Shown piece after piece: positions 1 to 64,000 of a stretch of 64,000 bases of DNA. Origin of the DNA: Setophaga petechia (Eukaryota; Chordata; Aves; Passeriformes; Parulidae); assembly GCA_024362935.1 (NCBI GenBank), contig JANCRA010000117.1, positions 310,001-374,000 of the forward strand. The letters are read 5' to 3'. A program made the translations under genes and the position numbers. The notes under the pieces are model-generated. The model searched no databases and was not told where the DNA came from. It worked only from the letters and a program-made list of their open reading frames with translations. Position 1 is the stretch's first letter, and every line of letters starts with the position of its first letter.

Positions 1-955
1 AATAGGAGGAGGACAACTGGAATGTGGATTTGGGGTCCTACCACAAAGCTCCTAGAAGGATCTTGAGGAATAGGAGGAGGAGAACTGGAATGTGGATTTG
101 GGGTCCTACCACAAAACTCCTGGAAGGATCCTGAGGAATAGGAGGAGAATAACTGGAATGTGGATTTGGGGTTCTACCATAAAACTCTGGATGAGATCCC
201 AAGGAGAAGAACTGGAATGTGGATTTGGGGTCCCATCACAAAACTCCTGGAAGGATCTCAAGGAATAGGAGGAGGAGAACTGGAATGTGGATTTGGGGTC
301 CCACCACAAAACTCTGGAGAGATCCCAAGGAGGAGAACTGGAATGTGGGTTTGGGGTCCCATCACAAAACTCCTGGAAGGATCCTGAGGAATTAGAGGAG
401 AAGAACTGGAATGTGGATTTGGGGTCCCACCACAAAGCCCTGGAGGGATCCCGAGGATAAGGAGAACTGGAATGTGGATTTGGGGTCCCACCACAAAACT
501 CTAGAGAGATCCCAAGGAGGAGAACTGGAATGTGGATTTGGGGTCCCATCACAAAACTCCTGGAAGGATCTCAAGGAATAGGAGGAGGAGAACTGGAATG
601 TGGATTTGGGGTCCCACCACAAAACTCTGGAGAGATCCCAAGGAGGAGAACTGGAATGTGGGTTTGGGGTCCCATCACAAAACTCCTGGAAGGATCCTGA
701 GGAATTAGAGGAGAAGAACTGGAATGTGGATTTGGGGGTCCCACCACAAAGCCCTGGAGGGATCCCGAGGATAAGGAGAACTGGAATGTGGATTTGGGGT
801 CCCACCACAAAACTCTAGAGAGATCCCAAGGAGGAGAACTGGAATGTGGATTTGGGGTCCTACCACAAAACTCTAGAGAGATCCCAAGGAGGAGAACTGG
901 AATGTGGATTTGGGGTCCCACCACAAAGCCCTGGAGGGATCCCGAGGAGAAGGAG
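1..955. repeat. minisatellite, ~45-60 bp unit with ~313 bp higher-order period
   Basis: The core is a unit reading aactggaatgtggatttggg followed by gtcccaccacaaaactc and a GA-rich spacer. Blocks of several units recur almost unchanged about 313 bp apart (compare about 328 with about 641), so there is a higher-order repeat. Long open frames here on both strands only reflect the repeat. No gene is seen. Confidence 0.9.
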
Positions 956-1130
956 GAGAACCAGAGCAGGGGTTTGGGGTTTCTGAGGGCACAGCCAGAC
1001 GTGCAGCTGCCCCGGTGCTCTGCGGGCTCCGGTCACCGCGGCTCAATGACCCCAGTGTGCCCAGCACGGCCAGACTCGGCTCCCGTGACCACGGAGAGCT
1101 GGGAAACCCCAGCGCACCGGGCACAGGGAC
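956..1130. other. short unique GC-rich segment
   Basis: This stretch lies between two arrays and is not repetitive. I find no splice-bounded exon, recognisable protein or RNA gene in it. Confidence 0.5.
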
Positions 1131-1286
1131 CTGCCAGAGCCACCGCGGGACTGTGGCCAGAGCGGGACCGGCCAGAGCCACCGCGGGACTGTGGCCAGAG
1201 CGGGACCTGCCACAGCCACCGCGGGACTGCGGCCAGAGCGGGACCTGCCAGAGCCACCGCGGGGTCGTGGCCAGAGCGGGACCATA
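1131..1286. repeat. ~37 bp GC-rich tandem repeat, about four copies
   Basis: Units of the form gccagagccaccgcgggact followed by gtggccagagcgggac repeat head to tail. No gene is seen. Confidence 0.85.
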
Positions 1287-2585
1287 GGAATGTGTCCCCT
1301 GTTTGTGGAATGACAAAACCCTCCTTTGTCCCCTTAAAAAGGGAATTAAACCCAGAAGTTTCTCTCTTCAATTCGGTAAAAAGACATCTCATAGGACCTC
1401 AAATTTAAGGACAGGAGCCAAAAAGTCCCACCTGAGCAATTTACTCGAAAAAGAAGAGAACAAAGAAACAAATTGCTTTTGTGAGGTGAGAGCACCTCTT
1501 GCACCTGGCTGGGTTTTGTTATTTGGCTTTTTATTAAACCCTTTTTGTTTCCAACACCGCCACAGAAGCCACCCTGCTGATTTGATGCCTTCTGAGCTAT
1601 CTTGGGTGTGAAATAAATCTCCAAAAGCTTTTGAGAGGTGGCTGGAGGAGATTCCTGTTCCACAGGACCACGGGGTCGTGTCCAGAGCAGAACCATAGGA
1701 ATGTGTCCCCTGTTTGTGGAATGACAAAACCATCCTTTGTTTCCTTAAATAGGAAATAAACCCTGAAGTTTCTCTCCTTAATGAGGTGAAAAACATCTCA
1801 TAGGACCTGGGAGACCTCAAACTTAAGGACAGGAGCCAAAAAGTCCCACCTGAGCAATTCACTAGAAAAAGAAGAGAACAAAAAAACAAATTGCTTTTGT
1901 GAGGCGTTTTACCAGGACCTCTTCTACCTGAATGTTTTTCTCTGTAAAGAGTTTTGTTATTTTGCTCTTTTTTTTAATTTTTTTGTTTCCAACAGTGCCA
2001 CAGAAGCCACCCTGCTGATTTGATGCCTTCTGAGCAATCTTGGGTGTGAAATAAATCTCCAAAAGCTTTTGAGACGTGGCTGGAGGAGATTCCTGTTCCA
2101 CAGGACCAAGGGGTCGTATCCAGAGCAGGACTATGGGAATGTGTTCCCTGTTTGTGGAATGACAAAACCATCCTTTGTTTCCTTAAATAGGAAATAAACC
2201 CTGAAGTTTCTCTCCTTAATGAGGTGAAAAAACATCTCACAGGACCTGTGAGACCTCAAATTTAAGGACAGGAGCCAAAAAGTCCCACCAGAGCAATTCA
2301 CTAGAAAAAGAAGAGAACAAAAAAACAAATTGCTTTTGTGAGGTGTTTACCAGGGGCAAGAACCTCTTACACCTGAATGTTTTTCTCTGTAAAGAGTTTT
2401 GTTATTTTGTTTCTGGGTTTTTTTTTAATCTTTTTGTTTCCAACACTGCCACAGAAGCCATCCTGCCGATTTGATGCCTTCTGAGCAATCTTGGGTGTGA
2501 AATAAATCTGCAAAAGCTTTTGAGAGGTGGCTGGAGGAGATTCCTGTTCCACAGGACCACGGGGTCGTGTCCAGAGCAGGAGCAG
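1287..2585. repeat. three tandem copies of a ~410-440 bp unit
   Basis: Copies begin near 1287, 1695 and 2135. Each opens with gaatgtgt...ctgtttgtggaatgac, contains a GAAATAAATCTCC segment, and closes with a tract ending cacggggtcgtgtccagagc. This unit is far longer and more AT-rich than the neighbouring minisatellites. It might be an amplified LTR or 3'-UTR fragment, but I do not recognise a family. Confidence 0.85.
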
Positions 2586-3030
2586 CCCCTGTCCCACATT
2601 CCAGTGGGAATTCCTGCTCGGCTCCAGGACGTGCTTATCCCTGCTGCTGCAGAGGGATAAAAACATAAATAAAATAATGTGGTGCTAAGTGATCCAATAT
2701 TGACATTTTCCCCGGAGCTGCCAGCCCGGAGCCGCCGGCCAACAAAGCCCTCGTCAGTGGCCAGGCTTGGAACGCTCCAAAATCTTTTATTTATGGAGGT
2801 TTTGGGCAAAAAAACGGGACATAAACAGAAAAGGGGGAGCCGGGGGGGGAAAAGGGTGGGAAAGGAGAAAACCCCCGAGGAGTTGTTTAGGAAAGGAAAG
2901 AAGGAAAAAAAAAATTTGGAATGAAATGGACATTCACGGGGAAAATCCCGGCTATGAAAGAGCCTTTTAAAGGCGGCGGAAAAACAGGAGCTGGGAGATA
3001 AAGCCAGGAAAAAATTCCCAATAAAGGCCC
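2586..3030. other. non-repetitive segment, no gene seen
   Basis: Largely unique sequence with AT-rich parts (ataaaaacataaataaaata near 2656) and a GC-rich patch. It carries no recognisable exon. It could hold regulatory sequence upstream of TGFA, but nothing in the sequence proves that. Confidence 0.45.
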
Positions 3031-4690
3031 AGTTTTCGTGGGGTGGGGGAAATGCTGGAGGTGCTGCCCGTCCCAAAACAGGGCCAGGATGGGTCAGAAC
3101 CCCAAAATTTGGGATGGGGGAGATGTCAGACACACTGCCCTCCCTGGATGGGTCAGACCCCCGAAATTTGGGATGAGGGAGATGCTGGAAGGGTCAGATC
3201 CCAAAATTTGGGATGAGGGAAATGTTGGAACGGTCAGACCCGGAAAATTTGGGATGAGGGAAATGTTGGAGGTGCTGTCCTTCCAAAAACAGTCCCAGGA
3301 TGGGTCAGAGCCCCAAAATCTGGGATGAGGGAAATGTTGGAAGGGTCAGACCCCCAAAATTTGGGATGGGAGAGATGTCAGACATGTTGCCCTCCCTGGA
3401 TGGGTCAGACCCCCGAAATTTGGGATAAGGGAGATGCTGGAAGGGTCAGAGTCCCAAAATTTGGGAGGAGGGAGATGTCAGGCATGCTGCCCTTCCAGGA
3501 TGGGTCAGACCCCCGAAATTTGGGATAAAGGAGATGCTGGAAGGGTCAGAGCCCCAAAATTTGGGATGAGGGAAATGTTGGAAGGGTCAGACCCGGAAAA
3601 TTTGGGATGAGGGAAATGTTGGAGGTGCTGTCCTTCCAAAAACAGTCCCAGGATGGGTCAGAGCCCCAAAATCTGGGATGGGGGAGATGCTGGAGGTGCT
3701 GCCCTTCCAGACTCCCAAAATTTGGGATAAGAAGCACATTGGAGGTGCTGCCCTTCCAAAAACAGCCCCAGGATGGGTCAGACCCCCAAAATTTGGGATG
3801 AAGGAGATGTCAGAGGTTCTGCCCTTCCAAAAACAGCCCCAGGATGAGCCAGAGCCCCAAAATTTGGGATGAGTGAGATGCTGAAAGGGTCAGACCCACA
3901 AAATTTGGAATGAGGGAGATGCTGGAAGGGTCAGACCCCCAAAATTTGGGATGAGGGAAATGTTGGAAGGGTCAGACCCCCAAAATTTAGGTGAGGGAGA
4001 TGCTGGAGGTGCTGCCCTTCCAGACTCCCAAAATTTGGGATAAGGAGCACATTGGAGGTGCTGCCCTTCCCAAAACAGCCCCAGGATAGGTCAGACCCCT
4101 AAAATTTGGGATGGGAGAGAAATCAGACTCGCTGCTCTCCCAGGATGGGTCAGACCCCCAAAATGTGGGATGAGTGAGATGCTGGAAGGGTCAGAGCCCC
4201 AAAATTTGGGATGAGGGAAATGTTGGAGGTGCTGCCCTTCCAAAAACAGTCCCAAGATGGGTCAGAGCCCCAAAATTTGGGATGGGGGAGATATCAGACA
4301 TGCTGCCCTTCCTGGATGGGTCAGACCCCCAAGATTGGGATAAGGGAGATGCTGGAAGGGTCAGACCCCCAAAATCTGGGATGAGGGAAATGCTGGAAGG
4401 GTCAGACCCCCAAAATTTGGGAGGAGGGAGATGCTGGAAGGGTCAGAGCCCCAAAATTTGGGATGGGGGAGATGCTGGAGGTGCTGCCCTTCCTGGATGG
4501 GTCAGACCCCCGAAATTTGGGATGGGGGAGATGTCAGACACACTGCCCTTCCAGATCTCCAAAATTTGGGATGGGGGAGATGTCAGAGGTGCTGCCCTTC
4601 CAAAAACAGTCCCAGGATGGGTCAGACCCCCAAAATTTGGGATGAGGGAGATATCAGACTCGCTGCTCTCCCAGGATGGGTCAGCCCCCC
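3031..4690. repeat. ~40-60 bp minisatellite (gggtcagacccccaaaattt type)
   Basis: Dozens of degenerate units carry ggtcagacccccaaaatttg, then ggatgagggagatgctgg, some with an added tgctgcccttcc block. Predicted peptides are repeat translations without gene features. Confidence 0.92.
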
Positions 4691-5160
4691 AAAACTCAGG
4701 CTGGGCCAGCAGGAACAGGACCCTCGGGGGGTTCCAAGCCAGCAGAATTCCCTCCCCTGGGAATCACATCACATCCCTCCCCCTGTCCCCTCCTGCTCCA
4801 TCCCAGGGCCCCTCCAGGAGCCCGAACCCTCCGGGCTGTGACAATTTGGGATTGTTTGAGCCCGGGCAGGCAGGGGGGAGCCCGAGGCCGTGTTTTCCCT
4901 CGGCCTCATTTTCTCCTTCCCCGCTCCAAGATCAACAGGGCCCGAGGGCTCCTGCCGGCCACAGCACACAGCGCCCTTGTTCCCGCATTTGGGGGATTTT
5001 TCCTGCTTTTTTTAGGGTTTTTTTTTTTTATTGCCACGTGTAAAAATGAGGGATTTTTTGAAGTTATGGCAGGGTAAAAGGGGTGAGGATTTGGATTGAG
5101 AATTTGGATTGGGAATGTTCCTGGAATGTCTCAGTGTTGGGGTTGTCTCTGTTAGGGCAC
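4691..5160. other. mostly unique spacer
   Basis: Unique GC-rich sequence followed by a T-rich tract around 5018-5060. No exon with plausible splice sites and no RNA gene is seen. Confidence 0.45.
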
Positions 5161-6055
5161 GGAGGGTGTTTGGCTGTCCCCAAATCCCAAAATTCCTTTT
5201 TTTTTTTTTGGGTGGGTTTCCCATTTATTGGGGTCTGCAGAGTCGCTTTTCAGCCTGGATAAATCCCAAAATTCCATATTTTTTGTGGGTTTTCTCATTA
5301 ACTGGGGTCTGCTCTCCAGCCTGGATAAATCCCAAAATCCCATAATCCCATTTTTTGGGTGGGTTTTCCCATTTATTGGGGTCTGTGATGTCACTCTCAA
5401 GTCTGGATAAATCCCAAAATCCCATTTTTTTTTGGTGGGTTTTCCCATTAACTGTAGTATCACCCTCCATCCTGGATAAATCCCAAAATCCCATTTTTTG
5501 GGTGGATTTTCCCATTAATTGCACTGCCATATTCCAGCCTGGATAAATCCCCAAATCCCATATTTTGTGTGAGTTTTTCCCACTGTTCCCTGCATGGAAG
5601 GGTCCAAAGTGCCACATTCCAGCCTGGATAAATCCCAAAAATCCCTTTTTTTGGGGTGGGTTTTCCCATTAACTGTACCGTCACCCTCCACCCTGGATAA
5701 ATCCCAAAATCCCTTTTTTTTGGGGTGGGTTTTCCCATTAACTGTACCGTCACCCTCCACGCTGGATAAATCCCAAAAATCCCATTTTTTGGGTGGGTTT
5801 TCCCATTTATTGGGGTCTGTGATGTCACTCTCAAGTTTGGATAAATCCCAAATCCCATTTTTGGGGTGGGTTTTCCCATTAACTGTAGTGTTGCCCTCCA
5901 CCCTGGATAAATCCCAAAATCCCTTTTTTTTTGGGTGGGTTTTCCCATTACCTGCAGTGTCACCCTCCACCCTGGATAAATCCCCAAATCCCATATTTTG
6001 TGTAGGTTTTCCCACTGTTTCCCACATGGAAAGGCCCAAGTGCCACATTCCATCC
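5161..6055. repeat. ~60-90 bp minisatellite (ggataaatcccaaaatccc type)
   Basis: Units of ggataaatcccaaaatccc plus a T/G run and gtgggttttcccattaactg repeat about fourteen times. Confidence 0.92.
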
Positions 6056-6370
6056 CAAAAATCCCCCAGGATTTCCCACCCTGGGAATGGGGGATGAAGG
6101 AGAAGGATTTTTCCCCTTTTTCAGGGGATTTGCCCCAAATCGAGGAATTTAGCCCAAATTTCCCCCAGCAATGACCCTTTAATCCCAAACCCGCTATAAA
6201 CCACACACAAAGAGAAATCCCAAGAGGAAAACCCAACAGCCGGAGGCTCCCGGGGCAGGAACAATTAAAAACCCCAAATAATTATTATTTATTATTGTAA
6301 TCCCAAATAACCCCTCGGTTTGGGGTTGTGGTTTTGGAACTGGGAGCCCTGGAACATCCTGGAGGAGGTG
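6056..6370. other. short unique spacer
   Basis: Mixed sequence with an AT-rich patch (aataattattatttattatt near 6277). No gene is seen. Confidence 0.4.
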
Positions 6371-7240
6371 GAGTCAGGAAGGTTTTTTGGGGTCAGAAAA
6401 TATTTTGGGGTCAGGATGGTTTTTTGGGGTCAGAAATGTTTTTTTGGAATCAAGAATGTTTTTTGAGGATGGGAATGCCAGTGGGGATTGGGAATGGTTT
6501 TTGGGGTCAGGAATGTATTTTAGGGTCAGGAATGTGTTTTAGGGTCAGGAATGTTTTTTGGGGGCTAGCAATGATTTTTGGGGCTGGGAATGCTTTGGTT
6601 TTTGGGGGTCAGGAATGGTTTTTTGGGATCAGGAATGTTTTTTGGGACTGAGAATGCCAGTGGGGTTTGGGAATGGTTTTTGGGTGGGATTTTGGTGGAT
6701 TTTTGGGTGGGATTTGGGTGGGATTTTGGGGTGGGATTTGGGTGGAATTTGGGCTGGGGATTTGGGGTGGGATTTTGGTAGGATTTGGGGTGGGATTTTG
6801 GGTGAGGTTTAGGTGGGATTTTGGGTGGGATTTTGGTGGGATTTTGGGGGTGGGATTTTGGTGGGATTTTGGGGTGGGATTTTGGTGGGATATTGGGTGG
6901 GATTTTTGGTGGGATTTTGGATGGGATTTTGGGTGGGATTTGGTGGGATTTTGGCTGAGATTTTGGCTAGGATTTGAGTGGGATTTTGGGTGGGATTTGG
7001 GTGGGATTTGGGTGGGATTTGCGCTGGGATTTGGGGTGGGATTTGGGGTGGGATTTTGATGGAATTTTAGGTGGGATTTGGGTGGGACTTGGGGGGGGAT
7101 TTTGGGGGTGGGATTTTAGGTGGGATTTGGGTGGGATTTTGGGTGGGATTTTGGGGTGTGATTTTGGGGTGGGATTTTGGGTGGGATTTTCGTGGCATTT
7201 TTGGTGGGACTTTGTTGTTATTTTGTTGGTATTTGGGTGG
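6371..7240. repeat. G/T-rich short tandem repeat (gggattttgggtg type)
   Basis: First come ~25 bp units of ggtcaggaatgttttttggg, then a long array of 11-14 bp gggattttgggtg units. The G-runs could form G-quadruplexes on the + strand. Confidence 0.92.
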
Positions 7241-7630
7241 GATTTTTGTAGTCCCTTCGTGCCGGGCCTCCCCCGGAGCCGCATTCCCGGCGGGGTTTGC
7301 GGGGAGCCGGGATCGGGCTCGGCGGCGTCGGGAAGCGGCGGCTGCGGCCCCTTCAAAGCGGCGCCTTCAAGGGGAGAGGAGATGGGATCAGATGGTATCA
7401 CCTGGGAACGGAGCGGGAGCAGCGCAGCGGGCAGGGCCGGGCCGGGCCCGCCTCCCCCCGGGGCTCCCCGAGGCTCCCACGGGAGGGGACAGCGCGGGGA
7501 CACTGCGGGGACACATCAGGGGACACAGCCGGGCATGGACCTCCCCAAACCCCCCGGCCCCACTGCCAGGGGCTTCCATGGGGTGGGTCAGGGTCAGACC
7601 TGGGTGCTCAGGGGTGATCCTCGGGGATAG
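7241..7630. other. CpG-rich non-repetitive island, no assigned gene
   Basis: A CpG-dense, non-tandem stretch sits between two arrays. It could be a distal promoter or an unrecognised first exon, but I can join it to no gene. Confidence 0.35.
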
Positions 7631-8365
7631 TGGGGATGGGCTGGTCACTGGTCTGGTTTGGGTCATTACTGGACGGGTTTGGGTCACCACCAGGTTTGGG
7701 TCATTACTGGCCAGGTTTGGGTCACCCCCAGGTTTGGGTCAGTGCTGGTCAGATTTGGGTCACCACCAGGTTTGGGTCACCTCTGGCCAGGTTTTGGTCA
7801 CCATCAGGTTTGGGTCACTGCGGGTCAGATTTGGGTCACCACCAGGTTTGGGTCATTACTGGCCAGGTTTGGGTCACCACCAGGTTTGGGTCATTACTGG
7901 CTGGATTTGGGTCACCACTGGCCGGATTTGGGTCACTACTGGCTGGATTTGGGTCACCACTGGCCAGGTTTTGGTCACCTCCAGGTTTGGGTCATTACTG
8001 GCTGGATTTGGGTCACCACTGGCCAGGTTTGGGTCACTGCTGGCCAGGTTTGGGTCACCACTAAATTTGGACACTACTGGCCGGATTTGGGTCACCACTG
8101 GCCAAATTGGGATGACCAAGGGTGAGATCAGCAGATTTTGGGGTGACCAAGGCCGGGATCAGCAGATTTTGGGATGTCCAAGGGTGGGGTCAGCAGATTT
8201 TGGGGTGACCAAGACCGGGATCAGCAGATTTCGGGGTGACCAAGGGTGGGGTCAGCAGGCTGAGGGCTCCATGGGTTTCAGGATGACCAGGGGTGGGACC
8301 AGCAGGGTGGTGGCCCTGCAGATTTCGGGATGACCAAGGCTGGGCTCAGCAGCAGCTGAGGATGA
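7631..8365. repeat. ~20-45 bp minisatellite (ggtttgggtcaccac type)
   Basis: Alternating ggtttgggtcattactggcc and ggatttgggtcaccactgg units, passing into ~40 bp gggatcagcagattttgggg units after about 8130. Confidence 0.9.
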
Positions 8366-8399
8366 CACAGGATGTGCTGGCCGGGGTTTGGCAACCCGG

Positions 8400-9445
8400 G
8401 AGTCACGGGGGGGGCCAGGGAGGGACATGGGGGGGCCCTGGTCCCAGGGAGAGCCCGGGGGTCCCGGGGAAGGGTCGCCGGTGCTCTGGGGGTGGTCCCG
8501 AGGGGGGGAACCCCGCAGGGTGTTGGGGGGTCCTGGGGGTGGGTCCTGCAGGGTCTCGGGGGTGGGTCCTGGGTGGTCCCGGGGGTGGGTTCTGCAGGGT
8601 CCGAGGGGTCCGGGGGTGGTTCCCGCAGGGTATCGGGGGTGTGTCCCACAGGGACCGAGGGGTCTCGGGGGTGGGTCCTGGGTGATCCTGGGGGTGGGTT
8701 CCGCAGGGTCCGAGGGGTCCGGGGGTGGTCCTGGGGGTGGGTGCCGGGGATGGTCCCGCAGAATGTCCGGGGAGGGATCCGGGTGGTCCCGGGGGTGGCT
8801 CCCGCAGGGTCCCAGGGCGGTCCCACAGAGCACCAGGGGATCCAGGGGGCGGGTCCGGAGGGGTCCCGGGGGTGGGATCCACTGGGACCCGGTGGTCCCG
8901 GGGGTGTGTCCCGCACGGTGTCGGGTGGTCCTGGGGGTGGGTCCCGCAGGGTCCCGGTGGTCCCGAGGGATCCCAGCCATGGGTCCCGCAGGGTCCCGGG
9001 GGATCCAGGCGGTGGGTCCGGAAGGGTCCCAGGGGCGGGATCCACAGGGTCCCGATGGTGTGTCCCGCACGGTGTCGGGGGGTCCCGGGGGTGTGTCCCG
9101 GTGGATCCCGGTGGTCCCGGGGGTGTGTCCCGGTGTGTCCCGGGGGTCCCGGGGGTGTGTCTCGCACGGTGTCGGGGGGTCCCGGGGGTGTGTCCCGGTG
9201 GATCCCGGTGGTCCCGGGGGTGTGTCCCGGTGTTCCCGGTGGTCCCGGGGGTGTGTCCCGGTGGATCCCGGTGGTCCCGGGGGTGTGTCCCGGTGGTCCC
9301 GGGGGTGTGTCCCGGTGGATCCCGGTGGTCCCGGGGGTGTGTCCCGGTGGTCCCGGGGGTGTTTCCCGGTGGATCCCGGTGGTCCCGGGGGTGTGTCCCG
9401 GTGTTCCCGGTGGTCCCGGGGGTGTGTCCCGCGCGGTGCCCGGGG
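8400..9445. repeat. ~30 bp G/C minisatellite (gtcccgggggtgtgtcccgg type)
   Basis: Units of ggtcccgggggtgtgtcccg with a ggtggatcc spacer become near-perfect toward 9440. The array ends immediately before the TGFA CpG island. Very long open frames exist on both strands; they are repeat translations. Confidence 0.92.
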
Positions 9446-9607
9446 CGGTCCGGCCGTGCCGCTGCCCTCGCTGTCCCCGCCCCGGCCCGGCCGGTGCCGC
9501 CCATTTCCGCCGGGCGGAGCCGCCCCTCGGCCCCGCAGCGGCCCCGCCGCCAGCGCCCGCCCGGCCCGGCCCGGCCCCGGCCCCGCTCGCTCCGGTGCAG
9601 CCCCGCC
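9446..9607 (+). promoter_or_regulatory. TGFA: TGFA CpG-island promoter and 5' UTR (predicted)
   Basis: CpG-dense, non-repetitive DNA directly upstream of the TGFA start codon, continuing into intron 1 to about 10,250. No TATA box is seen, as expected for a CpG-island promoter. The transcription start cannot be placed from sequence alone. Confidence 0.55.
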
Positions 9608-12600
9608 ATGGCGGGCGGCCCGGCCGCGCTCGCCCTCGGTACGTGCGGGGCTCGGGGGGACTCAGCCCAGCCCGGCCCGGCCCGGTTCGGTTCGGTTCGG
9701 CTCGGCCCGGGGGGCTCCGCGCCCCAAGCCCCGGCCGGACCCCGGAGCGGGGCGGCCCCGGGGGCTCGGGGGGTTCTGCGGGTGGGTTCTGGGAATCGCG
9801 GGAAGGCGGTGAAAATCCTATAGAAATCCCATAAAAACCCCATCAAACCCCGTAAAATTCCCCCGCGCGGGCGCTCCCGAAGTTCGTTCCCTGTGGGAAA
9901 GGCGCCTTCGCCGCGACGCGTGAGTACGGCCGCGGTCAGACGCTTAATTAGAGCGGCTAATTAGGGCTGGGGGCTAATTAGAGTTGCGAGGGGGGTGCCG
10001 GGGGAAGGGGGAGGTGGAGAGCGGGGGCGCTCCGGGCTGGAGCCGAGCCGAGCCGAGCCGGGACGGGACGGGAGCGGGGATGCTCCCGGGGGAAGGACGG
10101 ACGGACGGACGGACGGACGGACGGACGGATCCCGGTGCGGGCGGCTGGAGCTCGGCTGGCTTTGTCCCGCTGTCCCCGCCGGGGGCACCGAGCCGCAGCT
10201 CCGGTATGCCGGTGGGAAAGCGGCTGCGCTTGGCCCCGCTCCAGCGCCCGGTGCTGCCGCGCCGTGTCCCGGGCCGAGCGTCCCCCGGTGGCTCCGGCAC
10301 CGTGTCCCGGTCCCGCTCCTCATCCGAGGCTCCTCCGGTGGCTCCCGCGCCGTGTCCCGGTCTTGCTCCTTATCCGAGGCTCCCTCAAGGGCTCCGAGCG
10401 TCCCCCGGTGGTTCCATCGCCGTGTCCCGGTCCCGCTCCTCCGCTGAGCGTCCCCCGGTGGCTCCAGCGCCGTGTCCCGGTCCGAGCTTCCCTCGGTGGC
10501 TCCGGCACCGTGTCCCGGTTCTGCTCCTCCTCCGAGGTCCCCCTCGGGAGTTCCGAGCGTCCCCCGGTGGCTCCATCACCGTGTCCCGGTCCGAGCGTCC
10601 CCCGGTGGTTCCATCACCGTGTCCCGGTCCCGCTCTTCCGCCGAGCGTCTCCCGGTGGTTCCATCACCGTGTCCCTCCTGTCGAGGCTCATCCCGAGCTC
10701 CCGTGCCCCGTTCTCTCCCGTTCCCGTCCGTTCCCGTGGCTCCGGGGCTCTCTCCGGGGGGCTGAGCGCGGTTCCCCGGCTCTCCGGACGTTCCCGGGTG
10801 GGATCCGGGTGGGACCGGAGCCCTCGGGCCGTGGGGAAGGGAAGGGGAGCGCTCCGGGTCCCTGCAGCGCGGGGCTGGAGCCCGGCGGGGATCGGGACCG
10901 GGAGGGGAATCTTGGAACGCAGCGATAACCCCGGGAATTACCGGGACGGAGCTGCTGGGAAGGTTTGGGAGTCCTTCGGAGGGAGAGATTCCCGGAGATT
11001 CCCGGAGAACGGGGTGGGATGGGCTGGAAAAGCCGGCGGGGGTGGGGATGGGGCAGCCCCGGGCCGGGGCTCCAGCGGGATTGTCCGAGCGTCCGGGGCT
11101 GTCCGGAGGTGTCCCGGGGGTGTCTTGGGGTGTCCGAGGATGTACCGGGGGGTGTCCGGAGGTGTCCGGGGATGTCCGGGGGTGTCCGGGGGTGTCCGGG
11201 GATGTCCGGGGGTGTCCGGGGGTGTCCGGAGGTGTCCGGAGATGTCCGGAGGTGTCCGGGGGGTGTCCGGAGGTGTCCGGGAGTGTCCGGAGGTGTCCAG
11301 GGGTGTCCGGAGGTGTCCGGGGGTGTCCGGGGATGTCCGGGGGTGTCCGGAGGTGTCCAAGGGTGTCCGGAGGTGTCCGGGGGTGTCCGGAGGTGTCCGG
11401 GGGTGTCCGGAGGTGTCCGGGGATGTCCGGGGGTGTCCGGAGGTGTCCGGGGATGTCCCGGGGGGTGTCGGGGAGTGTCCGGGGTGTCTGGGGGTGTCCG
11501 GTGTCCCCAGGCTGGGCCTGGGCATGGAGAACATCCCGAGGGCCAGGATCGGGATGAGGGCTGGGCTCACCACCTGCCCACGGAGAGCTGGGGAGGAGGA
11601 ACCGGAATGCCAAGGGATGGGTGCCCTTGGGGATGGATGCCCACTGATCCCACCGGAATGCCAAGGGATGGATGCCCACCCAGAACCAGAATGCCCACAG
11701 GGATGGATGCCCACTCAGGACCAGAATGCCCAGGAGATGAACACCCACTCAGAACTGGAATGCCCAGGGGATGGATGCCCACTGATCCCACTGGAATGCC
11801 AAGGGATGGATGCCCACTCGGAACCCCGATGCCAGGGGATGGGTGCCCCCCCGAATGCCCTGGGGATGGACGTCCTCTGGGATGGACTCCCACTGGAATG
11901 CCAAGGGATGGATGCCCACTGATCCGACCAGAATGCCAAGGGAATGGATGCCCACTCGGAACAACAATGCCAGGGGATGGATGCCCGCCCAGAACTGGAG
12001 TGCCCAGGGGATGGATGCCCACTCAGGACCAAGATGCCCAGAGATGGATGTCCACTCAGAACAGGAATGCCAAGGGGATGGATGCCCGTTTGGAACCAGA
12101 ATGCCCACAGGGATGGATGCCCACTGATCCCACTGGAATGCCAAGGGGATGGATGCCCACCCAGAACCAGAATGCCCACTGGGATGGATGCCCACTCAGG
12201 ACCAGAATGCCCAGGAGATGAATGCCCACTCAGAACCTGGATGCCCACCCAAAACTGGAGTGCCCAGGGGATGGATGCCCACAGGGATGGAGGCCCACTG
12301 CTCCCATCAGGATGCCCAGGGGATGGATGCCCACTCATCCCACCCTGATGCCAGGGGGATGGATGCCCACCCAGAACTGGAATGCCAAGGGATGGATGCC
12401 CACTGATCTCACTGGAATGCCAAGGGATTGATGCCCAGCCAGAACTGGAATGCCCAAGGGGTGGATGCCCACTGATCCCATCAGGATGCCCACAGGGAAT
12501 TCCTGCGTTTTCCTTCAAAATCTTGAGATTTTTCCCTTAAAAATTTCCTTAAAATTCCTGCGTTTTCCTTCCAAATCTTGAAGATTTTTCCTTCAAAATC

Positions 12601-15600
12601 TTGAGATTTTCCCTTAAAAATTTCCTCAAAATTCCTGCGTTTTCCTTCAAAATCTTGAAGATTTTTCCTTCAAAGTATTGAGATTTTCCCTTTAAAATTT
12701 CCTTAAAATTCCGGCGTTTTCCTTCAAAATCTCGGGGTGGTTTTGGCGACCCCAAATCCCCTCTGGGGGGTTTTTTGTGGGTTTTTTTTGGGGTCGGGGT
12801 GTGGCTGACCCCATTGTCCCTCCCCAGGTGTCCTGCTGGCCGCGTGCCACGCGCTGGACAACAGCACGGCCGGCCGGAGCGGTGAGTGCCCAGCGGGAAT
12901 TTGGGGAATTTTGGGGTTTTTTTGGGTTTTTTTTTTGGGTTTTTTTGGTGTCCCACCCACCGTTTTTATGGGGTTATGGGGACCTGGATGGGATTCTGGG
13001 CCTGATCTCTGAGGGGAAAAGCAGGAATGGTTTCCTGCCCCAAAAAAAAGGAGTTCTGGCCCCAAAAACAAAGGGGTTCTGGCCCCAAAAACAAAGAGGT
13101 TCTGGCCCCAAAAACAAAGGGGTTCTGGCCCCAAAAACAAAGGGGTTCTGGCCCCAAAAACAAAGGGGTTCTGGTCCCAAAAACAAAGAGGTTCTGGTCC
13201 CAAAAGCAAAGGGGTTCTGGTCCCCCAAAAAAGGGTTTCTGGCCCCCAAAAAAGGGTTTCTGGTTCCAAACACAAAGGGTTTCTGGCCCCCAAAAGGAAA
13301 GGTTTTGGCCCCAAAAGAAAGTGTTTCACTTCAAGGACAGGGTTTCTGGCCCCAAAAGAAAGGATTTCCTTACAAGGAAAGGGTTTCCAGCCCCCCAGAA
13401 AAAGAGTTTCCAGCCCCAAAACCAAGGGTTTCTGGTCCCAAAAACAAAGGGTTCCCAACCCCACAATGAAAAGATTTCCAGCCCCAAAAGGAAAAGAGTT
13501 TCCAGTCCCACAAGGAAAAGTTTTCCAGCCCCCAAAAAAAGAGTTTCTGGTCCCCAAAAAGAAGAGCTTCTAGTCTCCAAAACAAAGGGTTTCCAGCCCC
13601 AAAAGGAAAAGTTTTGGCCCCAAAAGAAAGGATTTCCAAAAGAACCCCTGAAAACCTCCTCAGAGTTGGGGACAAAGGGACACCCCAAGGTGGCTTTTCC
13701 CAGCTTTTGGGGACATGGGGACACCCCAAGGTGGCTCTTCCAGAACTGGGGACACAGGGACACCCCAAGGTGGCTTTTTCCAGAGTTGGGGACACCCCAA
13801 GGTGGCCCTTCCCAGTGTTGGGGACACGGGGACACCCCAAGGTGGCACTTCCCAGTGTTGGGGACACCCCATGGTGGCTTTTCCCAGCTTTTGGGGACAG
13901 GGGACATCTCAATCCCAGCCACCCCAAACCTCCTCAGTGCTGGGGACACAGGGACACCCCAAGGTGGCTCTTCCAGCTCTGGGGACACAGGGACACCCCG
14001 AAGTGGCTCTTCCAGAACTGGGGACACCCCAAGGTGGCTTTTCCCAGCTCTGGGGACATGGGGACACCCCAGGGTGGCTCTTCCAGAACTGGGGACACCC
14101 CAAGGTGGCTTTTCCCAATATTTGGAACATGGTGACACCCCAAGGTGACTCTTCCCAGTGTTGGGGACACGGGGACACCTCAAAGTGGCTCTTCCAGCTC
14201 TGGGGACATGGGGACACCCCAAGGTGGCTCTTCCAGAACTGGGGACACCCCAGGGTGGCTTTTCCCAGCTCTGGGGACACGGGGACACCCCAGGGTGGTT
14301 TTTACCAATGTTTGGGATATGGTGCCACCCCAGGGTGGCTTTTCCCAGCTTTTGGGGACAGGGGACGTCCCAATCCCAACCACCCCAAACGTCCTCAGAG
14401 TTGGGGACACAGGGACACCCCAAGGTGGCTTTTCCCAGCTCTGGGGACATGGGGACACCCCAGGGTGGCTTTTACCAATGTTTGGGACATGGTGACACCC
14501 CAAGGTGGCACTTCCCAGCTCTGGGGACATGGGAACACTCCAAGGTGTTTTTTCCCAATGTTTGGGATATGGTGACACCCCAGGGGGGCTTTTCCCAGCC
14601 CTGGGGACACGGGGACATCCCGGTGCCATCCCACATCCCAGGCTTTGATCCAGCCCCCCTCTGGGGCTGCCATAAATCCTCTCAGGGCCGGGGGTGGGTC
14701 GGAAGTGCCTGGATCCCAAACAATCCCAGCAGGAAATTCCCTCCCGGGATAATTCAAACCAGGGGGGTTCCATGGGGTTAATGGGAACCAGGAGCGGGGC
14801 TGGGCTCCCTCCTCCTCCTCCTCCTCCTCCTCCTCCTCCTCCTCCTCCTGAGCTCTTTAGGAAATTCCTCAGGGATTATTGAGGCAGGACCCGGCTGGGA
14901 TCTTTGGGGTGGCTTCACAGAGATCCCAAAATGAACCCTAAAGCAGCTCTGCTCGTCTTTGGGATGGGGAAAATCTCCTTTTGGGGTGGGGAAAATCTCC
15001 TTTTGGGATGGAAAATCTTTTGGGGTGGGAAATCTCCTGTGGGGTGGGAAAATCTCCTTTTGGGGTAGGAAAAAACTCCTTTTAAGATGGGAAATCTGCT
15101 TTTGGGGTGGGAAAAACTCCTTTTGGTGCTGGAAATTCTCCTTTTGGGATGGGAAATATTTTGGGGCTAGGAAATCTCCTTTTGGGGTGGGAAAAACTCC
15201 TTTTAGGATGGGAAATATCCTTTTGGGGTGGAAAGTCTCCTTTTGGGATGGGAAATATGTTGGGGCTGTGAAATGTCCTTTTGGGATGGGAAAAAATCTC
15301 CTTTTGGGATGGGAAAAGCTCCTTTTAGGATGGGAAATCTTCTTTCGGGACGGGAAATCTCCTTTTGGGGCTGAGACATCTTTTGGGGTGGAAAATCTCC
15401 TTTTGAGCTGGGAAATCTTTTGGGGTGGAAAAAAGTCTTTTTGGGGTGGGAAATCTGGGGCTGGGAAATCTCCTCTTAGGATGGGAAAAACTCATTTTGG
15501 GATGGGAACTCTCCTTTTAGGACAGGATACCTCCTTTTGGGATGGGAAATCTTTTGGGATGGAAAATCTCCTTTTGGGGTGGAAAGGAGCCCAAGCCCTG

Positions 15601-18600
15601 TGTCCCTGCATCTGCCCCTTTTTCCCAACCCTTCCTGGGGGCTGCTCCCCCGTGGTTTTTTTGGGATTTCCCCAAAATCCCCTTTTTTCTCCCCGTTTTC
15701 CCAGCCCCGGTGGCGGCGGCGGTGCGGTCGCACTTCAACGAGTGCCCGGACTCGCACCGGCAGTTCTGCTTCCACGGCACCTGCCGCTTCCTGGTGCAGG
15801 AGGAGAAACCTGCCTGTGTGTGAGTGCCTAAATCCCTGAGAAACCCCAAAACTGTGAGAGAAACCTGCCTGTGTGTGAGTGCCTCAATCCCATAACCCCG
15901 AAATTATGGGGGCAGGAGAGCCTGTGTGTGAGTGCCTAAATCCCTGAGAAACCCCAAAACTGTGAGAGAAACCCGCCTGCGTGTGAGTGCCTAAATCCCT
16001 GAGAAACCCCAAAACTGTGAGAGAAACCTGCCTGCGTGTGAGTGCCTAAATCCCCTAACCCTGAGAGTGTAGGGGCAGGAGAGCCTGTGTGTGAGTGCCT
16101 AAATCCCTGAGAAACCCCAAAACTGTGAGAGAAACCCGCCTGCGTGTGAGTGCCTCAATCCCCTAACCCCAGACTGGGGGAGAAACCCGCCTGTGTGTGA
16201 GTGCCTAAATCCCCTAACCCTGAAATTATGGGGGCAAGAGAATCTGTGTGTGAGTGCCTAAATCCCCTAACCCTGAGAGTGTAGGGGCAGGAGAACCTGT
16301 GTGTGAGTGCCTGAGAAACCCACCTGCGTGTGAGTGCCTAAATCCCCTAACCCTGAAAGTGTAGGGGCAGGCAAACCTGTGTGTGAGTGCCTAAATCCCC
16401 TAACCCCGAACTGTGAGAGAAACCCGCCTGTGTGTGAGTGCCTCAATCCCCTAACCCTGAAAGTGTAGGGGCAGGAGAGCCTGTGTGTGAGTGCCTAAAT
16501 CCCTGAGAAACCCCAAAACTGTGAGAGAAACCTGCCTGCGTGTGTGTGCCTCAATCCCCTAACCCTGAAAGTGTAGGGGCAGGAGAACCTGTGTGTGAGT
16601 GCCTCAGTCCCCTAACCCCGAAACTGTAGGGTCAAATCCCTCAAAACTATGGGATCAGGAGGAGAAACCCGCCTGTGTGTGAGTGCCTAAATCCCCTAAC
16701 CCCGAAATTATGGGGGCAAGAGAATCTTGTGTGTGAGTGCCTAAATCCCCTAACCATGAAATTATGGGGGCAAGAGAACCTGTGTGTGAGTGCCTAAATC
16801 CCTAAGAAACCCCAAAACTGTGAGAGAAACCCGCCTGTGTGTGAGTGCCTAAATCCCCTAACCCCGAAATTATGGGGGCAGGAGGAGAAACCTGCTTGTG
16901 TGTGAGTGCCTAAATCCCTGAGAAACCCCAAAACTGTAAGAGAAACCCGCCTGTGTGTGAGTGCCTCAATCCCCTAACCCCGAAATTATGGGGGCAGGAG
17001 AATCTGTGTGTGAGTGCCTAAACCCCCTAACCCTGAAATTATGGGGGCAAGAGAATCTGCGTGTGAGTGCCTAAATCCCCTAACCGTAAACTGTGGGAGA
17101 AACCTGCTTTTGTGTGAGTGCCTCAATCCCCTAACCCTGAAATTATGGGGGCAGGAGAATCTCTGTGTGAGTACCTAAATCCCTGAGAAACCCCAAAACT
17201 GTGGGGGAAACCCACTTGTGTGTGAGTGCCTAAATCCCCTAACCCCAGAACTGTGGGTTTGGTGTCCCAGTGCTCCCCAAATTCAGGATTTGGTGTCCTG
17301 GGGATCCCAAAACTCTGGGCTGACCTGCCCTGTGTGTCCCCAGGTGTCACTCAGGGCTCATGGGGACACTCTGACCTGCTCTGTGTCCCTGTGTGTCCCC
17401 AGGTGTCACTCGGGGTACATGGGGACACTCTGACCTGCCCTGTGTCCCCAGGTGTCCCTCGGGGTACGTGGGGACACTCTGACCTGCTCTGTGTCCCTGT
17501 GTCCCCAGGTGTCACTCGGGGTACGTGGGGACGCGCTGTGAGCACGCTGACCTGCTGGCCGTGGTGGCGGCCACCCAGAAGAAGCAGACCATCACTGCCC
17601 TGCTCGTGGTGGCCGTGGTGGCCTCGGCCCTGCTCGTCACCGTCTGCGTCCTGGTCCAGTGAGTGCCACCGGGGCATCCCTGGGGACAGCCGAGGGACCC
17701 CGACCCTGTCCCTGTTCCCTGTCCCCATTCCCTATCCCTGACCCTGTCCCCAACCCCATCTCCAACCTGGTTCCTGTCCCCATTTCCAGTGTCCCCATTC
17801 CCTGTCCCCATTCCCCATGTCCCCGTCCCTGTCCCCATTCCCATTCCCCGTGTCCCCATTCCCCATCCCCATTCACTATCCCTGCCCCTGTCCCTGTCCC
17901 CAGCCCCATCTCCAACCTGGTTCCTGTCCCCCATCCCTGTCCCCTGTCCCCATTCCATCCCCATTCCCTGTCCCCTGTCCCTGTGTGCCCGTGTCCCCTG
18001 TCCCCATTCCCATTTCCTGTGTCCCCTGTCCCCATTCCCATTTCCTGTGTCCCCGTCCCCATTCCCTGTCCCCATTCCCTGTGTCCCTGTGTCCCCATTC
18101 CTCATCCCTGTCCCCATTCCCTATGTCCCCACCTCTGTCCCCATTCCCCATCCCTGTCCCCATTCCCTGTCCCCATCCCTGTCCCTGTCCCCATTCTGTG
18201 CGTCCCCATTCCCATGTCCTGTGTCCCCATCCGTGTCCCTATTCCCCGTGTCCCTGTGTCCTATCCTTGTGCCCATCCCCATTCCCTGTGCCCCCATGTC
18301 CCTGTCCCCATGTCTCCATATCTATGTTGCTGTCCCCATGTCCCTGTCCCCGTTGCTGTCCCCAGCTGCTGTCGCCTGCAGAAGCGCTGGCCCTGTCCCC
18401 GTGTCACTGTCCCCATATCCCATTCCCTGTCCCCATGTCCCTTTCGCTGTCCCCATGTCTCCATATCTGTGTCGCTGTCCCCATTCCCTATGTCCCCATG
18501 TCCCTGTCCCCATGTCCCCGTTGCTGTCCCCAGCTGCTGTCGCCTGCAGAAGCGCTGGCCCTGTCCCCATGTCACTGTCCCCATATCCCATTCCCTGTCT

Positions 18601-20080
18601 CCATGTCCTTGTCCCCATGTCACTTTCGCTGTCCCCATGTCTCCATATCTGTGTCGCTGTCCCCATTCCCCATATCCCCATGTCCCTGTCCCTGTCCCAT
18701 CCCTGTCCCTGTTGCTGTCCCCAGCTGCTGTCGCCTGCGGAAGCGCTGGCCCTGTCCCTGTCCCCATATCCCTGTCCCCATGTCCATGCTGCTGTTCCCA
18801 TTCCCTATATCCCCATGTCCCTGTCCCTGTCCCATCCCTGTCCCCGTTGCTGTCCCCAGCTGCTGTCGCCTGCGGAAGCGCTGGCCCTGGCCCTGGCCCT
18901 GTCCCCATATCCCTGTCCCTGTCCCCATGTCCATGCTGCTGTCCCCATGTCCATGTCCCCATGTCCCTGTCCCCATGTCGCTTTCGCTGTCCCCATGTCT
19001 CCATATCTGTGTCGCTGTCCCCATGTCCCTGTCCCATCCCTGTCCCCGTTGCTGTCCCCAGCTGCTGTCGCCTGCGGAAGCGCTGGCCCTGGCCCTGTCC
19101 CTGTCCCTGTCCCGGTTGGTGCCGCGAGCCCGGAGCTGGACCCGAGAAACCGGGGGGGCTGCTCAAGGGGGGAGCGTCCTGCTGCCACAGCGAGACAGGT
19201 GAGGGACACCTGGGGACACCTGGGGACACCTGGGGACACCTGGGGACACATTGGGACACCTGGGGACACCTGGGGTGACAGGAGAAAGCGGGGGGCTGCT
19301 CAAGGGGGGAGCGTCCTGCTGCCACAGCGAGACAGGTGAGGGACACAGGGGACAGGGGAGGGGACACATTGGGACACCTGGGGACACCTGGGGACACTGG
19401 GGGTGACAGGAGAAACTGGGGGGCTGCTCAATGGAGGGAGCATCCTGCTGCCACAGCGAGACAGGTGAGGGACACCTGGGGACACCTGGGGACACCTGGG
19501 GACACTGGGGGTGACAGGAGAAACCGGGGGGCTGCTCAATGGAGGGAGCGTCCTGCTGCCACAGCGAGACAGGTGAGGGACACCTGGGGACACCTGGGAC
19601 AGGGGAAGGGACACCTGAGGCACAGGGGACACTTGGGACAGGTGAGGGGACACCTGGGGACATCCATGGGACACTTGGGAACACCTGGGAGAGGTGGGGG
19701 ACACCTGGGACACCTGGGGACATCCATGGGACAAGGGAGGGACACATTTGGACACCTGGGACAGGTGGGGGACACCTGGGGTGGGGGGCACATCCTGCTG
19801 CCACAGTGAGACAGGTGAGGGACACAGGGGACACCTGGGGACATCCATGGGATACCTGGGGATTCTCGGGACAGGGGAGGGACACCTGAAGACATCCATG
19901 GGACACCTTGGGACACCTGGGGACATCCATGGGACACCTGGGGACACCTGGGACAGGTGAGGGGACACCTGGGGACATCCATGGGATACCTGGGGACACC
20001 TGGGACAGGTGGGGGGACACAGGGGACAGGTGACACCCTGGTGTGTAACCACTGCCATTCCTGTCCCCACAGGTGTGTGA
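9608..20080 (+). CDS. TGFA: protransforming growth factor alpha, six coding exons
   Basis: Membrane-anchored precursor of the EGF-receptor ligand TGF-alpha; shedding releases the EGF-like domain. Coding exons: 9608-9638, 12828-12881, 15705-15819, 17509-17658, 19062-19198, 20073-20080 (164 aa; human 160). Residues 1-20 form the signal peptide. The mature ligand is about residues 35-84, with all six EGF cysteines in order (NEC, QFC, GTC, PAC, VC, RC). A transmembrane helix spans about 95-116, and the Cys-rich tail ends ETGV with the C-terminal valine that matters for TGFA trafficking. The start has a strong Kozak context (gccATGg) in a CpG island. Exon edges are joined without frame loss. The tail carries an unusual [13 protein letters not shown] segment made by the surrounding tgtccc repeat. 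Exons 3, 4 and 5 have many tandem copies of their edges in the introns, so the exact acceptor used for exons 4 and 5 is inferred from frame and homology. Confidence 0.95.
9945..9980. promoter_or_regulatory. three TAATTA homeodomain-type sites in TGFA intron 1
   Basis: TAATTA occurs at 9945-9950, 9958-9963 and 9975-9980, spaced 13 and 17 bp, inside otherwise CpG-rich DNA just downstream of exon 1. TAATTA is the core bound by many homeodomain proteins. Function is inferred only. Confidence 0.35.
10095..10129. repeat. (GGAC)n microsatellite
   Basis: About nine uninterrupted GGAC units in TGFA intron 1. Confidence 0.95.
10260..10690. repeat. ~40-70 bp GC-rich minisatellite in TGFA intron 1
   Basis: Units of gagcgtcccccggtggctcc followed by accgtgtcccggtcc repeat with variable spacers. 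Confidence 0.88.
11095..11500. repeat. 12 bp minisatellite (ggtgtccgggga) in TGFA intron 1
   Basis: About thirty units of ggtgtccgggga / ggtgtccggagg run head to tail. Confidence 0.95.
11600..12490. repeat. ~38-45 bp minisatellite (gatggatgcccactc type)
   Basis: Units of aatgcccaggggatggatgc followed by ccactcagaaccag fill this part of TGFA intron 1. Confidence 0.92.
12500..12735. repeat. AT-rich ~45-60 bp tandem repeat
   Basis: Units of aaaattcctgcgttttcctt followed by caaaatcttgaagattttt repeat just upstream of TGFA exon 2. Confidence 0.88.
13030..13640. repeat. ~24 bp minisatellite (ggccccaaaaacaaaggggt)
   Basis: A tight array of ctggccccaaaaacaaaggg units in TGFA intron 2, degrading toward its 3' side. 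Confidence 0.93.
13660..14640. repeat. ~40-48 bp minisatellite (gacaccccaaggtggctttt)
   Basis: Units of ggacaccccaaggtggcttt followed by tcccagctctggggacatgg, with a longer higher-order block (compare 13880-14060 with 14335-14480), in TGFA intron 2. Confidence 0.93.
14807..14849. repeat. (TCC)n microsatellite
   Basis: About fourteen TCC units in TGFA intron 2. Confidence 0.95.
14955..15595. repeat. ~20-30 bp minisatellite (gggaaatctccttttggggt)
   Basis: A degenerate array of gggaaatctccttttggggt units just upstream of TGFA exon 3. Confidence 0.92.
15820..17240 (+). repeat. array of 26 copies of the TGFA exon 3 donor edge
   Basis: The real exon 3 ends with gaaacctgcctgtgt and the donor GTGAGT at 15820. 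Downstream, 26 copies of gaaacc(t/c)gcctgtgtgtgagtgcct follow with spacers such as aaatcccctaaccctgaaat, at about 50-60 bp. Almost all keep the GTGAGT donor and the codons for Lys-Pro-Ala-Cys-Val or part of them. The array fills most of intron 3. Confidence 0.95.
17340..17508 (+). repeat. three copies of the TGFA exon 4 acceptor edge
   Basis: Copies of cccaggtgtc(a/c)ctcggggtac at about 17342, 17401 and 17451 precede the real acceptor at 17507-17508. Entering at the 17401 copy gives an in-frame TGA within about eleven codons (after ATG GGG ACA CTC), so this copy would truncate the EGF module. Confidence 0.92.
17690..19061 (+). repeat. tgtccc-rich repeat with four decoy copies of the TGFA exon 5 acceptor
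   Basis: Intron 4 is built from tgtccccattccc / tgtccctgtccc units. Embedded are four copies of gttgctgtccccag plus exon 5 start ctgctgtcgcctgc(a/g)gaagcg, with exon positions beginning at 18366, 18534, 18725 and 18860. The real exon begins at 19062. The copies at 18366 and 18534 are in frame with 19062 and the frame between is open. Confidence 0.93.
19199..20045 (+). repeat. array with four copies of the TGFA exon 5 donor edge
   Basis: After the real exon 5 donor at 19199, copies of tcctgctgccacagcgagac plus the AGGTGAGGG donor end at about 19335, 19464, 19572 and 19814, separated by ggacacctggggacacctgg repeats. Confidence 0.92.
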
Positions 20081-20358
20081 CAGACCCGGGACCACCTGGG
20101 GACACCTGGGGACCCCCCAGGACCATCCCCTCCCTCCTTCGGATCCTTTTTGGGGCGTTTTCCCCCTTTTCCCGCCGTTTCCCCGGGTTCTCCCTCGACT
20201 TTTGGGTCGTTTTCCCCGGGATTTTTCAAACCCGAATATTTGGGATTTTAACCCAAACCCCCGCCAGGATGGGGATTTATTTTTCTACAGGAAAAAAAAG
20301 AAAAAAAAAAACCCAAATCCGGCTCATTTTTGGGGACAAATCCCAGCTTTTTATTAAT

Positions 20359-20364
20359 AATAAA
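20359..20364 (+). terminator. AATAAA polyadenylation signal, likely TGFA
   Basis: AATAAA lies 279 bp past the TGFA stop codon in AT-rich DNA. Other 3' ends further downstream are possible, because the TGFA 3' UTR is long in other vertebrates. Confidence 0.5.
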
Positions 20365-20985
20365 TGAATTTAAATCCCAGGAAACCTCCTCGGGCTGGAG
20401 GCACAGCCTTAATTCCCCCTTAGTAACCAACCCAGAGCTTTTCCCTCTGTTTTGGGGTTGTTTTTGGGGTTGTTTTGGGGTTTTTTGGTTGTTTTTTTTT
20501 TTTTAAAGTCATGGTTACTCTCATGTCTTCTGTATATGTTGCACTGAAAGTTAATATTTAATGTTTTAATTTATTTCGCCTGGTTTAAATTAATTTTGAT
20601 TCCTATAAAGATGTTCTTGTCATCACCTGGTCTTGGGGTTTTTATTTTTTTTTTTTTTCCATCCTAAAAAAACTGGGTTAGAGTTATTTAAGTGATGTAA
20701 AAACAATTTTTTTTACAGAAAATTTGTGGTTTGGGGTTTTTTGGGGAGGAATATTTAGGAAGGAGATGCTGAATCCCACAGCTGGGAGTGGGGGGATATT
20801 CCCAGGGAATGGCGGAGCCCCAAATTCCCAAATTTTCATCCCAAATTTGCCCCAATATCAAACTCAGACCAATTTTCCCATCATTTTATACCAAATTTTG
20901 AAGCCTGATGTTCCAATAATGAACTCAGCCCCATTTCTCCATTATTTAATTCCAAATTTTGAAGCCCAGGCCCAAATTCCCAAAT
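20365..20985. other. AT-rich unique sequence, possible extended TGFA 3' UTR
   Basis: Unlike the rest of the window this stretch is AT-rich and non-repetitive (for example gttaatatttaatgttttaa near 20550). It probably continues the TGFA 3' UTR. No coding exon is seen. Confidence 0.4.
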
Positions 20986-21545
20986 TTTCATTCCCCACTT
21001 TTGGGATCAGCCCGCCCCATTCTGGGGCAGGTTTGGGGGCAATTCCTGGCAGTTTTGGGGTGGTCCTGGAGGTTTTGGGGCAATTCCCCTCAGCTTTGGG
21101 TCACTTTGGGGCTTCTGAGGAGTTTTGGGGCAATTCTCATCAGTTTTGGGGGATTCTCTGTGGGTTTGGGGGCATTCTCAGCAGTTTTGGGGTGGGTTTG
21201 GGGCTTTTCGGTTTCCCAGCAGTTTTGGGGTGGGTTTTGGGGCAACTCCTGGCAGTTTTGGGGTGGTCGTGGAGGTTTTGGGGCAATTCCCCTCAGCTTT
21301 GGGTCACTTTGGGGCTTCTGAGCAGTTTTGGGGTGATTCTCATCAGTTTTGGGGGATTCTCTGTGGGTTTGGGGGCATTCTCAGCAGTTTTGGGGCTTTT
21401 TGGTTTCCCAGCAGCTTTGGGGCAGGTTTTGGGGCTGTTCCCGGCAGTTTTGGGGCTGTTCCCGGCAGTTTTGGGGTGGTTCCTGCCCAGTTTGGGGCAG
21501 GTTTTTTAGGGCGGTTTTGGGGCGGTTCTCGGAAGGTTTGGTTCA
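20986..21545. repeat. ~22-45 bp minisatellite (cagttttggggtgg type)
   Basis: Units of ggcagttttggggtggt with larger duplicated blocks (21020-21180 resembles 21205-21390) lie between the converging TGFA and IL36 genes. Confidence 0.9.
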
Positions 21546-21699
21546 CTCCCAAATGGTCCTGACACCAAAAAAAAAGGTTCTTACCCCAAAAGCAGGGTCC
21601 TGACCCCAAAAGGAGGGTTCTAACCCCAAATGGAGACTCCTGACCCCAAAAAGAGGGTCTTGACCCTCAAAAGGGAGTTCTGATCCCACCATGGACGTC

Positions 21700-23145
21700 C
21701 CCTGGGTGTCACTTGCGGCGCAGGTAGAAGGTGGTGGCACTGGGATGTCCCCAGGTGTCACTTGCGGCGCAGGTGGAAGGCGGTGGCTGTGATGGATGTC
21801 CCCAATCCCGGATGTCCCCAGGTGTCACTTGCGGCGCAGGTAGAAGGCGGTGGTGGCACCAGGGATGTCCCCAATCCTGGATGTCCCCAGGTGTCACTTG
21901 CGGCGCAGGTAGAAGGCAGTGGTGACACCATGGATGTCCCCAGGTGTCACTTGCGGCGCAGGTAGAAGGCGGTGGTGACACCGAGGATGTCCCCAGGTGT
22001 CACTTGCGGCACAGGTAGAAGGCGGTGGCAGTGATGGATGTCCCCAGGTGTCACTTGCGGCGCAGGTAGAAGGCGGTGGCAGTGATGGATGTCCCCAGGT
22101 GTCACTTGCGGCACAGGTAGAAGGCGGTGGCAGTGATGGATGTCCCCAGGTGTCACTTGCGGCGCAGGTAGAAGGCGGTGGCAGTGATGGATGTCCCCAG
22201 GTGTCACTTGCGGCGCAGGTAGAAGGCGGTGGCAGTGATGGATGTCCCCAGGTGTCACTTGCGGCGCAGGTAGAAGGCGGTGGCTGTGATGGATGTCCCC
22301 AATCCTGGATGTCCCCAGGTGTCACTTGCGGCGCAGGTAGAAGGCGGTGGTGACACCATGGATGTCCCCAGGTGTCACTTGCGGCGCAGGTAGAAGGCGG
22401 TGGCAGTGATGGATGTCCCCAGGTGTCACTTGCGGCACAGGTAGAAGGCGGTGGCAGTGATGGATGTCCCCAGGTGTCACTTGCGGCACAGGTAGAAGGC
22501 GGTGGCAGTGATGGATGTCCCCAGGTGTCACTTGCGGCGCAGGTAGAAGGCGGTGGCAGTGATGGATGTCCCCAGGTGTCACTTGCGGCGCAGGTAGAAG
22601 GCGGTGGCAGTGATGGATGTCCCCAGGTGTCACTTGCGGCGCAGGTAGAAGGCGGTGGCTGTGATGGATGTCCCCAATCCTGGATGTCCCCAGGTGTCAC
22701 TTGCGGCGCAGGTAGAAGGCGGTGGTGACACCATGGATGTCCCCAGGTGTCACTTGCGGCGCAGGTAGAAGGCGGTGGCAGTGATGGATGTCCCCAGGTG
22801 TCACTTGCGGCGCAGGTAGAAGGCGGTGGTGGCACTGGGATGTCCCCAGGTGTCACTTGCGGCACAGGTAGAAGGCGGTGGCAGTGATGGATGTCCCCAG
22901 GTGTCACTTGCGGGCAGGTAGAAGGCGGTGGCTGTGATGGATGTCCCCAATCCCGGATGTCCCCAGGTGTCACTTGCGGCGCAGGTAGAAGGCGGTGGTG
23001 GCACTGGGATGTCCCCAGGTGTCACTTGCGGCGCAGGTAGAAGGCGGTGGCAGTGATGGATGTCCCCAGGTGTCACTGTCACTTGCGGCGCAGGTAGAAG
23101 GCGGTGGCAGTGATGGATGTCCCCAATCCCGGATGTCCCCAGGTG
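21700..23145 (-). repeat. 26-copy array of the IL36 terminal codons and stop
   Basis: On the minus strand each unit reads gccaccgccttctacctgcg then ccgcaagtgacacctgggga, encoding Ala-Phe-Tyr-Leu-Arg-Arg-Lys-stop exactly as the real gene end at 23146. Units are about 51 bp, with some 66 bp variants carrying an extra aatcctggatgtcccc. I count 26 copies 3' of the real stop, forming the 3' UTR or immediate downstream DNA. Confidence 0.95.
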
Positions 23146-26100
23146 TCACTTGCGGCGCAGGTAGAAGGCGGTGGCGCCCGGCGCCGGGGCCAGGCCCAGC
23201 GGCTCCTCCGGGGCCGTGCTGAGGAAGAGCCCGGGGAAGGCGGCGGCCTCGAAGGTGTGCGTGGAGCCCCCGAAGGTCTTGTAGAAGGTGAAGGGCGTGG
23301 CCCTGTCCTTGTCCCCCGAGAACAGATCCATCAGCCCCACGTCCTGCCGGGCAGGGGACACAAAGTGCTGGCACCAAATGGGGCAGCCGTGGCCTGGTGG
23401 TGTCACCTCGGGGAACGACCAACTGCAGGTGGCACCATCCCCAGGGGATCTCAACTCAAGGTGACCCCATCTCCAGGTGTCCCCACCTCAAGGAACCCAC
23501 ACTGACCCAATTTCCAGGTGATCTCACCTCCAGGTGACCCCAGCTCCAGGTGACCCCATCTCCAGGTGTCCCCATCTCAAGGAACCCACACTGATCCCAT
23601 CTCCTGGTCACCCCATCTCCAGCCAAGCCCCCTCCAGGTGACCCCATCTCCAGGTGACTCCACCTCCAGGTGACGCCACCTCAAGGAACCTCCATCTCTG
23701 ATGACAACAACATCAGGGCCACACCCCCAGGTGACCACACCCCCAGGTGATGCCGTCATCACCTGCCCTGGGGAATCCCCACTTCCCGGTGACCCCGCCT
23801 CCAGGTTGGCATCTCTTTGGGATGACGCCACTCCCAGGTGCCCCACCTTGGTCTGACCCACCTTGGGCTGCCCCAGCCCTGGGCGCCCTCACCTTGGCTC
23901 ACCCACCTTGAGCTGAGCCATTTTTGGGTCCCCACCACCCCAGGGTGGCCCCACTTTGAGTTGGTCCACCTTGAGTTGATCCAGCTCCAGCTGACCCACC
24001 TTGATTGCCCCACCTTGACTGACCCACTTAAGTTTGACCCAACTTGGACTGACCTAAATTGAGCTGACCCACCTTGGATTGACCACCTTGGATTGACCCA
24101 CCTTGGGTTGACCACCTCGATTGACCCAACTTTGGGTCCCAACCACCTCTGGATGTCCCCACCTTGACTGACCCACCTTTTATTGACCCACCTAAGACTG
24201 ACCACCTTGGATTGACCCACCTTGGGTTGCCCTTGATTGACCCACTGTGACTGACCCACCTTGGTTTGACCACCTTGATTGACCCACCTTGGATTGGTCC
24301 ACCTTGGTTTGACCACCTTGATTGACCCACCTTGACTGACCCAACTTGGATTGACCCACCTTGACTGACCCACCTTGGTTTGACCACCTTGATTGACGCA
24401 CCTTGCCTTGTCCCATCTCAAGCTGTCCCACCATGGCCTGTCCCACCTTTGTGTCCCCACAGCCCCACATTGAGTCACCCCCAGCCCCCTGTGCCACCCT
24501 CATGTCCCCCCGGTCCCTGCGCCACCCCTGTGTCCCCCGTGTCCCCCCCGTGTCACCTCCAGGCTCAGCTGGGGCTCGGAGCCGGTGCCACAGGACAGGG
24601 CGCGGGTGCCACCGCGGATGCCCACGATGAGGGGACAGCGCTGGCGCTCCAGGTGCCGGTTGGGGACAACGCTGATGGGCTCTGTGGGACACGGGGGTGT
24701 CACCGCTGTGCCCCCAGGGTGTCACCCATGGATTGTCACCCTTGTCCTCCCTGAGGGACACCCATGGATTGTCACCCCTGTTTCCCCCCAGGGTGTCACC
24801 CACGGAGTGTCACTGCTGTCCTCCTGGTGTCACCCACGGATTGTCACCCCCCGGGTGTCACCACCTTCCAGGGCAGCATTGGTCACCTGCAGGTGGTGAC
24901 CACCAGAGGGACACCCATGGATTGTCACCCATTGGCAGTGTCACCCGTGGATTGTCACCTCTTTTTCCCCCCAGGGTGTGACCCACGGATTGTCACCCAC
25001 GGATTGTCACCCCCCAGGTGTCACCCACCTTCCAGGGCAGCATTGGTCACCTGCAGGTGGTGACCACCAGAGGGTCCCCCATGGATTGTCACCCATTGGC
25101 AGTGTCACCCGTGGATTGTCACATCTGTTTCCCCCCAGGGTGTCACCCAGGGATTGTCACGCACAGATTGTCCCCCCCCGGGTGTCACCACCTTCCTGGG
25201 CGGCGTTGGCGCCCTGCAGGCTGGTGGCCACCAGGTGTCCGTGGCGCAGGCACAGCCCCTGCTGCTCCGTGTCCCGCAGCACGTACTGGTACGGCCGCGG
25301 CTGCGGCTGCAGCGCCGGGCGCAACCCGGGCACCGTCACCCCTGGGGACACGGGGACACGGGGACAGGTGAGACACGGGGACACGGGGACGGACAGGTGG
25401 GACATGGGGATGGATGGGTAAGGACATGGGGACACAGGGACAGACAGGTGGGGATGTGAGACATGGGACACGGGCACGGACAGGCGAGACACAGGATGGA
25501 CGGGTAAGGACATGGGACATGGGGACAACACAGGGATATGGGGATGGACGGGTAAGGACATGGGGACACGGGGATGGACAGGTGGGACATGGGGATGGAT
25601 GGGTAAGGACATGGGGACAGACAGGTGAGATGTGGGGATGGACAGGTAAGGACGTGGGGACACAGGGACAGACGGATGGGACACGGGGATGGACAGGTGG
25701 GGACATGGGGATGGATGGGTAAGGACATGGGGACACAGGCACAGACAGGTGGGACACAGGGATGGATGGGTAAGGACACGGGGACAGACAGGTGGGACAC
25801 GGGGATGGACGGGTAAGGACATGGGGACATGGGGACATCACAGGGACATGGGGATAGACAGGTGGGCACATGGGGACATGGGACACAGGGACACAAGGAC
25901 AGACTGGTGGGACATGGGGAATGGACGGGTAAGGACATGGGACACAGGGACAGACAGGTGGGGGTGTGGGACATGGGGACACGGGGACAGACAGGTGGGA
26001 CGCGGGGATGGACAGGTAAGGACATGGGACACGGGGACATCACAGGGACATGGGGATAGACAGGTGGGCACAGGGGACACAGGGACACAGGGACAGACAG

Positions 26101-26513
26101 GTGGGACATGGGGATGGACGGGTAAGGACATGGGGACATGGGGATACGGGGACAGACAGGTGGGACATGGGGGCATGGGGTCACAGGGACACCAGGACAG
26201 GTGGGACATGGGGATAGACAGGTGGGACATAGGGACATGTGGATGGACAGGGGGACATGGGGACATGGGACACAGGGACAGGGGGACAGACAGGTGAAAC
26301 ACAGGGATGGATGGGTAAGGACATGGGACATGGGGACAAGGGGACAGACAGGTGGGATATGGGGGCATGGGGACAGCGGGATGGACAGGTGAGACATGGG
26401 GATGGACAGGTAAGGACATGGGACATGGGGACAAGGGGACACCTGCACCCACCTTTCCCCAGGAAGTCCTCGAACAAGGCCACCATGTCGGGGTCGATGA
26501 CGCCCTCGGCCAT
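23146..26513 (-). CDS. IL36RN: IL-36-subfamily cytokine (IL-36 receptor antagonist-like), four coding exons
   Basis: IL-1-family beta-trefoil cytokine. Coding exons in transcript order: 26513-26453, 25341-25192, 24681-24557, 23343-23146 (177 aa). The short first exon starts MAEGVIDPDMVALFEDFLG, has no signal peptide and is acidic, as for leaderless IL-1-family members. Family landmarks: YVLRDTEQQGLCLRHGHLVA in exon 2; the SVVPNR strand, IVGIRGG and LSC in exon 3; MDLF, FTFYKT, then FEAAAFPGLFLST and the terminal FYLRRK in exon 4. SVVPNR and LSCG match mammalian IL-36RN closely, while MDLF/FYKT recalls IL-36 agonists. The symbol follows the single IL-36-type gene named in chicken; agonist or antagonist activity cannot be read from sequence. 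It lies tail-to-tail with TGFA and in tandem with IL1RN. Exon 2 and exon 4 edges are amplified into arrays. Confidence 0.85.
23460..24420. repeat. ~15-30 bp minisatellite (ttgattgacccaccttgg type) in IL36 intron 3
   Basis: The proximal part has ~27 bp caggtgaccccatctccagg units; from about 23,840 it becomes gattgacccaccttgg units. Confidence 0.9.
24720..25185 (-). repeat. IL36 intron 2 array with two copies of the exon 2 donor edge
   Basis: Two copies, about 24857-24905 and 25018-25070, resemble the real exon 2 end at 25192 onward: on + they read gtgtcaccaccttcc, gggcagcattgg, cacctgcaggtggtgaccacc, so the minus strand keeps the GTGGTGACA donor (second copy slightly altered). They sit among ggattgtcaccc units; the copy-to-copy period is about 160 bp. 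Confidence 0.85.
25360..26450. repeat. ~20-60 bp minisatellite (ggacatggggatggacaggt type) in IL36 intron 1
   Basis: ggacagacaggtgggacatg and gatgggtaaggacatgggg units fill intron 1. Confidence 0.93.
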
Positions 26514-27099
26514 GTCCCCACTCTCGGCTGTGACCCCCGGGTGGTGTCCCCGGGGTGTCTCTCTGTGAGGACAGAGGGGTCAGGGCAGGTGACACCGGGG
26601 AGGTGACACACCTGGGGTGCGAGGCAGGGGACAACGCTGTCCCTACGTTGTCCCCACGATGTCCCTATGCCATCCCCACGCTGTCCCCACATTGTCCCCA
26701 CACTGTCCCCACACTGTCCCCATGCTGTCCCTGCTCACCTGAGGGCAGCTCTGGATGCGTGTGACATGGCTGGGCCTGCAGAGATGGTGGCACAGGTGGC
26801 ACAGGTGACACCGCGTGCCAGCAGGATTGTCCCCGAGCTTGTCCCCGTCCCTGGAGCAGCAGCTGTGGATGTGTCAGCTCCCGGGATCCTGTCCCGTGTC
26901 CTCTGGGCCGTGTCCCCGCGGGTGACAGTGGCTTTATCGAGCCGGGCAGGGCGGGGACAGAGCCCGCCCCGGTAATTGGCAGGGCAGGTGACAGCGACAC
27001 CGAGCGATGGCGAAATGCCACCTGCTGCCAGCGTCCCCAGTGATGCTCACAGTCACCATGGTGGGAATGTCCCCTGTGCTGTGTCCTCTGTCCCATGGT
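26514..27099. other. IL36 upstream region, mostly unique
   Basis: Non-coding DNA 5' of the IL36 start codon, with a short cccacactgtccc repeat near 26640-26730. It probably contains the IL36 promoter and any non-coding 5' exon. I see no TATA box I would trust. Confidence 0.35.
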
Positions 27100-27740
27100 G
27101 CCATCACATTGTCTACATTGTCACCATGACCACTGTCCCCAAATTCCCACGTGCCCTGTCCCCAGTGTCCCCTGTGTCCCATCCCCGTTGTCCCTTGTCC
27201 CCAAGGCCCTTTATGCCCTGTCCCCAAGGTCTTGTGTGCCTTGTCCCCATGATCCCATGTGTCCCGTCCCCTTGGTGACCTGCCCCCAAAATGCCACCTT
27301 CCCTGTCCCTATTGTCCCCCACTCCCTGTCCCCAAGATCCCATGTGTCCTGTCCCCATGGTGACCTGTCCCCACGGTCCCACCTCCCTTGTCCCCACAGT
27401 GTCCCTGTGTCCTGTCCCCAAAATCCCATGTCCCTTCTTCCTGTTGTCCCCCATTCTCTGTCCCCACATTCCCATGTGCCCTGTCGCCATGGTGACCTGT
27501 CCTCAAAATGCCACATCCCCTGTCCCTGTTGTCCCCCAATCCCTGTCCCCAAAATGTCACATCCCCTGTCCCCGTTGTCCCCCATTCTCTGTCTCTGTTG
27601 TCCCCTATTCCCTGTCCCCAAGATCCCATGTCCCCGTCCCTGTTGTCCCCATTCCCTGTCCCCAAAGTCCCAAGTTCCCTGTCCATACTGTCTCCCGCTC
27701 GCCGTCCCCACACCCCGTGTGCCCCCTGTCCCCCGTGTCC
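27100..27740. repeat. ~25-50 bp C-rich minisatellite (tgtccccaaaatcccatgtc)
   Basis: An intergenic array between IL36 and the 3' end of IL1RN. Confidence 0.9.
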
Positions 27741-27984
27741 CCCGTGTCGCGCTGTCCCCGCGCTGTCCCCGTGCGGCCCCGCGGGATCCGGGAAGGGGCC
27801 GCGTCACCCCCGCCCGTTGGGGACGTTCCGTTCTGTCCCCATCGCGCGGGTGGCGCAAGAGCGGCCGCTCCGCCGCGGTGACACATCCAGCGGGGCCACC
27901 AGCCCCGCCCTGTCCCCGCCCTGCCACCCGTGTGCCACCACCCGTGTGTCACCCGCACTCGGGCACCGCTGGCCTCGGCATCTC

Positions 27985-27990
27985 TTTATT
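27985..27990 (-). terminator. IL1RN: AATAAA polyadenylation signal of IL1RN
   Basis: Minus-strand AATAAA (tttatt on +) lies 459 bp past the IL1RN stop, after a repeat-rich 3' UTR. It is the first canonical signal I find downstream. Confidence 0.6.
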
Positions 27991-28049
27991 CCCGCACCGG
28001 AGCCCGGGGAGGATGTCGCTGTCCCCAGGGGGGTGGCACCGCACCGCGG

Positions 28050-28405
28050 GGACGGATGTCACTCTCCACAGGGGGATGGCACTGTCCCCAAGGGGATGGC
28101 ACCCCCCGGAGAAAGGGGGATGGCACGGTCCCGGAGAGATGCCACCGTCCTGGGGAAGATGTCACCGAGGGGCGAGGGTGTCACCCTCCCTGGGTGAGGA
28201 TGTCACCGTCCTAGGGGGATGCCACCTTCCCCAGCGGGATGTCCCCATCCTCAGGGGGGATGCCACCCTCCCCAGAGTGATGTCGCCACTCTGGGGGTGA
28301 TGCCAGCCTCCGCAGGAACATGTCACCGTGCAGAAGGGAATGCCACCCTCCCCAGAGTGATGTCACCATCCTGGGGGTGATGCCACCCTTCCCAGGAAGA
28401 TGCCA
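28050..28405. repeat. ~33 bp minisatellite in the IL1RN 3' UTR
   Basis: Units of gatgtcaccatcctgggggt followed by gatgccaccctcccc recur about ten times. Confidence 0.88.
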
Positions 28406-28448
28406 CCGCGCTGGGGCCCCGCTGTCCCCGCGCGGGGCCCGGGCGCGC

Positions 28449-29956
28449 TCAGCAGAGCTGGAAGTAGAAGTCGAGCAGGTTGGAGGTGACATCGCGGTGG
28501 CGACAGAGCGCCAGGGGCTGGTGGCCGCGCGGGGACGTGCACAGGAACCAGCCGGGGTGCGCGGCCGACTCGAAGCGCCACAGCCCGTCCCGGTAGGAGC
28601 GGAAGAAGGTGAAGGCGGCCGCGCTGTCACCGGCGCGGGGCAGCTCCCGGATGTCCACGTCCTGCGGCGACACCGCCGTGTGACCCGCGGGGACAGCGCC
28701 CGGGCACCGCGGGCACCGTGTGCCAGCGCTGCGCTGCGGTGTGGGCACAGCCCGTAATGTCCCCACCCAGCGGTGTCCCCCCCCTGTGACCCCCGTGTCC
28801 CCATCCCCGCGGTTCCGGTGTCCCCAGGTGTCCCCCTCCCCTAAAACTTTGGTGTCCCCATCCTCATCACCACCCCACGGTGTCCCCATCTCTTTAGGTG
28901 TCCCCAAACCTTTGACGTCCCCATTTCCTTGGCATCCCCGTCACCGTGACGTCCTCATCCCTGCGATGTCACCATCCCTCTGGTGTCCCCATCCCCATCC
29001 CCAGCCCTGTGATGTCCCCATCCCCTTGGCATGCCCGTCCCTGTCCCCTCACTATCCCCTCACTGTCCCCCCGCTGTCCCCACACTGTCCCCTCGCTGTC
29101 CCCTCACTCTCCCCCGCTATCCCATCCCTATCTCCGTTGTTCCCCGCTGTCCCTCACTGTCCCCCGCTGTCCCCCGCTGTCCCCTCGCTCTACCCCCGCT
29201 CTCCCATCGCTATCCCCGCTGTCCCTCACTGTCCCCCGCTGTCCCCTCGCTCTACCCCGCTATCCCATCGCTATCCCCGCTGTCCCCCGTTGTCCCCCGC
29301 TGTCCCCTCGCTGTCCGCACCTGCAGCCGCAGCCGGGGCTCTCCGGCGGGGCCGCGCTCGGTGCGGAGGCAGCGGGAGCCGTGCCGGATTCCCAGGATCA
29401 CGGGCAGCCGGGCGGGCTCCAGGGCGCGGTTGGGCACCCAGAACACTTTCTCTGCGGGTGGGTGACACGGGGACCCTCAGCGCGTGTGCCCCGCGGGTGT
29501 CCCCCCGCGCGTGTCCCCGCGCGTGTCCCCGTGTCACCTTCCAGCGCGGCGTTGGCGCCCTGCAGGTGCCCGGCCACCAGCTGGTCATCGCGCAGGTACA
29601 GCGACCTCTGGTTCACGTCCCACAGCCTGGCGGGCAAAGCGGGGACAGCGGTGCCACCGCTCGGTGCCAGCCCCGTGCCGTGCCACCCCGCTGTCCCCCG
29701 CCACCCCCCGGGCTGTCCCTTACCGGTACTGGAACACCTTGGTCTGCAGCGCGGGCGCGTGGCAGAGGGCGAAGCCTTCGGCCTCTGCGCGGAGGAAGAG
29801 GAGGGCGAGGCTGAGGGCGGCCACCCGGAGCCCCCCGCGCCCCCTGCCCGCGCCCCCCGAGCTTTGGGGACCCCTCCCGGTGGCACCACCGGCCGTGCCG
29901 GGCGCTCCGCGTCCCCTCCGGGCCGTGCGCGGGGTCCCCGGGCAGCGCTCACCCAT
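28449..29956 (-). CDS. IL1RN: interleukin-1 receptor antagonist, four coding exons
   Basis: Secreted IL-1-family protein that binds the IL-1 receptor without signalling. Coding exons in transcript order: 29956-29724, 29626-29538, 29451-29321, 28661-28449; all phases match. Exon 2 begins LWDVNQRSLYLRDDQLVAGH, nearly the mammalian IL1RN hallmark. Exon 3 has WVPNRALEPARLPVILGIRH. Exon 4 has FTFF, FESAAHPGWFLC and the terminal DFYFQLC. Exon 1 carries a hydrophobic leader (LRVAALSLALLFLRAEA) before the VFQYR junction. The only upstream in-frame ATG is at 29956, giving 221 aa (human 177) with about 40 Gly/Arg-rich residues before the leader. That is abnormal for a signal peptide, so the true start may lie in an unrecognised upstream exon. 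It lies in tandem with IL36 and divergent from TMED4. Confidence 0.9.
29040..29310. repeat. C-rich short tandem repeat (tgtcccccgc) in IL1RN intron 3
   Basis: ctgtcccccgctgtcccctc units, with a duplicated ~70 bp block containing atcgctatccccgctgtcc. Confidence 0.9.
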
Positions 29957-30175
29957 GGGACCCCCGGTTCTGCTGAGACCCCGGCTCCGGTGCGACCCCC
30001 GGCTCCCGTAGGACCCCCGGTTCCGCTGGCACTCCCGGCTCCGGTGCTACCCCGGCTGCTCTGGGACCCCCGGCTCCTGTGACGCCCCTGCCTCCGCTGT
30101 GACACCCCCGGCTCTCTGGGACCCCCGGCTCCGGTGCCACTCCCGGTTCCAGCGGGACCCCCGGCTCCGGGCGCT
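29955..30175. repeat. ~27 bp repeat (gggacccccggctccggtg) 5' of IL1RN
   Basis: About eight units of gacccccggctccggtgc sit just upstream of the assigned IL1RN start codon. They keep minus-strand frames open, which complicates the choice of start. Confidence 0.85.
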
Positions 30176-30666
30176 GCGGGCGGCGGAGAGGAAGGGAGGA
30201 AGGAAGGAAGAAAGTTGCCGGTGGTGTTGCCACACTCTGAGAAGGGCGCGCCCCGCCCCCGCCATTGCTCAGCACCCCCGCGGGGTGACAAAAGAGGGGA
30301 CACATGGCGGGGGGGAGATGACAGCGCGACACGCCGCGGAGACACCACGACCCCCGCGGCGGCTGGAGCGGGGCTCGAACTCGTGAACTTAGCAGCGAGA
30401 GAGCGGCGCCCTCCCCGCTGTGCCACCGCGGCGGCGGGCGCGCATGCGCGCTGCGGGAGCGGCGGGAAGCACGCAGGGGCGGCGTGGGGAGCGCTGAGTG
30501 GCCGTGGGTGTTACGCATGCGTAAAGCGAGGCGCGAGGCAGCGAAGCGCTGTCAGGGCTCTGAGGGCAGCACTGCGCGTGCGCTGGGGGTGCGGCGCATG
30601 CGAGGTGAGCAGGGTGAGGCGCTGGCGCATGCGTAGAGCGCCCCCGGCGGGAGGGCAGGAGGGACC
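30176..30666. promoter_or_regulatory. CpG island between IL1RN and TMED4 (candidate divergent promoter)
   Basis: The two genes are head to head with 710 bp between their assigned start codons. This CpG-dense, mostly unique stretch also has a short gaagg repeat near 30193. It surely contains the TMED4 promoter; use for IL1RN is inferred. Confidence 0.5.
30361..30433 (-). tRNA. tRNA-like sequence, possibly degenerate tRNA-Ser(GCT)
   Basis: On the minus strand there is an A-box-like tggcacagcggg, an anticodon-loop-like CTGCTAA (GCT) and a B-box-like gagttcgagcccc in the right order. The T-stem and acceptor stem do not pair well in my hand folding, and there is no T-run after it. It may be a decayed tRNA or tRNA-derived element in the TMED4 promoter island. 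Confidence 0.3.
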
Positions 30667-33600
30667 ATGGCGGCGCCGTGGGAAGCGCTGAGGGCGGCGA
30701 TGGCCGCGTTGCTGCTGCTGGGCTGGGGCGCGCACGGGCTCTACTTCCACATCGGAGAGACCGAGAAGCGCTGCTTCATCGAGGAGATCCCCGACGAGAC
30801 CATGGTCATCGGTGCGGGCGGCGGCGGGGAGCACCGGGAATGGCGGGGGGCGTGAGGGGGCAACGGGAGAGACCACCGGGAATGGCGGAGGGGGGGGAAT
30901 GGGAGAGACCACCGGGAATGGCGGAGGTGGAGTAACGGGAGAGACCACCGGGTACTTGGCGGGGGTACACACGCACACAGAACTTAGGAGCGGGAGGAAC
31001 CACTGAGGAGTTGAGGGGGATCAGAGCCCACCGGGCACGGGGGTCGGCTCCGAGCCTCTGTGCCCGCTCGGTGCCAGGCAATTACCGGACGCAGCTGTGG
31101 GACAAACAGTCTGAATCCTTCCTGCCCTCCACCCCCGGGCTGGGCATGCACGTGGAGGTCAAGGACCCCGACGGAAAGGTGAGGAGGATTGGGCATCCCT
31201 GGGCATGGGGAAGGGTTCTTGGTGGGGGGTTGGGCACCCCTCTGGGCACGGGGAGGGGTTCCTGGGCATCCCTTGGGCATGGGGAGGAGTCTATGAGGGG
31301 ATTTGGGCACCCCCCTGGGCATGGGGAGGGGTCCTTGGCACGGGGAGAGGTCCCTGGGCACCTCCCGAGGCACGGGGAGTGGTTCCTGGGTGGGGTTTGG
31401 GCAATCCCCGGGCTGTGCCCCAGTATCCAGGGCAGTGACAGTGTCCCCATGGGATGCCAATAGCCATACCCATGGCCGGGATGCTGTCTCTATGTGATGC
31501 CAGTGGCAATACCCATGGCCCAGACACTGTCTCTATGTGATGCCAGTGTCCATGCCCATGGCCCTGACGCTGTCCCCGTTGGCACAGGTGGTGATGTCAC
31601 GGCAGTACGGCTCCGAGGGGCGCTTCACGTTCACATCGCACACGCCGGGCGAGCACCAGATCTGCCTGCACTCCAACTCCACCCGCATGGCGCTGTTCGC
31701 CGGGGGCAAGCTGGTAATGATGCCCTGTGCCAGCCTGGCACGGCCCTGTGCCCATAGCCCCTGAGCCCTGTGCCCGTAGCCCCTGCCCACCCTGCACTCC
31801 AACTCCACCCGCATGGCGCTGTTCACCAGGGGCAAACTAGTAATGATGCCCTGTGCCAGCCTGGCACGGCCCTGAGACAACCTTGGGGATGGCCCTGGCA
31901 CAGCCCTGGGGATAGCCCTGTGTCCACAGCCCATGCCAGCCCTGGGGACAGCCCTGTGCCAAAACCCTGTACCAAACCTTAAGGATGTACCAGTGCTGGT
32001 GCCAGCCCTGTGCTCTCCTGGAGGCTGTGTGAGCCCTGGTGCCAGTGCTGGTGACAGCTGTGTGCCCTCCCCGTGGCTGTGCCTTGCTGGTGGCATGGTT
32101 GATGCCATGGTTGGTGCCATGGTTGATGCCATGGTTGGTGCCATGGTTGGAGCCATGGTTGATGCCATTACTGGCGCCGTAGTTGGAGCCATGGTTGAAT
32201 CCATGGTTGGATCCATTGCTGGAGTCATGGTTGGTGCCATGGTTGGATCCATTGCTGGATCCATGGTTGGAGCCATTTTCGGCACCATGGTTGACACCAT
32301 GGTTGGTGCCATTACTGAAGTCATGGTTAGTGCCATGGTTGGTGCCACGTTTGGAGCCATAGTTGGTGCCCCCCGGTGCCAGCCCGTGCCCTGTCCCACA
32401 GCGGGTGCACCTGGACATCCAGGTGGGCAAACACACCAACAACTACTCATGGTTGGTGCCATGCTTGGACCATGGTTGCCACCATGGCTGAAGCCATGAT
32501 TGGTGCCATATTGGTGGCATTACTGGTGCCATAGCTGGGGCTATGTTTGGTGCCGTGGTTGGATCCGTGGTTGGTGCCAGCCCCGGTGCCAGCCCCGGTG
32601 CCAGCCCGTGCCCTGTCCCGCAGCGGGTGCACCTGGACATCCAGGTGGGCGAGCACACCAACAACTACCCCGAGATCGCTGCCAAGGACAAGCTGACGGA
32701 GCTGCAGCTCCGCGCGCGCCAGCTGCTCGACCAGGTGGAGCAGATCCAGAAGGAGCAGAACTACCAGAGGGTCAGCGGGGTCAAACCATGAGCTTTGGGG
32801 TCACCAGGGGGTTTGGGGGGCATTTGTGGGGTTTTGGGGTGAATCTGCAGGGTTTTGGTGTCTATCCGCTGGGTTTTGGGGTGAATCCGTGGTGTTTGAG
32901 GTGAGTCCATGGGGATTTGGGATCAATCCACAGGGATTTGGGGTCATCTGTGGGGTTTTGGGCTGAATTCATGGGGTTTCAGGTAAATCTGTGGGGTTTT
33001 AGGATGAATTTTGGGGGTTTTGATGTGAATCTCTGGGGTTTTAGGGTGAATTTGTGGGGTTTTGGTGGTTTTACCCTGAGTACTGTGAGAAGAGGTTCTG
33101 CATGTCCAGCGAGAGCACCAACCAGCCAATCTGGGGGGTTTTGGGGTGGATTTATGGGGTTTTGGGGTAAACTCGCAGGGTTTTGGTGTGGATTTATGGG
33201 ATATTGGTGTGGATTTATGGGATTTTGGGGTGAACCTGTGGGTTTTTAGGGTGTTTCAGTACCGTGAGGAGAGGTTCTGCGTGATGAGCACGAGCACCAA
33301 GCAGACAATTTTGGGGTTTTGGAGTGAATTTACAGGGCTTTGGTGTAAATCATAAGGGTTTTGGTGTGGATTTATGGGGTTTTTGGTGGAGTTCGCAGTG
33401 TTTTGGTGTGGATTTATGGGATTTTGGTGTGAATTTGTGGGGTTTTGGTGGTTTTACCCTGAGTATTGTGAGAAGAGGTTCTGCATGTCCAGCGAGAGCA
33501 CCAACCAGCCAATCTCTGTGGTTTTGGGGTAAACCTGTGGGGTTTTGTTGTGGATTTATGGGGTTTTAGGGTAAATCTGTAGGGTTTTGGTTTGGATTGA

Positions 33601-33789
33601 TGGGATTTTGGGGTGAATCTTTGGGGTTTTTCCCCTCAGTACCGGGAGGAGCGGTTCCGCATGACGAGCGAGAGCACCAACCAGCGCGTGCTCTGGTGGT
33701 CCATCGCCCAGACCGTCATCCTCATCCTCACCGGCCTCTGGCAGATGCGGCACCTCAAGAGCTTCTTCGAGGCCAAGAAACTCGTCTAG
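30667..33789 (+). CDS. TMED4: p24-family ER-Golgi cargo receptor TMED4, five exons
   Basis: Type I membrane protein of COPI/COPII vesicles. Exons: 30667-30811, 31078-31178, 31588-31713, 32624-32770, 33640-33789 (222 aa, close to mammalian TMED4). The start ATG sits in accATGg. A signal peptide ([12 protein letters not shown]) is followed by the GOLD domain opening [20 protein letters not shown]. The second GOLD cysteine is in [10 protein letters not shown] coiled-coil stretch ([17 protein letters not shown]) is followed by one transmembrane helix ([13 protein letters not shown]) and the KKLV C-terminal dilysine COPI signal. HIGETEKR separates it from TMED9. The exon 4 donor is a weak GTCAGC. 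Edges of exons 3, 4 and 5 are copied into introns. TMED4-DDX56-NPC1L1 order is the same as human 7p13. Confidence 0.97.
31185..31420. repeat. ~35-45 bp minisatellite (gggcatggggaggggtcctt) in TMED4 intron 2
   Basis: Degenerate units of ttgggcacccctctgggcac and ggggaggggttcctgg. Confidence 0.85.
31789..31872 (+). repeat. duplicate of TMED4 exon 3 end with donor
   Basis: This repeats the sequence at about 31665-31748: the codons for [11 protein letters not shown], then a mutated AGG GGC AAA CTA, the GTAATG donor and the first bases of the intron. One extra copy 124 bp downstream. Confidence 0.9.
32090..32375. repeat. 12-21 bp minisatellite (atggttggtgcc)
   Basis: About twenty units of atggttggtgcc / atggttgatgcc in TMED4 intron 3, continuing in weaker form at 32447-32580. 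Confidence 0.93.
32384..32446 (+). repeat. duplicate of TMED4 exon 4 acceptor and first codons
   Basis: It carries ccctgtcccacag then codons for [15 protein letters not shown], followed at once by the atggttggtgcc repeat. The real exon 4 begins at 32624. Confidence 0.92.
32800..33635 (+). repeat. ggggttttggtgtgg repeat with three decoys of TMED4 exon 5
   Basis: Intron 4 is a ~25 bp repeat (ggggttttggtgtggattta). Near 33076-33130, 33259-33310 and 33466-33514 are diverged copies of exon 5 start (tac(c/t)gtgaggagaggttctg, agcgagagcaccaaccagcc). The middle copy has ttcagtacc, a plausible acceptor; the outer two have gagta(c/t)tgtgag in its place. Confidence 0.9.
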
Positions 33790-34040
33790 CCCCCCAAAAC
33801 CCACCCACAACCGGGGGGCACCCCAAAATCTACCCTCACCCCGGGGGCCTCCCAAAAACCCACTCCTACCCCAAAAAAAAACCCCAAAAACCCCCCCCAC
33901 CCTGGGGAGAGATCCTGGATCCCTTCTGGGACCCCAAACCCATCCCACCCACCCTGGGGTGCTCCCTGCGGATTTTGGGGTGCCCTGCCTGCCATGGGGG
34001 GAGCAGAGAGGCACCACCCCCAAGTGCTTTTTTGGAGGGA

Positions 34041-34046
34041 AATAAA
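34041..34046 (+). terminator. TMED4: AATAAA polyadenylation signal of TMED4
   Basis: AATAAAGG lies 252 bp past the TMED4 stop, followed by a GT-rich stretch (tttgtcggtgcg) suitable for cleavage-factor binding. It is only 257 bp before the DDX56 start codon. Confidence 0.8.
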
Positions 34047-34189
34047 GGTTTTTTGGTTCCACCAAGATTTGTCGGTGCGTTTTTGGGTCGTGGCGCTGCA
34101 GGCATTCAGCTGCCTGGCCAAAACCGGCCGTTTTCACCCCAAAACTTGATTCCGGGGTGGATTTTGGGGTGTCGGGGGGTGTGCTGTCA

Positions 34190-34302
34190 GTCCTCCCCGG
34201 CCAGGGGGCGCTCCCAGCCCTCATGGCGGCGCTCCGGGCGCGCACCGGAAGTCTCGGTGGGCGGGGCCTCGCGACCGGAAGTGCGTGCGCGGTGGGGCCA
34301 AG
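34190..34302 (+). promoter_or_regulatory. DDX56: DDX56 CpG promoter and 5' UTR (predicted)
   Basis: A short CpG-rich segment with two GACCGGAAGTG/CACCGGAAGT motifs (around 34243 and 34271). These are ETS-type sites typical of housekeeping promoters. It is squeezed between the TMED4 polyadenylation signal and the DDX56 ATG (caagATGG). Confidence 0.6.
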
Positions 34303-37300
34303 ATGGCGGCAGAGATGGAGGCGAAGGGGTTCGAGCACATGGGGCTGGACGGGCGGCTGCTGAGGGTGAGCGGGAACGGGGCCGGGAGGGGCACCGCCAC
34401 ATCGGGAGCGGAGGTTTGAGGGGAGCGATGGCCGGGGTGCCGTGAGGGGTGAGGGGTCCCTCTGTGGGGAGGGATTGGGACACCGGGGTGGCGCGGGGGT
34501 TGTGGAGTCGCTTTGGGGACCCTCTGACGGGAGGGCACGGGGACATTGGGGTCCTTCTGAGGGGACGGGGGCATTGGAATTCCTTCAGGGGTGGGGGGCC
34601 TGAGGGGACACCGGAGTCCCCTGGGGTGGGGGACAGTGGGGACTGTCCCCATGGGGAGGAGGTGGCACTAGGGACTGGGACTGTCACCATGGCGCTGTCC
34701 CCGAGGTGACACCGAGCCCTGTGCCCGCAGGCGGTGGCGGAGCTGGGCTGGGCAGTGCCCACGGCCATCCAGGCCCGCGCCATCCCGCTGGCCATGGAGG
34801 GCCGGGACCTGCTGGCCCGGGCCAGGACCGGGTCAGGGAAAACGGGAGCGTACGGACTGCCCCTGCTGCACAAACTGCTGAGCATCAAAGAGGTACTGGG
34901 GATACTGGGGATACTGGGGGAACTGGGGGCACTGGGGCTGCCCCTGCTGCACAAACTGCTGGGCATCAAAGAGGTACTGGGGGAACTGGGGATACTGGGG
35001 GAACTGGGGGCACTGGGGCTGCCCCTGCTGCACAAACTGCTGGGCATCAAAGAGGTACTGGGGATACTGGGGATACTGGGGCTGTCTGTGCTGCACAAAC
35101 TGCTGGGCATCAGGGAGGTACTGGGGATACTGGGAATACTGGGGATACTGGGGGCACTGGGACTGCCCGTGCTGCACAAACTGCTGGGCATCAGGGAGGT
35201 ACTGGGGGACACGGGGGTGGATGTGGGCACTGGGGGCACAGGGGGTACTGGGGGCACTGGGGCTGACTCTGCTGTCCCCCGTGTGTCCCCAGGCGTCCCC
35301 AGCCGTGCCCCAGGCCGTGCGGGCGCTGGTGCTGGTGCCCTCGGCGGAGCTGGCACGGCAGGTGGGGCACACCCTGCGCCGCCTGGCCGCCTTCTGCGCC
35401 CGCCAGCTGCGCGTGGCCGAGCTCTGCGGCCACTCGGACCTCGCTGAGCAGCGGTCAGTCACCCCCTGACCCCGCCCTGGTGTCCCCTGACCCCTCCCTG
35501 GTGTCCCTGACCCACCCTGGTGTCCCTGAACTGCCCCATGTCCCCAGGCCGGTGCACTGTGGTGGGCACACCTGGACATGTCCTGGCACACCTGGCCGGG
35601 CACCAGGCTGCCCCTGACCCCTCCCTGGGTGTCCCCTCAATGCCCTGGATGTTCCCTCTATGTCCCTGACCCCTCCCTGGCTGTCCCCTGGGTGTCCCCT
35701 CAATGTCCTGACCCCTCTCCGAGTGTCCCTTTCATGTCCCTGACCTTTTCCTGGGTATCCCCTCAATGTCCCTGACCCCTCCCTGGGTGTGCCCTCCATG
35801 TCCCTGACCTTTCCCTGCATGTCCCCTCAATGTCCCCTCGCTGTCCCTGACCCATCCCTGGCTGCCCCTTGAGTGTCCCCTCGCTGTCCCTGACCCCTGT
35901 GACCCCTCTGGGTGTCCCTGACCCCCGTGTGTGCCCAGGCCGGTGCTGATGGAGCAGCCAGACATCGTGGTGGGCACCCCGGGCCGTGTCCTGGCACACG
36001 TGGCCGGGCACAGCCTGGCACTGCGGCCCTGGCTGGAGCTGCTCGTGCTGGACGAGGCCGATCTGCTGCTGTCCTTCGGCTTTGGGGACGACATCCGCGC
36101 CCTGCTCTGGTGGGGACACAGAGAAGGACACCCAGGGGACACCCGAGGACATGGGGGGACACAGAGAAGGACATGGGGGGACAGGCAGGGGAAACCAAGG
36201 GGACACTCAGACAACATGGAAAGGACAGGGAAGGGACACAAAGAGCCACATGGGGGGACGGGGAGGGGACACCAAGGGGATAACCAGGGGGACAGTGGGG
36301 GTGACAATGGGAGGGAACACGGGGACAGGGAGGGGACAACCAGGAGGGGCAGTGGGGGCGATACTGAGGGGACATGGGGGGGTACACAGGGGACAATGGG
36401 AGGGGACACTGGGGACATCCAGGGGACATGGGGGGACAGTGCTGGGGTCTAGGGTGGGACCCAGGGACAACTGGGGGGACATGAATGGGACAATGGGAGG
36501 GGACACAGGGGGGACAGGGCGGGGATACAGGAGGGGACAGTGGGAGGGACATGGGTGGGTCTTTGAGATTTTGGGGTTCCCTGAGAGGTCTTAGGGTGCA
36601 CTGGAGTTTTGGATCTTGAAGGTTTTGTGGGGCACTGAAGGGTTATGGGGGTTCTGAGCAGTTTTGGGGCACTCAGAGGGGTTTTGGGGCACTCAGAGGG
36701 GTTTTGGGGTGCCCTGGGAGGGTTTTGGGATGCCCTGGGAAGGTTTTGGGGTGCCCCTGACCCCCCGTGCCCCCCCAGCCACCTGCCCAAGATCTACCAG
36801 GCCCTGCTGGTGTCGGCCACCCTGAACCCCGAGCTGGAGGCGCTGCAGGAGCTGGTGCTGCACAACCCCGTGAGAAATTTGGGGTGTTTTGGGGCGTTTT
36901 GGGGGGTCTGGAGTGAGGTTTGGGGTTTCTGCAGATGGAAAACACCGAGATTTGGGAGCACCATCCTCCATTTCCCATCCCTGACCCCAAATTCCCTGGG
37001 AATTCCAGTTCCTCAGTCCTCAATTTTGGGATTTTAACCCCAAACCCCAATTCCAGGTGCATGTGCTGCCCCCCGAGCCCCGTCTCCCGGGCAGTTCCCA
37101 GCTGCAGTAGTTCCCCAATGCCCAGTTTGGGATTTGGCAGTTCCCAGTGCCCAATTTTGGGATTTTAACCCCAAATCCTTGTTCCAGGTCCACGTCCTGC
37201 CCCCTGAGCCCCGTCTCCCGGGCAGTTCCCAATCCCCAATTTTGGGTTTTTAACCCCAAATCCCTGTTCCAAATACGTGTTCCAGGTCCATGTCCTGCCC

Positions 37301-40300
37301 CCCGAGCCCCGTCTCCTGGGCAGTTCCCCAATGTCCAATTTGGGATTTTAACCCCAAATCCCTGTTCCAGGTGCAGGTTCTCCCCCCCGAGCCCCGTCTC
37401 CCGGGCAGTTCCCAGCTGCAGCAGTTCCCCAATGCCCAATTTGGGATTTGGCAGTTCCCCAGTGTCCAATTTTGGGTTTTTAACCCCAAATCCTGTTCCA
37501 GGTGCATGTGCTCCCCACCGAGCCCCGTCTCCCGGGCAGTTCCCAGTGCCCAATTTTGGGATTTTAACCCCAAACCCCTGTTCCAGGTCCATGTGCTGCC
37601 CCTCGAGCCCCATCTCCCAGGCAGTTCCCAGTGCCCAATTTTGGCATTTGGCAGTCCCCAATCCCCAATTTTGGATTTTTAACCCCAAATCCCTGTTATA
37701 GGTGCACATCCTGCCCCCCGAGCCCCGTCTCCCGGGCAGCTCCCAGCTGCAGCAGTTCCCCAATGCCCAGTTCGGGATTTGGCAGTTCCCAGTGCCCAAT
37801 TTTGGGATTTTAACCCCAAATCCCTGTTCCAGGTCCACGTCCTGCCCCCCGAGCCCCGTCTCCCGGGCAGTTCCCAATCCCCAATTTTGGGATTTTAACC
37901 CCAAACCCCAATTCCAGGTCCACGTTCTCCCCCCCGAGCCCCGTCTCCCGGGCAGCTCCCAGCTGCAGCAGTTCCAGCTGTGCTGTGGCACGGAGGAGGA
38001 CAAGTTCCTGCTGCTGGCGGCGCTGCTGAAGCTGCGGCTGCTGCGGGGCCGGGCCCTGCTCTTCGTGGGCAGCCTGGCCCGGGCCTTCAGGGTCAAACTG
38101 TTCCTGGAGCAGTTCGGGATCGCTGCCTGCGCCCTCAACCCGCAGCTGCCCGCCCGGTCACGGTGGGTGCTGGGGGGTTTGTGGGAATTCCCATTTGAGT
38201 CCTGAATTCCTGGGGTTTCACCTAATTTCTGAGGGGAAATTATGGGGTGGGATTTATGGGAATTCCCATTTGTGCCCTCAACCCACAGCTGCCCGCCAGG
38301 TCATGGTGAGTGCTGAGGAGTTTGTGGGAATTGCCATTTGAGTCCTGAATTCCTGGGGTTTCACCTGATTTCTGAGGGGAAATTATGGGGTGGGATTTAT
38401 GGGAATTGCCATTTGAGTCCTGAATTCCTGGGTTTTCACCTGATTTCAGAGGGGAAATTATGGGGTGGGATTTATGGGAATTGTCATTTGAGTCCTAAAT
38501 TCCTGGGTTTTCACCTGATCCCGGTGATTTCTGAGAGGAAAGAATGGGGTGGGGTTTATGGGGTGGGATTTATGGGAATTGTCATTTGTGCCCCCAACCC
38601 ACAGCTGCCCGCCAGGTCACGGTGAGTGCTGAGGGGTTTGTGGGAATTCCCATTTGAGTCCTGAATTCCTGGGTTTTCACCTGATCCTGGTGATTTTTTA
38701 GAGGAAAGAATGGGGTGGGATTTATGGGGTGGGATTTATGGGAATTGTCATTTGAGTCCTGAATTCCTGGATTTTCACCTGATTCCGGTGATTTCTGAGG
38801 GGAAATAATGGGATGGGATTTATGGGAATTGTCATTTGTGCTCTCAACCTACAGCTGCCCACCAGGTCACGGTGAGTGCTGGGGGATTTATGGGGTGGGG
38901 TTTATGGGGTGGGGTTTATGGGAATTCCCATTTGTGTCCTGAATTCCTGGGTTTTCACCTGATCCTGCTGAATTTTTAGAGGAAAGAATGGGGTGGGATT
39001 TATGGGGTGGGATTTATGGGAATTCCCATTTGAGTCCTGAATTCTTGGGTTTTCACCTGTTCCTGGTGGTTTTTTAGAGGAAAGAATGGGGTGGGGTTTA
39101 TGGGGTGGGATTTATGGGAATTGTCATTTGAGTCCTGAATTCCTGGGTTTTCACCTGATCCCAGTGATTTCTGAGAGGAGAGAATGGGGTGGGGTTTATG
39201 GGGTGGGATTTATGGGAATTGTCATTTGAGTCCTGAATTCCTGGGTTTTCACCTGGTGATCCTGGTGATTTCTGAGGGGAAATGATGGGGTGGGATTTAT
39301 GGATCAAGAATTCCCATCTGTGCCCTCAACCTGCTGCTGTCTGTGGGATCCTGGTGAGTTCTGGAGGATTTATGGGGTTGGCTTTATGGGAATTGCCATT
39401 TGAGTCCTAAATTCCTGGGTTTTCACCTGATCCCAGTGATTTCTGAGAGGAAAGAATGGGGTGGGATTTATGGGGTGGGATTTATGGGAATTGCCATTTT
39501 AGTCCTCAGCCTGCTCTTGCCTGTGGGATCCTGGTGAGTTCTGGAGGATTTATGGGGTGGGGTTTATGGGAATTGCCATTTGAGTCCTGAATTCCTGGGT
39601 TTTCACTGGATCCCGGTGATTTTTTAGAGGAAAGAATGGGGTGGAGTTTATGGGGTGGGGTTTATGGGAGTTCTCATTTGAGTTCTCAACTCTCTGCTGC
39701 CTGTGTGATCCTGGTGAGTCCTGAGAGATTTATGGGGTTTATGGGAATTCCTGGTTTTGTCCTCAACCTGTTTCTGCCTGTGAGGTCCCAGTGAGTCCTG
39801 GCTGGGGTTTATGGGATGGGGTTTGTGGGAATTCTTGTTTGTGCTCTCAGTTCTTGTCCCTGTCCCACAGGTGCCTGGTGACACTGGGATGTCCCTGGTG
39901 ACACTGGGGTGTCCCAGGTGGCACTGAGCTGTCCCTGTCCCACAGGTGCCTGGTGACACTGGGATGTCCCTGGTGACACTGGGATGTCCCAGGTGACACT
40001 GGGGTGTCCCAGCTGGCACTGAGCTGTCCCTGTCCCACAGGTGCCTGGTGACACTGGGGTGTCCCAGCTGGCACTGAGCTGTCCCTGTCCCACAGGTGCC
40101 ACGTCATTGCCCAGTTTAACCGGGGTCTCTACGATTACATCGTGGCCACCGATGAGGAGGGGCCGGCAGAGCCACCCCGGCACCGCCCGCGCAGGGGGGA
40201 CACGGCCAGGTCAGAATGGGGACACTGGGGACACTGGGGACAGCCAGAGCTCCCCTGGCACTGCTCGTGCAGGGGGGACACGGCCAGGTCAGAATGGGGA

Positions 40301-43300
40301 CACTGGGGACACTGGGGTGGCACTGGGGACAACCAGAGCCCTCCTAGCACCATCAGCACAGTTGGGGCATGGCCAGGTCAGATTCAGGACACTGGGGACA
40401 CTGGGGTGGCATTGGGGACCCTGGGAATAGCCAGAGCACCCCTGGCACTGCCTGCATGGCGGGGGACACAGCCAGGTCAACGTGGGGACACTGGGGACAG
40501 TGGGGTGGCACTGGGTCAGCTTGGTCAGCTTGGGGACAGTGGAGTGGCACTGGGGTCAGCCAGGTCAGCTTGGGGACAGTGGAGTGGCACTGGGGTGGCT
40601 CTGGGGACAGCCAGGTCAGACTGGGGACATTGGGGACATTGGAATGGCCCTGGGGACAGCCAGGTCATCTTGGGGACAGCAGGGTGGCACTGAGGACTGG
40701 GGGTGGCACTGGGGACAGCAGGTTGGCACTGAGGACTGAGACCCATGTCCCCTCAGGAAGGGTGACAGGAAGGGACAGTCTGTGGTGTCCCCATGTCCCT
40801 GACTGTCCCTGTGTCCCCTCAGGAAAGGTGACAAGAAGGGTGGTGACAAGAAGGGTGACAGGAAGGGTGACAAGAAGGCGCAGCCCCCGCAGTGTCCCCA
40901 GGACCCCGAGTTCGGGGTCTCTCGTGGCATCGATTTCCAGAACGTCGCCGCCGTCATCAACTTCGATGTCCCCAACTCGGTGGAGACCTACATCCACCGC
41001 GTGGGCAGGTGTGACACCGGGCCACCACGGGGTCACCGGGGCCACCACGGGGTCCTCAGGGTCACCAGGGGGTCACAACTTCAATGTCCCCAACTCGGTA
41101 TTGTCCTACATCCACCGCGTGGGCAGGTGTGACACGGGGCCACCACGGGGTCACCGGGGCCACCACGGGGTCCTCAGGGTCACCAGGGGGTCACAACTTC
41201 AATGTCCCCAACTCGGTATTGTCCTACATCCACCGCGTGGGCAGGTGTGACACGGGGCCACCACGGGGCCACCTGGATGTCCCCAAGGGTGTCAGGGTGT
41301 TCCCACACACTCTGGTGTCCCCAGGGTGTCCCCACAGTCCCTGCTGTCCCTGTCCCCATGATCCCTGTGTCCTTGTCCCCACAGTGTCCCTGTCTCCAGG
41401 GTGTCCCTGTCCCCATGGGTGTGCCCAGAGGTGTCCCCAGGGTGTCCCAATGGTCCCTGTGTCCCTGTCCCCGTCCCCATGGGTGTGCTTAGAGGTGTCC
41501 CCAGGGTGTTCCCATTGCCCTTGTGTCCTGTCCCCACGCTGTCCCTGTCCCCACGGTGTCCCTGTGTCCCTGTCCCTGTCCCCACGGTGTCCCTGTGGTG
41601 TCCCTGTCCCCAGGACAGCCCGTGGGGACAGCCCTGGCACGGCGCTGACGCTGGCACTGCCCGACGAGCTCGAGGGGCTGCGGCGCATCGAGGACACGCT
41701 GGCAGCAGGTGGCACCGGGGACACTGGGGGGGTGTGGGGGCCTTGGGGACACTGAGGGGGTCTGGGGACACCGAGGTGACACCAAGGTGGCCCCGTGTCC
41801 CCGCAGAGAACGGGCAGTCCATGCTGCAGCCCTACGAGTTCCGCATGGAGGAGATCGAGACGCTGCGGTACCGCTGCAGGGTGAGGGGACAGTGGGGACA
41901 CTGAGGGGACAATGGGGACACTGAGGGGACAGGCCTGTCCCTGCTGTCCCCAGTGATGTCCCCAATGCTGTCCCCAGGATGCCATGCACACTGTCACCAA
42001 GCAGGCTTGTCCCCGATGTCCCAATGCTGTCCTCAATATCCCCAGTGTCCCACTAATGTCCCCACTGTCCCCAGGACGCCATGCGTGCTGTCACCAAGCA
42101 GGGCTGTCCCCAGTGATGTCCCCAATGTCCCAATGCTGTCCCCACTGTCCCATTAATGTCCCCGATGTCCCCAGTGTCCCCAGGACGCCATGCGTGCTGT
42201 CACCAAGCAGGGCTGTCCCCAATGTCCCAATGATGTCCCCAGTGTCCCATTAATGTCCCCAATGTCCCCAATGCTGTCCCCAGGATGCCATGCGTGCTGT
42301 CACCAAGCAGGCCTGTCCCCAGTGTCCCATTAATGTCCCCAATGTCCCAATGATGTCCCCAGTGTCCCAATGATGTCCCCATTGTCCCCAGGACGCCATG
42401 CGTGCTGTCACCAAGCAGGGCTGTCCCCAATGTCCCAATGCTGTCCCCAGTGTCCCATTAATGTCCCCAATGTCCCCATTGTCCCCAGGACGCCATGCGT
42501 GCTGTCACCAAGCAGGCCGTGCGCGAGGCGCGGCTGCGGGAGCTGCGCCAGGAGCTGCTCAACTCCGAGAAGCTCAAGGTGAGACCCCAGAATTGGGGTA
42601 AAACCCCAAAATTGGGATAAAAACCTCCAAAAATGGGGATAAAACCTTCCCAAAATGGGGAGTTAAAACCCAAAATGGGGTAAAACCCCCAGAATTAGGA
42701 TAAAACCCCAAAATGGGATAAAAACCCCAAATCCTTTTGGGATTTCCTCCTCCATTTTAACCCCATTTTTGCCATTTTAACACCTCTGGGGGAGGAATTT
42801 CCCTGCTGCAATTAATGAACTGCTGGTTAATTATTGATTAATGATTAATGATCAATTAATTAGTGCTTAATGAAGGGTTAATTAATGAATTGCAGGTGTA
42901 TTTTGAGGACAATCCCCGGGACCTGCAGGCCCTGAGGCACGACCGGCCCCTGCACCCGGCCAACGTGCAGCCACACCTGGGCCACGTGCCCGAGTACCTG
43001 GGTACCCAAAAATGGGGCAAAAAAGGGGGAAATTGGGAAAAAACCAGGGGGAAATGGGAAAAAAGTTGAAATTTGGGGAAAAAATGGGGAAAAAAATTGA
43101 ATTTTCGGGGAAAAAATTTGGAAATGGTGAAGTGGGAATGGGGTCAGCCCTATCTGAGCCACATACCTGAGTACCTGGGAACCCAAAAATGGGGCAAAAA
43201 AGGGGGAAATTGGGAAAAAAACCAGGGGGAAATGGGAAAAAAAAAGGAAATTTGGGGAAAAAATGGGGAAAAAATGGAATTTTGCAGGGGGAAATGGGGA

Positions 43301-44964
43301 ACTGGGAATGGGGTCAGCCACACCTGGGCCATGTGCCCGAGTACCTGGGTACCCAAAAATGGGGCAAAAAAGGGGGAAATTGGGAAAAAAACAGGGGGAA
43401 ATGGGAAAACAGTTGAAATTTGGGGAAAAAATGGGAGAAACATTGAAATTTGGGAAAAAAACGGGGAAAAAATGGGAAAAAAATTGAATTTTGGGGGGAA
43501 AAATGGGAAATGGGGCAAAAAAGGGGAAAATTGGGGAAAAAAAAACAGGGGGAAATGGGAAAAAATTTGAAATTTTGGGGAAAAATGGGAAATGGGGAAC
43601 TGGAAATGGGGTCAGCCCCACCAGGGCCACTGGGTACCTAAACGGGGCAAAAAAGGGGGAAATTGGGAAAATACGGAAATTTTGGGGAAAAGCAGGAAAA
43701 AAATTGAAATTTAGGGGAAAAAATGGGATTAAAATGGGGGGAATGGGGGAAGTCGGGGCCCGGGGTGGTTTTGGGGTGGGCAGGGGGGCAATTGGGGCCC
43801 AGGGGTGGTTTTGGGGTGGGCAGTGGGGCAGTTGGGGCCCAGGGGTGGTTTTGGGGTGCACCAACCCCCTTTGTGCCCCCAGTGCCCCCCAGTCTCCGCG
43901 GCATCGCCGACCCCAACCCCAAAAAGAGGAAAAGTGCCCGAGGGGCTGGAGCCAGGCGGGGGGGAAAGAAGGTGAGGGACCCCCCCAAATTCCACCCCCA
44001 AAATCCCCTAAATTCCGCCCCAAAATTCCCACAAAATCCCCCAAATTCCCTCCCCAAAATTCCCGCAAAATGCCCCAAATTCCTTCCTCAAAATTCCCCC
44101 CAAATTCCCTCCTCAAAATTCTCCCCAAATCCCCCAAATTCCCTCCCCCAAATTCCCCCCAAATCCCCCAAATTCCCTCCTCAAAATTCTCCCAAATTCC
44201 CTCCCCAAAACTCCCCAAATTCTCCCCAAAATCCCCCAAATTCCCTCCCCAAAATTCCCGCAAAATGCCCCAAATTCCTTCCTCAAAAATCCCCCCACAT
44301 TCCCTCCCCAAAATTCCCACAAAATCCCCCCAAATTCCCTCCCCAAAATTCCCCGCAAATCCTCCAAATTCCCTCCCCAAAATTCCCGCAAAATGCTCCA
44401 AATTCCTTCCTCAAAATTCTCCCCAAATCCCCCAAGTTCCCTCCCCAAAATTCCCACAAATTCCCCCCAAATTCCCTCCCCCAAATTCCCCCCAAATCCC
44501 CCAAATTCCCTCCTCAAAATCCCCCAAATTCCCTCCCCCAAATCCCCCAAATTCCCTCCTCAAAATTCTCCCAAATTCCCTCCCCAAAACTCCCCAAATT
44601 CTCCCCAAAATCCCTCCCCAAAATTCCCGCAAAATGCCCCAAATTCCTTCCTCAAAATTCTCCCCAAATCCCCCAAATTCCCTCCTCAAAATTCCCCCCA
44701 AATCCTCCAAATTCCCTCCCCAAAACTCCCCAAATTCCCTCCCCAAAATTCCCCCAAACTCCCCCAAAATCCCCCAAATTCCCTCCCCCAAATCCTCCCC
44801 AAATTCCCCCAAATCCTCCTCAAACCCCCCCTGACCCTTGACCTGTGCCCCCTGACCCTTGACCTGTCCCCGTTTCTCCTCAGCCCCGCGGCTCCGGGAA
44901 TCCCCTGCAGAGCTTCAGGTTCACCCAGCGAGGGAACAGACGGGGGGCAAAGGGCACCCCCTGA
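34303..44964 (+). CDS. DDX56: DEAD-box RNA helicase DDX56, 14 exons
   Basis: Nucleolar ATP-dependent RNA helicase acting in pre-60S ribosome assembly. Exons: 34303-34365, 34731-34892, 35293-35453, 35939-36109, 36779-36869, 37918-38162, 40096-40209, 40823-41008, 41614-41708, 41807-41880, 42489-42578, 42896-43001, 43883-43971, 44884-44964 (575 aa; human 547). Motifs in order: Q motif with Gln35, ARTGSGKT 52-59, PSAELA (Ia), TPGR (Ib), DEAD 167-170, SAT 198-200, LLFVGS (IV), SRGIDF 369-374, HRVGRTAR 394-401. The C-terminus is basic ([18 protein letters not shown]). Exon 8 has a [12 protein letters not shown] run absent from human. Copied exon edges make the exon 2 donor and the exon 6, 7 and 11 acceptors ambiguous; I chose those giving human-like sequence. 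An acceptor copy at 40757 is rejected because it runs into TGA. Confidence 0.95.
34893..35210 (+). repeat. four in-frame copies of DDX56 exon 2 end and donor
   Basis: Copies of ctgctgcacaaactgctggg plus catcaaagag|gtactg end at 34973, 35054, 35117 and 35198. Spacings from the first donor (34892) are 81, 81, 63 and 81 bp, all multiples of three, and the frame is open throughout. Between them lie gatactgggg repeats. Confidence 0.95.
35547..35615 (+). repeat. degenerate copy of DDX56 exon 4 start in intron 3
   Basis: cccaggccggtgca then gtggtgggcacacctgg and tcctggcacacctggccggg correspond to the exon 4 start at 35937-36015, with an internal deletion of about 20 bp. The rest of the intron is a gtgtcccctgacccctccc repeat. 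Confidence 0.85.
36115..36560. repeat. short G/A-rich repeat (ggggacacgggggacag) in DDX56 intron 4
   Basis: Degenerate ~12-20 bp units of aggggacatggggggaca; a ggttttggggtgccc repeat follows to 36770. Confidence 0.88.
37050..37917 (+). repeat. eight decoy copies of DDX56 exon 6 acceptor and first codons
   Basis: Each unit has ttccag followed by gt(c/g)ca(c/t)gt.ctgcccccc and gagccccgtctcccgggcag. Copies begin near 37055, 37186, 37284, 37369, 37499, 37586, 37701 and 37832; the real exon begins at 37918. Spacers read caattttgggattttaaccc. The first copy hits TAG right after Ser-Gln-Leu-Gln. Confidence 0.95.
38163..39845 (+). repeat. array of copies of DDX56 exon 6 end and donor
   Basis: Units of ~110-290 bp contain tgtgccctcaacccacagct and gcccgccaggtca(t/c)ggtgag (near 38273, 38588 and 38850), then increasingly diverged copies near 39318, 39500 and 39680. 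Each repeats the codons for [11 protein letters not shown] and its donor. Between them lies a gggtgggatttatgggaatt repeat. Confidence 0.92.
39850..40095 (+). repeat. three copies of DDX56 exon 7 acceptor
   Basis: Copies of ctgtccctgtcccacaggtg plus cctggtgacactggg at about 39854, 39929 and 40025 precede the real acceptor at 40094-40095. Confidence 0.9.
40200..40815 (+). repeat. array derived from DDX56 exon 7 end, plus exon 8 acceptor copy
   Basis: gacacagccaggtca and gaatggggacactggggaca units echo the exon 7 end (gacacggccag|gtcaga) at about 40270, 40368 and 40462 and, more loosely, at 40560 and 40610. At 40745-40800 a copy of the exon 8 acceptor (tgtcccctcaggaagggtga) precedes the real one at 40821-40822. 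Confidence 0.85.
41070..41250 (+). repeat. two copies of DDX56 exon 8 end with donor
   Basis: aacttcaatgtccccaactc then tacatccaccgcgtgggcag|gtgtgac recurs with donors at about 41129 and 41249, 120 bp apart. The motif VI codons YIHRVGR are repeated exactly. Confidence 0.95.
41280..41612. repeat. C-rich minisatellite (gtgtccctgtccccac) in DDX56 intron 8
   Basis: ~20-70 bp units with gtgtccccagggtgtccc blocks. Confidence 0.85.
41930..42488 (+). repeat. five decoy copies of DDX56 exon 11 acceptor
   Basis: ccccagga(t/c)gccatgc(g/a) followed by tgctgtcaccaagcagg occurs with starts at 41978, 42075, 42184, 42284 and 42392. The real exon starts at 42489. Period about 100 bp, with tgtcccaatgatgtccccag spacers. 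Confidence 0.95.
43002..43720 (+). repeat. copies of DDX56 exon 12 end with donor, A/G-rich spacers
   Basis: cacctgggcca(c/t)gtgcccga and gtacctgggtacccaaaaat recur near 43142 and 43316, and in part near 43612. Between them are gggggaaatgggaaaaa units. Confidence 0.92.
43980..44825. repeat. ~20-45 bp minisatellite (ccaaattccctccccaaaat)
   Basis: A near-continuous array of ccccaaattccctcc(c/t)caaaattc units fills DDX56 intron 13, with larger duplicated blocks. Confidence 0.93.
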
Positions 44965-45485
44965 GCCTGGCACAGCTGGCACAGCTGGGGGCAGTGCCAC
45001 CTGGGCACCCCCTGAGAGCCTGGCACAGCTGGCACGGCTGGGGGCGTCCCCTGAGCCTGGCACAGCTGGGGGCACCCCCTGAGAGCCTCCTGGGCACCCC
45101 CTGAGCCACCTGGGCACCCTGTGAGAGCCTCCTGGGCACCCCCTGAGAGCCTGGCACACCTGGGCACTTCCTGGGATCCTGCCACACCTGGGCACCCTCT
45201 GAACACCTGGGGGCACCCCCTGAGAGCCTGGCACAGCTAGGGACACCCTCTGTGCCAGCTGGGCAACCCCTGAGAGCCTGGGCACCCTCTGAGCACCTAG
45301 GGGCACCCACTGAGCCTGGGGGCACCCCCTGAGTGCCTGGCACCCCTGGGGACAGCTGGAGGCACCCCCTGAGCCACCCGGGCACCCCCTGTGCCAGCCT
45401 GGGGACGCTGCTGTCACCCTCAGAACCCCTGGGCACACCCTGGGGTCACCACGGCCACCCCCTGTGCCACCCTGGGGACCCACCT
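44945..45485 (+). repeat. array of DDX56 terminal codons and stop in its 3' UTR
   Basis: The coding end gggcaccccctgagcc (Gly-Thr-Pro-stop) is echoed about a dozen times as gggcaccccctgag with cctggcacagctggg spacers. Confidence 0.88.
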
Positions 45486-45530
45486 GCCACCCCCTGTGCC
45501 ACCCTGAGGCCACCACGGGGGTTGGTGACA

Positions 45531-45536
45531 AATAAA
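45531..45536 (+). terminator. DDX56: AATAAA polyadenylation signal of DDX56
   Basis: AATAAAGG lies 567 bp past the stop, directly after the stop-codon array and before GT-rich sequence. Confidence 0.8.
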
Positions 45537-45544
45537 GGTGCCAA

Positions 45545-46015
45545 GGAGCCGCTCCGGTGTGCCCTGGTGTCCCTTGGGGCCGGGCCGGGCGCGGTGCCAG
45601 GCGGGTGACAGGGACACGGCGGGCACAGGCACAGGCGTGTGACGCTGCTGCGGGCAAAGGTGCCAGGGCAGTGCCAGGGCAGTGTCCCCCCTTATCTGTG
45701 TGCCCCGTTATCTGTGCCCCGTTATCTGTCCCCCCTTACTGTCCCCAAGGCCACCAGGGCCGTAAACAGCGGTACAAGGACACCCAGGGGTGGCACCCTT
45801 GGGGACACTGTGGGGGTGGCACTGATGGCATTGAGGGCTGGCACCCCTGGGGACACTGCAGGGACCCAGCGCGGGCTCGGGGGTGGCACCAGGACCCGGG
45901 TGGGGGGGGCGGGTGTGGCACTGCCCCGCCCTGGTGACGCCGGGCACAGGGGTGGCACCGAGCGGGGTCCAAGGCCCTGAACCCGGCGGGGACAGAGGGC
46001 ACCGGGTGGCACTGT
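45545..46015. other. DDX56-NPC1L1 spacer, no gene seen
   Basis: Mixed unique and weakly repetitive GC-rich DNA, including four cccgttatctgtccc-like units near 45690-45735. No supported exon. Confidence 0.5.
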
Positions 46016-46019
46016 CACC

Positions 46020-46640
46020 ACGGGGATGGCACTGTCACACGGGGCTGGCACGACACTGTCACATGGGGATGGCACCAGGGTGGCACTGTCACTATCAGGA
46101 TGGCGCTGTCAGACAAGGCGTGGCACCGCTGGGATGTCACTGGGACAGAGGGCACCGTGGTGGCCCTGGCACACCAGGATGGCACCAAGATGGCCCTGGC
46201 ACAGCCGGGTCCCTGCCCACGGCCTGGGGACACCAGGGTGTCACCCCCAGCATGTGGCATTGTCACAGGTGCCCGTGGGTGACATCCCGCTGCCACCCTG
46301 TGCCACCCACGCTCCCGAATTCCCGGATTACCCCCAGACCTGCACCCATGGGTGCCCCCGATGCCACCCTGAACTCCCAAATTCCCCATTTGATGCCTGT
46401 GGGTGCCACCCCAAGCTCCCAAATCCCCGTTTTCTCCCCATCTCGGTGCCCATTGGTGCCACCCTGAACTCCCCCGTTTTCTCCCCATTTCGGTGCCCAT
46501 TGATGCCACCCTGAACTCCCCCGTTTTCTCCCCATTTCGGTGCCCATCGGTGCCACCCTGAACTCCCCCGTTTTCTCCCCATTTCGGTGCCCATTGATGC
46601 CACCCTGAACTCCTCCGTTTTCTCCCCATCTCGGTGCCCG
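46020..46640. repeat. two minisatellites upstream of NPC1L1
   Basis: 46020-46230 has tggcactgtcac and ggatggcac units. 46330-46640 has an array of ~48 bp units reading gccaccctgaactcccccgt then tttctccccatttcggtgcc. Confidence 0.9.
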
Positions 46641-46689
46641 TTGGTGCCGCCCCGTGCCCGCTCGGCGCCGCCCCCGCCCCGCCCGGCGG

Positions 46690-46846
46690 CCCCGCCCGGA
46701 TCGATCGATCGATCGGGTTAATGATCGATCCGGCGCGGGGCTGATTGGTCCCGGTGCCATCAGGCCAGCGCTGCCCTGCCCGGCTGGCACCGGGGGGCGG
46801 GGGGCGTTTAAAGGCGCGGGTGGCACCTGGAGACACCCCTGCCAGC
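46690..46846 (+). promoter_or_regulatory. NPC1L1: NPC1L1 proximal promoter with HNF1-like and CCAAT sites
   Basis: A short (GATC)n run at about 46699-46715 leads into GTTAATGATCGAT at 46717-46729, a good HNF1 half-site. ATTGG (CCAAT on the minus strand) is at about 46743, and TTTAAA at 46807-46812 may act as a TATA-like box 35 bp before the ATG. HNF1 and SREBP2 control mammalian NPC1L1. I see no clear sterol-response element. Confidence 0.45.
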
Positions 46847-49800
46847 ATGGCCGCCTCCCTGGCACTGCCCAGCGCCCTCCTGGCCGCGCTCCTGGCGCTG
46901 GTAGGGGACAGCGACACCGCGGGTGGCACCGGGAGGGACGCGGGGCGGGCGCGGGGAGTGGCACCGGTGCGGTGACAGCGGGGTGGCATTTGGGGGCTGG
47001 GGGGACACCGGTGCAGTGCCCACCTGGTGGCATTTGGGTGGCACTCCGGAGGTTTAGGGGTGGCAGAACCAGGGGACACTGGTGCGGTGCCCACCTGGTG
47101 ACATTTGGGGGGGCTGAGGGTGGCAGAGCTGGGGGGACACCATTGTGGTGCCCACCTGGTGACATTTGCGTGGCATTTGGAAGGTTTAGGGGTGGCAGAA
47201 CCAGGGGACACCGTTTTGGCTCCCACTGGGTGGCATTTTTGTGGCATTTGGAAGGTTTGGGGGTGGTAGAGCTGGGGGTACCGTTGTGGTGCCCACCTGG
47301 TGGCATTTGGGAGGGGCTGAGGGGGACACTGCTGTGGTGCCCTTTGGGTGCCCATTGGGTGACATTAAGAGGTGGCAGAGCTGGGGATACCATTGTGGCA
47401 CCCACCGGGTGACATCTGGGTGGCATTCAGAGGTAGCAGGGCTGGGGACACCCCTTGGTGCCCTTTGGATGCCAGTCAGGGGCGATGTGCAGGAGCTGGG
47501 AGTGGCAGAGCCGCTCCTTGTGGTGCCCTCGGGTGGCACCCGGGTGGCACTGGGGGCTACTGAGAGCGGCAGAGCAGGGGGACACCTCCATGGTGCCCAT
47601 CAGGTGCCACTTGGGTGCCATCTGGAGGGGTTGGGGTGACAGGGTGGAGGGGACACTGCTATGGTGCCCTTTGGGTGACATTTGGAGGGGCTGGGGGTGG
47701 CAGAGTGGGGAGACACTGCTGTGGTGCCCACTGGGTGACATTTGGAGGAACCAAAGGTGGCAGAGCCATGGGGGCACTGCTGTGGTGCCCACTGGGTGCC
47801 ATTTGGAGGAACCAAAGGTGGCAGAGCCATGGGGGCACTGCTGTGGTGCCCACTGGGTGACATTTGAGGGAACTGGGGTGACAGAATGGAGGGGCACTGC
47901 TGTGGTGCCCACTGGGTGACATTTGGGTGACATTTGGAGGAACCAAAAGTGGCAGAGCCATGGGGGCACTGCTGTGGTGCCCAGTGGGTGCCATTTGTAA
48001 CTGGCGTGGCAGAATGGAGGGGACACCCCTGTGGTGCCCTTTGGGTGACATTTGGGTGCCATTGGAGGACCCGAAAGTGGCAGAGCTCTGGGTACATTGT
48101 GGTGCCCATCAGGTGCCACTTGGGTGCCATTTGGGGGAACAGGGGTGACAGAATGGGGGGACACTGCTGTGGTGCCCACCGGGTGACATTTGGAGGAACC
48201 AAAGGTGGCAGAATGTGGGCACAATGTCCTGGTGCCCACTGGTGCCATCTGGGTGTGGTTTGGAGCAACCCAAGGTGCCAGGGCTGTGGCGCCACCTCCT
48301 CAGCTCCCACCAGCTTCCCCTCAACCCCTCAAGGTGCCACCCCCGTGCCACCACCCCGTCCCTGTGCCCGCAGGCGTCCCCATCGCTGACCCCCACGCAC
48401 CAGGCCGGCGTCTGCGCCTTCTACGGCGAGTGCGGGCGCAACCCCGAGGTCAACGTGTCGCTGATCCCCTCCAAGGTGCCCTGCCTGTCCAACACGCCGG
48501 CGCGGGTGGCACAGGGCGCGCTGCTGTCCCTGCTGCGCTCCGTGTGCCCCGAGCTGGTGCGGGGTGACAATGGCACCACCCGGGTCTGCTGTAACTACGG
48601 GCAGCTGCTCGCGCTGCGCCTCAGCGTGGGGCTGTCGGGCGCCGTCCTGGCACGGTGCCCGTCCTGCGCCCGCAACTTCGCCAACCTCTACTGCCACAAC
48701 ATCTGCAGCCCCGACCAGAGCCTGTTCACCAACGTCACCCGCGTCACCAACTCCTCGGCGGTGCCCGGTGCCCAGGCCGTGCTGGAGTACCAGCTCTTCT
48801 ACCGCAGCAGCTTCGCCGAGGCCGCCTTCGCCTCGTGCCAGGGCGTGCGGCTGCCGGCCACTGGCGGCTATGCCATCTCCACCATGTGCGGGCGCTACGG
48901 TGCCCAGCTGTGCACGGCCCAGCGCTGGCTGGACTTCCAGGGCGACAAGAACAACGGGCTGGCACCGTTGCAGATCGACTTCCAGCTGCTGCCCAACGGC
49001 TCCGAGCCCGGCCGTGGCATCGTCCCGCTGGACGCGCCCGTCTGGCGCTGCGACGAAGCGCCCAGCGCCGAGCAGGAGCCGTGCTCGTGCCAGGACTGTG
49101 CCCAGGCCTGCCCGCCCGTGGTGCCGCCCGCGGATCCCCCGCCGCCGTTCCGCATCGGCCGCGCAGACGGCATGCTGGTCATCTGCGTGCTGCTCTTCGC
49201 CAGCCTGGCCCTGGCATTCCTGGTGGCCGTGCTGTGCCGCCGGGGCGCGGCCGAGGTGGCGCTGAAGCCGCGTGCCCGCGGGTGCTCGCAGCGGGTCAGC
49301 GACGCCTGGCAGCGCGGCCTGGAGCGGGCGTTCCGCCGCTGGGGCACCCTGGTGGCCACCTGGCCGCTGGCCGTGCTGGCCGTGGCCGTGGTGGTGGCCG
49401 GGGGGCTCTCGGCCGGGCTGGTGACCCTGCGGCTGACCACGGACCCCGTGGAGCTCTGGTCGGCGCCGGGCAGCCGTGCCAGGCAGGAGAAGGAGTTCCA
49501 CGACCGCCACTTCGGGCCCTTCCTGCGCACCAACCAGGTGATCGTGACGGCGCCGGGGCGCGCTGGCATCACCTACGACTCGGTGGTGCTGGGCACCAAG
49601 AACTTCAGCGGGGTGCTGGCCCAGGATGTGCTGCTGGCGCTGCTGGAGCTGCAGGAGGAGCTGGCGGGCACCACGGCGTGGGCGGCGGGCAGGAACGTCA
49701 CCCTGCAGGACGTGTGCTACGCCCCCCTGAACCCCGCGGCGCCCGGCGTGGGCGACTGCGCCGTGTCCAGCGTCACGCAGTACTTCCAGAACAACCGCAG

Positions 49801-52800
49801 CCGCCTGGCACTCAGCGCCTGGCAGCAGGATGGCAAACTGCAGGGCACCGTGGACTGGCACGACCACATCATCTACTGCGTCAAGTGGGTGCCGCGGGCG
49901 GGGGGCACGGGGGGTCCCTCTGAGGGGGTGGCATGGTCACCATTGGGTGCCCAGGTGTGGGGTTTGGGTGCCCCAAGGGTGCTGGACGCGGCTTGGTGCC
50001 CATGGGGTGCCCAGTTGTGGAGCTGGGGTGATGCCCATGGGGCTCTGTCCATGATTTGGTGCCCATGGGGTGCCCATTTGTGGAGCTGGGGTGGCATCTA
50101 TGGGGCACCGGGCACTGCTAGGCACTTGTGGGATGCCAGGTCTGGGGGTTTGGGTGCTCTCTGTGGGGCACTCAGGGGGTCAGGGTGCCACCCACTGCTC
50201 CCAGAGGGTCCCCTCCGTGTCCCCCAGCATGTCCAGGTGCCTGTGGGGTGCCAGGCTCAGGGGTTGGGCTGTCACCCGGGTGTCCCCCATCACTGTTGGT
50301 GCCAGGCCGTGTCTCTGGGGTGCCACCTCTATGTCCCCATCACTCTGGGATGCCTGCCCGTGGGTTCAGGGTGCCACCCACGTGTCCCCCATGCCATCCG
50401 GGTGCCCCGCGGGTGGCAGCGGGCGCGGGGCCGGGGCCGGGCGGGCACAGCCCCCGCTGACGGCCCGGCCCTGTCGCCGCCAGCTCCCCGCTCTCCTTCA
50501 AGGACGTCACGGCGCTGGAGCTGAGCTGCATGGCCGAGTACGGCGGGCCCGTGTTCCCCTACATCGCCCTGGGCGGATACCGCGGTACGGGGCTGCTTTG
50601 GGGGTGTCCCCGCCGTGTCCCCCCGCGCTGTGCCCGCGGTGTGACCGCCGTGTCCCCGCAGAGTCCGAGTACACGGAGGCCGAGGCGCTCATTGTCACCT
50701 ACTCGCTGAACAATTTCCCCGCGGGGGATCCGCGCCTGGAGTGGGCGCAGAGCTGGGAGCGGCAGTTCCTGAGCGTGGTGCGCGACTTCCAGCGGCGCCA
50801 CCGCCACAACCTCTCGGTCACCTTCATGGCCGAGGTGGGCGCCGTGTCCCCTGCGCGTCCCTGTGTGTCCCCTGTGTGACCGCCGTATCCCTTTTGTGTC
50901 CCCTGCGTGTCCCCTCCGTGTCCCTGTGTGACCGCCATGTCCCCTCCGTATCCCCTCTGTGAGCCCCAAGTCCCCTCCATGTCCCCTCCGTATCTCCTCT
51001 GTGTTCCCTCCGTGTCCCCTCCTTGTCCCCTGCGTGTCCCCTCTGTGTCCCCTTTGTGACCTCTGTTTCCCCTCCGTGTCCCTGTGTGACCCCCGTGTCC
51101 CCTCCGTGTCTCCTCTGCGTTGTCTCCGTGTCCCCCCCGTGTCCCTGTCCCCCCCGTGTCCCTGTGTCCGTAGTGGCCTCAGCGAACTCCTTGTCCCCTC
51201 CATGCCCCTGGTGGCCCTGTGACCCTGTGGCCATGTGCCACCTCCATGTCCCCTCAGTGTCCCCATTGTCCCTGTGCCACTTCCATGTCCCCAGTGCCCC
51301 TTGTGCCTGCAATGCCCCCACGTCCCTGTGCCGCTTCCATGTCCCCAGTGTCCCCCATGCCCCTGGTGCCTCCAGTGTCCCCTACGTCCCTGTCCCCCCT
51401 CTATGTCCCCATGTCCCCTCCATGTCCCCAGTGTCCCCAGTGTATAGGCGCTCCCCGTGTCCCCCGTGCCCCTGGTGCCCGCAGTGCCTCCCCTGCCCCT
51501 GTCCCCCCTCTATGTCCCCAGTGTCCCCCGTGCCCCCGGTGCCCCCTACGTCCCTGTCCCTCCTCTATGTCCCCATGTCCCCTCCATGTCCCCAGTGTCC
51601 CCCGTGCCCCTGGTGCCTTCAATGCCCCCTTGTCCCTGTCCCCCCTCCATGTCCCCAGTGTCCCCCGTGCCCCTGGTGCCCGCAGTGCCCCCCCTGCCCC
51701 TGTCCCCCCTCTATGTCCCGGTGTCCCCGGTGTCCCCGGTGTCCCCTCACTGTCGCTGTCCCCTCAGCGCTCTCTGGAGGATGAGATCAACCGCACGAGC
51801 GGGGAGGACATCCCGGTGTTCGCCGTCAGTTACCTGCTGGTGTTCGCCTACATCGCGCTGGCCCTGGGCGAGTACACGGCCTGGAGGAGGGTCCTGGTGA
51901 GCCGGGGGGCACCGGGGGGCACCGAGGGGGGCACAGGGACCTGGTGAGCCGGGGAGAACCGGGGGCACCGGGTGGCACTGGGGGCACCGGGGCACAGGGG
52001 CCTTGGTGAGCCCCGGAAGGGTTTGGGGGGCTCGGGGGGTGCAACCCCGGGAGGGTCGGTTTGGGGGGTCCTGGGGGTTTTGGGGTGGCACAGGGACCTG
52101 GTGAGCCCCGGGAGGGTCGGTTTGGGGGGATTCGAGGGGCTCGGAGGGGTCGGTTTGGGAGGATTCCAGGAAAGTTTGGGAAAATCCGGAGGGATTCGGG
52201 GGGATCCGGGAGGGTTCGGGGGGATCCCGGTGATCCCCGGGGCACTCCGGGGTGGTGGCAACAGCCATGGGGGGCTCGGGGGTGCCCACCCGGGGGTGCC
52301 GATCCAGGGGTTCTGACCCGTGGTGCCCACCCGGGGGTGCCAGTCCGGGGAGGTTCGGGGGTGCCCACCCGAGGATCCTGACCCGGGGGTGCCGGCCCTG
52401 GGTTCTGACCCGTGGTGCCCACTCGGGGATGCCAGTCCGGGGCTGCTGATCCGGGGTGCCCACCCGGGGGTTTCGGGGGTGCCCACCCGGGGATCCTGAC
52501 CCGTGGTGCCCACCCGGGGGTGCCCGCAGGTGGAGTCGAAGGTGACGCTGGCGCTGGGTGGCATCGCGGTGGTGCTGGGGGCCGTGCTGGCCGCCATGGG
52601 GCTGCTGGCGCTGCTGGGGCTGCCCTCGTCCCTCATCATCATCGAGGTCGTGCCCTTCCTCGTGCTGGCCGTGGGCGCCGACAACATCTTCATCTTCGTG
52701 CAGGAGCTGCAGGTGGGCACGGGGGGCACCGAGGGCACCGAGGGTGGGGGCACATTTCAGGACAGGGATCCCCACGGGGCAAGGCTGGCATCTGTGGGCA

Positions 52801-55800
52801 TGGGGGAATTTGGGATCTCGGGGTGCCCCTGGGTTCTCCCCTCGGGTCTGGGGGTGCCCCTGGGTGTTCCCTGGCTCTGGGGGTGCCCGGGGTGCCCCTG
52901 ACCCCCCCTGTGGCAGCAGCAGTCGCATCGGGAGCCGGGCGAGACGCGGGAGCAGCACGTGGGGCGGGTGCTGGCACAGGTGGCACCGAGCATGCTGCTC
53001 TGCAGCCTCTCCGAGACCGTCTGCTTCCTGCTCGGTGAGGAACGGGCACCGCGGGCACCGCGGGCACCGGGGGGCACCGGGACACGGGGGGCACGGGGGG
53101 CAGCTGGGGATAGAGGTGGCACAGGGACGTGGGGGACATGGGGGACATAGGGTGGGCACAGGAAATGTGCGGCACCAGGGGCACTGAGGGGTATATGGGG
53201 GCACAATGGGGGGCACAGGGAGCACAGGGTGGGCACAGGGACATGAGGGCAAGGGGCACAGGCCGGGGGTGAGGTGGTGTGGGGGGGCTGGCACGGGGTC
53301 CTGGTGACATCGGGGGGAACCCAGGGGTGTCCCAGTGACCCGGGGGGTGCCAGGGGGTGTCTGGTGACACTGGGATGTCCCGGTGACCTGGGGGGTGCCA
53401 GGGGGGTACCAGGGGTATCCTGGTGGCCCAGGGGGTGTCAGGGGGTCTCTGGTGAGACGAGGATGCCAGGGGGGTGCCAGGGATGTCCCAGTGACCGGGG
53501 GATGCCAGGGGTTCGTCTCTGGTGACACTGGGACGTCCTGGTGACCCGGGGGGTGCCCGGGGGGTGCCAGGGGGTGTCTGGTGACACTGCAGTGTCCTGG
53601 TGACACAAAGATGCCCGGGGGGTGCCAGGGATATCACGGTGACCGGGGGGTTCCAGGGGGTCTCTGGTGACACTGGGATGTCCCGGTGACCCGGGGGGTG
53701 CCCGGGGGGTGCCAGGGGTGTCCCGGTGACCCGAGGGGTGCCAGGGGGGTGCCAGGGGTGTCCCAGTGACCTGGGGAGTGCCCGGGGGGTGCCAGGGATG
53801 TCCCGGTGACCCGGAGGTGCCCGGGGCCCCGCAGGTGCCCTCTCGTCCATGCCCGCCGTGCGCACCTTCGCCCTGACGGCGGCGCTCGCCATCGCGCTGG
53901 ACTTTGCCCTGCAGATGTCGGGGTTCGTGGCGCTGGTGGCGCTCGACAGGCGGCGACAGGAGGTGGCACCGCGGGGAGAGGGGAGGGGGCACGGGGTGGG
54001 CACGGGGACCCCAGGGTGGGCGCGGGGTGGGTGAGAGGGAACCAGGGTTGGTGAGAAGTTCCCAAGGTGGGCATGGGGACCCCAGGGTGGGCACGAGCAT
54101 CCCAAGGTGGGTTTGAGGGTCCCAAGGTTGGGTGAGGATGTCCAGGGTGGGCACAGGGTGGGCATGAAACCCCCGGGGTGGGTGTAAGGATGCCCAGGGT
54201 AGGCACGAGGTGGATGTGGGGTCCCCAGGGTGGGCACAGCATGGGTGAGAGGGTCCCCAGGGTGAGCATGGGGATCCATCCCAAGGTGGGTGTGAGGATG
54301 CCCAGGGTGGGCACAGGGTGCCCATGCAGCCCCCAGGGTGGGTGTAAGGATGCCCAGGGTGGGCGAGGGTCCCCAGTCAGTGCCCAGGGTGGGCAGGGCA
54401 CACCCACAAGGCACGGTGGGGTTGTGAAGGAGCCGTGCCAGCCCTGCCGTGCCAACCCCGCCGTGCCAACCCCACCGTGCCCCCAGGCCGGGCGCTTCGA
54501 CCTCTGCTGCTGCTGCGGGACGGGCAAGGAGGGCACGGCCGGGGGGGGCCGGGGGCTGCTGCGCCCCTTTCTGGAGCGCTGGTACACCCCCGTGCTGCTG
54601 CACCCCATCGTGAGACCCACCGTGGTGAGGGCACCGGGGCACGGGGGCACGGGGGGCATTGGGGACTTCAGGGGCATTGGGGGGACACGGGGGTAGGGGG
54701 GCATTGGGGAATTGGGGGCACTGGAAAAGGGGGGGCATTGGGGGCACTGGGGGCACTGGAAAAGGGGGGGCACAGGGGGCACGGGGGACATGGGGGGCAT
54801 TGGAGGGCACAGGGGGCATTGGGGGAATTGGGGACATTGGGGGGCATTGGGGACTTCAGGGGCATGGGGGGCACGGGGGAACGGGAGTAGGGGGGACATG
54901 GGAGGAATTGGGGGCACTGGAACAGGGGGGCATGGGGGGCATGGGGAGCATTGGAGGCATTGGGGGGCATTGGGAGAATTGGGGGCATGGGGGGCATTGG
55001 GGGTATTGGAGGGCATTGGGGGAATTGGGGGCATTGGGGGGTTTTGGAGGAACTGGGAACTTGGGGGGCACAGGGGGCACAGGGACATCGGGGTTACGGG
55101 GGGCATGGGAACATGGGGGGCATTGGGGGCACAGGGGGCATAGGGGGCACGGGAATGGGGGGGCACAGGGGGTATTGGGGGGACACGAGGGGTCTGTGAG
55201 GGTTTGGGGGTTCCGGGGGGGTCTCTGGGGGTTTTTGGGGTCCCTGAGCAGAGCCCCCCCCCCCCCAGGTGCTGCTGTTCCTGTTCCTGGCCTGTGCCGG
55301 GCTCTTCCTGCTCTTCCACGTGTCCGTGGGGCTGGACCAGGAGCTGGCACTGCCCGAGGTGGGCACAGGGGGTGGCATGGCCCTGTATGGGGACACACGG
55401 GGAGGCTGGGACCCCTCTGTGCCCCTTTGAGCCCCTCTGTGCCCATTTGGGACCCCTCTGGACCCTTCTGGAACCCCTCTGTGCCCCTCTGCCCCTCTGT
55501 GCCCCTTTGTGCCCCGCCCTGTGCCCCTCTGTGCCCATTTGGGACCCTCTGGCCCCCTTCTCTGCCCCTTTGTGCCCCTCTGTGTCCCTCTGGCCCCCTT
55601 CTCTGCCCCTCTGTGCCCCTCTGTGCCCCTCTGTGCCCCTGTGTGCCCCTGCTGATGCCCGCTGTCCCCAGGACTCGTACCTGCTCCAGTACTACTCGGC
55701 GCTGAACCAGTACCTGGCCGTGGGTGTCCCCACCTACTTTGTCACCACGGGCGGCTTCAACTTCTCCTCGGAGAACGGCACCAACGCCATCTGCTCCAGC

Positions 55801-58800
55801 TCGGGCTGCGATGCCAACTCGCTGACGCAGAGCATCCAGCTGGCCACGCGCTTCCCCAACGTGTGAGTGCCCGCGGCGGGCGCCCCGGCGGCCCGGCCGG
55901 CCGTGCCCGGCCCCTGCCAGCCCCCTGTGCCCCCCGCAGGTCCTACCTGGCCATCCCGGCCACCTCGTGGCTGGACGATTTCCTGGACTGGCTGAACCCC
56001 ACCGTGCGCTGCTGCCGCATCCACCAGAGCGGGCAGCACCAGGGCGAGTTCTGCCCCTCCACCAGCAGTGAGTGCGGCGGGCACGGCTGCGGGCACCGGG
56101 TGGGCACCGTGGGGGTCATGGGGTGGCCATTGAGTGCCCACCATGATGGCTGTTGGGTGCTCATCACAGTGGCCATGGGGTGGCCATGGGGTGGTCGTTC
56201 AGTGCCCACCATGATGGCTGTTGGGTGCTCATCACAGTGGCCATGGGGTGGCATTGGGTGCCCACCATGGTGACTGTTGGGTGCCCACCATGGTGGTCAT
56301 TAGATGTATATTGAGTGTCCACCACCGTGACCATTGGGTGGCCATGGGGTGGCCGTTGGGTGCCCACCATGGTGGCCATTGGGTGTCCATTGGGTGCCCA
56401 CCATGGTGGTCCTTAGGTGTATATTTAATGTCCATTACCATGGCCATTGGGTGCCCACCATGGTGGCTGCTGGGTGGCATTGGGTGCCCACAATGGTGGT
56501 CCTTAGGTGGACATGGAGTGTCCACTGCCATGGCCATTGGGTGGCCATTGGGTGCTCACCATGATGGTCCTTAGATGTACATTGAATGTCCACCACTGTG
56601 GTCATTGGGTGCCCACTGTGGTGGACGTTGGATGGCATTGGGTGCCCACCATGGTGGCTGCTGGGTGGCGTTGGGTGCCCACCATGGTGGTCCTTAGATG
56701 TACATTGAATGTCCACCACAGTAGTCATTGGGTGCCCACCATGGTGGTCATTGGGCACCTACCATGATGCCCACTATGCATCAGCTCAGTGCCTGCTGTG
56801 GTGGCCACTGTGTGCCCTTTGTGTGCCCACGCTGACCCTGTGTGCCCACGCTGCCCTCTCGTGTGCCCACAGCTGACGCCAGCTGTGCCCTGGGGCAGTG
56901 CCTGAGGCGGCTGCGCCGCCCCACGCCCGAGGAGTTCCAGCGGTTCCTGCCCTGGTTCCTGCAGGACCGGCCCACGCTGCAGTGCCCCAAGGGGTGAGTG
57001 GCACCGGGGTGGCACCGGGGTGGCACCAGGGTGTGCTGCCAGGGGGACACACAGGGGTAAATGCCACTTGTGGGGACACGAGGTGGGTGGCACTGTGGAG
57101 GCATCAAGGGTGGGTGCTGCTTGTGGGGACACCCAGGGCTCAGTGCCACCCATGGCGGTGGTGACACGCAGGGACATGAACACCAGCGTGGGCACACCTG
57201 GGTGTCCCCTGGGTGTCCCCTGACCCCGTGTCCCCTCTGGCTGTCCTGGGTGTCCCCTGGGTGTCCCCTGGGTGTCCCCTGGGTGTCTCCTGGGTGTCCC
57301 CTGTGTCCCCCCTGACCCTGCCGTGTCCCCACAGGGGCCTGGGCGCCTACGACACCTCGGTGAGCATGGATGCCAACGGCACCATCCTGGGTGAGTGAGG
57401 GTGGCACGGGCACAGGGGCTGGGGGTGACCACTGACCCCTGGCAGTGACCACTGACCACTGGGGTGACCATTCACCCTGTGGTGCCCACTGCCCCCATGG
57501 TGCCCACTTCCCCTGTGGTGCCCACTGCCCCCATGGTGCCCATTGCCCCCATGATGCCCACTGCCCCCATGATGCCCACCGCCCCATGGTGCCCTCTGCC
57601 CCCATGGTGCCCACTACCCCGTGGTGCCCACTGCCCCCATGGTGCCTCCTGCCCCCGTGGCACCCACTACCCCGTGGTGCCCACTGCCCCATGGTGCCCC
57701 CTGCCCCCGTGGTGCCCACTGCCCCATGGTGCCCGCTGCCCCATGGTGCCCACTGCCCCTGTGGTGCCCACTGCCCCTGTGGTGCCCACTGCCCCGTGGT
57801 GCCGCCGCCCCGTGCTGACGCTGCCGTGCCCGCAGCCACGCGTTTCATGGCGTACCAGCGCCCGCTGCGCACGTCCCAGGAGTACACGGGTGCCCTGCGC
57901 GCCGCCCGCGCCCTGGCAGAGTGGATCACGACCACCCTGCGCGCCGTGCCCGGCACCGACCCCGCCTTCCGCGTCTTCCCCTACACGTGAGTGGCACTGC
58001 CAGCCCGGGGGGACACGGGGTGCCCATTTTAGGGGTGCCCAGGTCAGGGTGCCCGGTCTGGGGTGCTGGGGGTGCCCCAGTGCCCCTGTTGGGGGTCATG
58101 AGTTGGTGCCCCAGTGAGGGGTGCCCGTTCCAGAGTGCTGGGGGTGCCCCAGAGCTTTGTTGGGTGCCCACACCAGGATACCCAGTGCCTGTTTTGGGGT
58201 GCCCAGTGCCCATTTTGGGACTGCCTGTTGCCTGTATCAGGGCACCTGGTGCCCATTTTGGGGTGTCCAGTGCCCATATCAGGATACCCAGTGCCCGTTT
58301 TGGGATCCCAGTGCCCATTTTGGGGTCCCAGTGCCCGTTTTGGGATCCCAGTGCCCATTTTGGGATCCCAGTGCCCATTTTGGGATCCCAGTGCCCATTT
58401 TGGGGTCCCAGTGCCCGTTTTGGGATCCCAGTGCCCGTTTTGGGGTGCTTGGTGCCCGTTTTGGGGTCCCAGTGCCCGTTTTGGGATCCCAGTGCCCATT
58501 TTGGGATCCCAGTGCCCGTTTTGGGGTCCCAGTGCCCGTTTTGGGGTGCTTGGTGCCCGTTTTGGGGTCCCAGTGCCCGTTTTGGGATCCCAGTGCCTGT
58601 TTTGGGATCCCAGTGCCCATTTTGGGATCCCAGTGCCCGTTTTGGGGTCCCAGTGCCCGTTTTGGGGTGCTTGGTGCCCGTTTTGGGGTCCCAGTGCCCG
58701 TTTTGGGATCCCAGTGCCCGTTTTGGGATCCCAGTGCCTGTTTTGGGATCCCAGTGCCCATTTTGGGATCCCAGTGCCCGTTTTGGGGTCCCAGTGCCCA

Positions 58801-61683
58801 TTTTGGGGTCCCAGTGCCCGTTTTGGAATCCCAGTGCCCATTTTGGGGTGCCCGGTGCCCGTTCTGGGGTGCCCGGTGCCCCAGCCGGTGCCAGCGCGGT
58901 GCCACCCCGCAGGGTGACGTACGTGTACTACGAGCAGTACCTGACGGTGGTGGCCGAGGGGCTGGTGACGCTGGCACTGTGCCTGGTGCCCACCTTCGCC
59001 GTGTCCTTCCTGCTGCTGGGCATGGACGTGCGCTCCAGCCTGGCCACGCTGCTGACCATCGCCATGGCACTGCTGGGCACCGTGGGCTGCATGGCGCTCT
59101 GGGCTGTGCCCTACAACGCCGTGGCACTCATCAACCTGGTGGCGGTGCGGGCACGGGGCACCGGGGGTGGCATGGGGGGTGGCACGGGGGACAGCAGGAC
59201 ACAGGGACATGGGGGGTGGCACGGGGGGTGACACGGGGACATGGGGCACAGGGCATGGGGGGTGGCACGGGGACACAGGGCACAGGGCATGGGGGGTGGC
59301 ACGGGGACATGGGGCACAGGGACATGGAGGGTGGCACAAGGGACAGTGGGACATGGGGCACAGGGGTTGGCTGGCACAGGGATATGGGATGGCATGGGGA
59401 CATTGGGCACAGGGGACAGTGGGACACGGGACAGTGGGGACATGGGGCACGGGGCATGGGGGGTGGCACAAGGGACACAGCAGGACACGGTGCATGTGGG
59501 GTGGCATGGGGACATGGGGTGTGAGGGGTGGCACAGAGACATGGGGCACATGGGGTGGCACAGGGACACGGGGCACGTTGAGTGGCACAGAGACCTGGGA
59601 TGGCACAGGGACGTGGGGCCTGTGGGGTGGGACACGGGGGTGGCTCTGTGGGCACAGGGGGTGGCAGCAGGAGCTGGGGCATACAGGGTGACACAGGGCC
59701 CATGGGGTGACATGGGAGGTGGCTCTGTGGGCACAGGGGTGGGTCTGGGGGCACAGGGGTGGCTCTGGGGGCACGGAGGTGGCTCTGTGGGCACAGGCGG
59801 TGCCCGCGGTGCCAGCCCGGTGTCCCCACAGGCCGTGGGCATCTCGGTGGAGTTCGTGTCCCACATCACCTGCGCCTTCGCCCGCAGCCGCCAGCCCACG
59901 CGGGTGGCACGAGCCGCCGAGGCCACTGTCACCATGGGCAGCAAGGTGGGCACGGGGACACGGCGGGACAGCCAGCCCTGCCAGGGTGGGGGTGGCACCG
60001 AGGGATTCCCTCCTGGGGCTGGGGGTGGCACCGGGGGACCCCAAACTGTCCTGGGCTGGGGGTGGCACTGGGGGACCTCCTGGGCTGGGGGTGACACCGT
60101 GGGACCCCAAACTCTCCTGGAGTTGCGGGGTGACACCGAGGGACCTTTTGGGACTGGGGGTGGCACTGTGGGACCCCAAACCCTCCTGGCCCCGGAGGTG
60201 ACACTGCGGGACCTTTTGGGACTGGGAGGTGACACCGTGAGACCCCAAACTGTCCTGGTCCGCGGGTGTCACCGCGGTCGCTGTCCCCGTCAGGGCAGTG
60301 TCACCGAGCGTCGCTGTCCCTGTCGGGGCGGTGTCACCGGGGTCGCTGTCCCCATCGGGGCGGTGTCACCGCGGGTCGCTGTCCCTGCTGGGGCGGTGTC
60401 ACCGGGATCACTGTCCCTGTCGGGGCGGTGTCACCGGGGTCGCTGTCCCTGTCGGGGCGGTGTCACCGGGGGTCGCTGTCCCCGTCAGGGCGGTGTCACC
60501 GGGGGTCGCTGTCCCTGCCGGGGCGGTGTCACCGGGGTCGCTGTCCCCATCGGGGCGGTGTCACCGCGGGTCGCCGTCCCTGCCTGGGCGGTGTCACCGA
60601 GCGTGGCTGTCCCTGCCTGGGCGGTGTCACCGAGCGGTGCCGCTGTCCCGCTGTCCCCGCAGGTGGTGGCGGGGGTGGCCATGACCAACCTGCCGGGCGT
60701 GGTGGTGCTGGCGTTCGCCAAGGCCCGGCTCGTGCAGATTTTCTTCTTCCGCCTCAACCTCATCGTCACCCTGCTGGGGCTGGCACACGGACTGGCATTC
60801 CTGCCCGTGCTGCTCAGCTACATCGGTACGTGGGGACAGGGGGACAGGGACAGGGACACCGGGACAGGGACACCGGAACAGGGATGGGGACAGGGACAGG
60901 GATGCGGACATGGGGACAGGGACACCCCTGGGGACAGGGACATCAGGACAGGGACAGGGATGGGGACACCGGGACAGGGACAGGGACACCGGGACAGGGA
61001 CGGGGACAGGGACACGAGGACAGGGACAATGTCACGCCTCCAGAGACAGGGACACCCCTGGGAACAGGGACAGGGACACCGGCATCGTGTCACCCCTGAG
61101 GCACAGGGACAGAAACACGGGGACAGGGACACCCCTGGGGACAGGGACAGTGTCACCTCTGAGATAGGGACAGGGACACTGTGCCACCTCCAGGACAGGG
61201 ACAGGGACACCGGCATCGTGTCACCTCTGAGGCAAGGGACAGAAACAAGGGGACAGGGACACCCCTGGGGACAGGGACAAGGTGACCACTGGGACAATGT
61301 TACCTCTGGGACAGGGACAGGAACACCCGGAGAGGGACAGGGACACCGGGACAGTGTCACCTCCCTGGGGACAGGGACAGTGTGACACCCCCGGGTACGG
61401 GGACAGGGACACTGTGACATCGGGCCTATGTCACCTCCCCGGGAACAGGGACAGTGTCACCTTGGGGATGGAGACAGGGACAGTGACACCATGTCACCTC
61501 CAAGGACAGGGACAGGGACACCAGCACTGTTGTCCCCTCACCCTGGGGACAGTGACAGTGACACTGTGCCATTGTCCCCGCAGGGCCCGCGCCGCAGGTG
61601 GCAGCAGGGGAGGACACGCCGGGGGACACCGTGCAGGGGACACGGCTGGGCCTGAGCAACCCCGGCTTCAAGGACACGGACAC

Positions 61684-61730
<47 letters not shown>

Positions 61731-61867
61731 CAGAGAAGGAGAAAGAGAAGGAGAAGAAGGACAAGGACAAGGAGAAGAAGAAGGACAAGGACAAGGAGAA
61801 GAAGAAGGAGAAGGGCAAGGGCAAGGACAAGGACAGGGACAGGGACAAGGGTTCCGGGAAGGGCTGA
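46847..61867 (+). CDS. NPC1L1: NPC1-like intracellular cholesterol transporter 1, 19 exons
   Basis: Polytopic sterol transporter, the ezetimibe target of enterocytes. Exons: 46847-46900, 48374-49884, 50484-50584, 50662-50834, 51768-51896, 52530-52712, 52917-53034, 53835-53962, 54487-54624, 55269-55358, 55672-55862, 55940-56067, 56873-56993, 57335-57390, 57836-57986, 58913-59144, 59832-59945, 60663-60825, 61584-61867 (1354 aa; human 1359). Signal peptide 1-18. The Cys-rich sterol-binding domain ([34 protein letters not shown]) lies in exon 2 with [11 protein letters not shown]. The sterol-sensing domain is about residues 630-800 ([32 protein letters not shown]). FVSHIT and GVAMTNLPG follow. 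The C-terminal tail is unlike mammals: after NPGF (1286-1289) come about 65 residues almost only of D, R, K and E, encoded by a GACAGG-type repeat. Introns are minisatellites, but I see no exon-edge copies. Exon 7 could start 3 bp later. Confidence 0.95.
46990..48250. repeat. ~50-70 bp minisatellite (gtggtgcccactgggtgaca) in NPC1L1 intron 1
   Basis: About nineteen units of gtggtgcccactgggtgaca and tttggaggaaccaaaggtgg with gcagagccatgggggcactg. Confidence 0.93.
49920..50400. repeat. weak ~60 bp tandem repeat in NPC1L1 intron 2
   Basis: Degenerate units of ggtgcccatggggtgcccag and ttgtggagctggggtg. Confidence 0.7.
50860..51760. repeat. C/T-rich minisatellite (tgtcccctccgtgtcccc; gtgcccctggtgcc)
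   Basis: Intron 4 of NPC1L1: a ~12-18 bp array to about 51170, then ~40-75 bp units with ctatgtccccagtgtccccc. Confidence 0.9.
51900..52525. repeat. G-rich minisatellites in NPC1L1 intron 5
   Basis: gggaggattcgggggg units, then ~25 bp gtgcccacccgggggtgccg units. Confidence 0.88.
53270..53830. repeat. ~45-60 bp minisatellite (gtgccaggggtgtcccggtg)
   Basis: Units of tgtcccggtgacccgggggg and tgccaggggg fill NPC1L1 intron 7. Confidence 0.92.
53990..54410. repeat. ~30-36 bp minisatellite (ccccagggtgggcac)
   Basis: NPC1L1 intron 8: units of ccccagggtgggcacgag. Confidence 0.88.
54625..55255. repeat. G-rich short repeat (gggggcattgggg)
   Basis: NPC1L1 intron 9 is almost pure gggggcattggggg / ggggcacagg units; strong G-quadruplex potential on the coding strand. 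Confidence 0.92.
55420..55660. repeat. 10-12 bp repeat (gcccctctgt)
   Basis: NPC1L1 intron 10: cccctctgtgcccctttgtg units. Confidence 0.9.
56090..56800. repeat. ~35-60 bp minisatellite (gggtgcccaccatggtgg)
   Basis: NPC1L1 intron 12: units of ttgggtgcccaccatggtgg with blocks containing ccttagatgtacattgaat. Confidence 0.92.
57190..57320. repeat. 15 bp repeat (gggtgtcccctgggt)
   Basis: About eight units at the end of NPC1L1 intron 13. Confidence 0.88.
57465..57830. repeat. 18-22 bp minisatellite (ccatggtgcccactgccc)
   Basis: NPC1L1 intron 14 is a tight array of ccatggtgcccactgccccc units. Confidence 0.93.
58190..58880. repeat. 20-22 bp minisatellite (cagtgcccgttttgggatcc)
   Basis: About thirty units in NPC1L1 intron 15 with a higher-order block marked by ggggtgcttggtgcc. 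Long open frames on both strands here are artefacts. Confidence 0.95.
59160..59800. repeat. G-rich minisatellite (gggtggcacggggacatggg)
   Basis: NPC1L1 intron 16: ~20-40 bp units. Confidence 0.9.
59985..60660. repeat. two minisatellites in NPC1L1 intron 17
   Basis: 59985-60260 has ~65 bp units of gggggtggcaccg and gaccccaaactgtcctgg. 60260-60650 has ~33 bp units of ggtgtcaccggggtcgctgt and ccctgtcggggc. Confidence 0.92.
60826..61583. repeat. hexamer-based repeat (gggaca / acaggg) in NPC1L1 intron 18
   Basis: The whole intron is gggacagggacaccggg-type sequence with occasional gtgtcacctctg blocks. The same hexamer continues in the coding part of exon 19. Confidence 0.93.
61672..61860 (+). repeat. 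coding repeat for the charged NPC1L1 tail
   Basis: gacacggacagggacaggga units encode Asp-Arg/Asp-Thr, then gagaaggagaaagag and aaggacaaggagaagaag units encode Lys/Glu/Asp runs, up to the stop at 61865-61867. Confidence 0.95.
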
Positions 61868-62109
61868 GCCCCATCTTCGCCCCCCCCGCGCCCCTCCCCC
61901 CTCTCTATTTAAACTGGTTTTGTCACATCTGCACTGGTCGGACTGGGATGGATGGGGGGGAACGGGCTGGGGACATGGGGACGGCGTGGGGACACTGTGT
62001 GGGACACAGGGACATGGGGACGGCATGTGGGACACGGGGACACTGTGGGGACAGGATGTGGGGCACAAGAACACTGTGGGGACACGAGGCCATGTGGGGA
62101 CAGGGACTT

Positions 62110-63062
62110 TAGGAACATTTATGGGTTTATTTCCTAGAGGAACTTGTAAGGCACATCCCAGAGCATTCCTTCAGGAACATTCACAGGTGTTTTAGGAACA
62201 TTTACACGTGTTTTAGGGCCATTTACAGGTGTTTTAGGGCCATTTACAGGTGTTTTAGGGCCATTCACGGGTTTATCCCTAGAGGAACTTGTAGGGCACA
62301 TCCCAGATCATTCCTTTAGGAACATTTACAGGTTTTTAGGAACATTTACAGGTGTTATAGGAACATTTATGTGTTTATTCCCTAGAGGAACTTGTAGAGC
62401 ACATCCCAGAGCATTCCTTCAGGAACATTGATAGATTTTTAGGAACATTTACAGGTTTTTAGGAACATTCACAGGTTTCTTAGGAACATTCACGGGTTTA
62501 TCCCTAGAGGAACTTGTAAGGCACATCCCAGATCAATCCCTTAAGAACATTTACAGGTTTTTAGGAACATTTATGTGTTTATTCCCTAGAGGAACTTGTA
62601 GAGCACATCCCAGAGCACTCCTTTAGGAACAATTGTGAGTTTTTTAGGAACATTTACAGGTTTTTTAGGAACATTTACAGGCGTTTTAGGGCCATTCACG
62701 GGTTTATCCCTAGAGGAACTTGTAGGGCACATCCCAGATCAATCCCTTAAGAACATTTACAGGTTTTTAGGAACATTTATGTGTTTATTCCCTAGAGGAA
62801 CTTGTAGAGCACATCCCAGATCATTCCTTTAGGAACATTTACAGGTTTTTAGGAACACTTACAGGTGTTATAGGAACATTTATGTGTTTATTCCCTAGAG
62901 GAACTTGTAGAGCACATCCCAGAGCACTCCTTTAGGAACAATTGTGAGTTTTTTAGGAACATTTACGGGTTTTTAGGAACATTTACAGGTTTTTAGGAAC
63001 ATTCATTTACAGGTGTTTTAGGAACATTCAGAGGTGTTTCAGGGCCATTCACGGGTCTATCC
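62110..63062 (-). repeat. array of the MRPS24 stop-codon region
   Basis: Minus-strand units of ~100-190 bp carry tacaagttcctctaggg (Tyr-Lys-Phe-Leu-stop) at about 62135, 62280, 62383, 62504, 62588, 62710, 62793 and 62895. Several continue into AATAAAC and aaaacctgtaaatgttcct blocks. The real stop is 63065-63063. Confidence 0.93.
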
Positions 63063-64000
63063 CTAGAGGAACTTGTAGGGCAGGGGGGCGGGCAGGGTCT
63101 GCAGCTCCAGGCGCACGGGGCACTTGTAGAAGTGCGTGAGCAGGGTCTCGGCGTAGCCCTGCAGGAAGTAGAGCTTGTGTGGCGGCAGCGCCCGCGCCAG
63201 CAGCGCGCACAGCACCAGCAGGTTCCCGCGGCGCTTCAGCACCGGCGCGTCCAGCAGCAGCCCCGGGAACGTCCCCGCCAGGAAGCGCCGCAGGAACGCG
63301 TCCTCCAGGGCCCGCTGGGCGGCGCCCGCCTCGCCATGCAGGTTACCTGGGACACAGGGACACAGGGGACATTGGGGACATTGGGGGACACAGGGGACAC
63401 TGAGTGACCCATCTGTACTACACCTGCCTCACCGTGCAGGTTACCTGGGACAGAGGGGACACAGGGGACACTGAGTGACCCATCTGTACTACACCTGCCT
63501 CGCCACACAGGTTACCTGGGACATAGGGGACACAGGGGACACAGGGGACATTGGGGACACTGAGAGACCCCTGTCTGTGCTGCACTCGCCTCGCCACACA
63601 GGTTCCCTGGGGGACACACAGGTGGCATTGGTGGCACACAGGTGGCACAGGTCACTGTCTGCTGTGCCATGCCCACCTTGCCACAGAGGTTCTCTGAGGG
63701 GACAGGGGGTGGTGGCATTGGTGGCATTGATGGCACTGGGTGCTCAGCCCAGCCATGGTCCTGGCAGGACAGGAGTTGTGTGTCCTGTCCCCAAGATGCC
63801 CATGGGTACTGCATGTCACCGTGCCCACATGTCCCCTGTGTCCGCCCACGTGCCCCACACTGCCCTGTCCTCACGGTGCCCCACGGGCCATCCCCCTGTC
63901 CCCATTCCCCTGTCCCCCAGCCCTGTCCCGTGTCCCCCCTGTCCCCGAGCCCTGTCCCTGTCCCCGTGTCACTCACCAGTGTGCAGGGACAGCCAGCCCT
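63063..64000 (-). CDS. MRPS24: 28S mitochondrial ribosomal protein S24 (uS3m), 3' part; 5' end outside the window
   Basis: Mitochondrial small-subunit ribosomal protein. Terminal exon 63346-63063 plus the end of the preceding exon, 64000-63977, which runs off the window. The partial exon encodes GWLSLHT, and joining gives [12 protein letters not shown], matching the mammalian [13 protein letters not shown] junction. Further family matches are [39 protein letters not shown] and CPVRLELQT, ending YKFL. About 100 residues are visible of a protein that is about 167 aa in human. Both edges of the terminal exon are amplified: its acceptor into the intron and its stop codon into downstream DNA. It converges tail-to-tail with NPC1L1, 1.2 kb apart. 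Confidence 0.93.
63347..63720 (-). repeat. four copies of the MRPS24 last-exon acceptor edge
   Basis: The real acceptor edge on + is cctcgccatgcaggttacct at 63329-63348. Copies (cctgcctcaccgtgcaggtt, cctgcctcgccacacaggtt and two weaker ones) lie near 63423, 63496, 63587 and 63672, each with the tracts around it. On the minus strand they are aacct + acceptor copies; the first two keep an intact cag|gtaacc. Confidence 0.88.

Follow-up and report, generated by a model that had tools for sequence, protein, structure and literature searches.

The 64,000-nt stretch of the Setophaga petechia genome analyzed here (the window) raises the question of whether a duplication process can single out exon edges. 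An initial annotation described arrays made of copies of the adjoining exon edge in five neighboring genes and proposed a locus-wide process that duplicates tracts ending at splice sites, perhaps linked to transcription, R-loops or repair at the boundary. Our analysis showed that the local duplication is real and that the targeting of edges is not supported.

Exons were placed by reading the sequence and were then checked by translation. Seven genes were rebuilt (TGFA, two IL-1-family genes, TMED4, DDX56, NPC1L1 and MRPS24 in part), all of them open and with GT and AG at every junction. Full start-to-stop models were obtained for TGFA (6 exons), IL-1-family gene B (5), TMED4 (5), DDX56 (14) and NPC1L1 (19); the model of IL-1-family gene A is without its first exon, and that of MRPS24 consists of the last two exons, one of which is cut by the window end. 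NPC1L1 and MRPS24, as well as membership of the TMED and IL-1 families, were supported by matches in PDB and Pfam. For the TMED gene the top PDB match was TMED9; we take the gene to be TMED4, as first annotated. In the PDB search the DDX56 stretch gave matches to DEAD-box helicases other than DDX56. The names TGFA, DDX56 and, for gene B, interleukin-36 receptor antagonist-like (IL36RN-like) came from protein searches, in which the closest relatives among the matches listed were songbirds (TGFA at 99% to Ammospiza and Camarhynchus, DDX56 at 96% to Haemorhous and gene B at 86% to Melospiza). The GC content per 2 kb ranged from 49 to 72% across the window. In chicken, TGFA is placed on chromosome 22 at 3.01 Mb in the relevant passage of PMC3679733, and this chromosome is not among the dot chromosomes (16, 29, 30-32 and 34-38) as given in a passage of PMC9974502. 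TGFA and DDX56 are found on contigs of equal listed size in zebra finch, Chamaea, Pelecanus, Nyctibius, Rhea and Pithys, in each of which they probably share one chromosome, and the window is probably of microchromosome origin.

Copies of exon edges were sought in two ways. Our strict test took 30 bp across each junction and required a copy within 2.5 kb with at least 80% identity and no fewer than 10 of the 15 positions matched on either side; it detected local copies of 16 of the 97 splice edges and three of the seven stop codons, and of none of the five start codons. A blastn screen, modelled on a published one, compared every exon with the introns of its own gene and one 3' flank per gene, using as its cut-off the best score in 20 shuffled sets (28.2 bits). 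Above this cut-off, 94 matches were found in adjacent introns or flanks, reaching 14 of 48 introns and two of seven 3' flanks, and none in non-adjacent introns or flanks. The 23 matches in NPC1L1 intron 18 were dropped because they represent a shared GACAGG-type simple repeat approximately 100 bp from the border; 13 introns rather than 14 were therefore counted, and 71 matches were kept. The kept matches had a median exonic length of 30 bp, and 54 of them (76%) began no more than one base from the exon border; 56 were at or above the published threshold of 42.1 bits, spread over 11 introns and one flank.

The screen added two edges to the strict list, the acceptor sides of TMED4 exon 5 and DDX56 exon 4, where the matches began 13 bp and 28 bp inside the exon, respectively, and it missed three of the 16 strict edges (the IL36RN-like exon 3 donor, the DDX56 exon 7 donor and the MRPS24 acceptor). 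The combined total was 18 splice edges and three stop codons on both strands (Table 1). At the DDX56 exon 7 acceptor, approximately five exonic bases in common were seen by eye and no decoy was counted; this edge was left out of the totals. The strongest cases were the TGFA exon 3 donor, with 14 strict copies and 26 GTGTGAGT sites if the true one is counted, the stop codon of gene B (24 strict copies, 26 BLAST matches and 27 CGCAAGTGA with the true one) and the DDX56 exon 6 acceptor, with five strict copies and eight by looser criteria. The claims that TGFA, IL36RN, TMED4, DDX56 and MRPS24 all carry such copies, that the copies include coding bases with an intact donor, acceptor or stop codon, and that at least 15 edges on both strands are affected were borne out. 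Of the two IL-1-family genes, however, only the IL36RN-like gene B was affected, and gene A was not; two of the best examples are stop codons rather than splice sites.

Table 1. Positions of exon-edge copies and in-frame coding repeats in the window.
Gene	Feature	Positions	Strand	Remarks
TGFA	Exon 3 donor array	15803..17257	+	Unit ~53 bp
TGFA	Exon 4 acceptor array	17320..17532	+	3 decoys upstream of real acceptor (exon start 17509)
TGFA	Exon 5 acceptor array	18344..19113	+	4 decoys upstream of real acceptor (exon start 19062)
TGFA	Coding exon 5 in-frame repeat, PWPCPCPCP	19087..19113	+	27 bp
TGFA	Exon 5 donor array	19186..19832	+	4 decoys downstream of real donor (exon end 19198)
IL36RN-like gene B	Last ~30 coding bases and TGA stop, repeated in 3' region	21693..23175	-	
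IL36RN-like gene B	Exon 3 donor array	24698..25234	-	Diverged copies, 1 strict
TMED4	Exon 3 donor copy in intron 3	31790..31860	+	Single copy
TMED4	Exon 4 acceptor copy in intron 3	32391..32450	+	Single copy
TMED4	Diverged acceptor-side copies of exon 5 in intron 4	33070..33520	+	3 by eye, 2 by BLAST
DDX56	Exon 2 donor array	34857..35262	+	4 decoys, each of them in frame and open
DDX56	Exon 4 acceptor side	35545..35612	+	One diverged copy, by BLAST and by eye; decoy count 0
DDX56	Exon 6 acceptor array	37054..37962	+	8 decoys (5 strict); real exon start 37918
DDX56	Exon 6 donor array	38131..39800	+	3 decoys only within similarity cut
DDX56	Exon 7 donor array	40167..40738	+	
DDX56	Exon 8 acceptor	40755..40822	+	One decoy
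DDX56	Exon 8 coding KGDK repeat	40823..40878	+	In frame
DDX56	Exon 8 donor array	40953..41273	+	2 decoys
DDX56	Exon 11 acceptor array	41945..42516	+	5 decoys (4 strict)
DDX56	Exon 12 donor array	42968..43593	+	GT absent from one of 2 copies
DDX56	Stop codon and 3' flank array	44962..45404	+	~10 coding bases per unit; 1 strict copy, none by BLAST
NPC1L1	Exon 5 donor copies	51890..52110	+	Short exonic part; sole candidate in NPC1L1
MRPS24	Stop codon and 3' flank array	62108..63080	-	9 AAGTTCCTCTAG with the true one counted; 3 strict copies, 4 BLAST matches
MRPS24	Acceptor array ahead of real acceptor	63347..63700	-	Real exon start 63346

Decoys, that is, copies with an intact site, were counted by looser criteria at 20 hand-picked edges. 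In all, 62 were found at 18 of these edges. If used, 54 of the 62 would cause a frame shift or add a stop, and the remaining eight would give an in-frame open product. Several decoys scored equal to or above the real site by a simple matrix. In every case the real splice site lay closer to the exon body than its decoys did, and exon definition by a nearest-pair rule would therefore pick the correct site. With 62 decoys, many of them scoring on a par with the real sites, these genes offer a natural test of how the spliceosome chooses the right site.

The splice dinucleotide of the decoys was well preserved. GT or AG was intact in 54 of the 55 copies scored at 17 edges, as compared with 81% expected from flanking identity, and it was the joint best-kept of 31 dinucleotide positions (36 of 38 donor copies and 27 of 27 acceptor copies); no such excess conservation of GT and AG was seen in control noncoding arrays. 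When each decoy was compared with the decoy consensus, all 51 splice dinucleotides matched, versus 1108 of 1286 (86%) other non-CpG dinucleotides (naive p=0.0005). These figures would suit a functional edge that acts as a master copy, such that arrays arise anywhere and those touching an edge are re-seeded or gene-converted from it. Selection would keep the functional edge intact, and the decoy splice signals would thereby stay fresh. However, copies within one array are not independent, the query aligns best around the junction, and in the first two comparisons the constraint on the real site would by itself raise its apparent identity. For these reasons we regard the excess conservation of decoy splice dinucleotides as suggestive and make no claim on it, and we consider the master-copy reading unlikely.

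The distribution of arrays bears directly on whether edges are favored. Tandem Repeats Finder (TRF) placed 64.9% of the window in 126 merged arrays, which covered 73% of noncoding bases (78% in introns and 65% in intergenic DNA) versus 9% of coding bases. In the strict test, 1968 of 3000 random noncoding positions (66%) had local copies, as compared with 108 of 2000 exon-interior positions (5.4%); splice edges, at 16.5%, therefore had roughly a quarter of the noncoding frequency (odds ratio 0.10). When the exonic and intronic lengths were varied over six combinations, 14 to 16 of the 97 edges had copies versus 57 to 65% of 800 random noncoding points. The fraction with local copies rose smoothly from 2% at 41-60 bp inside the exon, through its value at the edge, where it did not peak, to intronic values of 34% (16-30 bp from the edge), 43% (31-50 bp) and 63% (121-200 bp). 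TRF arrays spanned 13 of the 97 splice edges, fewer than in any of 1703 rotations of the arrays (mean 60.9; range 45 to 80), although the overlap had been expected to exceed that of shuffled positions and exon boundaries to be picked more often than by an ordinary intronic process.

A process in which splicing, R-loops or repair at the boundary starts the duplication, and arrays then spread outward, would account for the higher frequency of copying at edges than inside exons, for the splice dinucleotides kept in nearly all copies and for the many BLAST matches that begin at the border. On the basis of the distance gradient, the random positions and the array rotations, we nevertheless rejected the seeding of duplication at edges; moreover, stop codons and intergenic DNA are affected as well, so that neither splicing nor transcription is needed as a trigger. 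We therefore consider a boundary-seeded origin quite unlikely. Edges may yet be duplicated more often than they appear to be, with most of the products then removed by selection. A lower duplication rate at edges would give the same pattern as selection against edge duplications. Quadruplex motifs numbered 289 in the window versus approximately 48 in ten shuffles of 500-bp blocks, although the repeats themselves multiply such motifs.

The distribution is most probably explained by sequence stuttering, that is, indiscriminate local duplication in GC-rich noncoding DNA that is trimmed by selection. Short tracts of tens to a few hundred bp would be duplicated in tandem over and over, anywhere in such DNA, via slippage, template switching or unequal exchange, and some of these tracts would overlap an exon edge by chance. 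Extra copies on the noncoding side would leave the coding sequence intact, and they would be nearly neutral since the true site is nearest to the exon body or translation ends at the first stop. Duplications deeper in exons would be purged unless in frame. The frequency of copies would then climb evenly from exon into intron, with edges intermediate, as was observed. Edge copies that look targeted fit indiscriminate duplication filtered by selection. Counting in favor of this explanation are also the extent of the arrays in introns and intergenic DNA, the locality of the copies, the capture of stop codons, the in-frame entry into two coding exons, the quadruplex motifs and the chicken case described below; in addition, the gene models stay open although most of the decoys counted would shift the frame or add a stop.

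Counting against it is NPC1L1, which has similar array cover but almost no edge copies; a uniform process acting under equal constraint would not predict this scarcity. As first annotated, NPC1L1 is as rich in arrays as its neighbors (75% of its intronic bases) and has no edge copies, and in the strict test none of its 36 edges was copied versus 16 of 61 in the other genes (Fisher p=0.0004). When the exonic part was relaxed to 8-10 bases, however, its exon 5 donor had copies (1 of 36; p=0.015 and 0.008), and TRF arrays spanned 2 of its 36 edges versus 11 of 61 elsewhere (p=0.12), such that the contrast ranged from p=0.008 to 0.12 over the three non-strict criteria. The median array unit was 27 bp in NPC1L1 versus 36-77 bp in the other genes; the shorter units may lower the chance of spanning an edge and may be enough to produce the contrast. 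The view of NPC1L1 as a protected gene, which is strong by one criterion and weak by another, was not adopted.

Minisatellites and VNTRs are imperfect tandem arrays of 10-100-bp units, probably length-variable, that make up a small part of a gene. The arrays in the window likewise have imperfect tandem units of this size and are probably length-variable; unlike ordinary minisatellites, however, they account for the bulk of the noncoding DNA and include pieces of coding sequence. The duplication had been thought to match no named system, but Hron et al. 2026 (PMC12954441) have named such a process 'sequence stuttering' or 'exon stuttering', mainly on chicken dot chromosomes. According to the passages of that paper that describe it, repeat length differs widely from one individual to another, 86% of dot-chromosome introns are length-variable in chicken, variability is slightly elevated on chromosomes 22, 25 and 33, and the preference for dot chromosomes is strong rather than absolute, with exon stuttering also seen in 10 introns of non-dot microchromosomes and in 36 of macrochromosomes. 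The same passages report local expansions in some other birds, which they do not name, intergenic repeats, the same pattern in GC-rich gerbil genes, and no repeats crossing into exons. The terms 'stop codon', 'UTR' and 'passerine' are absent from the main text of PMC12954441, and a full-text literature search found 'exon stuttering' in no other paper among the matches listed.

Judged by these passages, the songbird window resembles the chicken case in several respects. Its introns are dominated by imperfect local tandem repeats (78% of intronic bases), lateral exon parts with the donor or acceptor are copied into the adjacent intron (13 of 48 introns), copies lie near their source (94 proximal matches and no distal match above the shuffle maximum), the genes are GC-rich, intergenic DNA is affected as well, and the exonic part is tens of bp long in both (median 30 bp here and 36 bp in chicken). 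In contrast to the chicken account, which mainly concerns dot chromosomes, the window comes from a songbird region with its chicken counterpart on chromosome 22, stop-codon edges are copied, coding exons are entered in frame, and 54 of 71 matches (76%) begin no more than one base from the border versus more than 90% in chicken. The locus is a songbird case of the known process, to which it adds the stop-codon edges, the in-frame spread into coding sequence and the chromosome 22 counterpart; stuttering, described mainly on chicken dots, can thus be dense in a songbird.

The spread into coding sequence was found in two exons. In TGFA exon 5, nine in-frame residues, PWPCPCPCP, come from a CCCTG-type repeat like that in the flanking intron. 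In an alignment of 23 TGFA proteins chosen from 120 listed, Ammospiza, Camarhynchus, zebra finch and Agelaius had a comparable insert, which varied in length; it was absent from the other passerines covering the region (Sylvia, Chamaea, Dicaeum, Acridotheres and Pithys) and from ten other birds, alligator, turtle and human, and the Onychostruthus model did not cover the insert region. In an alignment of 29 DDX56 proteins, also chosen from 120 listed, the KGDK repeat of exon 8 was longest in the window and shorter in Haemorhous, Agelaius, Pyrgilauda and Onychostruthus; Chamaea had a different insert at this position, and the repeat was absent from zebra finch and the aligned non-passerines. Most aligned birds are without these two in-frame expansions, and the gene models that carry them are still open. 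A bolder reading, that exon edges are permanent master copies from which dozens of decoy splice sites and stop codons are kept fresh and that exons occasionally expand in frame through the same process, seems to us rather unlikely; if true, it would make stuttering a source of protein change outside dot chromosomes.

That the copies are duplicated alternative exons retained for function is highly improbable, even with all DDX56 exon 2 decoys and eight of the 62 overall in frame and open, since the other 54 would give no such product and the copies are edge fragments rather than whole exons. We attach equally little weight to an assembly artefact, in which errors in long reads or wrongly joined repeats would have made the copies. 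Assembly is difficult in regions of this kind, but the copies differ among themselves and the gene models remain open across the arrays. In one chicken gene, PHF8, the repeat structure was verified in raw nanopore reads, according to a passage of PMC12954441. In addition, a predicted DDX56 isoform of the blue jay looks like an exon 11 decoy that continues as repeat sequence; as judged from this database gene model, the edge of DDX56 exon 11 may stutter in corvids too.

All four decoys of DDX56 exon 2, extra copies of the exon edge with an intact splice site in the adjoining intron, were in frame and open; therefore, peptides encoded by the repeat would be added to the protein on read-through or if a decoy were used.

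Features with copied exon edges and the IL-1-family genes
Feature	Position	Strand	Remark
DDX56 exon 2 decoys	34857-35262	+	81, 162, 225, 306 bp downstream
Gene A (IL-1 family)	28449-29784	-	introns short
Gene B (IL-1 family, IL36RN-like)	23146-26767	-	bears stop-codon array

The IL-1-family genes form a tandem pair (20501-30200, -), and no edge copies were found in gene A. The Coccothraustes IL36RN-like database protein sequence (P0259 in the protein search) overruns the usual stop, and its extension (RHLGTSGTGD...) contains residues similar to the 3' array of the window.

The acceptor of NPC1L1 exon 7 was ambiguous by one or two codons because the exon starts with a GGCAGCAGCAG run (52911-52922, +). 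NPC1L1 exon 19 (61584-61867, +) codes for a long tail of DRDRDR/KEKEK repeats; intron 18 is filled with this same repeat, which is of the GACAGG type. A 438-bp tandem unit at 1513-2581 (2.4 copies, 92% matches) far exceeds most surrounding units in length.
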